Source: Capitulum mitella (Eukaryota > Arthropoda > Thecostraca > Pollicipedomorpha > Pollicipedidae). Taken from it: a DNA stretch of 64,000 nt. Below the pieces are notes generated by a model that saw only the letters and a list, made by a program, of their open reading frames with translations, had not been told where the DNA came from and made no database searches. The first letter of the stretch is position 1; each line of letters begins with the position of its first letter. Of the stretch, positions 1 to 64,000 are shown piece by piece. The stretch spans positions 24,727,324 through 24,791,323 of the forward strand of contig CP099839.1 of the NCBI GenBank assembly GCA_030062745.1, given 5' to 3'. The position numbers and the translations under genes are program-made.

Positions 1-479
1 CAAAGCTAGCAACCAGAGCAAAGTTTGGCAACATCCACCGGAAAGAAAGTTTCTGCAGGAGGAGCCGAGGAGGGCTGCATTGCAGATTACCTCCATAAGG
101 AACCGCAGACAACACCCAGAAGAAAGAACATCGATAAATGTCCACCAACGAGAACTGAGCGGACCTTCTGCCATTATCAAATGGATCGTCCTGCTTTTAA
201 CATCACCAGTGTCCTAATCCAGTGTTGCGCGTACTTCTGCTCACAGTTAGCGTGGCTCAGCATTGCAGTTTAGAACATTCCATCACCAAAGACTTCATTT
301 ACATAATAAATCCCTGAAACATGAGTAATTTCGACGCAAAAACGCCCCATTGTGTTACGGCTACGTGCAAAAAATGTAATCTCCCATAGCGGGCTAACCG
401 CACGACGCTTCTACGAATGTCCGAAAAGTTAGCACGACTTTTGCGACATCTGCGACGACAGATGACGACAAAGAACGTC

Positions 480-1874
480 AACTGGAACGAAAGCTCACGC
501 AAGCTTTGGTAAAGGTTACATTTTGCTCTGGGTCGCCGTTTGACCGTGACCTCAGGCCAAAGTCTGGGGTACCGTTTTCCACCTGAGGGTTTTCCAACTT
601 CCACTGCATCTGCGAATCGTCGCAACTGTTACGGATCAAAGCCAAGACGTCAAAGATAAATTATTCAATAGCTTGTGGCCTACACATATCATAGTTTGGC
701 CTCGACCTCAAATCTCAATTTGGGTTACTCATCTTGTCCTGATTATGACTTCTGAGAAGAGTCGTGAACCGTTCATATGAAAATCAGGGCACCTAAGATA
801 AACTGTTTCATGTTTTCTGCAGACAGAAATAAAATGTCGACCTTGGCCCAAGGCCAAAGTCTGGAGTGCCGTTTTGCATCCTGATCACAACCTTTGAGAA
901 GCGTCGCGACTCATTCAAATGAGAGCCAGGACGCTAAAAATAAATAAATCACGAGTTTTCGGCCGACACAGGACACAGTTTGACATACGCCCAAAGCCTG
1001 AGGTACCGTGTCTCGCCCTGATAACGACCTTTGAGAAGCATCGTGACACATTCATATGAATTCCAGGGCGCCAAAGATACGTTACGTAAAGGAATCTTTC
1101 CGTAGGAGGTAAGAACCTTTCCTTGACATCGAACTCCAAGATTATTTATTGGGATTTTCGTGACAACGTCCGCGACAACAGAGCACTTCAAAACCGTTCA
1201 ACGTACAGACATCAGAAGTACGCAGACAGAAGCTTTTACCAGAAGCCAGTATTGGGTGTACGCCACATTTCGTCCGAAGCCACCGTTTGAACGTGACCTC
1301 AGACCAAAATCTGCCGTGCCGTTTTTCGCCACGATCGCTGTGTCCCAGGAACGATCAAGACCCATTAAGGGTTTTTGTTTGAGCATTGTTTGATGTCTGC
1401 GTGCTGATTAGTTTTAAAGTTACCTGCCGTCGCGGATGTCGTCGCGAAAGCCCCCATCAGTCAGTACTTTGGGGCCTGGTGTCAAGGTCAGACTATCGCT
1501 TGCTCCTGAGAAACCTCTGCGTAATGTATCTCTGGTCCCCTGGCTTTCATAGGAATGGATCACGACGCTCCTCAAAGGTCATGCGGCACCGCAGCTTTTG
1601 ACTTAAGGTCATTTAACTATGGCCTGTGTCGGCCGAAAACCCTTGCATAGTTAATCTTTGGCGTTCTGGTTTTCATATGAAATGGTGGCAAAGTTCGCAG
1701 AAGTCGAGATTAGGTTAAGAAAACGTACCCAAGATCCTGGCCTTTGGTCAAGGTCTCACTCTGAACTGTGTCGACCGAAAACGTTCTCGTAATTTATCCT
1801 TGACGTCCTGGCTTTCATATGAACGGGTCACGACACTCCCCAAAAGTCATGATCAGGGCGAAAAGACGATACCC
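480..1874. repeat. Degenerate ~137 bp satellite with direct and inverted arms
   Basis: A motif TTTGAGAAGCRTCGYGAC followed by TTCATATGAA recurs at about 751, 893 and 1030 in direct orientation. Its reverse complement recurs at about 1558, 1690 (weak) and 1827, with spacing of 135-142 bp. A second block, GCCAAAGTCTGRGGTRCCG, recurs in step at about 553, 852, 992 and 1300. The same satellite style resumes at 3180-3278 between two TTAA elements. Short open frames here are by-products. Confidence 0.6.
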
Positions 1875-1878
1875 TTAA

Positions 1879-3090
1879 CCCTATTCCCGGAGGGCTCCAC
1901 GGTATGGTCGATTCCCGGCAGGGGGGCGGATTCGGCCCCCCCCTGAGATCTCGAGAACTACTTGTCCTATTTCATCGCAACAAACGGCAATCGATTTGCC
2001 GGGACGTGAACTACATTTTTATAAAAAGAAATTTTCAAAATTTTGAAATTTGTGGATACAGGGGGGCAAAAATGTTAAAATGGGGGGTACTTTTGGACTT
2101 CTTATAACTCCGTTGTTTATGAACCGATTTCGATGAAACTGGCATGAATCGAGAGATTATGGATAGGACTTTTACCATGGGTCCGCAAATCTGAAATTTT
2201 GAGAAAATTCATGGGCGTTCACAGGGTTTCAAAAATGGAGGACTAGTTTTTTAACAACTAAATGGACAAAAAAGGAAAAACACTTTTTTGTCTTTTGCTA
2301 CTCATGTTATGCTAAACAAGTACAAATCGCATTACAATGGTTGTATAATGGTAGCATAGGCGGTGCCAGAGACATGAAAAAGGGGGGAACTTGGTCACAC
2401 GTTTCTCAGATCAACTTGTGACCTTTCACCTTAAATGACCTCCAGTGACCTTGGGGTCACTTATAATGATCTCGTGTGCATTTAATATTATCTGTCAACG
2501 TTTTCAATCATTTGAATCCACTCTATTTCGAAATTTCATTTTATGGCTATTGCGATATAGGGTACGCGCACTGACATTTTAGGTCATAGCTCCGTGACCC
2601 GATCTGATATCAAGCTGAAACTTGGTACACAAGTAGAGGGCACCCTTGTACGTCATATATACTTCGGGTTTGGCATTTGAAAAAACGGCGCCAAAATTAT
2701 AGCGAAAAAAACAAATTTTGATTTTAGACCTTGAATGTGTGATTTTGTGTGTGTGAAATGATTTCCGATAAACAAAATTATATCTGCACATTGCCCAACT
2801 ATTTAGCTATACATCCATATAAAGGTTTTAAGTTCTAGCTTTAAAACTCTGTTTTTGAAAGGCATTTTAATTTTACCCTCAACATGGCCAAATATGGCAT
2901 GAGGTGCCTCCTAAAAACGTTGCCTGGCTCCGCCCCTGAGCAAAATAGAATTTTGAAATTTTGTGACAGCACGTAGAAAGAATAGCTAGGAAACGCCACC
3001 AGGTTTCGTAAAGCTGCGTTAAAAAGCCTGGAACTGGCAAGCAAAAAACCCCAGGGGGGGCGGATTTCGCCCCCCCTGCCGGGAATAGGG
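1879..3090 (-). mobile_element. TTAA-flanked non-autonomous element A1 (piggyBac-like family A)
   Basis: 1212 bp bounded by TTAA on both sides. Its terminal inverted repeats read CCCTATTCCCGG and CCGGGAATAGGG, and C/G-rich palindromes lie just inside each end. The TTAA target and CCCT terminus are piggyBac hallmarks; no transposase is encoded. It is inverted relative to A2, A3 and A4. It belongs to the intron beyond transporter exon 4 and is embedded in satellite. Confidence 0.75.
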
Positions 3091-3282
3091 TTAATTTGGA
3101 TCTGAGATGCGTTCAAACGGTGACTCAGAACCAAACGTGCCCCCACCCCCCCCCCCAAAAAAACTAGCTCTTGACAAGAGCTTTGGTTCGGGCATTGTTT
3201 ACGTCTGGACGTTCGGCAGTTTTGACGTCTGTCGTCGCGGATGTCGTCGCCGACGTCGTCACAGAAGTCGTCGCTGACTTAA

Positions 3283-4477
3283 CCCTATTCCCGGCAGGGG
3301 GTGGCTGAATTCGCCCCCTCGGGTTTTTTGCTTGCCAATTCCAGGCTTTTTAACGCAATTCACGAAACTTAATGACTTTTCCTAGCTATTCTTTCTACGT
3401 GCCGTGACAAAATTTCAAAATTCTATTTTGCTCAGGGGCGGAGCCAGGCAACGTTTTTGGGAGGCACCTCATGCCGTTTTTGGCCATGTTCAGGGTAAAA
3501 TGAAAATGTCTGCCAAAAACAGAGTTTTAAAGCTAGAACTTAAAACTTTATATGGGCGTATAGCTAAATAGCTTGGGCAATGTGCAGATATAATTTTGTT
3601 TATCTGAGGTCATTTTACAAGGTCAGGTCAAGGTCAAAATTCAAAATTTGTTTTTTTGCTATAATTTCGGCGCCGTTTTTTTCAAATGGCAAACCCGGAA
3701 TATATGTGACGTAGAAGGGTGCCTTCTTTTTTTGTACCAAGTTTCAGCTTGATATCAGGTCGGGTCACGGAGCTATGACCTAAAATGTCAGTGCGCGTAC
3801 CTTATATCGCAATAGCCATAAAATGAAATTTTTGAAATAGAGTGAATTCCAAGTGATTGAAAACGTTTACAGACAATATTGAATGCACACGAGATCATTC
3901 CAAGTGACCCCAAGGTCACTGGAGGTCATTTAAGGTGAAAGGTCACAAGTTGATCTGAGAAACGTGTGACCGTGACAGTTCCCCCTTTTCATGTCCCTGG
4001 CACCGTCTATGCTAACATTATACAAATGTTGTAATGCGATTTGTACTTCTTTAGTATAACATGACTAGTAGAAGCCAAAAAAGGGTGTTTGCCTCTTTTG
4101 TTCACTCAGTTGTTAGAAAACTAATCCTTCTATTTTTGAAACCCATGAATGTTCTCAAAATTTCAAATTTGCGGACCCATGGTAAAAGCCCTATCTATAA
4201 TCTCTCGATTCATGCCAGTTTCACCGAAATCGGTCCATAAACAACGGAGTTATAAGAAGTCCAAAAATACCCCCCATTTTGACATTTTTGCCCCCCTGTA
4301 TCCACAAATTTCCAAATTTTGATTTTTTTTTATAAAAATGTAGTTCACGTCCCGGCAAATCGATTGCCGTTTGTTGCGATGAAATCGGACGAGTAGTTCT
4401 CGAGATCTCAGGGGGGGCCGAATCCGCCCCCCCCCCGCCGGGAATCGACCATACCGTCTAGCCCTCGGGGAATAGGG
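3283..4477 (+). mobile_element. TTAA-flanked non-autonomous element A2 (family A)
   Basis: 1195 bp between TTAA copies at 3279-3282 and 4478-4481, highly similar to A1 but in opposite orientation. A1 and A2 are separated by 192 bp, so they form a long imperfect inverted repeat. Its right end is 57 bp from the transporter exon 4 donor. It contains the AGGTCA cluster shared by the family at about 3913-3945, with one half-site changed to AGGTGA. No coding capacity. Confidence 0.78.
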
Positions 4478-4534
4478 TTAAAGGAGACCAGTTCGGCGCA
4501 GCTGCGGTGCTCGTCCCGCGTGAACGCCGCTCAC

Positions 4535-4717
4535 CGAACACGACGAGCAGAATGGCGGTAAGCAGCCAGAACGGCGGCGACTTGCCCAGCAGGTCGTAGC
4601 CGAGGCCGCCGAACGGGTAGCCGATGAGCACGCCAACGGCCATGGCGCCCAGGACGCTGCCCATCACGCGGGACCGTTCGCGCTCGTTCGGGTACAAGTC
4701 AGCCACCGTAGACAGGC
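4535..4717 (-). CDS. VMAT: Transporter exon 4 (TM4-TM6 region, antiporter motif C)
   Basis: Encodes G-LSTVADLYPNERERSRVMG, then SVLGAMAVGVLIGYPFGG and LGYDLLGKSPPFWLLTAILL. The order matches VMAT ADRYPDDEERG...GVLIGPPFGG...VGKTAPFLVLAAL. Acceptor TCCGCAG, donor GTGAGC in phase 1. A TTAA element starts only 57 bp beyond the donor. Copies of the exon start recur in the upstream intron at 70-71 bp spacing. Confidence 0.9.
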
Positions 4718-5563
4718 CTGCGGACAAAGGTTGCTGACGTCAGGGGCTCGCCCTCGTTCGGATACGGGTCGGCCACCGTCGAAGGGCCCGAGAACCCGAG
4801 GCCTGTGACGTAAAATACGAGCACCTTTTCGGGTATAGATTGACGACTGTCAAAAAGTCTCCAAGGGAATCACACGAAGAGGGAAAGCTTCCATTTCATG
4901 ACATGATAGGAAGACGTCGTTCGCTTAAAGGTGAGTTTAGTTCTAATTGCCAATTATGAAGCTGACATAACAGTAGAAGTCATACTCGCTCCAGGGCGCA
5001 GCTAAACATGGCTTAAGTTTAGCACTAATTACCAAACATGAAGTTGATATAACAGTCGGGTGCATACTCGCCTCAGGGAGCAGCTAAACAGGGCTTAGTA
5101 CACATCCGTACCTTCGCCACGCTGCAAGGCGATTCGGCATCCAATCATATTTGGACGGATATGACAAGGTATGGTTAATATAACCGCGCCATATTTACGG
5201 GCCCGAAAGGCCCTAGGCTCTTGACTTCGTGCGGGTCACTTCATGCCATGATACGTGTCTCAAAAAGAAACTGAACGTTATTTTCCGTCATTTCATTAAG
5301 GAGGAGATCAGTTGAAGAAAACTGGGACAGACAGATGAAAGCAAAGATACATCCCGGTCTGATCTGAAGACTGAGCGGAAAGAGTTGAGCAGAATAATGG
5401 ACCAGGATTTCTCTGTGATGGACAGGTACGCTGTCCCACATCTCTCTCTCTCTCTCTCCCTCCCTTCCTCTCTTTCTCTCTCTCTCGCTCTTTCTCTCTC
5501 TCTTTCTCTCTCTCCCTTTCTCTCTCTTTCTCTATCTCTCCCTCTCTCTCTCTCTCTCTCTTT

Positions 5564-5625
<62 letters not shown>

Positions 5626-8600
5626 GCCAGGGCCGATCCCTTTGCAAGACAAGAAAATGACTCCTTGTGTGCGCCAAAGTTTTCGAAAGGACTTTTCTTC
5701 GGGTTACGTGGGAAATGAAAGACCAGCACAAATGTTCGTTCTCATTTGGCTACGAGTTCGACGATGGCACCTTTTCACACGTCCAATCTCGGCCACCATA
5801 TTCTGGAGACATCCCTTCCCGCCCGTACATCTGCAACGCTTAGGTCAGGAATATTCCTCAGTAGTAAACTTAATTCCTGAGCCGTTAAAAACATCCCATT
5901 CCTCTCCGTGAGGCATTTAATGTTCCTGCCATAACTTGGTAGTAGTAAAAGTCAATCGTCTGAAATCATCAGCAAGGGCATATCTCAAACTCCACGTCAT
6001 CATTACTTCTCGACAAGAAATGGTTGTCGAGCCGACTTACTAGATGCAAATCATTGCGCTCCAGGAATGTTTTAGGGTCAAAATCGAAGTTTCATACATT
6101 AACGGATCGTGCAGCTACCAGCAATCGGAGGATCTCAATTCCAAGAAGTTGCACGCTCACATGGGTGGCATCTTGCCACAGATGGCCTAAATCTTGCTTG
6201 TCCTGGATAGCATTTGTGACTTTGTAGCCCAGCACAAATACTGCCACCCCTAGCATCAACAGTTGCTAAACCAAAGGTCTGTATGGCAGAGGGGTGCAAT
6301 TCAACACGTGCGTCCCGCACACGCCAGGTTAAAACTACTGAAACGCAAAAGAGGCACGTATATCGACTGCCACCTATGACATGCTCCTGTCCGCTAATTT
6401 TCAGCATCCCAGCGGTAGCGGTTTTGCGTAATCCAGGTAGAAATGAATCGTGCTCCTTCCTGCTAACGAAGGATCCCAAGTCCAACAGGTTGCACGTACA
6501 AATGGGTGGCATTTTGTCACTGATGCCCCAAATCTTGTATGTCCTCTATGGCGCTTGTGACTTTTTGCCCACCACAAAATGTCGCGCCTCCGGCAACAAA
6601 GGTTCCCAAACCAAAGGCATGAATGGTAAATGGGTACACCCCAGTAAGTATGTCCCACACACACTAGACAGAAGCTATTAACATGCAAGAGGCCACACAT
6701 ATCGAGTGCCACGTATCACGTACATCTACCCGCCAATTTCTAGCATACCAGCAATTTTAGTTTCGTGACGATGAAGTAGGCGTGTTAATCCTGGGCACCT
6801 CGCGCTTCACGTACAGTCTGCACCCCTTTCCGGCCTGAATCCATCAAAACTGATCGTTCAGCTGCCCTTCCGCCCTTCCAAGCCATCGTCGCACCAAACT
6901 GCGGCGTCTGCGTCCCGGCAACTGTCCCCCCCCCCAAAAAAAAAAACACTGGTGTAAAAGAGGCGCAAACGCGCTGCACGTGGCCCGTGGCACCCCGCGT
7001 ATCATATGGGGTTCCATTGGATAGCTCTTGTGATAGTCTATTTACCCACCAAATTTCAGCTGCCTGGGTCATTGTGAAAGGCACTTGGAGGTCCCGAGTC
7101 CAAATCGAAACGCTTGCCTGTGGGCCGCCACGTGGATCGCACGTGGGTGCGACCACAAAAGCATGCACCCGCAAGCGGGGCCGATGTTGCCACCAAGTCT
7201 TGAGTCAACAGCACCCGCCATCATAACGTCTGGCGCCTCCAGCATCAATGGCTTCCAAATCAAAGGCCAAAAGGGCAAAGGGATGGCAGCACGTGCATCC
7301 CGTACACACCAGGCTGAAACTATTGACATGCAATACAGCTACGTATATTGACTGCCCCTGGCCGTCAGTTTTCAGCATTCCAGCGATAGCAGTTTTGCGG
7401 CAATAAAGGAGGGGTAATAATTCGTGCTATGAGTGGCACCATTGTGTGTGCCGACTCGGCAGACAAATTACGGTGCAGGCTTCGAAGCGATTCGTGGCGT
7501 GTGACACGTGCCGCGTGGCGCGAGCCGGACCTCTGCAGAATCAGTTAATCACGTGCTCAGGTCAAACGACGGGCACTGTTGACTCGAAACTTGGTGACAA
7601 CATGGGCTCCATATGTATGCACCTTACGCTTCGCGTACCAGCTGCACCCCGTTTCGGCCTGAGTCAATCGAAATTGATCGTCCAGCTGCCCGTCGGCCTT
7701 GCTAGGCCATCATCGTACCACACTACGCCGTTTGCGTCCCAGCAATAAGCCATTTAGAAGCACGGGGTTATAAAAGAGGCGCACGCGCGCTGCACGTCAC
7801 CCATTGCATCCTGCCCATCATATGGAGTATCTTTGGGTAGTTCTAAAGCTGGTCTAACTACCCAGCAAATTTCAGCCTCCTAGGTGACTGCTCACGGCAC
7901 TCGGAAGACCCTGAGCCAAAGTCGAAACATGGGCCTGTGGATTGCCACGTGGATCGCACGTGGGTGCCGACCACAAAAACGCGCACCTGGAAATGGGGCT
8001 CATGTTGTCACCAAGTTTCGAGTCAGCAGCGTCCGCCGTTTGACCTGAGCACGTGATTAACTGAATTCTGCAGAGGTCCGGCCCGCGCCACGGGGCACGT
8101 GTCACACGCCACTAATCGCTTCGAAGCCTGCACCATAATTTGTCCGCCGAGTCGGCACACCCGATAGTGCCACTTATATCACGATTGGCTAGCGAGTTCG
8201 GGCGCTAGGAGTCCCGGAGCTTGGACATGCACACACAGTGAAAAACGTCTCGATCTGAACTTCAAAGAGTAACCGCCATGCATGAACTCTCGGTATCGGT
8301 AAAAGCGTGCAAAGCACGTTTTTACTTCTTTCGATTTTGAGTTATACGAGTAGCCTTGGGAATCTACTGAAGTTTGATTACCAAACTGCCAATTCAAACA
8401 ATTTGCGCTCCGTAATGATGGTCTTTGAACATTAAATACGTACAGCATTCGTTTCTTTAGGAAAGCAATGGCGCAGCCTGTGGCGTTATCAACATCCTCG
8501 ATGCTAACAGATAGATTATATCCAGGGCCATGAGGTCCAGGGCGATCCGCTGTCGATATAACTGGTGAAATCGGCTCATTGCGCCTGAAGGTAGAACAAG

Positions 8601-11600
8601 CTCCCCGTTTGGAAAACACCTAGGCGCGGCTTTATGGGTCATTCGTAAAACAAGCAAAGTATTTTTGCCAGATGTTTAAGTTTTTCCCCTGCAATGCCTT
8701 TTAGTTCAATGTCTATCTTTTTTAACAGAAGTGTAGCGTCTACCACAAACCGCTATTCTCTACCTCCCGCTCCGTTACGTAATTCATTTAAGACTGCTTA
8801 TGCTTTATTGCACTATCACTTAAACCAAGTGAGTCATCTTATTTCGACAGATTGAATGGAAAGCCCTGTGGCCAAAACACGCTCAAATGTTCCTCGTAAC
8901 AATGGGAACAGTCGTCAGCCAAGTAATATCGGGCCGAGCTGACAGCTGCAAAAGAAATCACGTCATAACTCGGTCTGAAGCACACAGACACTCCGCGGAA
9001 ACCACGCCGACCAAAATCAACAAAACGCGCCTGAAAATGCGTTTTCCGTTTCCAGTGCTAGAAGGAATGGCGTCATATCAAAGGAATGGCACGAAATGGT
9101 AAGCGTGGGTAAGAGGGGTTTTGGTGAGTTGCACCCGGGGTTTTAGGACTCCTCGACAATTTCACTAATTACGAACGACGGATAAGCATGATGGACAATG
9201 AAAATGCAGCTAAATACATGACAGCAATATATTTAGTTGCCAAATCAAACCGATCGTCTTTACGGTGGATGGGTGGAATCACATTACCATAAATGTTTTA
9301 TGCCTTTGGTGCCAGCAAAGTACCAACGTGATTCGATGATACAAAGGACCTACAAACATGAAGGCGACATCAAAAGTAGCAAATACTGGTTGCAAGCTTA
9401 TATATGGTTTATATACTTAAATCGGGCGATTCACTTCGCATGTGCCTGATCGGCTGATTACGTCCTGAGCTTACGTCACGAATTCACACCAGGTGTGCCT
9501 GTTCGTGGGACGGTCGTACAAAAGGCTTCCAAAAGATCGGCGATACCGCTTCGTCAGAGCCAGCAAATATTTTTCAACATCATCATCATCATCTTCGTCA
9601 CCATCCTCTCTGGTGTAAGTAGATTTGCAGTGGGGTGTTGCAAAGCTCTGCCCGAACCGACAACTTTCTGTGTCATACCGTATAACGTTTTATTGCAATA
9701 AGCCTGGCAACGGGTTTCAATTTTATACCACAAGCAGGGGAAGTTCAGAAATAAGTTTAGTAGTGGTGGGAAGAACATATAGCATGTACGATATATAGGG
9801 TACTTAATCTTCTCAGATATCTACATGTGACAATGCGATATATTAGAAAAGAAGACCGAAAGCAGCTGACATTGTCGGTTCAACGTTCCACATTGCCAAA
9901 TATCTGTCTATGCCAAGATTAGTTAGCAGTGTTATGTCTGTCGACACATGAAGTAATATGTCGCTGCCATTTACGGATCCAGGGCGATAAGGAGCCAGAA
10001 CACAGAACCAATGGGTGGCTGATAGTGGGTTCAAGTCCAACACGCATAAGTGTTACAGCGAAAACCAAAATCGTCAACCGGTCATGGGGCGGCCGTGTCG
10101 TGGAGTTTGGCGTCGTCAGGGTCTGCCTCCTGTCCCCTAGTGTCATCTGGTTTCGTGATGTGGGGTAGAATTATTTCATTTTCGATAGACACCTAAACAT
10201 GAGTGCGGCAACTGTAGTCTGGTGTCGTACGTAAATAATATGACTTTATTTTGAGAAAAATGTGAACAAAATTATATGGTACTACAAAAATACTCAAGGG
10301 ACCATGGTTTTCGTTTTTTTTTCTTCTTGACGCGACATTTGTAAGATTGCATCTTAAAAGCAAACGTTCTCTCTGTAGTCAGACAGAACCAGTCCTCGCG
10401 AAACAATGCCATAAAAAATGACTACGATGGGAATTAAGTAGATCTGAAAGCAAACAAAAGATCAGAAAGTAGGAATAGAGATACGCGAATACATAGTTAT
10501 CATTCCAACGTTTTTAATGATCCTTGTATAAAACTTGATATGGTGGGGCATGCAAACACGTGTTGATGAGAAAAACACTATTTACTGAGAACAGCATTTT
10601 TCTTGAACGTCCCGCATGCATAGTCAGCTTCTTTTGGGCATTTAAACTAAACTTGGCATCGACAACGGTTCATACGGCCTTACTGAAACATCGGACGAAA
10701 ACCACAGGGAAGTCAGCACCAACTTCTAACGCCTCTGATTGCTTAACCCGCCCCGCACTAGGGGGAGGGTGTTTTTGAACGCCCCTCTCAGGTTTTTCCG
10801 CCAAAGAGGAAAATGAAAAAACACAGAGCCACCAAATTTACAGCACCTTTTCTAGCATTTATTACACATATCCTGCCAAAATTTCAGCTCCAGATCAAGT
10901 CACGTATTGACCTAGTTTAGATCAAAGAGGTCAACCTCCAAAAAACTTTGACGATCTATAACTTTTTCGGGATAGAACCGAGTTTGCTAAAGCTTGCAAG
11001 AGTCGTGTGAAGGAAGGTACAACTTCCATATTTCGATTTTTGCGAAACTGCAGGTCAGCGACCTGAGGTCAGGTCAGTTTTAGCCCGTTTTTGAAATTTC
11101 GTCTGAATTTGAACGGATTTTTAGGGGATGGGATACTTAGATATTACCAGCAACATGACTCCTCACATGCGCTACCACCATGACACCAGAGCACCAGTGA
11201 CCTTGGCTCAGGTCATGACGCCACCAATATGGGAGTACGTTGTAAACCTAAACTTTTCACCCAGAATTAGTAATCTGCAGCTTTATAGGGTCAAAACAGA
11301 GGTTCAATCCGAATTCATGACTCAAAATCATCATATATAATATAATATAATATATATATTATGTATATATGTAAATAATCTTATATTGTAGGGCAAAACG
11401 AGGTCACTTTAAGCTATCCGAGATCAAAGACCATTTTGGACCTGAGCGATGCATTAACCCTATTCCCGGCAGGGGGGGCGGAATCCGCCCCCCCCCTCGG
11501 GTTTTTTGCTTGCCAATTCCAGGCTTTTTGACGCAGTTTCACGAAACTTGGTGACTTTTCCTAGCTATTCCTTCTACGCGCCGTGACAAAATTTCGAAAT

Positions 11601-14600
11601 TCTGTTTTGCTCAGGGGCGGAGCCAGGCAACGTTTTTGGGAGGCACCTCAGGTCATTTTTGGCCATGTTGAGGGTAAAAGGAAAATGTCTGCCAAAAACA
11701 GAGCTTTTGAGATAGAACTTAAAACTTTATATGAGTATATAGCTAAATAGTTGGGCAATGTGCATATGTAATTTTGTTTGTCTGAGGTCACTTTACAAGG
11801 TCAAGTCAAGGTCAAAAGTCAAAATTTGTTTTTTCGCAATAACTTCGGCGCCGTTTTTTCAAATGCCAAACTCGGAATATATATGACGTAGAAAAATGCC
11901 CTCTACTTGTGTACCAAGTTTCAGCTTGATATCAGGTCAGGTCACGGAGCTATGACCTAAAATGTCAGTGCACGTGCCCTATATCGCAAAAGCCAAAAAA
12001 TGAATTTTTTGGAATAGAGTGAATTTAACCGATTAAAAACGTTTACAGATAATATTGAATGCACACGACATCATTCCAGGTGACCCCAAGGTCACTGGAG
12101 GTCATTTAAGGTCAAAGGTCACAAGTTGATCTGAGAAACGTGTGACCATGACAGTTCCCCCTTTTTTATGTCCCTGGCACCGCCTATGCTGACATTATAC
12201 AAACATTGTAATGCGATTTGTACTTCTTTAGCATAACATGACTAGCAGAAGCTAAAAAAGTGTTTTGGCCTCTTTTGTTCATTCCGTTATTGGAAAACTA
12301 ATCCCCCTATTTTTGAAACCCTGTGGACGCCCATGAATTTTCTCAAAATTTGAAATTTGCATACCCATGGTAAAAGCCCTATCCATAATCTCTCGATTCA
12401 TGCCAGTTTCATCGAAATCGGTCCATAAACAACGGAGTTATAAGAAGTCAAAAAGTACCCCCCATTTGACATTTTTGCCCCCCTGTATCCACAAATTTCA
12501 AAATTTTGAAAATTTCTTTTAATCAAAATGTAGTTCACGTCACGGCAAATCGATTGCCGTTTGTTGCGATGAAATCGGATAAGTAGTTCTCGAGATCTCA
12601 GGGGGGGGCCGAATCCGCCCCCCCCCTGCCGGGAATCGGCCATACCGTTTAGCCCTCCGGGAATAGGGTTAAGGAGTTTGCTGTGGCCTTGATCAATACA
12701 ATGTCTAAAAACAATGCTAACGATAAACTGCGAGAACAAGGTTCCACCAAAACAAAATTGCTCCATGGTTATGTACACCTTACTTATTTCTCGCCACGGC
12801 AGGCGCATCAAGTGGCGTCAGAGACCGTCGGCTGGTCACCTCGTATGACCTCTCTTGGCCTCTATGGCCCTTCCCGAACCCTGAAAAATATTCCACTTGC
12901 CACGTTGACCCCGATAACACCTTCAATTTTTCGGTGTTATAGCCCGCTGTGCGCCCGCCGTCTCTGCAGGCGTTGCCATGGTGATGAACGCTCTGAGGTT
13001 GAATAGCCGGCCGCGGGCAGTCGCGCAATAAACGGAGAAAGCGTCGGACCAGGGGCGCAACCAGGATTTTCTTACGTGGAGAGGCCGGAACTCAGTGTGG
13101 CCTGAAATCATACAAAAACCGCCGCTGGGAAGACAATATGCAATGGTTTTCACAAAAATGCGGGCCTAAGGGGGGAGGGGGGAGCCGGGCCCCTTGGCTG
13201 TGCCGGTACGTCGGACGGTGGCGTTCTCACTATCATTTGAAAACTTGACCCTAACTGAACCCAGCTAACCTTTGGTTTAATCTAAAATCGTACTTTGATA
13301 TCCATGGTGTGTTTGGGTATTTCGCTGAGCGGTTTCTCAAATGTAAATTAGCCATGAAAATATATCAGTAAGAAGAAAATGAGGACATTCATTTTGCAAA
13401 TTTACCATTTTGGAACAATGACGTAACCTGACCTCACACACGCCAAAGGTCAAAAGAGGCAACTACTTAAAAGGGGTTGTTTGGCGTGTTATTAGCCATT
13501 GACAATAGCCAAGACACAATTCGAGGAAAAATATAGGTTAGTTGGTGAGCTATTAGGAAAATAATAAATGAACCACTCATTTTGAAATCTTTCGGTATAT
13601 TTTCTTCAACTTTCGGCCAATTTTCAAAAATGTTACAGGTTCCGAGCTTTACTCTTCGAGTTATTTCCAATGGTGCAGTTCAAAATCCAATCCAATGGCT
13701 TTCCTTTCCCTCCGATGCATGGTTCGCGAGTTAGAAGGGCGGGGGGGTGTTCAAACACCACTCGACATGGGGAAGGTGGATCTGGCCAATGGTACGGGAC
13801 GGGTCGACAGAGCGGGACAGCACATCGTCGGAGACGTGAAAGACATCGGCGGCTGGTGGCCGGCTGAACCCTGACCTTGAACTTTTCGCGTGGGACGATG
13901 CTGGACCGATGATGGTCACACTGGCCGCCGGATCCTGTCAAAACGTCTGAAGGTGACAGACGCTGTCGCGGCGAAGACAAGCCGCTGTCACGGCGAGGTC
14001 AACGGCGTCTGTTATAGCAATTTGACGGAACGTATCAGTCCGCTGTGTCAAGCGCTGCGCAGTTCAGTCCGCTGTGTGCGGTCCAACACAAATCAGTTTC
14101 CTGTGTACATACAGTCCAGCGCAGATCAGTCTGATATGCACGGTCGAGCATCGATTATTCCGCCGTGCACCGGACTATTTTGAAATAGCCCGATGGATCG
14201 CATCTATAAAATGAATGATGAGGAGTAAATCGTACTACAGAATTTGTCTGCTATTTGTTTATCAGATTGATTTGTATTGATACGTACGGTCCAACATCAG
14301 TTAGCAATTTGTCTGCAATATGATTGTCAGAATGATTTGCTATGACATGTACGGTTCAGTATTAATTATTCCGCCGTGCACCGGACTGTTTTAAAAAGCC
14401 CGATGGGTCGCATCTAGAAAAAAAATGATAAAGAGTAAATCATATTGCAGAATGCGGGACTCCGAAAACCACAGGGGTGTGTTTAATCTCTTCCCTTCCC
14501 CTCTAATTCGGCTGCACGGAGCCTTTGTGCATCGGGCGTTTCGTTTTGCCGACGCTACGAAAACGATTGATATGTTACAAAGAGGTTCAAGGAACGGTCG

Positions 14601-17600
14601 ACAATGCCGCAACGATACTGCAGAGGTTTCCAGGCAGTGCGTGAGGACATGGTGAAGGAGGCTGAAGACTTTCGCAATGTACTGCATACGGCGCACGCCA
14701 GACAATAACATCGTCTTCTGCAGCTATGCAGAATGATCCCTAGACATGCCGTCGAACCCCGAGACATGACCTGTTACCACGGAGCAGAAGTCTGCAGACT
14801 TCGCCTGCTTCCACGGCAGAACGTTGGCTGCTCTGCACAGTACCTGCCACGGCGATGCAGGAGGATCCCACGCCGTGTACTGCGCGAGCCACCAGCAGTG
14901 AAGAGGCGCCAGATGCCACAGCGAACACTGCCGGCAAAGCAAGGGCAAGCACATGACAAACTGAGTAAGTATCCGTGCGGCGAGAGAGAGAGAGAGAGAG
15001 AGTGAGACGGTCGTATTAGACTGTTGATTTCTCCGCTCGTGGAAAGCAGGGACGTCAAGTGAAATAATTATGGGTAGGCCTGTGGATATGAGTAATTTTT
15101 CTTAGCTTCCTACGAAAGGTTACGTCAGCAATGTATGAGAAAAGGACATTAAATATAGCTGAGGCCCTCCTAAAAGCAGAAGTTTTTTGATGTAGGTTTC
15201 TGTCAGTAATGTTGCATTTTAGCTTCGTCATTTCATCTCTAATGCAAATATTGTTGCACTGGCTGCGTTGGAAGTCAAGGAAGATGAAAGCTCCGTTCAA
15301 TAGTTTTGCTGGATGGAATCAACTTTCAGCTGCGCCAGGAGTTAAACGAGACGAAAAACATGCTTAAAACGGAAATTCACGCCGCAATTACTGGGAAAAA
15401 TCCAACATATGAGTGGGATGTCTAGCATATAATAAAAGCTAGGAACAGCATACCTCAGCTTTGCAAACTCTGAAAACCCCGACAATTTTATCAGCGGTTT
15501 GTCGTCCAATCCGAATGAACGCGAGGAGCGACCTTTCCTTCAACGTCGCGTGCTACACCGTCGCACGGCGCGTCCGATGTAAAACAGTGGGCCGTCAGAG
15601 GTGCCGCCAGTTTGACGGCGGCCGCCGCCGCTGAGAGCGTGCCGCCGTCGGGCGTGTTTTCGGTCGCAGTGTCAACAGCTCGACCGGCTGCGCTCGGTCC
15701 GCGCGCTCCGCCGCCACCGGCTCGAGATTGCGGACCGCTCGAGCGGCAGACGGCGTTAAATCGTCCGTGATTTCAGACGCAGATCCGCCCTCCGCTCCGT
15801 GTCTGGACTGCCTCGGCCTGCGTGGGTGGTATGCGCTGCGTCGAGAAAGCCGAAACCCAAACAGCACTTGCAATATAAGGGACTTCCTTAAGTTTCGTCA
15901 CGAATTTCTCCAGGCTGTTCTGTTCCACTCTCCCTGTAACTCTATTATAGGTGTTGTGTCTATCCTATACCATGAGCGCCAATGCAGTTATTGATATAAC
16001 TATGGCCACGAACACCGTCCCTCAACCCGTTTGATAATTTATAGAGGTCAAGATAGGAATAACCAGGAAACAGTTAATTCTAAGGAACTTATTCGCGTAT
16101 TATTCGAAATTCTGGCGTTCTACTGATGTTATTTTACGTGAACGAGATATCCATTATGATCATGCATACTTTTCGTTTCGTGATGGAAGATACTGTGAAA
16201 GTGATTGATTCCAAGTCTGCCATGCTTATCACAGCAAATCAAGTGGAATCAAATTGTTTATAAGATATATCCTATTACAGGCTCTTCTGGGATGCCTCGT
16301 CATTCCTGAAAAAAAAAACGGGAAAACAGGTATGACATTCCTCCAGAATAACACTAAAGATAAAACATACTAACACACATTTCAACGTCGTGAAACGCGG
16401 CAAGTTTAAACATATCACATAAGCCCACGAATAACAGCTGACTAAAAGCCAGAACGCAAAAAAGACTGGTTAAGAGTGTTGGTGAAATCGAAGATGGTGC
16501 TTGAATGCGATAAGAGTTTGAACGGCGATGGCCGCCGGAAGCAGATTGTTCCACGCTGCTGCCATCCTGAGCGAGAAAGCCCTCCGGGAGGCTGTCAGTC
16601 GGCACCGATGGTGGCAGTTTGGAATGGTTGTTGTTGTTTATTGGTGTTTTCGGGCGCGCCGACTACTCAGGTTATTTTGCGCCCATCACGAGCAGTTTTG
16701 AATGGTGGCCGCGGACAAGCTCGTCTTGCGCACTGATACGCCGGAGCGCCTTCTCAACAGTGGACGGAGGGAAGCCGGGAAGTTCATCGTGAAGTGTATT
16801 GTTCGTTTTCATGTGGCCTCGTTGCCGTACCAGTTCCTCCGTCCGTCGCCAGCCCAGAGATCGTAGCCTTGGAGTGATTCGATGGCCGCGCTTGGTGCCC
16901 GAGACTACACGTGCTGCGAAAGTTATGAGTTTTTGGACGCGATGCAGATGACGCCTGGCCGCATCGTTCTACACGGACAGACAATATCATGCTTGAGGAA
17001 GACTTCATACGAATATCCTTGTTTTCAAAGAAAAGGTTTCAGTCTTTTCAACCTGCCCCCGACTGACGGGGGGTGGGCGGTTGACCGCCACTGAGGCTTT
17101 CCAAAATTGCGAGAGAACAAACGAACGCAGCGCCATTAAACTTTGTGTACCTTCTGCTTGGTCACTTTTACACCTTGTGTTAAGTTTTAAGCTTAGGTCA
17201 AGTCAGGTGTCTGACCTAGATCAGGTGAAGTGGACCTATGTACAAAAAAGTTTAGCGCCCTCTACCTTTTCGCAAAGCATGACATCACAGCAAAACTTTC
17301 AGGGATTAGAGATCTTGATAGATGCAACAAATCTGCTGTCTCATATTTCTCGGATTTTCCCGGGTCATCGGCCTAAAGTCAACCCCATTTTTAAAACAAG
17401 TCGTTTCTCCCGGAATTCCACAGGGTTTTTATGCCGTTTTTAGTGTGGAGTGATGCAAGCATTCATTTGCCGTCAATGGACAAAGTACCAATGATTTTCA
17501 GCCACTGAACTAAGAGCAAGTCATGAATGACTGTCATGAGCCAAAAATGCACCGCCGTCAAAATCGGCGACGAATTACTCAGAACGAGTTCAAAATGGCA

Positions 17601-20600
17601 GAGCTGGTTCGCACATTTGCGAGTAGGTAATGCCAGGAAGTTCAAAAAGTTTCCAAAAATTCGATGTTTCGGAAATGAACAGACAAGATAAAATAAAAAA
17701 AACAAAAAACAAATAAACACAAGAATCATTAAAATAGAGAAATATCACATGAAAAAGCCTACGTCACGAAAATAAAGAGGCGCTAAAATTAGTTCTCGTT
17801 AATTTCAAATCGCGTTCGGCTACGACGCCCGTTGCCAGTGAGCGTGAAAACGCCGTGTCTTTAACTCATCGTTTCGCCGTACATATTAAATAAATCAGAG
17901 AAATTAGGCGCGTATCGGGATCTACGGACTTTTACTGTTCATTGGTACATTTACCTAGACTTTATGAATCACAGCCCTTGAGATCCAGGCTGCTTCTCGG
18001 TTTCATGCAGTCGGCTGAGAGAAAACTTGTATAGGGCGTTAATGGCTTACATATTATCCAAAACTAACAATGAGACTAGTTTCGAGCTCTACCTCCTTGT
18101 AACGAGCTTTTCAACGGTGTGCTTATTTTTATCGTGCGATCAGCGTTCGTGAGTAAGAGGGGGCGGTTGACATCCCAGTCGGGCGTGATGCGCGCCGACC
18201 CCCTGTCGGGCGCTGGTTAAGGTTTTGACGAATTTCAGATATGATGGAAATAGTTTTTTATGGTTCGTTTCGAGCGATTTAAACTGAAACCAGGCCCGGA
18301 GTTTTCAGTTCAGTGTTCTCAAATTGGAAAGTCCCGCAATGCACCGAAGCTCAGAACTTTTCAGATGACAGTCTTTACAGAAGGCTGAAATCCTTGATAT
18401 CTTTTCAGATTTCATTATTCGAACAATAAACGCATCGAACAGCCTGTTGATATGCTGAGGGCTAATTTCAGTGACTACCGTGGTTACCTTTTCTTGTTAA
18501 CCCTCCCCCGACAGGGGGGGGCAGTTGACCGCCCCCCTGAGGTTTTTCTGGGATTGCGAGAGAACGAACAAACACAGAGTCACGAAACTTTGTGTACCTT
18601 TTGCTTCATCATTTTTACACCTTGTGTAAAAGTTTTGACCTCAGGTTAGGTCAGGTGCCTGACCTAGGTCAGGTCAAACAGACCTATATCCAACAAAGTT
18701 TAACGCCCTGTAAGTTTTTCGCAAAACAAGATATCATAGCAATACTTTCAGGAATTAGTGATCTTGATAGATGCAACAAATCTGCTATCTCAGATTCTTC
18801 GGAATTTGCCGGGTCATTGACCTAAGGTCAAGCCCATTTTTAAGACATGTCGTCGTTTTTTTTCTCGAAAATTGACGGAATGTTTCATAACATTTTTAGT
18901 GTGGAGTGAAGTAAACATCTAGACACCGTCATTGGACAAAGTATCAATAACTTCCAGCCATTGACCCGAGGTCAGGTCACGAAAAACTGTAGTGAGCCAA
19001 AATGTAACGTCAGAATCAGCGATGAATTACTCAGAATGGGTAGAAATTGGCAGAACTGACTTGTACAGACGTAAGTAATACCAGGAACCCCAAAAGTTTT
19101 TAAAGATTGCATATTTCGGAAATAAACAAACTCTCGGGAATAACGCTCCGCCAATTTTGTAGATTGGTAACTAATGAATTTCTCCCAAATTTAAGCAGGA
19201 AAAGCCATCACAAGTACCACTAAGATCAATCAAATTTACATGGATAGGCTTTTTTCGCGAAAATAAAGGAACGCTAAAATTAGTTTCCATTAATTTCTTA
19301 CTGCGTACGGCTGCGGCGCACGCCGACAGCCGGCGCGAAAATTGCTGTGTCTTTAACTCAACGTTTCGGCGTATATATTGAACAAATCCGAGAAATTAGA
19401 TGTGTATCGGCATTTGCGGACCTTTACTTGTGCGCTGGTGCCTTTGCCTATGCGTTATTAATCACAGCCCTTGAGATTCAGGCCATTTCTCGGTGTCTCG
19501 GCTACGAGAAAACATACATGGGACGTAAATTGCTTACATATTATTTAAAATTAAAAATGAGACCAGTTGCGAGCCCTACTCGTCACAAGCTTTCCAACGG
19601 TGTGCTTATTTTTATCGTGCGACCAACCGTTCGTAAGTTAGAGGGGGCGGCCAACTGCCCCCCCCCTCCCGAGTCGGGCATGATGGTAACTGACCGACAG
19701 TCGTGCACGGGTTAAAAGGTGAAGGAGGAATTTTTCTCCTTTTTAATTTGATCCAAATGGTGGCTGGGTGATGTGAGGAAACGGAGCCCATGCTGAGCAT
19801 AGCTTGCTGCGAAGACCCCGACCCCTATATCCGATCGAGCAATTCCGGGTAACGGCTAATTTTGTGGCAAAAGTTTAATGTGACTCCAAGAGTGCGACAA
19901 GACCGTCTGGTAGGCAATTTGGCCGTGCTGGCCAGTCGCCGGCCAGTCCGTGGGCTAAATATCGACTGCCGGGACGACTCGAACACGTTTTGCCAGGACG
20001 GCGAGAGCAGCGTTCTAACCAACTGAGCCACCGACCACGGTTTCCAGGAAGTTTCCGTCAGGCCATTTTGGTAAAACATCGGAAACTTAAAAAAGTCGGT
20101 TAGCAATCAATGCACCATTTCCTACATTAAGTCTCAGTTTTTGCCTGGCATGGGTCAGTGTCCGTACGTTATTTCCGGGTGTTTGGCACTATCCTGGGCA
20201 AGGTCTTCCTTGCGTAAGTGTACGTCTAAACGTAATTTCCCGTGCTTTGTAGCTCCTTCACTTGGTCTTGCTACGCCATGAATGGGCCTGTTTCTGTGTT
20301 CTGGCACCAACCGGTGAGAAGCCTCTCTCCCGTCAGCCCGAAAACCCCGGAGAGCGCTCGTGTCACCTCATTCACCACGCTCCCAATCGACAGAGTGTGA
20401 AAAAAGAGCGCTGGTTTGTACAGGTCTTCCCCCAGCCTGTCATCCAAGCTAGCGGATTCGGTCGCTGGGTAAAACCTAACGTTTCCCACCTCTAGGTTTA
20501 CAGTCATCCCTGATCTGTCAGACTAAGGATGCTGCGAACAGCGAAGCCTCTTTGCGGGGGTCAGCGCGTCACAGCAGGATTTGGGGCATGCTTTCGCCGT

Positions 20601-23600
20601 GTCGATACCAGCCCGAGGTCTCCATGTGGAAAACCACGGCACACCACGATGTGTGGCTGCTGCCCAATGGGCTTCAGATGGGTGAGAAGGTTGCGCACTC
20701 CGTGGGCATAAACTTTGACGAACCCGTACGTGGTAAAACTCCGCCGATAAGACAAGCGATAGGCTTTGCGTCCTTCTCGCCCTCATTCTCCTGACCGTCA
20801 GAGTCATGCCTGCTATCATGCTGTCACGCAAACGCGCAACGGAGTAGGCGTTTTTCAGCCCACGAATGTGGCTGGTGTACTTACCCGATCTCACCGCTGA
20901 CCGAATACGGGGCATCATTGTCTTCCGATGACTCTGGTGACGTATGGTGACTTAAAGTTTTTTGACAGATTATTCGCAATGCCGTATCCCAGTGCGGCCA
21001 GCTCTTAGTCAAGGTGACCGGACGGAACTTTCTCACATGAAACCGCATGGCGGAGTGAACAGTTTTGCTCAGGAGGGCGCTAATCGCACGGCTGAAACGC
21101 ATGTACCTGGGTATATATAACTGCATATATATACGTACGTATATATATATATATGCATGTATGTATGTGTGTACATGTCGGGGCGAGCGCCGCGCAGCAG
21201 GCGCTCACCGCGAAAGAAAAGGACGCGCCGTGAGCAATATATCCAGCATATCCAGGGCGGGCTCAGCATAGGAGGGGAAAAGTCACAAACTGAACCCGGT
21301 CGCTTTCGTCCGAACTGCGGCGATAAGCTGGGAGGGAAGTTTGGACGAGCCATGGGCAGTTCACACACGGTTCCATTGTGTGCGTGGTGAACATTTCTGC
21401 ACGGTGCTTGGTGTTAACAGGGCAGATGGCCCCGTCCGACTTGGCGTCAGAAACCGGAGATAATCCCCCTCGCGAGCTAGCAAAACCAAGTAAAATCTTG
21501 GTGAAACCCATTGGAAATACGGCAAATAATGCCTACTGCAGTGATGTGTAACTGGGTGCTCACGGGAGAAAGGCCTTTGTTCGTGACGGCACCGAACACG
21601 CGGATGCTCATTGAATGAACAGTTTATCGGCTCCAGGCAAGATCAGGGGAAGTGGCCACTAACCCCAAGTAACGATATGAACTTTGGTCACGAAGCGTTT
21701 GGTTACGAAAGTTGCATCAACCCGTACCAGAGCTGTAACTGGGGACGTGAGGAACTTGAGATTGACGCAACAACATATAGCACGAAAACATCATCGCGAA
21801 TGATCAATGTTAGGTTTTTCAAACAAAATCGTAAGATGGTGATGCGCAGATTACGATCGAACAGCCTCGCGTAAGGAATATTTACTTAGAGATAGTATGC
21901 GTTTTACAAATAAATATATTTTTCAAAGTGATGTGATACAAGCGAAAGCGAACTGATGTGCCCACAGCACATTACCTACTACTTATAACGATTACCCCCC
22001 TCCCCCTAAAACGGGAATACTAGCACGCATTAAGTGTGCAAAGGAATGGTAAGACCCTGGTGTCTGCCTGTAGGAAAGTTAACGAACGAAAACAAAGCTA
22101 ATTAACAATTGAACGCCGTTTTTGTGAGACCATCGATTCAGCAAGAACTGGGCTCTTCACAAAAGCTGCCAGTTTCGCGTGTTCAGACGGAACAAACAGA
22201 CTGTGAGCGAGACCAACTCACGGAAAGCGGAGAAGGTGAGGACGCCCACGCCGAACACTAGCGGCAGCCGGAAGCCGACCCTGCCGACGGCGGCACCGAC
22301 CACTGCGTTGGCCAGCAGCTGGACGAACGCCTTGGACGACAGCAGCACGCCGATCCTGTTGTCCTCCTCCCTCGAGAGGCGTCCCGGCTGGGCCTCGGCC
22401 CGGCCCGGCGGCTCGGCGGCCTCCTCCGCCGCCGCCGCGGTTTCGGCTTCAGGCCGCGGCCGCTCCGCCGACCGGCCGGCGGCCTCGGGCGGTGCGGAGG
22501 CGGTGGGGGCCGCGGCCGCCGCGCTGAGTTCGGTGGCGCCCAGGCCCGCCGGGGGAAGCCGGACGGCCGGCGCCGGCGCGTCCTCGCGCTGCGGCGGGAA
22601 GAAGGCCGGCAGCACCGAGGTGCGGCTGCGCACCATGACGCTGCCGTCGCCGCCGCGCGACAGGTTGCTGAAGATGTGTTTGAAGAGCAGAGTCTGGGCG
22701 GTGTGGGCGGCGTCGACGCCGGGAGACGCGTCGACAGGAACGGTCCCGTCCGTGCTGGACTCGGCCAGGTAGGCTGGGATGATCGGAACTGAAGAGGGCA
22801 GGCGTCAAACGGAGTCTGAACATGACGAACTTTGCTAGGTAGGCCGGGACCATCGGAACTGAAGCGGAGAAATGTCACAGGCAGTCTCGGTATGGCGGAC
22901 TTCACCAAACGGGCCGGGATGATCGGAAATAAAGACAGAGACACCATACGGTGCATCGTTACGGACCAACTCTGAGAGGCAGACATAGATAACCTAGGTC
23001 CCTATTTCAGGAGTAACACATAGCATGATGCGGATATAACGAAAACTAAAACGATATAACGGAACCCTACAGAGGGACAAATGGAAAAACTTCAACAGCG
23101 CGGGCGACCTTGTGATCGCTGCTTTGCAGGGAGGTATCATAGAATCCATCCGAGACTACGAAACACGAGCAGTAAAGGAGATGGAATCAAGACAAGAATT
23201 TGAAATAACTGAACAGTCGGCTGGCGACAAAACATTAGTGTGAAGAGATCACCATGGCCATGGCAAACTGCTAACTGACAAAACTCTTACTTTGTTATTA
23301 GGACAGCGAGCATGGGGCCCTGCAGTTGTTGAGATCCTCTGGGTAACGTGGATGACGACACATTTGAGGTTCGTGAAATCGTCGCGACTAACTGGCTCGG
23401 TCCAGCTTGCAACTGCCATTAAAACAGAAACAGTCAAAAGTGCTTAAGAGGCCTGTACGAAATTAGGTGTCAAAGAATGACGGAGGAATGTAAATTTCCG
23501 AGCTAAAAACATCACGTCAGGGGAAGAAGTGGGACTGTCGTGCACAAATTCCTAAAATTGGAGCGAAACATTAGCTCGGAAGAAAAGTCTGAATACAGCC

Positions 23601-23935
23601 TCAGATCGCAACAACCACTATACGTGGTGCGGTAATACGCCATGCTGGAGCTGGTCTGTGTCCAAAACAACCCTGGGAGCTACGTGAGACAGCGACAGCG
23701 AAGGCCAGACGAGAGGGGCGTGCTCATAACAGAACAGAATTTGTCACCCTGCCCGTGACAAAACCTCCTCTTTCGCCTGGGTGAGCGCTCTCGCGTCAGC
23801 TGGCCTCCGCTTCCTGCACTCACCAACGGCGGAGAGAAGGATATTGTCCAGCAACAGCGAGGCGTACACCAGCGCGGTGACGACGGCGCGCGGCGGCGAG
23901 GCCTCGGCCTCGGCCTCCGGCTCGGCAGACGCCAT
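4535..23935 (-). CDS. VMAT: SLC18-family vesicular amine transporter (VMAT-like), 5' part of gene
   Basis: Proton-driven antiporter of the major facilitator superfamily that would load monoamines into synaptic vesicles. Four coding exons are seen: 23935-23824, 22788-22222, 14927-14844 and 4717-4535, all joined in phase 1 with GT/AG borders. Together they encode ~315 residues, from the N-terminus to about TM5-6. Family signatures: TM1 LLLDNILLSAVVPIIPAYL (matches VMAT LLLDNMLLTVVVPIIP, with its Asp-Asn pair), SKAFVQLLAN with the TM2-region lysine, ARAVHGVGSSCIAVAG, ADLYPNERERSRVMG and GVLIGYPFGG. Later exons must lie left of position 1. Oddities: the luminal loop after TM1 is long and rich in Ala, Glu and Pro, and the usual GPPFGG of antiporter motif C reads GYPFGG. 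VAChT or another SLC18 member cannot be excluded, but the residues favour VMAT. The ATG at 23935 gives an N-terminus of usual length; the frame stays open upstream, so a longer start is possible. Confidence 0.9.
4684..4860 (-). repeat. 70 bp tandem copies of the transporter exon 4 start
   Basis: The exon's first bases (plus strand TCGTTCGGGTACAAGTCAGC from 4684) recur as a diverged copy from 4754 and a weaker one from about 4825, spacing 70-71 bp. In the second copy the AG acceptor is lost. The intron next to the acceptor therefore derives from the exon-intron junction itself. Confidence 0.65.
4861..6084. repeat. Intron 3 of transporter, left end, with CT-rich microsatellite
   Basis: Non-coding. 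A CT/TCTCTC tract with short interruptions covers 5441-5620 and ends in ~50 bp of pure CT. It produces Ser-Leu and Arg-Glu open frames on both strands that are artefacts. Nothing else recognised. Confidence 0.75.
6085..6770. repeat. Tandem pair of ~341 bp repeats
   Basis: The segment beginning GTTGCACGCTCACATGGGTG (6148) recurs at 6489 as GTTGCACGTACAAATGGGTG, with similarity along most of the unit. A third partial copy lies at about 7230-7430 (ATCCCGTACACACCAGGCTG, CAGTTTTCAGCATTCCAGCG). Located in transporter intron 3; no protein recognised. Confidence 0.6.
6800..8175. repeat. Direct duplication plus long inverted arms (fold-back block)
   Basis: 6800-7215 and about 7620-8040 are diverged direct copies, both with GAGGCGCAMRCGCGCTGCACG and GCCACGTGGATCGCACGTGG. 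About 7433-7612 and 8013-8170 are inverted copies, both carrying GTGCCGACTCGGC and CAGGCTTCGAAGCGAT on opposite strands. The outer ends read AGTGGCACCAT / ATAGTGCCACT, suggesting a fold-back transposon with ~170 bp arms of unknown family. Confidence 0.55.
8176..10742. other. Transporter intron 3, nothing recognised
   Basis: AT-rich intronic DNA. No conserved coding, RNA gene or clear repeat boundary seen. A single B-box-like GGTTCAAGTCC at 10029 lacks a properly spaced A box. Confidence 0.5.
11458..12668 (+). mobile_element. TTAA-flanked non-autonomous element A3 (family A)
   Basis: 1211 bp with TTAA at 11454-11457 and 12669-12672, the CCCTATTCCCGGCAGGGGGG end and the reverse-complement end. 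It carries the best-preserved AGGTCA cluster of the window (12089-12121). Inserted into the family C element. Confidence 0.8.
13050..13208. mobile_element. Short hAT-like MITE
   Basis: Starts CAGGGGCGCAACCAGGATTT, a typical hAT terminus, and ends in a purine-rich run followed by CCGGGCCCCTTGGCTGTGCC, an imperfect inverted counterpart. Too short to code. The 8 bp target duplication was not clear. Confidence 0.4.
13796..14843. other. Transporter intron 3 right end, nothing recognised
   Basis: Contains two diverged copies of a ~190 bp segment (14150-14220 and 14375-14440 share CCGCCGTGCACCGGACT and AGCCCGATGG) in direct orientation. No coding evidence. Confidence 0.45.
14844..14927 (-). CDS. 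VMAT: Transporter exon 3 (TM3 region)
   Basis: Small 84-nt exon encoding FAVASGASSLLVARAVHGVG then SSCIAVA. It aligns with VMAT [28 protein letters not shown]. Acceptor GCCGGCAG, donor GTACTG, phase 1 on both sides. Confidence 0.88.
14928..17047. other. Transporter intron 2, proximal part, with GC-rich island
   Basis: A (GA)n tract lies at 14982-15003. At about 15560-15860 there is a CpG-dense GC-rich island with open frames on both strands (minus frame of 92 codons, Arg/Pro-rich); no family was recognised. The rest is AT-rich and featureless. Confidence 0.45.
17052..18216 (+). mobile_element. TTAA element B1 (family B)
   Basis: About 1165 bp. The left flank is TCAA (probably decayed TTAA) then CCTGCCCCCGAC and a G-run/C-run hairpin; the right end is CTGTCGGGCGCTGG before TTAA at 18217. 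It aligns along its length with B2 (TTTGTGTACCTTYTGCTT, GATCTTGATAGATGCAACAA), with more decay. No ORF. Confidence 0.65.
18501..19711 (+). mobile_element. TTAA element B2 (family B)
   Basis: 1211 bp between TTAA at 18497-18500 and 19712-19715. It starts CCCTCCCCCGACAGGGGGGG and ends GACAGTCGTGCACGGG. The interior has repeated AGGTCA half-sites around 18635-18672. Same orientation as B1, 284 bp away. Non-autonomous. Confidence 0.72.
19968..20040 (-). mobile_element. tRNA-derived SINE head
   Basis: On the minus strand, a tRNA-like sequence with A box TGGCTCAGTTGG and B box TGTTCGAGTCG at tRNA-like spacing. The anticodon arm and acceptor stem do not pair well, so this is a SINE promoter rather than a tRNA gene. 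The body probably continues leftward to about 19830; tail and target duplication were not identified. Confidence 0.55.
20041..22221. other. Transporter intron 2, distal part
   Basis: Moderately GC-rich DNA with short open frames (for example 20552-20794) that match nothing I know. A TA/TATG microsatellite spans 21112-21172. No gene supported. Confidence 0.45.
22222..22788 (-). CDS. VMAT: Transporter exon 2 (end of TM1, luminal loop 1, TM2)
   Basis: Begins TT after CTTCAG, completing the Val codon and giving VPIIPAYLAESS. The middle ~130 residues form a low-complexity luminal loop with Ala/Pro/Glu runs; an NLS sequon (FSNLSRG) may be N-glycosylated. The exon ends with EEDNRIGVLLSSKAFVQLL and GVGVLTFSAF, the conserved TM2 block. 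The donor is GTGAGT in phase 1. The first codons and the acceptor are repeated in the intron with a 70 bp period (see the repeat entry). Confidence 0.9.
22757..22935 (-). repeat. 70 bp tandem copies of the transporter exon 2 acceptor
   Basis: The junction CTTCAG|TTCCGATCATCC (exon start 22788) is repeated as CTTCAG|TTCCGATGGTCC at 22858 and, without the AG, at 22928: exact 70 bp steps. The whole unit is similar (shared GTCA, AGTCT, ATGRCG, ACTT blocks). The second acceptor looks usable but would shift the reading frame. Confidence 0.75.
23824..23935 (-). CDS. VMAT: Transporter exon 1 (N-terminus and most of TM1)
   Basis: Encodes MASAEPEAEAEASPPRAVVT followed by a hydrophobic stretch ending LLLDNILLSAV. 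The donor is a strong GTGAGT in phase 1. The short acidic/Ala-rich cytosolic tail followed directly by TM1 fits the family. A possible upstream acceptor (CCGCAG at about 23980) would make this the second exon of the transcript. Confidence 0.88.
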
Positions 23936-23979
23936 GACCCGCCGGCCGGCCGCCTTCGCGTCCGAGTGAAGTGCTCCGG

Positions 23980-25062
23980 CTGCGGGGCCGGCACTTACAC
24001 CTATCTCGGCGCGGCCAGCGCCTGGCCATCGGGCGCGGCGCCGCCCACGCCGCCCGCCGCTCGTTATCGGGCCGCACAGGCGGCGGCGGCGCCGGCCGCA
24101 GCATCCGTCTTGTTTGGCCCGCGGCGCACCGCCGCCGGCTATCTCCGGCCGACAAGCCGCGTCGCCGGCGCCCACCGAGGCGGCAGGCAGCCTCCAGCGC
24201 GGCGCTGCGGCGACCACCGGCACTCACGGCAGCTCGAAAAACACAGCCGGCTTCGGACCGCGATGAACCAGACGGCAATCACGTGGCAGATTGAGTGCAG
24301 CCACGCGTCGGTCGCGAGCCTTGCAAGTCGGCCGGGCCTTTGCGGATGAGTGACTGATGATGTCTCTTGGGACCCTGGCGAAGATCTATCCAGCGCGCCT
24401 GCCGAATTGGCTGAAGATTGATTTGCGGTTCTGCTCGTCGGGTATTAACCCTCGCCAGTATCTGCCAATATCAAAGCTCCCCCGCAAGGCCCTCGGCAGT
24501 GCGGGAGAGATGCGCCCCTCCCCCGACCCTGATCTATTTCTAAACCTGTCGTGACGGAACGACAAAAAAGAAAATGAGTAGCTTATTTCTTTGTTTGCTT
24601 GCTACACAGTAATATGCCGTTTGACCATTTGAAATTACGCTGTGACCCTACAGGCGACCTCAAAGGAGGGCATGCCAGTGGATTCTGGTTTTCGCTGGAT
24701 CTTATGGAGCGTAAGTAAACTGGAAGCACTAGAACGTAACCTAGTACTTCTGAGGGACCCAAAACGACTTCTGTAGTGAACAAGGACTCAGATGTATTGT
24801 TGCTACGTAAATCAGTGTTTCCAGTCGCATCACAGTCCCTCGTAGGCCAGTAAAAAATCGAAAAAAGTTCAGTAGCTTGAATCCATTACTTTGACTTAAG
24901 ATGAGATTAGTGACTACAGTGCGTAGATCGACAGCATGGTTGACACCCATGCTTAAGATTTAGTAGGACTGAGTGACGTAATAAGCGTTAAATGTTTGTT
25001 ATCCAACCACGAAGATCGCCGTAACGTTATCTCACAATGGCACGCGCTCGAGAAAAAGTCAT
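23980..25062. other. 5' flank of transporter gene, GC-rich then AT-rich
   Basis: 23980-24350 is extremely GC/CpG-rich, with open frames on both strands, as expected of a 5' UTR/promoter. Beyond it the DNA is ordinary AT-rich. No TATA box was assigned with confidence. Confidence 0.45.
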
Positions 25063-25075
25063 AGGTCAGTGACCT
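25063..25075. promoter_or_regulatory. Perfect IR-1 nuclear-receptor palindrome
   Basis: AGGTCA-G-TGACCT, extending to the 17-nt palindrome ATAGGTCAGTGACCTAT. This is the consensus inverted repeat with 1-bp spacer bound by EcR/USP-type heterodimers. It lies ~1.1 kb upstream of the transporter ATG. Function is inferred from sequence only. Confidence 0.45.
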
Positions 25076-25968
25076 ATCATAACATTTCCCTTAAATTCTC
25101 CGAGAGTATGCAAAAAAGTCCAGAACTCAGCTATGCAAAATTTCAGGGCGATCGGAGCTGTCGTTAGTGGCAGCCTGCGGAAAAAAAAACAGGGTGTTTG
25201 CACCACCGCACCAACTCCATCGCACTGGCAAAGGTTAAGGAACTTCTTTAAAAACGCAAGAGAAATAGTCGTTCGAAGGCACTGGCTCACTTTGAAGCCT
25301 TCGCTGTTTTTGTCCCTTCGGCGTTACAGAGCATGCTCGGCTGGTATCCGAGTGAGGCGAAAAAAACAAGCCGATGTTCAAAGAAACCACTTCACAGCGA
25401 ACAACAGGCACCTGCCGGGCTACTTTAAAGTGGTCCACCAAATTCGGATCCCCATGTTTCAGTCTCCTTTCGTCTACCATCGTAAGCATGGTCAAGGAAT
25501 CACGTTTTATTTTCCTCCAGTTTCCAACGTTGAAACGAACTCGGGTATGGGGCCGAGGCCACTTCACCTTTCTTCAGTGAATATTGTCAAATGAACCTTG
25601 AAAAGGGACCGGTGTCCCTTCACTGTTATTCAGCCTAGCATCATGGCTATGGCACAGCATATAAAGGATAATTTCACACTCTGCCGGTTGCCCTCATATC
25701 TTCTTCAGAGTTCATACGGTCATAATACAACATAACATTTTCACATTCTGCCAGAATGTGAAAAGGCTGAGTTCATGACTGCCGTGACCATCTGTATCTA
25801 GCAACACAAAATCCCGCCGAAAGAACGGGAAAATAGCTCCATACATGTAACGTGCACGCGGGCAATGGGTTCAAGGTCTGCTGCGTGTTGAGATCAAAAT
25901 ACTACAAGCCTTCCCACTGGATCAAAGGGACTGCAAGACGCCCGCTGGACTGGAATGATCAAAATACC
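25076..25968. other. Intergenic DNA, one unassigned open frame
   Basis: A plus-strand frame of 153 codons (25133-25594) is basic and matches no family I recognise. Base and codon use resemble non-coding DNA. Confidence 0.35.
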
Positions 25969-26124
25969 AATAGACAAAGACAAGATTCTAAGGATTATAA
26001 AACGTCTAATGGGATGAAAAAATCGCAAGAACTGGAATATAAGGACAATAGACGAAGACAGGATTCTAAGGATTATAAAACGTCTAATGAGATGAAAAGA
26101 TCGCAAGAACTGGAATATAAGGAC
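25969..26124 (+). repeat. Two tandem 78 bp units, open in frame
   Basis: Units start at 25969 and 26047 and encode 26 residues each (QDSKDYKTSN and QELEYKD in both) inside a 127-codon frame at 25852-26235. They differ at only four sites, all A/G transitions. A recent duplication; no known protein. Confidence 0.6.
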
Positions 26125-26384
26125 CATAAGGCGCCCAACGGGAGCAGGAGGGCAACCGGCCAAAAATTTCGGCGGGTGGGGTCCTCGCCCAGCTGGCTAC
26201 CTCACTTCCTGCGGGACTCCGAACAAAAATCTTAACATAACATTTTACAGGAGGCTCGCAGCAGGGGCACAGCAAGCCCAAAATTTCGGACGGCGAGCTG
26301 TTCCCATTTTATGAGTGTGTGTGTGTACGTATATATACACACACGTGCACACACACGCACACATGCACACATATATACATGTAC

Positions 26385-26431
<47 letters not shown>

Positions 26432-29400
26432 TGAAATCCTGCACCTCGCCACATTGCATGGTTTTCAAACAAAAGGAAAGTTATATTGTACCTTGTCGAA
26501 ATATAAGCGCTTTTTATCCGTGCAATACCGTAAAAAACGACCTGATACTTGTAAAAATACAAATACAACGAGCTTTAGCCCAAATTCTGTGCTTCTCCAG
26601 TTTGCCAGATTGGCTTCTGGAGCCACATTTGCTATACCCCCTAATAAAAATGGCGTGGCAGAGTCTCTGCCTTTTAACATGCCTTGCAAAAAGTTCACCA
26701 CCAACGGCAGCATCGCGCATAAGGACCAATCTGCCTTTTCGTTTTAACATGCGCTGTAAAAAGTCCACCATCAGTGGCGGCGCCACATATTCAGGACAGC
26801 GGGAGAAAGCAACATGTTGAAGTCTTTTCTTTCCATCGGGATAAAGTTAATTTTCCCGAGTTAGGGATGGAAACAGTTTCGGCACCGTCGCCACTGCCCA
26901 CCACGGATGGCGACGGCCAAGTCTCTGCGCCGTACCCTTTCCAGGAAGGTCCGACTCCGAACCACAGAAGGTCTTAGAGTTCATGGTTCTTAATCTCGAT
27001 AATATTGGAAAACGATATTCCCACATTACCATATTACCCTAACGCTCAGTTCAGCACACCGTTGCTTCAAATTTACGTTGTATATTGCCAATTACGATCA
27101 TTCTTGTCCCGTTCATGTGCTTCTGAAACCGTTGGCAAATAACTGTCAAACTTGGTGCATTTACCAGGCCTATGGCGTCATCCATGATCTTGAGGTCAAC
27201 GCATGGTGGGACACTTGGAGTCTTTGGGTGCCTGGCTATCGATTAACCCGGCACCGCCTAGTTTGTTTTTGTACCTGCGATCGCCTGGGGGTGTCAAAGG
27301 CACCCCCTGCTATCTCAGGATCTCACCGTCGAATCTGAACCGGTCTACCAGCAGTCGATAGCCCTGAGCCTTGCGATTCAGAAAATACTATGTTAGCCCT
27401 GGTCACATGATTGGTGACGTCACGGGTGACGTAAAACGCATATGACGTCGGAAAAACCAACATTGATTCGTACATCATATCATCGAGCCTTTAGCCGTGT
27501 ATCAAACGAAGAGTCATGATCTTCTGCATCAGGAACATGTCAAAATGTTTAAAAATGTCCGTTCTAGGTAAAACTAGGTCAGGTGAAATACTGGTGTTAC
27601 TTTACATGCTAAAGATTGATATTAACTCGCAGTTATTTGAACGGTTCAGAAGTTATTTACGAAAAACCGAAGGGAGGCCCTATTTAACATCCCCGGGCGG
27701 CGCTGGGTTCACGTTTGAGTAATAAAAACCGAACCAGACAGTGAATACACAGCAATGGCCACAAGGAATCTCCATTAAAGCAAACATACAGTCTGCAACA
27801 GTTCCAGCTAGTCGTCTCGCTTGGCTAGTCTGCAGCTGCTGTGGCCGATATCCGGTCGATTTCACGATTCTGAATGTGCGTCCCATAGGCGCACCCGGGG
27901 GGGGAGGGGAGGGGCTTGGGAGCTGGAGTCCATTATATATATATATAAATATATATAAATAAATAAATATATATATATATATATATATATTTATTTATAT
28001 TTATATATCCGGCATTGACGTGATCACGCAGAAACCTGATGGACTTTATTTGCGGAGGGTGTCGCGTTTTGATCTCCACTTTTGTCTTGTGCTGCGCTCT
28101 GTTGTTTACACGGGCATTTAAGTGTGTGACGAATAGCTCTACTTGTCTGCGCGGCTGGGTCCATCGGTCGCCGATGCCAGTTGATGCTGATGTTGCTGCG
28201 ATGCCAGCGAACGCTGGAACAGCGTGGCGCCATGGCATGCTGGCTACGATCATTACTGCAGCTTCGGAAGCACTGCGGCGAACTCCACACCCTGGCCCGG
28301 AAAATGTGTGAAAACGACTGAACTGATGAGTCTCAAATACTTCAGTGAAGTCCTACGGAAGATCCAAACAGAAGTAGGAAATCAACAGCATAGCTGTGGA
28401 CTGCAGTTTCGTCCGCTGAGTGGCTAGCCGCAACGCTTTGCTTAAGAATCAGATAAATAATCGGCCTACGAGCAGGGCAGACCCGCAGCATCGTCAGCGA
28501 AATTACACTCTGAGAGCACTGGTGTGTAATGGCATTCTGAGTGTTTTGATGTGAACCAAGGCATGTACGGTCTCAAAAGTATCGCAGCATCCAAACCTGG
28601 CCGTTGACAGGTGACAGTGCAAACAGTCGGTGGGTCATTTGGAAGCTCACCGTACAATTTGCACCAGCATTGGTCTTGACTGGGCGCCAAGACTCAGGGC
28701 TCGAACTATGTACGGGAGGGCGGGGACGTGAAGCACAGGCTGTCGGAGAAAACTGGGGAAATAGGGCTTTCGGCAGATGTTGGAAGGAGTTGGCAGATGA
28801 TTTCAAACCGGCGAATCCGACGTCACTACCTACTTCAGGGCAGGACTAGTAATGAAACTGCTAGGACATCCACCACGTGGACGTAGCATCCTGTCTCGTT
28901 GACGAACTTTAAAAATTGTCTATAGGTGGCAAAAAATGCGAGCGGCAATTTATGTTTTCCATGCGGTCAATGGGGATTTACAGCAGAAGTAGCTAAACGA
29001 GATGGAAAACCACTGGTATTTGGAAAACCACGGATCACGTTGCTAGCACTGACCCGTGGCGAAAAAAACGCCATCTAGCACATGTTCATGGTTTATAGTT
29101 CATAGTTCATAGGTCTGTGCTAAACGTTACGCATTGAGGTAAAAACGTCCTGATATCACTCATTATTCTGCATATGATTTGATATGATTGCTCACAAAAG
29201 CAGGCATTACTTTCCTGAGCAAGTTTTCCGGTTTTCAAGTGTACAAAGTGAGGCGGCATGCGTAAAGTTTGCCTCCAAATTTACAAGGGGTAGATGATCT
29301 GTTCAGTAAATTAGCTCAGTTCTCTATTTCTGGGCCTAATGCATACTTCTTGCGGACCCCGCGAACACTGCTTACCGCAGTGCTTGGACATAAGTTGAAG

Positions 29401-29564
29401 TTTAGAACATGGACAGTTTTACTGGAATTTGTCATGATTGCCACTGACACAAAGTGTCCATAGCAGTCGATGTGCTCTAAACCTCAATAATGAATTGACG
29501 TTGATCATCGAACCCTTGAAGAAGTCGGCCCAGAAAGAGCCTGCTCGGAAGCTAGCGTTACAAG
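26125..29564. other. Repeat-rich intergenic DNA
   Basis: Holds a GT/TATA microsatellite (26314-26431), a ~75 bp tandem pair near 26660-26770 and a TA microsatellite (27934-28008). A possible solitary TTAA-element end lies at 27243-27320 (TTAACCCGGCACC followed by a GGGGGTG/CACCCCC hairpin). No gene recognised. Confidence 0.45.
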
Positions 29565-31786
29565 ATGAACTGCGCACAAAACTCCATGAATGAGCGCAAG
29601 GGACACTGTCCTTATTCTTGTGCTTCGTCGTATTCTGTTTATCCTGACCCTTGCTTTTGGTCCTTTCCAGAGCCTCATCAGCCAACGAATGCGACGTTTC
29701 CAGAAACCAACGGCCGAAGGTTTCGCTGTCAGTGGTACAAAGAATACCCATTCTTGAGTTACGACGTTGAAGGTGATCATGTGGCATGTCACACATGCCG
29801 CCGAGCGCCGCGTTCATCCGAGGCTTTGGCGACTGGAAGAAGGGTCCTGAAAAAATTCGAGGCACACTCCAAGTCTGCGTATTACCAGGAACCCACAGAG
29901 AAGCTTCATTTGTCATCAGCGCCGCCCGTTGACAAGGTTCTCGCCCAAGCCACGGAAATGGAACAGCACAAGAACAGAGAAGTGCTCTCGGAAATCGTCT
30001 GCGTCCTCAGAGGCTTGGGGCGATCTGGATCAGTCCTACGCGGCCACGACAATGACGGTGGGAACTTGATGACCATGCTAGACGAAAGAAGCATGACAAG
30101 CCCCGAGATGAAATCGTGGCTGCAGAAAAGGAGCAATTTCTTGTCTCACGAATGCCAAGACGAGCTTATCAGAATCATGGCCTGGATGGTTCTTCGCAAA
30201 AATTTAGAAGAAGCTAGACGCAGCATGTTCTATGGAGTGATCGCAGATGGGACGACAGATCTGGCTTGCAAAGAGCAATTCAGCGCATGTGTCAGATACG
30301 TGATGGAAAAGCTGATCGTGGAAGTAGCCTGCCTTGGCCTGTATGAGGTGCCTGGCTCGATGGCTGCGGCTCTGTACGAAGCCTTAAAGGACGCCCTGTG
30401 GCGCACCATGTACGGAATGGACAAGAGGGCATTGTTTTGATGGAGCATCGAACATGTCGGGAAAAGTGTGCGGAATGCAGGCCAGACTGATCGAAGATCA
30501 GCCCCGCTCAATATTCGTGCACTGCGCAAGTCACTCGCTCGACCTGGCCCTCGTGGAAGAGGCCAAAGAGGTGTCCCAGGTTTCTGATGTTCTGAACACC
30601 GTTCGGGATGTGATGGGAGTACTCGAGACCACGAAAAGGAAGCAGCTGTTTGAGGACCATCTTCTCGAACTGCGCCTGCAACACGACGAAGACGACGCGG
30701 GACCGCAACGTGCCACAGCGCACAAGCTCATATTCCTCTGTCCCACCAGGTGGACAGTGAGACGCCTGCCTGGCGATCAGACGATTCCTTGAGGAATATG
30801 ACACAATTCTTCTGATACTGGAAGATATAGAAGCAGACAAGTCCGCGTCGCCGGATGTCCGTCGCAGAGTGCGAGACTGTCTCTTTTATCTCCGGTGCTT
30901 TGAGACCGTGCCATCTCTGATGATGTGTGAGCGGATGTTCGGCCCATGTGAGCTTTTTGCAAAGGCACTGCAGCGCCCTGGGGTCAACTGCTGAGATGTC
31001 CGTAAGGGGCTACGATTCTGCTCAGCACGCTAGAAAGTCTGCGCGAGTTCGGCTTTGAAGAGCTGTGGGAACAATGCCACAACAAGATCCGGACGCTTGG
31101 CAGCCCCATCGACCCACCAAAGGATCCATGTCCAGCTCGCCCCCCTAAACGACTGGAGCACCATGAAAATGCAGCAGCGCCAACGGTCTTCACCACCGAA
31201 GACTTGCTGAGATGCTGCTTCTTCGAAGCGATGGACCTGGTAACAAATGAAGTCAGGTGGCGGTTCAAGCAGCCTGGTCTGGAACGTCTGGAGCACCTAG
31301 AGGACCTGCTGCTAGGGAGACAAGTGGACGTCAGCGCTAACAATGTCAGGAAAGTTCTTGCGTCATCGCAAACTAACGCCAACCAGGATGGCTCAGGAGA
31401 CATCGACCTTGATGCTCTGGCCATGCAGTTGACCTCCATACGCCGATGTGCCACAGTGCCGAAGCCAGCTAACTCGATCAACCAGGTTGTGGACGTCATC
31501 ATGAGCCAGGGCCGCTTGTGCCAAAAGATGCTATCGGAGGTGCTGCGCCTGGCAGCGCTGATCATGGCCGTTCCCATGAACTGGTGCATCGGCGGAACAC
31601 TCGTTCAGCGCCTTGTACCGGATCAAGACGCCGTTGCGATCCATGATGAGTCAGGAGAGGCTATCAAGTCTGGTCGTCCTCGCCATGCACGGCGATCGCG
31701 CAAGAAGGCTGGATCCCAAGGTCATCCTGCGTGAGTTTGTGGCAAATCGTCCTGTGAAAAGGTTGACGGTGTTCGGAGGAGTTTGA
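29565..31786 (+). mobile_element. Broken hAT transposase with TTF-type zinc finger (ZMYM1-like group)
   Basis: In order: a TTF-type zinc-finger region (RRFRCQWYKEYPFLSYDVEG then CHTCRRA); the hAT catalytic block around FYGVIADGTTDLACKEQFSA; NMSGKVCGMQARLIEDQP with HCASHSLDLAL; LCPTRWTVR; and the C-terminal dimerisation block (ASAEHSFSAL, MSQERLSSLVVLAMHGDRAR) to TGA at 31784. The reading frame changes at least four times (near 30437, 30770, 31000 and 31590), so it cannot make a full transposase. Codon content is moderately GC-rich and decay is limited, implying a not very old insertion. Terminal repeats and target duplication were not identified with confidence. Confidence 0.85.
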
Positions 31787-32535
31787 TTTGACTAGAGCTG
31801 CTGTCTCTGGTGCTGCTGTTCGACTGTCGAGGTTTCGTGTTGCTTAAAAAACAAGCTTATAATTGTGTGTTGGGAGGGGGGTAATTGTTCCCACAGGCTG
31901 GCTTGTATTGGCATAGTACTCTGATCATTTCAGAATGGTATGCATAGTGGGATTGGATATTAAATCGGATATTTTCGGGATAATATTTCGGGATTGGACG
32001 GAGGACAAACGGTTCGCGGATCCATTCGGCTAAACCTAAAGTACCCGTTAACTCTGATTTCTCCTCGGATTTGGGTCACTTTGTTTTGGGTCCAGACCAG
32101 ACATGACGCAAAATAGATGTGATGAATTTGCGGTGATGATGATCAACAAACCATTAGAATCCCCAATGCCCTCCAACACAGTATTTTTGGCTTGCAAAGA
32201 GGTCTCAGTTTACCACACGCTTTACAAATAGAACAAACGTCCGCAGACATATCGCTTCCTTTGACAGACGAGGTTTGGTCTGGCGCGTCAAGAGCGCAAA
32301 ACGTGCCGTTAAACAGTAATGTTAATCGCGTTTTTCATCCAATTCCTTATCATTTGCGCCGACACTTCATCTGGTTTTATCTGCTGGAGGGACTGGTACT
32401 GCAGTCTGAAAGCAAACGTTTCAAATGCCTTTACCGGGATCGCATGCATGTAGGACACTACGCAAATGCTTAGACAAAAAAGACTTCAAAGAGGTATCTT
32501 CAACGGTCAAGACGTTCAGTCAAGGTGGTTGAAGT
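31787..32535. other. Intergenic, nothing recognised
   Basis: No coding or RNA signal. May include the 3' untranslated end of the hAT element, which has no visible terminus here. Confidence 0.4.
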
Positions 32536-32891
32536 CAGTGGCGTAGCCCGGATTTTTTTGGCGGTGGGGTTCCAGAAAGAGGGGGTCCCAACACAAAGGG
32601 CCCTTGAAAATTACGGGGACCTCCATGGCTGGAACATTAGGGTTACGTGGAACTTGTTTTTCAGTGTCATAAAGAATGAGTGTGCCCGACACCAGTAAAA
32701 CATATGGGAATTCCATGTGTATGACTCCTGGTCCGCGCTGCGCGAGGAATTCGAACTGTCTCCTATTTTATTCTGTATCCTATTATATTACCGGTGAATC
32801 CCGCATCTCACAGACTGAAAACTGCAGAGGCGATTTATACGCTCAGCGCTATTCAAGTTACTTGCGTTCTTCGGCGCTACGACTAAATTTG

Positions 32892-32960
<69 letters not shown>

Positions 32961-33591
32961 AAAAAGTGCATAGGAACTGTCATCGATTGGTAAATGCGAA
33001 TAATAATGTCAATGTAAGAACTGTGAATAAGTAACAACCAGGGCAAAATTTTGTTGTGCTTAGTTTACCAAATTTTGCCGATGCATCGGTTTGATCTGGC
33101 TTTTCACGGAGAAAAAAAAGAAATATCATGGGCATCTTGAAAAAAACCCTCTTTTTGCATGTTCCCAGCCCGTGACGTTCCACACCTAACCCCGATTTGT
33201 GGTGCGACCTGCTGACTCCCCGCGCTGTGGTGATAACTAGTGGAGTAGCAGGACACATGGGCGGCACAGCGCACCGGCATTACTGTGACATTCATGGTGT
33301 GGTTGAAATGTTCCACGGCATGTAGCTGGAGAGTGTGGCAGGCGTGCTATTACCCTGTTCAAGCTTCGAGGACTTGTTTCGTGACTGCGGCTGCAGTCAG
33401 ACACAAGTTCCCTCCTCTCATCGAAAAATTTCTGTTGCGCGCATCCATAACTGCACCTGACTAAAGAAATGTTCAGAATACATTGTTATGTATTTGTGTT
33501 ATTGGTTGTGAATTTGGTTACCTCAAAACTGAGAATTTCTTACCCTGGGATGATAAGACCCCTAGAGTCCTTGGCTTTGGCTACGTCACTG
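32536..33591. mobile_element. Possible non-autonomous hAT element
   Basis: Begins CAGTGGCGTAGCCCGGATTT, a classic hAT terminus, and 1.06 kb on there is GGCTACGTCACTG, its inverse with one C-to-T change. The flanking 8-mers do not match, so the pairing is uncertain. A pure (TA)n tract lies at 32893-32951 inside it. Confidence 0.35.
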
Positions 33592-36500
33592 GGTTCCCTC
33601 CCCCGTCACGCCGACACCATCCCATGGCAGAAGGACCTTTCCAGGCTGGCTGCTCGTTTGTAGAGGAGCATCCTTTCCGGTCCTTACACATGCATTTTGA
33701 TAGATACATACCGGGAGGGGGCCGCTTACCTTCCCCGGTCAGGGGGCACGAGAGCCCCTTGTGGAGGAGTGAGTTTGCTTATCCCGGCCAGGGGAGCCTC
33801 TTTAGGCAAATGCCAGGAGTTCCGTTGGTATGCCTTGAAAATGAAGGGGATCTTAAAACCCCTTCGACTCCCTGGTTGCGCTACTGGTTCAAGTATTTGT
33901 ACACTGGGAGGCATACGGGTACTTACAGTCACCAACCAAACCACCTTGTTCTGATTCTGCTCTGGTCCAGAACCTGTCTTTCCATCTTTATTTTACTTGA
34001 TCCATCTCTGTCCATCTCTGCCTAGACCCAATTTTTTATAACACTTTTGAAAACCCGAAATCGGAAGGCGTCTCAAATCCAGCCCAGTCGAACAATTCCA
34101 TTTTCAGCTGTAAACCAAACGAGCTGGTCTGAGTCGCGATCGGCAAAGACACGCAAACCGCGATATGTAAACTTTTTATACGCTGTCATTTGAATCGACT
34201 CCAAAGAACGACTTATTATTTCTACAGTCATATACAGAATTGATCAAGGAACGTAGTGGCGCAGCAGCATAAGCAATGAGAATTTAAAACCGCGTAACGC
34301 CATAACCAGTTCCCATTTCAAGACTTAGCTGCCAAAAACTTGCACGTAGCACGCGGCCATTTTTTGCGGGGCGAAAAGATACACTTCCTCCCATGTCTTT
34401 AGAAGGGCACTTTGGCCCCGTCGCCCCCCCCCCCTCCCCGCTTCCGCCGCCACTGTTGCCAACATAGAACAGAAGTCTTTAATCACCTTTCAGGAATCGC
34501 AGTCAATCGACATTCTTTGACAAATAAAATTTCGTCCAAGGAAGTATCCGTAACGTGGCTTTCCTTTCATCCGCGGCGATCCTTGTCAAAACTTCGCAGA
34601 ACCTGTAAGTGGATTCACCGCGTCTGTGAAAACAGCATCAGAAAGAAAAGCATCCAAAGTCAGGAGACTGCGTATGGCTCGCCTAACCACATGCGTAATT
34701 AAAAGAGGAAGCACCTGGCGGAACGTGATAGTAAGCTTTCTTGGGCGGCCCTGAACATTGTATACCGTTAAATAAATTCAAACGCATACGTTTGCTAACA
34801 TTACTTACAGCACAGATCAACTTTCATGGAGCATCTGGATAAGTCCCATGCCTACATACGAGCTATTTGCAACAAGAATCCTAGGCGCTAAGTCAAAATT
34901 GCATGTCTCGTTTCGCTATCAACGTCCATATTAATTGCTTTCCCAATACTGGTGTCCGTGTTTCTGGCGCTTCAGAAGTATCTGACCGATTTGGGATGCA
35001 CAGTGCATGTTATTCGCGCTCATCGACAGATCACGCAGCTGCCCTGGCCACCTAAAAGTCTCAACCTCAGTTTCATTGGAAACGTGCGGACCACCATGGT
35101 GGAGGAGGTGGCAACCAACATCCCACACGATTTCGGGATATATGTGCATATAATATAACTATACATACGCGGACATACACACATACAGCGAATAATGCGA
35201 AATTAAACAGACTTAAGCAAGAGTTAACATCTGTGGATGAGGCACATTGGTAATGCTGTCCCGAACTGCCCCGATCCGGTGGTCACCGCCCTGCCAACTC
35301 ACCCCACGACCCACAACTACCAGCGAGAACCGTGACCTGACGTGACCTCGGGTGAATTTCGGGGAACCTTTCACTTGATATGATAGCACACACCTATGAA
35401 GAGAACGTACGAACCGTATTCGAGGTTCTAAGGCACTCAAAGCTACAAAACCGACAAAAAGTGGCGGTGGCCAACTACAAAACAAGCCATAACATGCATC
35501 CATTTGATCTGAACTTACCGAAGATGTAATGCTCAGAGGCCAAATAGGGGGCTTTAAGGAAGAGCAAGAACGAGACTATCCAATGATGCCACTGTCAGTC
35601 CTCAATCGCCATTAGTTCGGATTTCAGGTGGGGGTTAAATTGCTCCCCCACGACGGTGTATGCGGACTAAAGCGTCACCGGACTGACTGCCACAGGGCCG
35701 GGTTGACAGCCTTTCGCTCGATCTGTCGCCCTTTTTCCAACAACTGAGTTGTGTCTGAAACATCGGCATCGACTGAAATCAGAAGCGCAGGTTTCTGCTG
35801 TGCCAGATTTGCCCCGTCTTCACGGCTCTCCCCCCTCGTAACTGGATCGGAACCGCTGCCCTGTCGGCCCGACCCGGCGTCCAGTCAACGTCACTGGTAT
35901 GGTGGTGCGAATTTGCAGAAGCCTGCTGTCCGCTGACAACACTGCCACCAGACGATGATCGTTTTATGATCCTGCGATACTTTGAGACCGACTGCACGCT
36001 GGTGTCACTTTAATGGTTTCTAATTTGGGATGGACCCAAAAATGGCATTTGCACCCCCAATATTTTTAGGTTACACCACTGGGCATGTTTTGGTATGACG
36101 TGAAACTTCACGGTTTCGCACGGCATGTCCAGAGCTTTGTTACGCAGCATTCCCTCGTCCCCATAATTCAACTTTGTGCAGAGATACCTACAGAAGCCTT
36201 GGTCTCTGTCGGAGCTGTCCAGCCGACCACAAGCAGTCTCTTCCAGAATTCATTCATTCATTCGTTCATTTATTCATCCATTCATTTATCCAGAATCCAT
36301 TCAATCTGCCCCCTCTCACTCAGCGCTTGTAATTCTTTGCTCAAACACATAATCAAATATAATTTGTTCTGTTTTGCGCCTTTAATATTATTTGCTGCTC
36401 ATGAGGCAACAGCAAGAAAAAACTGAGTTTCAGATTGAAACAAGCTTCTAATTCTTGCTAGCACTGATATTGTTTCACACCAAAGACCAATTTCACCACA

Positions 36501-37364
36501 AGTCAAAGGCTGGAATGTTTTCTGCATAGCTGACAAATCGAACCTGATCCTGATGCACTAAACAAACCACTAGTTCACGAGTTTAGGAGAGCCTTATTAT
36601 AGATACTGCAGAGATCCAGCGCCACCATTCGGTATAGACATATGGAAGTCTTGTCGGCTGCCAAACATCCCGGATCACGTAAAAAAAAACGTGAAAAAGT
36701 TCACAATTCTGAACTTGTTCGACGTTTTGACGCGACGTTTTTTAGTAATCCCTGAGACCGACCGAGCGTTTTCTCGATTTCTACGTGACGTTTTTTCCGT
36801 GTTTTGCGTGGCGTGCCAGTAGAACTTGCCCAACGGTTTTTTGTGTGAATATTTTGAGGTCCCGGACATTGCGGAAAAAGTACGTGACCCGCCAAACACC
36901 CTTGGTGGAGTCTGGAATTAATACGTTTTCGTCATTCAAATAAATAAATAAATATGCATATAAAGGCCTAGCCCAGGAAAATCCTGGATGCGCTGCTGGT
37001 CCATCCTGATGCTGACTTAAAGGGAATGTCCCGCCCTCCATGCGTGTTTTGAGCTGACACAGTTGCGTTGTACCCTGTAGTTTTAAAGGCAATGTGTAAT
37101 GTACAAAACGCCTCTTGAATATACAATTTAACCAAAGTTCAAAGGAGTTTCCTATGGTTTTCTACTGTGTTTTGTTTAGGCGTGTCCTATTTTGAGGAAT
37201 TTATTCAAAAACATTCGTCGTCCTGAAAACAACTTCCCCGAGACGTTTTTTTTAGGCGGTCAATGCTTTAAACTACCCAGCTTTTTGTGACTCGATAGCT
37301 AATGCTTCCCATATTGAGTGAATTCAGGAAGGTCATCGTCCGCTGCATTTTAGCTCTCACACAC
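33592..37364. other. Intergenic DNA between the hAT element and KCTD9
   Basis: A plus-strand open frame at 33483-34025 (180 codons) has no recognisable domain. An hAT-type end (GGTTACACCACTG) lies at 36064-36076 and a decayed ATTC repeat at 36249-36292. No gene supported. Confidence 0.4.
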
Positions 37365-37382
37365 CGAGTTCATGATCCAATC

Positions 37383-37388
37383 TTTATT
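37383..37388 (-). other. Polyadenylation signal of KCTD9
   Basis: AATAAA on the minus strand in the context GCAATAAAGATT, 624 bp after the KCTD9 stop. It would give a 3' UTR of about 640 nt whose proximal part (37590-38011) is very GC-rich. Confidence 0.55.
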
Positions 37389-38011
37389 GCACGAAGTCGT
37401 CTTGATCTTAAGTACCAATAAACCGTAGAAATCTGGACTGACAAACAAACGACTACACCGAATAAATTAACACAAAGCACTTTACACCGACTTCTAGAAG
37501 CAAGCCTTCCGCCTTGGACAACCAGAAGACCCACATATAATCTCGTTGTCAGCACGTTCCACTGCTGCAGAGGTGAGGCACGCATCTGGCCCATAATGCC
37601 AGGCGGCGTGACATCGGTCACGCTTCGTTCGTCGGTCACGCGGCAGGCTCATCAAACCCACAGTCATCCACGCAATAAATACCCCCCGACGACCGGCCGG
37701 CCGCCGCAACACGCCATTCTCCGACGCCGGCCCGGACGGAGCCGCGCGGGAAACCGCCGGCAAAAGACGTCGGCGCCCCGTCCGAGAGCTGCCCCGGCCC
37801 GACGCTGGCCGGGCCGGACGCCGACCCGGCCAGAGGTAATCTCTCTCCCCCCAGCGCCCGGCTTGCGCGGCCAGCACCGTCCGCCCTAGGCGCCGCCTAA
37901 CGACCCCAGCCGAACCGTGACGAGCGGCACCGAACTGAGCCGCAGCCGGAGCCGGCGTCACAGTCGAAACCGGCGCCGGCGGCCGCCGGCCGGCGGCCGG
38001 CCGTGGGCGGC

Positions 38012-41000
38012 TCACCGCACCGTCTGCGACATGTGGATCGGCGTCAGCATCAGCTCGAACGCCGTGTTGGTCAGGTTGGCGCCGCGCAGGTTGGCCTCGT
38101 GCAGGTCGCTGCCCGACAGGTTGCAGTTCTGAAAGGCGGCGGCGCCGGTCACACACGCCTCCCGCTGTCTCCGGCGCGCACCGGCCGGTCGTTGCGCGTG
38201 CCCCCCCCCCCCCCCGGGCGGCGGCGAGACGCCCGGCGACGTGGACCAGGGCGAGCCAGCCCGGTCTGGCCGGCGGCGGGCACGTTTGGCCGGCCGACTG
38301 GCCTTATCTGGGCGGCGGCACGAAGCGCCAGGAGCCTCACGGAGAATGGTGAAGCACGTAGAAAGAACGGGGTCCGCAGCGGGCGGGTGGCACAGATGAA
38401 GCTGTCGTCTCGTCAGTCTCCACGTCGTACGTGTTGTGGAACGGCCGCTGCGCTTATGCACTCGGTCAATAAACGGATCGGGCTGTTTACACGGACAATG
38501 AAGACGTCCCTCACCACCGAACGCCACGCCCATGCCAGAGATCAGGCAAATGTAAACGAGACTGCCCAAACGTCGCCCACCGAGAAACTGCACGGCTGCT
38601 CCCGTAACAGGCCAGCCATCATCACTCAAAATAGCGGCTGATTCAGGCGACGACCATGCCTTCGCTGCAGCAGAAGGACGTACATATTCATCTGGGTCTG
38701 ATCACACGTCCAGCGCTGCGAAAGGTATGCATACGAAAGTGTCGGCCAGTTCTATCAATCTCGACACCACTGGCTGGAAACACAGTTCGCTCCTAACGAA
38801 GTATGATAATTCCTTTCTAAGACGAATGGTCCGCCAAGGCACAAAGCATGCATGTCGATAAAAATACATCGACGCATATCAGCTATTCACTTCTGGTGCC
38901 TCCACGTGACTCACAAAAACGTTGGACAAACTACGCGTAACATGATTCCATGTAAATATCGGGAATATCTCCAGCGTGTGAATACAAGGAATGCCTTAGA
39001 TTACGTCTTTCTTATAATGCGTGTAGACACTACGGTTGTACTGGGCTTAACCTCAACAGCGCATGCAAAATCCTTCAAGAAAAGTTGAGACTTAATGTTG
39101 TTTGCACCTCTGGATATAAACAAAGGAAAGACGTTTGCCATATCGCAAGAGAATTTGGAATTTTAATCAGCCATGAAACGACATGCTGCTTTTACAAGTC
39201 ATCTTCCACAGGGAAGAACAACCCGTTTATTTTACCACAAATCCACGGCTCTATGCCCTTCGTTGCTGTGAGCTGGCAAACGAATGTGTCACTGTTCCAT
39301 CTCGTAAAGTTGCATACTCGACAAGTCTTCAGGATTTATCACATTAGTACTTAAAATATTCCAATCGGGGCAATATTTTCAAGTACGGATTTAGCCACAA
39401 AGAGGCGAAATCTTTTACGACTATACGCTTGCTGCAACACCTGTGGTCCCGTCCAGCGTAGTCGTGCGTAAACGTCATGCGTCAAACGTAGTCGCTGCTG
39501 CTCCAGTCGAACCGGATGTTTGGGGCAGCTCAAACACAGATTAAAAGAACGTCCCACCTTATCACCGCATGCATACGGCGCTCCCTTCGCCAACCGGAGC
39601 CGAGTACACGGCTAGACAAAAGGCTTCATCTCACCGGAACGCTCCGTCGTACCTCAGCACCATCACGCCCGGTCGGGTCGCCGCGATCAAACGCCACAGC
39701 TGCGTCATCTACCGGCCTCCCTCGGGAGCCGTACACGGGTGACTCTCGGAGCCCGTACAAGCCCCAGGTCGGCCGTTCTACCCTGACCAGCAGCGAGTGG
39801 CCAATGACCTCTGGACACGGATCGTTGGCACACGGCTGGGGTGTTTGGATTTGACCACTGGCGGTTCACGCGCGGTCCCCGGCAGGACCCCGCTCACATC
39901 CCGATGGGTGATCCCGGATTACTACTAGGGTTCGGATCACGCCGCTCACGGATGATCCCTAACCACCTGGTGCAACCCCATTCACCAGTCCAAGCCAGAA
40001 CGGAAAGGCTAAGCTAACCTGTCACAAAGGATAATCGTTTGGGGCCGAAAGTTAGTATTCCTCGACGTTCGACGACTGCGCGACGTCCAATCATAATAAA
40101 GTCAAAAATGGTCTTTAATCCTATTCCCGGCAGGGGGGCGGAATCCGCCCCCCTCGGGTTTTTTGCTTGCCAATTCCAGGCTTTTTAGCGCAGCTTCACG
40201 AAACTTGGTAACTTTTCCTAGCTATTCTTTCTACGTGCTGTGACAAAATTTCAAAATTCTATTTTGCTCAGGGGCGGAGCCAGGCAACGTTTTTGGGAGG
40301 CACCTCATGCCATTTTTGGCCATGTTGAGGGTAAAATGAAAATGTCTGCCAAAATCAGAGTTTTAAAGCTAGAACTTAAAACTTTATATGGATGTATAGC
40401 TAAATAGTTGGGCAATGTGCAGATGTAATTTTGTTTATCTTAAGTCAATTTACAAGGTCAGGTCAAGGTCAAAAGTCAAAATTTGTTTTTTCGCAATAAT
40501 TTCGGCGCCGTTTTTTTCAAATGCCAAACCCGGAATATATGTGACGTAGAAGGGTGCCTTCTACTTGTGTACCAAGTTTCAGCTTGATATCAGGTCAGGT
40601 CACGGAGCTATGACCTAAAATGTCAGTGCATGTACCCAATATCACAATAGCCATAAAATAAAATTTTTGAAATAGAGTGAATTCAAATGATTGAAAACGT
40701 CTACAGATAATATTAAATGCACACGAGATCATTCCAAGTGACTCCAAGGTCACTGGAGGTCATTTAAGGTCAAAGGTCACAAGTTGATCTGAGAAACGGG
40801 CGACCATGACAGTTCCCCCTTTTTCATGTCCCTGGCACCGCCTATGCTAACATTATACAAACATTGTAATGCGATTTGTACTTCTTTAGTACAACATGAC
40901 TAGCAGAAGCCAAAAAAAGGGTTTGTGTCTTTTGTTCACTCAGTTGTTAGAAAACTAATCCTCCTGTTTTTGAAACCCTGTGAACGCCTATGAATTTTCT

Positions 41001-44000
41001 CAAAATTTCAGATTTGCGGACCCATGGTAAAAGCCCTATCCATAATCTCTCGATTCATGCCAGTTTCATCCAAATCGGTCCATAAACAACGGAGTTATAA
41101 GAAGTCCAAAAGTACCCCCCATTCTAACATTTTTCCCCCCTGTATCCACAAATTTCAAAATTTTGGAAATTTCTTTTCATAAAAATGTAGTTCACGTCAT
41201 GGCAAATCGATTGCCGTTTGTTGCGATGAAATCGGACGAGTAGTGCTCGAGATCTCAGGGGGGGCCGAATCCGCCCCCCCCCCCTGCCGGGAATCGACCA
41301 TACCGTCTAGCCCTCCGGGAATAGGGTTAAAGCCTCCAGGGCCTTAGACCTCATTTTGAAAACAAGCCGAACATGACCTATGGCTGAAACGTCGAGTCTA
41401 ATGTTAACAGACATCTTTTGTGTGTACATCCAAGTTTCTCCCGGTAAGAAGAAGGTTGTCTATCTTCAAAATCACGTCTGACCATCTCACCTCCAGGTCA
41501 GCGCCAGCCAGAATCGCCAGCCTCAGGTCGCAGTCCTGCAGATTGGCGTTCTTCAGCGTGGCCACTCGCAGGTTGATGGACGACATGTTGCTGCCAGTCA
41601 ATATGGCGCCCTTCATGTTGGCACCTGTGGTCAGCCATAACAGTCAGTATTGCTTGCAGTTGTCACTCAGACTTCGTCAGCACAAAGTTCCTTCAACTCA
41701 GAAGCTACGGCGGCTGGCAGCTTTACCTTTTAACCCTCCGCCGAACTGCTGTGTAGCATCCTTCGCCTTGCTTGTCCTCTCAACCCTCTCACTTCCCTTA
41801 TCTCTGGTCAAAGTAATATCCCAGCTTCGTTATTAATCAACATGTGTACTTTAGCGATTGCTTATCCGCAGTCTGCAGAACCCACTTTACCACGGCGCTA
41901 TCGTCTCTTCGACAAACAGGCGGAAATATGACCCATTTATCACCATGAAAAGCCAGACAGCCAGCCGAGGGGAAAACCAGCAAAGCTGCTGAAACTGGGC
42001 AATGCCGTAAAATGATCTGCACGGCACCGTGCAGAACTGACATGCCACAAGCAACTATACTCAAATCAAGAACAATCATGACGAGTACAGCTTGGAATCA
42101 GTGCTTACATTCCCAGCTGCAACGTGTGGAGGCAGAGATTACTGGTTTCACTTTACGCTTAGAACCCCGACCTCCCATTACACGAAAGATCCAAACCACC
42201 AGCACCACGATGCTCTCCCCAGGACGCCGTCCCTCAAAGCAGCGGCCCCGTCCTCCGTCATGCGAGCAGCAAACCGCCGCGGGGCGCGCCGGTTCGTCGG
42301 CCGGCTCACCCTCCAGGTTGGCCCTGGAGCCGCCCGGGTCCTCGAAGTTGCACGAGCGCATGTAGGCCGCCTCCAGGTTGGCACACAGCATGCGCACGCA
42401 GGAGAGCTGCGCCGAGTCGAGCCGCGCGCCGGACAGGTCGGCCCGCTCCAGGCAGCAGCCCGTCAGGTTGCTGTGACACAGGTTGCAGTCCCGCAGGCAG
42501 GCGTACTGGCGGCACAGCGCGCCGCCCGGTCAGAGCGGCGGGTCCCGAGGCCCCAAACGACCGTCCAGGGCGCCGCGGCCGCCTGGTGTTGTCGACAACG
42601 CGAAACGCCTCCCGACCAAGTCAATCATGTTGAACGAGTCCGGGAATGTGTGAAAACAAAGTTGCAAGGCAGAAATTAGCCTGGCATGGCTTTAACACAT
42701 CCCAAGTGTGCTGTACGATTAATTCGTTATCGTTTCAATGGGAATAACATTGCCCAGATAAATCAGAGATGTGTCAAAACAACGCGTTTCACAGACCCAT
42801 TCAACAAATAGGCGAAGAATTATGCTTTCAATTTGAAAAATAGCGTAACTGATCTAAAACTGGCCCTGAAGAGTGACCTGGAAAACAAGGTGGTCTGTTG
42901 ACACAAATATAACTTTTTGTAGTGATGTCCTACGTATTTAGCATATTCCTTTTATCCTGCCACGTGAACAATGAACAGACAACATACAACACAATGTACT
43001 GTTGTGGTGACAATGCTAATCCTGGGGCGATTATCCCCGCTTTCGTGGTTATGCACAGAAACCACAATAAACGAATGTAACATTCATAATTACTGCCGGG
43101 GACGCACAGGGTGGTCCTCGCGCACGTACATCTTGTGTGCACCCTACACTGCCCTCGCAGTCATTGCCAAACACCACCCGCTCAGATATCGCCTCACAGT
43201 GCCCGCTAAGACGTCGTCCTACACAATGCCGCGGGCTGCACCTTGAAATTGATGTTCCTGAGGTCAAGCTTGGAGAGGTCGGCGCCGGTGAAATTGACGC
43301 CCTGGAACCGGAGGCTGGTCTCGCTGGGCGTGGTCAGCAGGGCGCGCACCACCTCGCGGCGCGTCAGTGGCGCGTGCTCGGCGGCAGGCGGCGCGGCGGC
43401 GGCCGACAGCGCCTCCAGTCGACCCAGCAGAGACTCCACGCCGAAGAACCGCGCCTCCTCCAGCACACCTGGCGGAGAGCCGGCCGCAGTCGTCAGCAAC
43501 CAGCGGCTGGCATCGATCGGCGCAATTATTCACCAATTACAGGATGCACACGTACAGGCCACAGATACCAAAGCTGGGATTCAACTTGAAGCTACTGCGC
43601 CCAAAACGTTAGCAAACAGAATCCCACATGTGACGTAGATCTATTTCGTTCCAATCAGACTTATATGCATGACGTAAATGGAATGATACTGCCCAATGTG
43701 AGACTACCAGTTATGTCAACAGGGTCTGATACGCGTATCAACAATAGCATGCTGATGAAAAGACAGGGAAATAACTGCAGTTTGCCTCAGTGGGCTGACG
43801 TGAATGGAAATTAAAGTTGTGTAGACTGAACGTTTACAGTGCTGAATCAATTCTGTCAGGTCAGAAACGAGGTCCTGGATCCCCCCCCCCAAAAAAAGAA
43901 AACGCCGGACGAGTTAGACATCTTGGATCTGCTACCCAATGTCAATCACTAATTGCACAACGTTCCAGCCACCGAAAAGTGCGCACTGTGTAGCACACTG

Positions 44001-46477
44001 GCCGATTTTCTTCATCATCAGCCCGCAAATGCCAAGTCAGGGAGCCCGATGGGACGACGACCACCCACCGGCCGGGTTGACGTGGTCGTCCAGCACCAGC
44101 TGGCGCGTGCGCAGGTAGTTGAGGATCGGTTCGAAGTAGGTGGGGCTGCGGTCGATCAGGTACGCGCCCGAGCTGTCCCGCTCGCTGGGCCGGAACGCTC
44201 CCGGGTCGCTCCCGAACATCCTGGGCGAGCGGCGTGACGTCAGCCGAGCGCAGCGCCGGCCGCAGTGCACGGTGCGACACGGGCCGAGAGGGGCCAGGGA
44301 GACGTCCCAACGAGCCAGGCATTTTATCGGCCCATGACGAGCCAGGGGTGTTATACAGGTTAATTACGTTTCTTACGAGACGCACGACTGCTGTGAATTT
44401 TAGGCATTTGAAAAAAAACAGGAGAGTATAAAATTATTACAAGCTGGCATGAGTTTGAGAAGAACTAAACCGACAAAAGACATGCCTTTACTTGTCCGGC
44501 ATGCGTATTTCATGAAGAGACTAAACACGAAAAAAAGGACATGGCCTTTGCTTTTCTTGCCTGGCAGGGTCATTTCATGTTGTGAGGTCCGCCACTACTC
44601 GACAAACAGCCGGCCAGTGACTGGTCCGTTGTCGGCGACAATTTGCAATATTCACTCGCGTACTCATATAGGCATGTGTGCACCGACACTGGTAAGCCGG
44701 TGTACGCGACCGGTGCTCGTGGTCATCCACGGGACCTGTGATATGTGTGTCGCCCGCCGGGTGGGTATGATAACGGACGGATACGGATCTGTGAATGTTG
44801 CCTGCTCACCTGGCCAGCATTGAGTTGGGCTCGACGCCAATTAGCGTGGCAATACTCGTTGTGAAGAGGCGGCCTCCGACGTTCAGCGTGACCCAATCGG
44901 ACGTGCGGCTAGTGTAGCGCTGTGGCGCCACGAACGGCTCACCGGCGGTCGCAGCAAACAGCACGTCACCATCCCTGCAACAGACAGAGGGAAACTGAAG
45001 CTGGTGAAGCCATGCACATGTTGACTGGCATGCACATATGCTAAGCATGTTAGGGCAATGATCTGATGGCAGATTTACAGAAAAAAGTGATGGAGGGAAG
45101 GTAGTAAACATCCTGCCACAGAAGAAAAGGAAAATGGAAGAAGACAGCTAAGGGGTAAGGGCAGGGTATTCAATTTCAATACAATATTGCTATGAATGAG
45201 AATGGGTTTATAAAACATTTAGACATCCTGGCAGACATTCACCAAGAATGAAAATTCCCAAATTTCACTTCATACATGCATAAGACAGTTGCTTACTACA
45301 GTGAATACCATATTATAAAAACACACCTAATAATTCTAGCATCACAGATGAGACCTCCTTTGTCAGTAAACAAGGCTCCAACTTCAAAACCAAGCCTGGA
45401 TGATGCTGCTGACATCAAATCCTCCAAAGAATCTTCAAAAAGAAGAGCCTGAAAAAATAAGCATTTGGAAAGGAATTGTACATAATACATGTATATGATA
45501 TGCAATATATATATGAGGTATGTGTATATGTCTGCATGTATGCATATATGCATATATGTGCATATATGCACAATAATACTGATTCAGGTACAGGTCATAA
45601 GTAGCAAACAAAACTGAGAATATCATAACTGCATATCACTGTGGACAAGAAGTGCACACATGGCCCTCACTGATCCCCATTATGCACTCTTTTCAACTTT
45701 CCTGGAATTATTTTAAGGGCAATGAGAGGAGTGAAATAGCCATCACTGGAGAGATGGCACAGCCATCAGGCTTGTGCTCAATTACAAGCTCACATGATTA
45801 AATTCTAATTTCCAATTCCATTCAGGAATTTTAGTTTTTCAGTGGATCACTTCTAGAATAGAATGGATTTGTTCAAAAATCTGTTAACCCTGATCAAACC
45901 TGAATCACTGACTTCTTGTGTTGATTTGCCTTTAGTAATACTACTATGCTACTGAGGATTATAAACACAAGTTAATTCATGTTTCCATGAATCAGGTGCA
46001 TGAATCCACTTGTATGTCAACCAGGCAAAAGCCTGAATTAACCATGACCCAATAGTGCCACACACATGTGCAGCAAAGGGGGGCCCTGCCCCCTCAGGCC
46101 CACAGTTTTGGCAAAAACCATTGCACATTATCTTCCTGGCAGGCTATGATTTCAGCTCACACTGAACTAATGGGTCCCCTCCTTAAGAAAATTCTGTGCT
46201 CCTGATGCCACATGGGGCTAAAAGGAACAAACAGACCATTTGACTAGTCAAGTATACTAATGATTGGTACAAAACCCTACAAGACAAACTGACATTTTGT
46301 TCTGGTGCATACATGGGAGGCTGGAAGGTGGACATCAAGATGATACTGTTCTCAACACCTGATCCTGTTTGAGGTTCCACCCAACACATAGGTAAATCTG
46401 ATGTGCATAAAACTTGAACTTACATGTCCATCAGTGGGAAATCCATTCCGGAAAACGTTTACTCTCAGTGAAGTCAT
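38012..46477 (-). CDS. KCTD9: KCTD9: BTB/POZ and pentapeptide-repeat protein, complete
   Basis: Candidate substrate adaptor for Cullin-3 ubiquitin ligases. Eight coding exons: 46477-46424, 45448-45327, 44974-44810, 44220-44069, 43468-43242, 42505-42310, 41624-41491 and 38128-38012. All have GT/AG borders and matching phases and sum to 1167 nt, 388 aa (human 389). Order: start [21 protein letters not shown]-like N-terminal domain ([19 protein letters not shown]); BTB domain ([54 protein letters not shown]); then pentapeptide repeats of A(N/D)L type ([50 protein letters not shown]) to the conserved end [11 protein letters not shown] and TGA. The intron before the last exon carries TTAA element A4. 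Exon 1 starts at the edge of a CpG-rich probable promoter, and its first intron has no CpG at all. Confidence 0.95.
38129..40114. other. KCTD9 last intron, left part
   Basis: GC-rich near exon 8, including a ~15 bp C-run at 38200-38216, then ordinary AT-rich DNA. No further feature recognised. Confidence 0.5.
40119..41326 (+). mobile_element. TTAA-flanked non-autonomous element A4 (family A)
   Basis: 1208 bp between TTAA at 40115-40118 and 41327-41330; the first base is T instead of C. Same orientation as A2 and A3 and highly similar to them throughout. The AGGTCA cluster is intact at 40747-40779. It sits in KCTD9 intron 7, 165 bp from the exon 7 donor, in antisense orientation to the gene if family A is read as here. 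Confidence 0.8.
44966..46448. other. CpG-free segment over KCTD9 exon 2 and intron 1
   Basis: I read every line of this 1,483 bp interval and found no CG dinucleotide, while TG and CA are common. It includes coding exon 2. The neighbouring exon 3 and the rest of the window are CpG-rich. Read as germline-methylated gene body. Confidence 0.75.
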
Positions 46478-47473
46478 AATAATGTGCCAAATCAATTGGC
46501 CTGAGTCGGCCAGACTCTAGTGATTCAAATGGACTTTCAAGAAAATACCTCTTCCTGCACACTTGGCAACATTTAGCACTACCCAGCCCTTCCCTCTGCT
46601 ATACAGCTAGCAACTGTATTCCGAAATATTTCCATTTATCCCACTTCTTGACTACACGACACAACAGCCTAACACACAGCAGCCCACCCCACCCGTTCCA
46701 CATCGGTCAAGGACCATGTTTATAGCAAGTGCATTTATGGTGAGGTAAAATGATAAAGACGTCACATTTTGGCAGTTTTTGTAGTTTGTCTTACTACCGT
46801 CTATAAATTGAGGTTCAGTCTATTAAATTTTACTAAGTGAGGCCTGACTGCTTTCTATAGATATGCCTGCATTGACCTATTTTTCCTGAAGAATTGCGTG
46901 TAACTCATAGTACATGTTGAAAGGAATATCTCTGACGTCAGCGGTACCAAATTTATCCTGCTTCAATCATAGCACCAAAGCTGTCGTACATTGCCTCAAA
47001 TGCGGCAGTTTTGGATCATTCAATGTGTTCTTCACAGTGCTTCCCGGTCTCCAATTTTCCGTTGGTGGCTACGATGTTAAGACGCTTAGGAGCGATACAG
47101 TCACAGGCATCTTTTTGTTGTAAGTGGATCGTGGAATTAAATGGTTTAATGCTGGGAGTGCTTTATAGTAAAGGCATCTACAGCATGCTGCTTGGAAGTG
47201 GCTGATGGGTGTAACGTAGTGGTGAATAAAATGAGTATCCATCCAAAACGAAGCCGGTACCTGGCATCGGAACTAATTTTCGGGTCATCCTGGAAAATGA
47301 GTGGCATTTTCCCTGCTGTAAGAAACAGGAAGGTGGTATTATGCATTTCCGCCTTTGCACGCACCACTTTTGCCATATGTTTGATGACGTAGAGGAGCAA
47401 ATAAACTTCTGCAAAAGAAGGAAACTGGTGACATTACCGATATGATTTCCTGAGGAAATGTGAGTGTGTTTCG
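46449..47473. promoter_or_regulatory. Probable bidirectional promoter of KCTD9 and KANSL3
   Basis: About 30 CpGs in 1,025 bp, between two CpG-depleted blocks. It begins at the KCTD9 first coding exon and holds a perfect CRE palindrome TGACGTCA at 46933-46940 and a GACGTCAC at 46759-46766. The KANSL3 ATG exon at 50414 is preceded by a good acceptor, so its transcript should start upstream, plausibly here. No transcript evidence is available. Confidence 0.5.
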
Positions 47474-50413
47474 CCATAAGCAAATATGACTGGAACTGGC
47501 TTTGTCAACTTGTTAACATTGCCTTTGCTCCAAGGATGCCCTAAGTGCTACATAACATTTGATGACAGTACAGAGACAACTGACTGATATGCAGTGAGAC
47601 ACAAGACTTGACCCAAGACTTTGGACACTTGAGTCCAAGAGGCTTTGTGTCCTAATTCACAAACAAACAGACCAACAAACATCAGTACATAATACTAGCA
47701 GCTGCAGGACAACAAAAGGACACTCATGGAGTGCCTGTTGGTGCAACATTATGCCCAGTACACCTTACCACCATAGCATTATACCCTTTAATGCCATCAT
47801 TAGACCCTTGTGCTGGAGGCACAGTAGATGATGATACAGGCTGTAGGCCAATCCAGGTTGTAGTCAGACTTGGATCTGTCCAACAGAGATTAGGTAGCAT
47901 GTGTAAATAGGTTAGGTCAGGCAGGGTTAGGTTGGATTGGGTTAGGTTAGGTTGGATAGGGTAGATTAGATAAGGTTAGGCTGGCTCAGGTTAGGTTAAG
48001 GTGGATTGAGCTAGGTATTTTGTTTATCTTGTTTATTACTCATTAAACTTGATAATCCTTATTGTCATCAGGCCCAAATACTTCAGCATTGGGAATTGTC
48101 ATTTTTTTATTTGTTACCAGAGAATCCTGGCAGAAACCAAGCAGACAAGTGGCACAGAAGTCAGTGATGAAGGGGATTGGCATTGTTTGCTAATTTTTCA
48201 TATTCTTCATCTTAGAATGATGTGTGGTGCTGAGCTGAATTGCAAGTATTTGCCTTAAAACCATCTGTTGTATGACCTGTATGCCATTTATGCCAGTTTT
48301 TGCCAGAAAATAGGCCCAAGGCGGAAATATGTTGCATGGCCAACAAAAAATTTGTGATGATATGTTACCCTGACCCTAATTGCTGTTCTCAATAAGAAAG
48401 CCATTCACTTAGCCTGTAGCATCCTCTGACCCTACAGGAAAATGTAGAATGTGTTGGCCCAACTTTCAAAACTAGTAGCTGGTTTAACCCAATCTCAGTG
48501 AGCTCCTGCAGTTTATTTAATTATTTCCAATCTTCTCTAGTGACAAGAAGATGAGAATCATGACACAGCTGGGTATAGGGCATGTTGATTGTTTATGTTT
48601 GTTGTGAGGTAGGACATATGGCCTCTTGGGCAGGGTTGGAGATTTAGTTTTTTTCTTGGTGTCAGAGATATAAGTTTTGTTTTTGGAGTACAAAATTTTG
48701 CAAAGAATGATGCTGCTTTACAGTAATATTCTTGATGTAAGGCATTTATGACATTATACCTGCTGCTCACTGAATGGAGATAGAGTCAATGGGATGCAGA
48801 GTTAGAAATTTATCAACAAGGTTATAATGTATATTTTGATGGAGGTGCAAAATAAAACTTTTGGAGTATAAAATGTGCTTGGAACACATATTTCTTGTGT
48901 TCTTAGGTGCCAAAAAAAACATCTTTTCCAGCCTTGCTCTTGGGTTCAGGTATCTGTACCTTCAGTCAATTCTTGTGTCACATTGGGCATCAGTCAGTCA
49001 TGTGTGGAACATGTTGAGCATTTGCTAACTGGCTGTTTTCCTGGAAATGCCTCATCAAGTTATCCTGGATGAGACTGAGGTCCTTTCACAAAGGCCAACA
49101 TTTTACCATCACATTTAATATTAGTTCCCATCCATACCTATTGTGAAGTATTTTGGGCATGATGTTATGTATACATGGATTATGTGTTATTCATGCTCAG
49201 TATTAATAGGGCAATGTAAGGTTGTTTTTAATGCTGTTTTTAGTTTGTAGCATTTAGTTGCAGTTATGTTTACCTTTTGAAAGCATGACTTAGCATTATA
49301 GGTATTTAGCTGTCAGAGTGCAATGACCAATTTATAATTTACCCTGAATGTGTTGAGTGTAATTTAAAATAGTTTCAGGTCCATATGCACCTCAAAAGGA
49401 AGGTAGTTACTCCACCATGTTAAAAGTAGCTGGCTTCCTCATGTTACACTTTAATACTGTGCTGATAACCTGTGTGGTTAAGAAATATGACACAACATTG
49501 AGTATGGTAAAACCAACAAGGTGTCTTGTGGTCCACATGACAAGTGAGTCCTTCTTTGTTTTTGCTTGCACCATTAGTTTGCCTTTATGAATTCCACAAA
49601 GAAAAGTATATTTATTAATATTTAAACATAGGCATCTAAAAGGATTGCAAGTGATTCAACATCACAACCTCAGGTATTATTTGCTGCCATTCTGTGTGGC
49701 TCAAAAACACATGGATAAAAGATGACAAGAGTGCAAACATTTCTTCAGAAATGGTCATATGAGAGAAAGAATTTGCAGTCTAATGCATTTCAAACACAAA
49801 TGCAAAATTTAAAGGATTGGGCTGTCTTCTTCCCAAAACTTTTATGATTCTATGCCCTATGGCCCCTAAACGTATCAGGTTCCAGAATGCACCATGACTG
49901 GGCAGACTGCTGGATTTGGCTTTTCCCCTGCTAGTTGAACTAGGACACACTCAGCCTTTGGCATTGGTCATAAATAGCATGTTTCAAAAGGTTGCTGTCA
50001 TCTTGATACATGTTATTTTAGGGTGGCTTAGATAAGATTAAGTTAGGTTTGGTTATGTTTGGGTTAACTGACTTGTTTAATTGTTTTATGTTCCATAGGC
50101 ATGAAAGGATAGCATATGTATGGTGTTAGGTCCACCATGCTGAGTGAAACAAGTCTTATACTTTTGCATGTATAGTAATTAGCATGCACAGTTTAGCTCA
50201 GTCTTGAGCATGAAAGTCAGTGGTAATGGGAGTTTAAATTGAAAAGTAATGGCAGCCACAGTGTTTCTGTGGTTACCTTGCAGTTTTGTTGCGGAAAATA
50301 CCTCGAAATGGTAATGAACTGCTTTTGGCCCCATTGAATGCATCAGCTTGCTTTTTAACATTTGTGGCCCTTTCAAGAATGCCTGAAGCTTCATCTTGCA
50401 TTTCATCTTGCAG
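47474..50413 (+). other. Presumed KANSL3 intron 1, CpG-depleted
   Basis: Only two CpGs (48322, 49871) from 47474 to 50290. No open frame of note. It ends at acceptor TTTCATCTTGCAG before the ATG exon. The intron assignment depends on an unseen first exon near 47.4 kb. Confidence 0.5.
47905..48005. repeat. Degenerate TTAGG-like interstitial repeat
   Basis: Repeated GGTTAGGTT / GGGTTAGGTTGGAT units, about a dozen imperfect TTAGG-type pentamers. TTAGG is the ancestral arthropod telomere unit. Decayed, so probably an old interstitial tract or simple repeat. Confidence 0.5.
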
Positions 50414-50447
50414 GTAAAACAATTTGGAAGAAGAACAAACTGAAAAA

Positions 50448-53400
50448 ATGTCTTCAACCTCCCACTCACATACCCCTGAAGGACCCTTAAGCCCAGTGGA
50501 CAGCAATGAAGGAGAAGACCTTGGACCTCCACAGTCATCCGTTTTTCTCAGGCACATCTCAGCTATGGTAAGGTGTTTCCTGGTATAATTTGTGAGACAT
50601 CAGAGTAACTTCTAATTAGGTCCAGAGCAGTGTTTGTTATATCAAGCATAGATTATTGGCCTCATGTAGTATGGTTTTATGAATGTGCAAGTGAAAGGGT
50701 AATATGTGCTGATTCGTTTTGGTCAAGGCATTTAAGCCATTTTTTAAGGAAGTGGACTGAAGTCTCATTTGTAAAATAAAAGCTAGAATAAGAGACGTGT
50801 CTTATGTTCATTTAAAACTGTGTGCAAGAAGTGTGCTGGTGCACCTTTTTTAGAGAAAAGGTATCACATGCCTGCCATTTTAGCATTGAATGCTATCGAA
50901 CGTAGATTCCTGCCGATTTGTGCGTTTGACCTAAACGTTTTGGAGCTGATAGTTATGAGCATTGTGTTTAATCATCATGGAAACCTGCGTCCTTCATTGA
51001 ATAAGCTTGTCACGCACCAAGGTACAGCTATTGTCAATGACAGCTTCCAGATCGATTAGCTTATACAGGCTCTTGTGCCTTCTCCATTCCACTGAACCAG
51101 TATGCCTTCATTCCGGTGCCAGTAGCGCCTGATGTCGCTTGCAGGCGCGCGTCTCGCACTGCGTGTCGCTGGACCACATGTACTCACGGCCGTGGGGATG
51201 GCGGCCAGAACGCAGCCACAGCCAGCAGGCGCGCGCTGTGCTGGTCAGCTCCCTGTCGCGGCCCAGCCGGCAGGCGTGAGTGTCCCGAGCCACCCGGCCG
51301 GACCGGCTGTGGATGGCCCTGGCCGGACTGCAAGCACGCTGCAGGGTGTGATTGGGACTTGCGTGTCAGCGGTGACGGGAGCAGCTTTGTGGCCAAGTTA
51401 TCGCAGCTGTGGAAGGCTTTGTTACCGAGTTGTGCTGATGCAGGTTTGGTGTATGCTGACTCATGTTGGATCGACATGGAAGGCGTTGCCTTTTATTTTG
51501 CCCTTTGCTAGTATTTTATTTGGTCTGCTAGTCCCACCCAGGGGACCCTTTCAGGCCAGGACCTAAAAAGATCCCCTTCAGAGGTGTAGAAGCCCTATTC
51601 TAGTCCTAGGCAAGGACCCGAATTTAGCAGGGCTGTTGAATTCTAATCCTTGGTTGTGTGAACTGTTTTGCCGGCAATGGGCCATGTCCGCTAGTTGTGT
51701 TACCACCACTGCGGACCGTGGGCAGTCCGGAGCTCTCACTGGCTGACTGTCTGTCTGTCTGACAGTCAGCTGACTGTCTGTCTGACTCACTGTCCACGCC
51801 CGTGGTCCGGCAGCTGCAGCTCGCCGATCGACGTGGAGACGGTGGACGAGCCGGCCAACCTGACGGAAACAGACGAACAGGCCAGCCGGGCGGCCATGGA
51901 CGAGTGCCAGGAGCACGTGACGGCGGCGCGCGACGTACCAGACAGCCTGATCGACCAGCTGGACCAGTGAGTCGGACGGGCTTAGGCAGTGACGTGGAAC
52001 GTTTGATTAGTGGAGTTTCCTTCGTCGCACACATTTGTAGATTGTTTCCGTTAACATTCAGAAGACACCAGAAAATGAAGAAAATGGCATGGAAAACTTG
52101 CTGTGAAGAGAGCCCTTCCTCAAAAACACATGCGTTTAAAAAAGCTTCATTGTGCCTACCTCATAGTGTTCTATGACATTCATGCCTGAGTTCGTTGGTT
52201 TAAAGACATTGCGTTTTCCACCTGCAATGAACATTGTTTCTTTCGTCAGTGTTGCGTTGGGGTAGAGAGCCAGGGACAAGTTTCAGTTTTTGTGGGACTT
52301 CCATTTGACAGTTATTATGTGGATGCTGCGGACGTGATGGAACAAATAAAATATTTCTTTAAGATTCGTGCAAACAGGTTAAGTCTACGTAAAATGTAAA
52401 TGTGTGTAAAGCCATAGTACTTTTGACACTGTGTTCTTGTCCTGTGATGCACTGGGCAGTATGCCATTTTGAAGAGTTCGCTGAATCGCTCTTCCGTTAC
52501 GCAGTACGGATTGCCGACGTGTGGCATCAGACCATTTCTTTCCTTATCGATCAGGTCGGCCTGGAGCCCTGCCCAGCGCCAGCTGCTGCGTCGCCTGCTG
52601 GCGGCGCTCAGCAGTTATCAGCTGGCGAGGCGCGCCGTGGCCGGCCGGCGCGGCGCGGCGTTCGCGGCGCGCGTGCACGCCGACCGGTGCGCGGCCCGCG
52701 TGCGCCGCGCCCTGGCCGCGGCCGGCTGGCGGCGGCCGCTCTGTCAGTGGCTGCACGGCCTGCTGCTGCAGAAGCTGGGCAGGGACGCGCTGGCCAGCTA
52801 CCTGGAGGTGCTACAGGTGCGGAGACCCGTTCCGGTGTTTCGCTGAAGCCTGGCATTCAGTTTTGTAATTGGTGTGTGCAGTCGCAGTATCTGTGAAGTA
52901 TTTCAGGTTGTGGTGTGGTGAAGAAGTTGTGGTGGTGGTAATGAAATTATGTGACGCTAACGATGTACGAAGTATTTGTCTCTGTGGATGTCGTAAATAG
53001 GTGTGACTGCCAACATCCTCCAGACTCGAATCGTTAACGCGGGGTTAAGTGCCGTCGATGTGCGTTGGACCGCGCGCGGCACGTGCATCGGCAGACGGTG
53101 CGGCCGCCTCGCGCCGCGCCTGTCGCGGTGACCGGCCGCGCGCTGACGTCGCCGACCGACCCGCAGACGCTAACCAGCAAGGTGCCGTCGTTGGTGGCCC
53201 GGCTGACGGCCGGCGGCGGCGCGCGCCACGGCACGCTGTCGGCCGAGACTCTGGCGCCGCTGCTGCGCCGCCCCTGGGACCCGGCCGCCCACCTCGTCGG
53301 ACACCACAAGCTGGTGGGTGCCGGCCGGCCGGCAGCGCAGACCGGGCCGGTGCGAAACCGGAAACATTTTGATGGATGGTTTTACGTTGTCATTTTTTTC

Positions 53401-56400
53401 CGTAGATATTTTCCGTTTTGAAAGATTTGGAAATGATTGTGTCTTGGAAAGTAGGGTTCAACCTTTTTCTTGACGATGTGGGGAGATATTCACATTGTTT
53501 TATTACGTTGAAAAGATGGGCAAAAATGAGTGAGGATATTAAAGAATCGTGGTGCATTGAAGACGCCGGAGCACACAGTTATGAAAAGTAAAGTGACGTT
53601 GAAACTTCAGTATACCTTAACCTCGGCTGTGTGCTCATATCACGTCGAAGTCGGAACTCCATTGAACTTCAACAGACAACTCTACACGGGTGTCGGGCAG
53701 ATTCAGCTAGCAAGACGTTGTGGTCGGGTTTATGGAGCGGAACACTGCCGGCCTCTAACACTGCACGCAGCTCAGGTCCATTCACCGGCCGTTTCGCCTG
53801 CAGCGTCGTCTGCCGAACAACCCTCTTCTGGTGCTGGTGCCCTCGTCGCCGTGCCAGGGTGGCCAGAGCAGCCAGCTGGGTTGCGGCACCACGCGCATGG
53901 ACTTCTGGCACCGCCAGCTCTCCGCGCTCGGAAAGGTCGTGTCCATCAACGTGTTCGAGGGTGAGTGCAGCACGTTGCCTGGGGGAGGGGGTCCTGAGAA
54001 GTAGCGGTTGGAATGGGGAGGTCATTGCTGTCACCGACGCCTTGCACGCTGTCGCGGTCAGTGCAGGTACTTGTCGCAATTGGAGAGCTGGTCGATGGGG
54101 CAGGGTTGTCCAGAGCAGAATGATTTAGGTCACATTGTAGAAAAATTGAGTGCTGCTTATGTAGCCTGCTGTAACATCCCACTTTCTTAGTTTTTTTGCC
54201 AGGTAATTATTTCTTGTGTCGTTTTTCGATGCATCTGAATGCTTTACTAATAAGCCTTATTCACGTGCCTAGATGCCTTAATGCTATTTGATGTCCTGGG
54301 GACATTTTATCAACTCCCCCGTTCTAGTTACCCACGCGTATCTACCCTGGAGCAGTCCTTTGTATGGCTTTTACTGGTCTGGTCTTTCGTATCATAGAGC
54401 TGACCCTTCTTGATCATTATACTGATATGGCCCTCAAGCCAATACCACATGGCAGCTGTGCCGGGCTTGTCCCGTGCTCAAGCGTCGTTGTTGAGAACAG
54501 TTCATGTGACCGGCAGTGTTCCAGTCTTCTGTATGGGGGGGGAAACTCACAGTGGACTTGGAGGTGGAATTTCCGAAGGCTTTTACTGAGCGCACTCCTC
54601 AGTTTCCGTATGTTAGGCTGTGTGATGACTTTGGGCTGAGTGGGCCACTGTGGCGCTAATCGTACGTGTAACGCGAGACTGGGCTAGCTATCTGTGACCT
54701 GTGCCTGCCTGTCTGTTTCTGTTGCTGAACGGAGCTGGCCGTCTCTGACTCCACCCCCGTCCGTTGGTGTGTGCCGCGGTCTCTGCTGACAATTCGCGCC
54801 CCTGTGCCCGCTTGTCTTTGTGTGCTGTAGGGCTGGACTGGCCTGTGACTGTGACCTGTAACCTGTGGCTGGCCGTCCGTGACCCCCCTCGCGTCCGTTT
54901 GTGTGTGCCTCGGGTCTCGGCTGGCAGTCAGCTTCCCTGTGCCGGCATGTCTGCGTCTGACTGGGGACTTGCCTGGCCGTCGGCGACCCTGCGCCCGTCA
55001 TCCTGTCCCGGTGACGGGACTGGCCTGGCCGCCTGTAACCTATGCCCGCTCTCCCGCGTGCCGCAGGCGGCGCTCCGAGCCGCGGCATCACCGTCAGCGA
55101 GAGCCTGTCGCACATCATGGCCATGTGCCGGAGCCAGGTGGCCGAGCTGCGCCGGCCCGGTCGGCCGCTGGTGCTGCTGGGCTGGGGCGCCGGCGGCCTG
55201 GTGGCCGCCCACCTGGCGCTGGTCGAGCCGGTCAGCGCCGTGGTGGCGCTCGGCTTCCCGTGCTGGTCGGCGGCCGGCCGGCGCGGCCAGCCGGACGACC
55301 CGCTGCTCGAGTCGCGCACGCCCGCCCTGCTGGTGGTGGGCCAGTGCGCGGCCGACGCGGCGCCGCACGAGCTCGAGCTGATGCGCGACCGGATGCGCGC
55401 CGAGACAGGCCTGGTGGTGGTCGGCGGCGCCGACCGCCGCCTGCTCGTCAACGGCAGGAAACGGCTGCGCGAGGGGCTCACGCAGAGCATGGTGGACCGC
55501 GCCATCATCGTGAGTGCTAAAATGGGCGGAAGGGGGGCGGACGCATGAGAGGACAGCGTTTGGAAGTGTGCCGTTAGTTCTGAACGCATCTCAATGACTT
55601 CTGTGTGTGTTGCCTCTGACGTCGGGAGTGAAGACATAGGGTGTTTTTTGGGCATTTTTGCTTTGACCTTTGCGTGGCGCGGTTGCCACATCACGGACTT
55701 TTGTGTTTCCTAATGGATGGAGTTGCCGTCTTGGCCGAGGTAAAGTTAGGTTGGTATGGCACGAGCTCGTGTCACGATTGTTGGAGATACTCAACCAGCC
55801 TCTGCACGGGTATTGTTGGTTTTTCACAAGAGATATCGCCGCAGGAGCCCGTGTTGTCTCCCGATCGGTCCCCTCCGTCTGACGGCGTGTCCCGTGTCGC
55901 CCGCAGGAGGAGATCTCCGAGTTCCTGACGGGCATCCTGATGCAGCAGCTGGATGGCACGCGGCCGCTGTTCCCGCGGCTGCCGACGCCGCCGCTCTGCC
56001 GGGAGGATGCCGTCCTCAAGAACCTGGCGCGCGAGAGGCGCCGTAAGCCGGCCGGTCACGCTGCCGCCGCCGCTGTCAGACAGAGGCCGTCCAGGCCGGC
56101 GAGGAGCGGTGCGTACAGAGCGAGGGATGGCGTGGCGAGCCGCAGCTCTGCAGCTCGGGAAGGTGGTTGCTTCGTTTGTCGTGCGCGCGAAATGTTTGGG
56201 TGCTGGTCGAGGGATGTTTATGTGACCCTCGTAGAAATCGCCCACGCCTTTTCTTTGAGAACTTTGACCTCTTGCTCCTGTGAGAAGTCGTTTGCTGTTT
56301 TAATGTGGGAAACCTGATGAATAAGGGGCGGATGACACTGCCATTATTCCAGTACTAAGCAGGATATGGTCAAATTTCCACGTAGCCAAACTCAGTTGGT

Positions 56401-58928
56401 ATTGCAGAGCACCCATGTCTGCTAGTGTCCATCGACAGGTGGACATTGTCTACCTGACGATGGTCATGAAACGAAAAAATGCCCTTTTCGTCACATCAGA
56501 ATGCTTGTTGTAACCGTTTCGCCTTGCGCTTGCCGCTATCTCCGTTGGTACTGTCCTGTATCCAGGCTCTCCCCGTCAATGACGTTACGTTTGTGCTGGC
56601 CCCAGGGCGCGCCAAGGGTCGACAGCGGACGGTGAGGTCGCGAGAGCAGCCGCCGCCTCCCGCCGGCGACGACTCGCTGTCGGAGCCCATCATCGACCTG
56701 ATCCAGGAGGCAGACGCCGAGACGCCCGAACCCGAGCCGGAGCCGGAGCCGGAGCCAGAGCCGGAGCCGGAGCCGGAGCAGGAGCGGGGACGGGAACCGG
56801 AGCCGCGCCCGCCGGAGGCCGAGTTCGGCCCGGTGGCGGTCGGCCCCGCCGCAGCTGCTGCCGCCGCCTCCGCCGTCGCTGCTACGTCGCCGCTCAAGAT
56901 ACTCACCACGCCGCCAGTCAAGGTGAGAGATCCTGTGAGTCTCTCTGGAAGAAGAAATCAGGTAGGCTTTTCTGTCGAGTGGTCGTGGTAGGCATTTTTT
57001 GTGGCGGGTGCAAAGGATACGTGAACGACGCTGGGCTGTTTGATTGTTTTGCACTCAGTTGTTGATGAATTGCAAAGAAATCACAACATGCCCATGACGT
57101 CTCGATCCCTGCGATAACGGCCTGCATTGTACATCACGCCGGTAACTGTTGCTAGTATGATGACACCGCCTGCCACGCGACGCTCTCTGCCGCTACTAGT
57201 GTGTGCGTGACACCGTCTGCCGCTGCTGGTGTGTCCGTGACGCTGTCTGCCGCTATTAGTGTGTCCTCGACGCCGTCTGCCGCTGCCGGTGTATCCGTGA
57301 CGCCGTCTGCCGCTGCTGTTATGTCCGTGACGCCGTCTGCCGCTGCCGGTGCATTTGTGATGTCATCTGCCGCTGCTGTGTCCTTGACGCCGTCTGTCGC
57401 GGCCGGTGTATCTGTGACACTGTCTGCTGTTGTGTCCGTGACGCCGTCTCCCGTTGTTGGTGTATCCGTGGCGCCGTCTACCGCTGCCGGTGTATCCGTG
57501 ACGCCGTCAGCCGCTGCGGGTCTGCGTATGACACCATTTCCCGCCGCCAGCCCGCGACTCTGGCCCTGTCGTTCGGGGGAGCTCGGCATCCTCTGTCGTC
57601 GACTTGCGGCCCGGCTCGACACTACCTGTCGATGCCGGCCGGTCGGGGCCGACTCGGCCCGACGCCGGCCGGCGCGGCGCGACAGCACCTGTCGGCGGTC
57701 GGCGGGCCCGTCCGCCACCCGGGCGGCCGGCTCAAGGTCACACACACTCTGGACGGGCTGCCCAGACGCGGCCGAGGTGCGTTGCCGCCGGCCCGGGTGC
57801 AGGCGCTGATTTCTGCGTGTGTCGGCTGCGGCGGAGGCCGGAAACGGTTGGTTGGTCGAGGCGATCTTCTTCCGTTCGTGAGACCGTTTGGGGTTGATTT
57901 TTTCCGTGTTTGCGTCTGGCCATTTGTCGGCCCGTCGGGTGAGTGAGACCGGCTGCCTGCGGCCCGACGTGAGCGCGTCGCAGTGTTGGCCATCGCCGCG
58001 CTGAAGCGGGCTGAGCAGTGAGGTCACGCTCCGTCCTCCGCCGCAGGCCGCGCTCGGACGCCGCGCTACGGCGTGTCGCGGGCCTTCGCCACGTCCGCAG
58101 CCATGCTGGGCTCGTCCCGCTTCCTGACGCCGGTCACCTCGGCCGCCGCGTCCGCCCCGGCCGCTCCCGGCGGCCGTGTCAGGTGAGAGCGCGCGTCGAC
58201 GAACGCGCTCCGGCAATTTCCCTGTGACGGCCGGGCTTCATTAGTATCGCTTTTTGGTGGCCATGGGGACCTCGCTGTCGTCGCCTGCGAAGCCTGTTTG
58301 TCTGGTCCCTCGTGGGGCCAGTGCAGCACGGACGGTTTTGTTTTTAATTTGAAACAATCTCGTATCAACCTCGCTTGAGGTGCATCCCTCCCTCGTTCTG
58401 ATTCTTGGTGAACTTGCTTTGGAGTGACCTTATGATAACGGCGCTTTTTGTCTTTCGTGACGGTCATCGTTAACTCGTCCCTCGGCCGCTCGTATAGACG
58501 GGATCGGCCTGACGCGATAGCTCGCACTGACGCCGTCTCGGTCCTTCGCAGCCGGCGACTCGGCCGGCCAGCAGTTGGTGTACGTGCGCCCGCCGGCGGC
58601 GGCGGCGTCCTCCTCGGCCGCCGACCGTCTGCTGCTGCTGCCGGGCGGCCGCTCGCTGCTGGCCGGCCGGCAGGTGCTGGTGTCGCGCGGCCGCGCGCGC
58701 ACCGTCACCTACGTGCCGGCCGGGCGGCCAGGCCCGCGGCCGGCCGGTCCGCCGGTGCCGCGGCCGGCCGAGCACGAGTACGCGGCGGGCGTGGCGCCGC
58801 CGACCCGCGTCGCCGGCCCGGCCGGCCGCGGCCAGCGCGCCGCCCTGCAGGCGCAGCGCGGCCGGCAGCCGGCGGCCGGCGACGGCGCCCAGCCGGCCGC
58901 CGCCCCTGCGCCGCTGCACGCCGAGTGA
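50448..58928 (+). CDS. KANSL3: KANSL3 / NSL3, KAT8 regulatory NSL complex subunit 3
   Basis: Subunit of the nuclear NSL histone acetyltransferase complex (MOF/KAT8). Coding exons: 50448-50567, 51145-51275, 51814-51966, 52555-52816, 53167-53313, 53804-53960, 55067-55509, 55907-56042, 56606-56922, 57551-57776, 58047-about 58175 and 58552-58928, giving ~865 aa (human 904). Signatures: LDHMYSRPWGW, PIDVETVDEP, SAWSPAQRQLLRRLLAAL, RPWDPAAHLVGHHKL and WHRQLSALGKVVSINVFEG. The alpha/beta-hydrolase-like core has PLVLLGWGAGGLVAAHLALV, PALLVVGQ, LVVVGGADRRL and EGLTQSMVDRAI. The nucleophile elbow reads GWGAG with no Ser, so it is probably non-enzymatic, like human GWNTG. The C-terminal third is low complexity (EP repeats, Ala/Pro/Arg). 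Only the junction into the last exon is unsettled: the best donor, CAG|GTGAGA at 58182, is one nucleotide out of phase with the protein-like last frame, whereas a weak GTGTCA donor after 58175 fits. An AG at 50412-50413 just before the ATG exon implies an upstream non-coding exon. Confidence 0.94.
54675..55066 (+). repeat. Degenerate ~160-185 bp tandem repeat before a KANSL3 acceptor
   Basis: Blocks of the type GACTGGCCTG...CTGTAACCTRTG recur near 54675, 54833 and 55017, with GTGTGTGCCKCGG-type blocks between. The last unit runs into the acceptor GTGCCGCAG at 55066. All within the intron between exons 6 and 7. Confidence 0.45.
57160..57560 (+). repeat. 30 bp minisatellite running into the exon 10 acceptor of KANSL3
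   Basis: About 13 units of the type ACACCGTCTGCCGCTGCTGG plus TGTGTCCGTG, some shortened. Because 30 is a multiple of three it reads openly on both strands (SAAAGVSVTP on plus, DTPAAADGVT on minus). The last diverged unit contains the acceptor CCGCCGCCAG at 57550. Intronic in my model. Confidence 0.7.
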
Positions 58929-59245
58929 AGAGGTGCGGGGGGGATAACGGATCGTTGTGGCTGTTGATGGCAGACGGGATCCGGTGGTGTATGTTAAAAG
59001 GTGATTCGTACGTTGTGTGAATCTGGTGTTACCGCATCTGCTTTCCGCCTGTTAGGCAGGTCAGGCTGAGAGTTTGTGCCATTATGCGCCCTCTTGTCGG
59101 ATGTGCGTTTGTAGTTAAACATCCCGTAGCCGCATCTGAGAACCATCAGTGTAAAACAGCACAGCTTTTTCATGTCATCGAATGATCGGAAGTATGCTTC
59201 TCGTATTGGGGCTTTTGCTGAAAAAAGAAAAAACAGATCGTTTCC

Positions 59246-59251
59246 TTTATT
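59246..59251 (-). other. Polyadenylation signal of RPIA
   Basis: AATAAA on the minus strand, 391 bp past the RPIA stop codon. No AATAAA was found on the plus strand between the KANSL3 stop (58928) and 59640, so the KANSL3 3' end is unresolved and the two 3' UTRs may overlap. Confidence 0.5.
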
Positions 59252-59641
59252 ACATATATTTGCACTGTGCACTGTTGCTTGGAATACGAGCGTGCACATG
59301 TGCTTAGTGACGAAAGCACGAAGCAAAAGAAGTGCGACTTCGACACCACAGCCATTCGCAGATCAGTCGTGTAACATAATAGTCTTCATATAAAGGGATG
59401 CATGGATAACCGATATAAACGGATACAACCATAACCGTGGAAGCGCTGACACCACCCTCGCTGTCAGTCATCGGCGACTCTTTGGTTCATCACGCGATCG
59501 GTAGCTCGGGGCTGAGTACTGCGTTGCGCACCGAGACCCGTCGGCCGGATCTCGTCCCCAGTCGTCCGGGACGCCGTGCCTGGATCTGGCCCGGATCTCG
59601 GAGCCTCGGTCCGGCCCGGATCTCGGGGGTCCGCCGTCCGC

Positions 59642-62204
59642 TCAGAGCTCGGCGGTGCCGTCCGGCCCGCCGAAGATGACGCAGTCGGCCATGTCCACGA
59701 ACAGGCCGGTCTCGACCACGCCTGAAGGGGGAGGGCCGGCATCAGAGGCGGCCGGCCGACAGCGATGGCCTCCGCGTCGACGTGACGTGCAAACCGTAGG
59801 GCATCAATCATTCGCGACTCGCGAGGCGATGAAATGCTACACGAAGTAGACACGTTTCCACTGAAAGCAACAGCTAGTATCCCTCCACGTTTACACAGAA
59901 AACAGAGTCAGACCGGCGCAACCCCAGCGACGCCAGCAAAACACGCAGCCATCATAGAGCCACACGACGCATCACCTGGCTGCCCGGCCACCCACCTGGG
60001 ATCATCTTCAGGTCAACGCTCAGCTTCTTCCAATCGTGCTCCTCCTCCGGGAACTGCCAGTCCAGGAGGAAGTTGCCGTTGTCTGTCACCACTGGGCCCT
60101 GCAGGTACGGGGATCATCAGCCGCGGGCCGGAATAACCAAGACGGGTATTTCTACATCTTTTCTACATCTCCTTTTTGGCACTTTCTTCGCCTCTTCCTC
60201 TACGAGGAAAGCTACCTCCTAACAAAAAGAGGCCAAGCATTTCGCATGATCACGGCCATCGCGGATTTACGTGCGGCCAAACAACTACTGTGTTCGCAAC
60301 TACGAAAGCACAAGATTTGCGCAGTTTTCAGGAGTTCAACACGGTTAATGGCATCCAAAGGTAAAAACAAACGCATGAGGTTTACGCAGAATGAAACGAA
60401 ATCCATGGGAGCGAAAACGCTCACACCGACAAATGCATACAAAACAAATTACTGAGCAAGACGAATCTAGACAGTCCAACCTGACAGACCCACATGGCCC
60501 CACAATTCACATGCAACTGCTGCTTCGTCCCCCCACCCCCCTCGGCCCAGGACGTACCGCCTTCTGCTTAGCCATGCGCAGCACGGTCTGACCACCGTGC
60601 CGGCCCTCAATGGTCTGCTGCACGGGCACGTAGGCCATCGGGATCACCTCGATCGGAACCCCCTTCTTCCAAGTGTCGCCCAGCCGCTCCGAGCGCTTGC
60701 TGGAACGGCCCCGTGACAGCGATCAGAGGCCGGTTGTTTATTCAGATCACGGAGGGGTGGCACAAGAGGACGCGGAATGGCTGGGGCACAGACCAAGCTG
60801 CGATAGTGGATGTGGTCAGGATGAGGAAGTGGCAGAGGTCGGAGGTAAGGGGACAGCAGAAGTAGGAAGAAAAGGGAAAGCGCATATCGGTAGCCAGATG
60901 ATGTTACAAGTCGGAGGAAGGGAATGGTACTCAGAGGCCTGAAATGTAGGCTAGGAGTCTGGCAGTAATGGAAGTCTCAATGTTGAGGCAAAAATGGGGA
61001 CTGGTGAGTCCTAAAAGTCGGCTGGCGACTTCGGAAGCATACTCAAATTTGCTCTCTCGGTACGAGTCAGATCTCAGTCCCAAATCGTCAGCTGCAGCTC
61101 TCCTAGGAGTAACGACTAGCCGACACAGCACGTCACCTGAAGTCCACCCGACATCGCAGCTCACCTGAGGTCAGAGAGCAGTCCACGCGGCAGCTCAGTG
61201 GAAACCATCGCCCAGACGACGTGGAGACTCACTTGAGGTCATCGGTTAGTCGACAGCTCACCCGTGCGCCACACACCAACCAGCATCTCTCCTGGGGTCC
61301 GCAACCGGCTGGCAGTTCACCTGAGGTCAGCACCAGCTAGCATCCCACCTAATGTCCGCGACCCGACCTGAAGCCAGCGACCAGCCGACACAACAGCTCA
61401 CCTGAGGTCAGCGATGACGACGAAGCGCTGGGCGGCGGCGGCTACGATCTTCTCCTGCGTCAGGCAGCCGCCGCCGCCCTTGATGCAGACGCGCTGGCGG
61501 TCCACCTCGTCGGCGCCGTCGATCGCCAGGTGGAGGCGCGGGCACTGGTCGAGCTCGGCCAGCGGCAGGCCGCGCGCCGCCACCAGCTGGCGCGCCTGGA
61601 ACGACGTCGGCACGCACTGCACCTGCAGGCGCTCAGCGGCCACCCGCTCCGCTGTCGGGGGAGGAGCCGAGTCAGACGCGACGGAAGCGCCGTACGACTA
61701 AAGTCATGTCTATGTGTTCGTGTTTGGAACAGGAAGCAAATTTTATGCAACGAGAATGATAGGGCAGTCGAGTTATCCAAGGCGAAAGTTGGCAACCTAG
61801 CATCCTGCAAACCTGGTTCTCACCGGTACTTGCTCATTCATGACATAATAAGCCCATTTGGTGATGGTATAGAGGTCTCCCAAAAGGCGCTTGAACCGGC
61901 TTATTGAATGTTTTGCTATCGGCAAGACAAGGCACCGCCGTTTCGTAACCCGATTCTAATCGTCCTTTCAACTGATGATTGCCTGGAGGAGTTGGCTGGC
62001 AAACGTTCCGTGCTAGGAACGTTTGTCATTACGACCATGGTGGTAACTTATAAACTAAGCTGGCTGTTGCAACAGCCAGCTAAGTTTCATGCTTAATTCA
62101 AAAGCATGCAAATCGCAGGATGAACCCAATCTCCAAATCTCACCGAGTCTGTCGACAGCATAAACAATGGTTGATCCACTGCCTATGCCGATCTTCTGTT
62201 TGTC
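59642..62204 (-). CDS. RPIA: RPIA: ribose-5-phosphate isomerase A, lacking first exon(s)
   Basis: Interconverts ribose-5-phosphate and ribulose-5-phosphate in the non-oxidative pentose phosphate pathway (cytosolic). Exons: 62204-62144, 61651-61402, 60699-60558, 60098-59996 and 59721-59642, all phase-consistent. Motifs in order: phosphate loop [63 protein letters not shown] carrying the catalytic Glu; [54 protein letters not shown]; stop. It is shorter at the C-terminus than human (no REKPFC tail). The N-terminal part before DKQK was not found up to 64000 and probably lies beyond the window; an in-frame ATG at 62222 would give a shortened start. The donor at 61402 sits inside a ~29 bp minisatellite. 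The gene converges on KANSL3. Confidence 0.94.
61110..61430 (-). repeat. ~29 bp minisatellite containing the RPIA exon 3 donor
   Basis: Plus-strand blocks CAGCTCACCTGAGGTCAGCG recur at 28-29 bp multiples; donor-equivalent positions are near 61137, 61165, 61233, 61262, 61292, 61321, 61349 and the real one at 61402. On the minus strand at least three extra copies read as credible donors (CTCAG|GTGAGC, CTCAA|GTGAGT, CTCAG|GTGAAC). Confidence 0.65.
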
Positions 62205-64000
62205 CTGCGGACAATTGGCCATCGTCAATCAATCAAGGCACACTGACAACTGAACGAGCACAATGAAACAGGATACTGTAAAAAATGCGACAGAAATGTT
62301 ATTGGCAAGGATAAAATACCTCTTTTCTACCAACAGAAAGATCGTTCCATACGCTTTTAACAAGCAAATATAAAACGAATTTGATGCGTTCAAAGGTGAC
62401 GGTCGAAAAGGTAGGTCTCAGCAAGGGTTTGTTCACCAACGTATACCGTTTTATGCCATGATTACTTTTCTGCATCACAACATCTACCAGTCATATCTTT
62501 CTGTCTTCCCAGAAACGCAAAAGTCGCCAAACTGCACGATGTTTGTCGATTAATACCCACCGCCAACCAAATATAATGAAATGAGCCATCTGTCGGCTAT
62601 TCATAATCTAATCTTCACGACAGCAATGTAATGAATGATAACTATCTGCAAGCCCAGCATTACAAGCAAGCTGACATTGTAGAAGATTTGACAAACAATC
62701 TGAACGAGGTCGTGTCAAGGCAAGAAGCAACTAAATTTTTTAACTCGCGACTTTTCTCTGTCGAGTAACTCCCTAGCCAAACTGTGCATCGTCGTCAAAT
62801 TTTCAGCATCCCTCAGTACATCAATTTCGCACATTTTGATGATTTTTTCTTACCCACGTCATTCAAGGTCATACCAAAACGTCGTCATAAATACGATATG
62901 TTTTATGATTTTGGCACCTTTCGAACTGTTTGATATCCAATATGTTGGTTATGCAAGATGGCTGACAATGTGCAGCATGCATTATGTCATAAGAGATCAA
63001 TGTGGACCACCTTTAACCTCACTTAAGTTCATCACAGGTCAGATATATATATAACTGCATCTTACGACATGAAACAGAGCCAATTTAAGTCATGCAACTA
63101 ATTGTGACAATCATTTCAATATTTTATGGCACGAAGGTGAGTATTCACAGGCATTTGACTGAGTTTTATGGTGACTGGACTTTGTAAACCACAGGCATGT
63201 AACTGACACGTAACTTATCTCTTAGAACCACATGACCTAGTTTGACCTGTGTCACAATTTTCCCAGATTGTCATATACTGGCATTCCACCCATCGCTTTT
63301 CACGTGTCTCAGCAATAGGTAGTCTGCAATGTCCTACATGTACGCAAAAGAACGTCGCACCTCAAACTGGTGTGATACTGACCTTTGGCATGACCTAAAA
63401 TATTGTATAAGGTCCAAAAATATGGCATCTGGTGTTGCACTGTCAAGGATAATCAGCTGCTGTTAAAAACCAGCCAAATCGTTCCATTGGTTTTGGGATT
63501 ATTCAGCAGTGACACCACACTACCCTTGCCTCAAGCGTGTACCAGATGAACAAATACCCCAGTAACTGCCAAGTAATCCGATAGTTCATGAAGTACATCG
63601 CTCCTTTCACTTTCTGGGAGGGGAGGGGCAGGGAAGGCATAAGGCGCTCTCACTCGGAAACTCGAAAAAAGGACAGATTTAGGTGATTCCATTGGCAATG
63701 GATTGCCCTCGGTAGTTTGACTCCTTTCCAGTTTGCGTCACGTCACAGGGAGACAGTCCATCAATTTTGGGAATGTTTTTTTTTGCATAAAAATCGGAGA
63801 TAACAAGTACCACTACCCTGCAGTTGAAATGCCTGTAAATGCATGCCAGATATACTACTATGTGCCTATCTGAAGAAAATGATGACAAAGATTGAACTAT
63901 ACCATGTCACACTAAAAGCCAAGCACTAACTAGTTTGAAGTATGATGAATATTATGCAAAACACTTTATAAACACCATAAAATAGCATGCTTTGAAGCAG
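62205..64000. other. AT-rich DNA upstream of RPIA exon 2
   Basis: I searched the minus strand for the RPIA N-terminal exon (A-V-x-H-V type motif) and did not find it. It is either the remainder of RPIA intron 1 or 5' flank. No other feature recognised. Confidence 0.45.

Follow-up and report, generated by a model that had tools for sequence, protein, structure and literature searches.

Tandem copies of splice junctions in introns of an SLC18-like gene and of RPIA

Do introns lengthen through a process that acts at their splice junctions, or are junctions included only occasionally in duplications that arise throughout the introns? The question is raised by the window studied here (the whole analysed stretch of 64,000 nt), since the first-pass annotation described four or five junctions in three adjacent genes, each touched by a tandem repeat of local origin, and proposed tandem duplication at junctions as a recurring process of intron growth.

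Gene models and junctions crossed by repeats

The window consists of animal-looking DNA, with introns, GC-rich exons and animal genes, and holds four modelled genes: SLC18/VMAT-like, KCTD9-like, KANSL3-like and RPIA. The models were built from conserved peptides and exon joining, and their junctions rest on reading frame, splice consensus and protein matches. All 44 modelled junctions of the four genes are GT-AG, and the joined reading frames are open, with a single stop close to the end of the KANSL3-like model. The SLC18 (VMAT/VAChT-like) transporter gene lies on the minus strand (exons 23935-23824, 22788-22222, 14960-14844 and 4717-4535); its protein has the Pfam domain MFS_1 and matches XlVMAT2 (8xiu, E=1.7e-31), and no end of the gene was found inside the window. 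The KCTD9-like gene, also on the minus strand (45448-38015, seven exons, 13 junctions), carries KHA, BTB_2 and pentapeptide domains, and the name KCTD9 is our assumption from these domains. The KANSL3-like gene, whose eight modelled exons run from 52555 onwards, is on the plus strand and has Abhydrolase_11 and KANSL3_1st matches, both barely at the cut-off. RPIA, on the minus strand (62204-59645, five exons, first donor at 62144), has a Rib_5-P_isom_A domain and matches ribose-5-phosphate isomerase 1xtz (E=1.6e-54). The three genes counted as adjacent at first pass are not all neighbours, as the KCTD9-like gene (38015-45448) sits between the SLC18-like and KANSL3-like genes.

For each of the 44 junctions, a 60-base window centred on the junction was compared with its own 400-base flanks by local alignment. 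The null distribution was obtained from 1000 dinucleotide shuffles of the flanks of each junction, and the flanks of junctions in other genes served as a second control; a first pass had used 30 shuffles and 43 junctions, the first RPIA donor being left out. Three of the 44 junctions scored higher than every one of their 1000 shuffles: the SLC18-like acceptors 22788 (score 29, shuffle maximum 17; other-gene flanks as good, 0/37) and 4717 (18.5 against a maximum of 18, a thin margin; 0/37), and the RPIA donor 61402 (24 against 18.5; 0/35). None of the remaining 41 exceeded all 1000 shuffles. The next-best junctions, 53167, 44974 and 42310, were equalled by 18, 23 and 29 of the 1000 shuffles, respectively, about what is expected from 44 tests, and no significant result was obtained at any of the 13 KCTD9-like junctions.

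Consequently, the earlier list of five repeat-touched junctions holds in part: repeats cross 22788, 4717 and 61402, one only abuts 57551, and 55067 drops out as a junction-crossing case, its window being equalled by 939/1000 shuffles. Both of the latter are acceptors of the KANSL3-like gene. At 57551 the junction-centred window is matched by 363/1000 shuffles. A 30-bp array in the adjoining intron (57179-57548, plus strand) was delimited by Tandem Repeats Finder (TRF; 57179-57521) and by scored windows, and the final unit extends to 57548 (score 32 in window 57491-57550; maximum of 500 shuffles, 19.5), so that the array ends two bases before the AG without crossing the junction. Upstream of 55067, a degenerate intronic repeat found by the window scan (54700-54980, plus strand) is real (score 21 in the window 54947-55006, where no shuffle exceeds 19), and it stops short of the junction: in the 60 bases that immediately precede the acceptor the score is 17, within the range of 500 shuffles (mean 12.1, maximum 18.5).

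At acceptor 22788 there are three head-to-tail copies with a period of 70 bp, read on the minus strand. Copy 1 (22764-22833) contains the authentic acceptor and the start of exon 2, whose first base is 22788, and the XlVMAT2 match runs across this junction. Copy 2 (22834-22903), in intron 1, aligns without gaps at shift 70 (score 31) and retains the acceptor AG, while copy 3 (22904-22973), also in intron 1 (match 22951-22912, score 19.5), has lost it to AT. A weak fourth match farther upstream (23231-23207, score 13.5) was left out of the copy count. The exon side of copy 1 encodes VPIIPAYL, aligned to VPIIPSYL in VMAT2. In copy 2 the acceptor is CTTCAG followed by TTCCG across the boundary, and the exon-derived part would read VPMVPAYL. 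Copies 1 and 2 are identical at 21/25 bases on the exon side and at 29/44 (15/44 different) on the intron side. Exon-side differences amount to 4/25 between copies 1 and 2, 6/25 between 1 and 3 and 8/25 between 2 and 3; the constrained exon copy is the short branch, in what are small numbers. Small as these numbers are, the copies are not recent. Splicing to the acceptor of copy 2, at 22858, is predicted to add 70 bases and to cause a frameshift that ends in a stop at 22451, with 229 bases of the exon still to follow.

Acceptor 4717 is represented by two copies 70 bp apart on the minus strand, one of them intronic. The first (4671-4745) holds the authentic acceptor and the start of exon 4, with 4717 as first exon base and a protein match across the junction; the second (4741-4815), 70 bp upstream in intron 3, has its acceptor AG changed to GG. 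The alignment is carried by the exon side, where 33/42 bases are identical at shift 70, and is weak on the intron side (7/33 at shift 70, 14/33 at shift 71). The 70-base period is common to both SLC18-like acceptor duplications, and a reason for this was not found.

The third case is a donor. RPIA exon 2 (61402-61651, minus strand; exon model and protein match) ends at 61402, and the start of intron 2 (61090-61401, minus strand) is occupied by a degenerate array of donor-bearing units of about 30 bp, recognised by alignment and by eye. The repeated unit consists of the exon end GCTGACCTCAG followed by the donor GTGAGCTG. Between 61374 and 61113 the alignment returns seven matches within the intron; inspection by eye resolves about ten degenerate units, each about 30 bases long, which together occupy the initial ~310 bases of this 702-base intron. 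One unit (61157-61177, minus strand; match 61177-61144, score 24) has an exact 9-base donor, with the boundary equivalent after 61165, and three further donor-like sites, after 61321, 61262 and 61233, agree at 8/9 bases. The first 330 bases of the intron thus contain four sites of at least 8/9, while 500 shuffles give a mean of 0.24 and a maximum of 3, and the other introns (30,062 bases) contain 0.12 such sites per 330 bases and no 9/9 site. At 7/9 the array has five sites, inside the shuffle range (maximum 6). On average, pairs of units share 46% of their core bases and 34% of their flanking bases; these figures are rough, since the register was chosen by eye and leaves units 1, 2 and 7 misaligned. 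If any of five donor copies were used, translation is predicted to meet a TGA at the end of the authentic exon, 77-261 bases short of the new junction. The plus strand of the unit was also considered as a series of AGGTCA motifs, which we take to be nuclear-receptor half-sites, and this candidate was set aside because the conserved exon end, read on the opposite strand, gives just these bases.

Standard repeat searches do not report these three cases. TRF gave no row in 61050-61450 or 22700-23050 at score 30 and none at 4717 at score 50, because the copies are too degenerate, and the three crossed junctions are absent from a self-BLASTN of the window (cut-offs: E no greater than 1e-3, score at least 24). 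Surveys based on TRF would miss events such as those at 22788 and 61402, and would consequently undercount them.

Repeat frequency at junctions compared with intron interiors

A process tied to junctions should be visible as an excess of repeats there. In a scan of the window every 10 bases (score at least 17, z at least 5 from 30 shuffles, match over the centre), 217/2852 intron-interior positions qualify (7.6%), and 85/812 in introns under 1.2 kb. With 3/44 junctions (6.8%, 95% interval 1.4-18.7%), there is no junction excess over intron interiors in the window. For this junction count, exact-centre scores were preferred to the 10-base grid, which catches 4717 only at the loosest of four thresholds and 2/44 junctions at the other three. 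When the junction set is shifted circularly through genic sequence, 66-82% of the shifts yield at least as many hits as observed (P 0.66-0.82 over the four thresholds), and repeat coverage does not rise towards junctions but peaks 240-480 bases away. Exon interiors are no freer of repeats by this test (22/342 positions at score 17 and z 5, 53/342 at the loosest threshold); the listed exon hits fall in KANSL3-like exons and include a coding six-base repeat, GAGCCG (56734-56805, plus strand), that yields an EPEPEP stretch in the protein. Ten of 44 junctions would have been significant (P=0.0015), and therefore a three-fold excess at junctions is unlikely, while a two-fold excess is compatible with the 44 junctions of one window. 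The first-pass annotation had itself named equal repeat frequency at junctions and in intron interiors as the outcome that speaks against its growth process, and within the window this is the outcome obtained.

The observations are very probably explained by background tandem duplication and minisatellite turnover in the introns of the window, with the three junctions included by chance. Similar repeats occur in intron interiors across the window, as the scan list documents. Two points count against this explanation: two of the three cases share a gene and a 70-bp period, which is not obviously chance, and four intronic donor-like sites of at least 8/9 persist in RPIA and could be kept. If exon-intron borders were instead hot spots of short tandem duplication, introns would grow mainly from their ends. 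Three independent crossing repeats in two genes and one array abutting an acceptor are in keeping with this, and donor and acceptor motifs may themselves act as short near-repeats. The interior frequency, the shifted junction sets, the distance bins, which are flat near junctions, and the 13 KCTD9-like junctions without a significant score all oppose it, and we regard junction-favoured duplication as distinctly unlikely. Still smaller is the probability that the repeats reflect chance similarity or mis-modelled junctions. Chance similarity is true of 55067 and of the junction-centred window at 57551, and the margin at 4717 is thin; at the three crossed junctions, however, no shuffle and none of 35-37 other-gene flanks does as well, and the joined exons are open and match solved protein chains across all three, which makes this reading very improbable.

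The RPIA array may also be read as a set of functional decoy 5' splice sites that tune RPIA output through unproductive splicing. Maintained decoys would bind U1 and shunt transcripts into decayed mRNA with an immediate stop, array length would set output, and such arrays would be found at other genes too; this whole scheme, drawn from sequence, has a very small probability. The excess of sites of at least 8/9 over shuffles, the 9/9 site absent from the other introns and the immediate TGA predicted for all five copies tested are what such decoys would show, and in human ABCA7 splicing to the donor of the next unit downstream is on record (PMC5954066). However, the frame in which the authentic donor is read, and not the array, accounts for the stop, the 7/9 count lies inside the shuffle range, and the units are degenerate, with a core-flank difference in identity that shared origin could also give. 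A decoy function for the array is consequently very unlikely, and background duplication remains the preferred explanation for RPIA as well.

Origin of the copies and known counterparts

Under background duplication, an exon end and the adjoining intron segment would have been duplicated head to tail at 22788, 4717 and 61402. The copy beside the exon would have kept its coding and splicing roles, while the other copies fell in the intron, lengthened it and drifted. Across the junctions, the exon side of each authentic copy agrees with a VMAT2 or ribose-5-phosphate isomerase chain. Because these bases are conserved in protein, the repeats probably started from the exon end, with the intron copies descending from it. 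It is therefore likely, judging from the alignments, that exon ends were copied into introns at three junctions. In RPIA intron 2, repeated rounds of duplication would have produced about ten donor-site copies. The mutation itself may be replication slippage or unequal exchange, and the extra splice sites are probably neutral by-products. Intact extra copies, if used, are predicted to lead to a frameshift or a stop. Transcripts with such premature stops should be open to nonsense-mediated decay, and those using the extra sites may be removed in this way.

Of the effects proposed at first pass, the one on intron length is borne out: the copies suggest additions of ~140 bases at 22788, ~70 at 4717 and ~300 at 61402. 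Splice-site redundancy is borne out less evenly, being present in the AG of copy 2 at 22788 and in four RPIA donors of at least 8/9, and absent where the AG was lost, in copy 3 at 22788 and in the intronic copy at 4717. Intron gain is not shown, and no new intron was seen in the window. Background tandem duplication can thus lengthen introns from exon ends, leaving copies of splice sites behind.

The repeats at 22788, 4717 and 61402 are head-to-tail copies that include a splice junction, of the kind described for human ABCA7 and CBS, and extra copies retaining a splice signal are found in copy 2 at 22788 and in the RPIA array. The cases in the window are an older, more degenerate counterpart of these human repeats, and the kind is already in print. 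In ABCA7 intron 18, a 25-bp VNTR starts at the exon 18 donor and carries a donor GT in each unit; on record are retention of one unit, a frameshift and premature stop upon use of the downstream unit's donor, a range of ~12 to 427 units between people and a link to expression and exon skipping (PMC5954066). The RPIA array is similarly a short tandem unit with a donor derived from the exon end, and it lengthens the intron. Unlike the young, variable ABCA7 array, it has about ten degenerate units and is known from one assembly.

Two CBS variants are comparable (PMC2630376). By its coordinates, the 31-bp VNTR c.1444_1467+7(16_21) takes in 24 bases of coding sequence and 7 of intron, and the RPIA 61402 unit likewise combines an exon end with a donor; the CBS repeat has 16-21 units of a constant 31 bp, whereas the RPIA units are irregular and strongly diverged. 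CBS 844ins68 is a 68-bp duplication of an intron/exon junction with two competing splice sites, of which the distal one is used (PMC2630376). The 70-bp junction copies at 22788 and 4717 resemble it, but 844ins68 is a recent polymorphism with near-identical copies, while those at 22788 and 4717 are 72-84% identical or less and the AG at 4717 is lost. Tandem genomic duplication as a route of intron gain is reviewed in PMC3443670. In potato RdRp, a tandem duplication across an intron-exon boundary gives rise to a new intron (PMC4974935); the tandem duplications in the window also hold splice signals, but here existing introns are lengthened.

Other repeats and elements in the window

Further repeats were noted during the analysis. 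Intron 2 of the SLC18-like gene contains two direct copies of ~1.2 kb (17043-18220 and 18492-19715, 73% identical), possibly an old mobile element, and intron 3 contains diverged modules of 300-430 bases (6101-8037; shifts 341 and 824, 71-74% identical). A dispersed repeat with similar translations (4253-4477, 12401-12817 and 41127-41306, minus strand) lies in or near introns of two genes. A broken run of open reading frames at 29556-31734 on the plus strand (29556-30440, 30388-30792 and 31006-31734), with a weak match to DUF4371 that falls below the cut-off, presumably represents a decayed hAT-type transposase. An interstitial, degenerate TAGGT/TTAGG repeat, which hints at the group to which the host belongs, occupies 47908-47998, a unit which we take to be of the arthropod telomere type.
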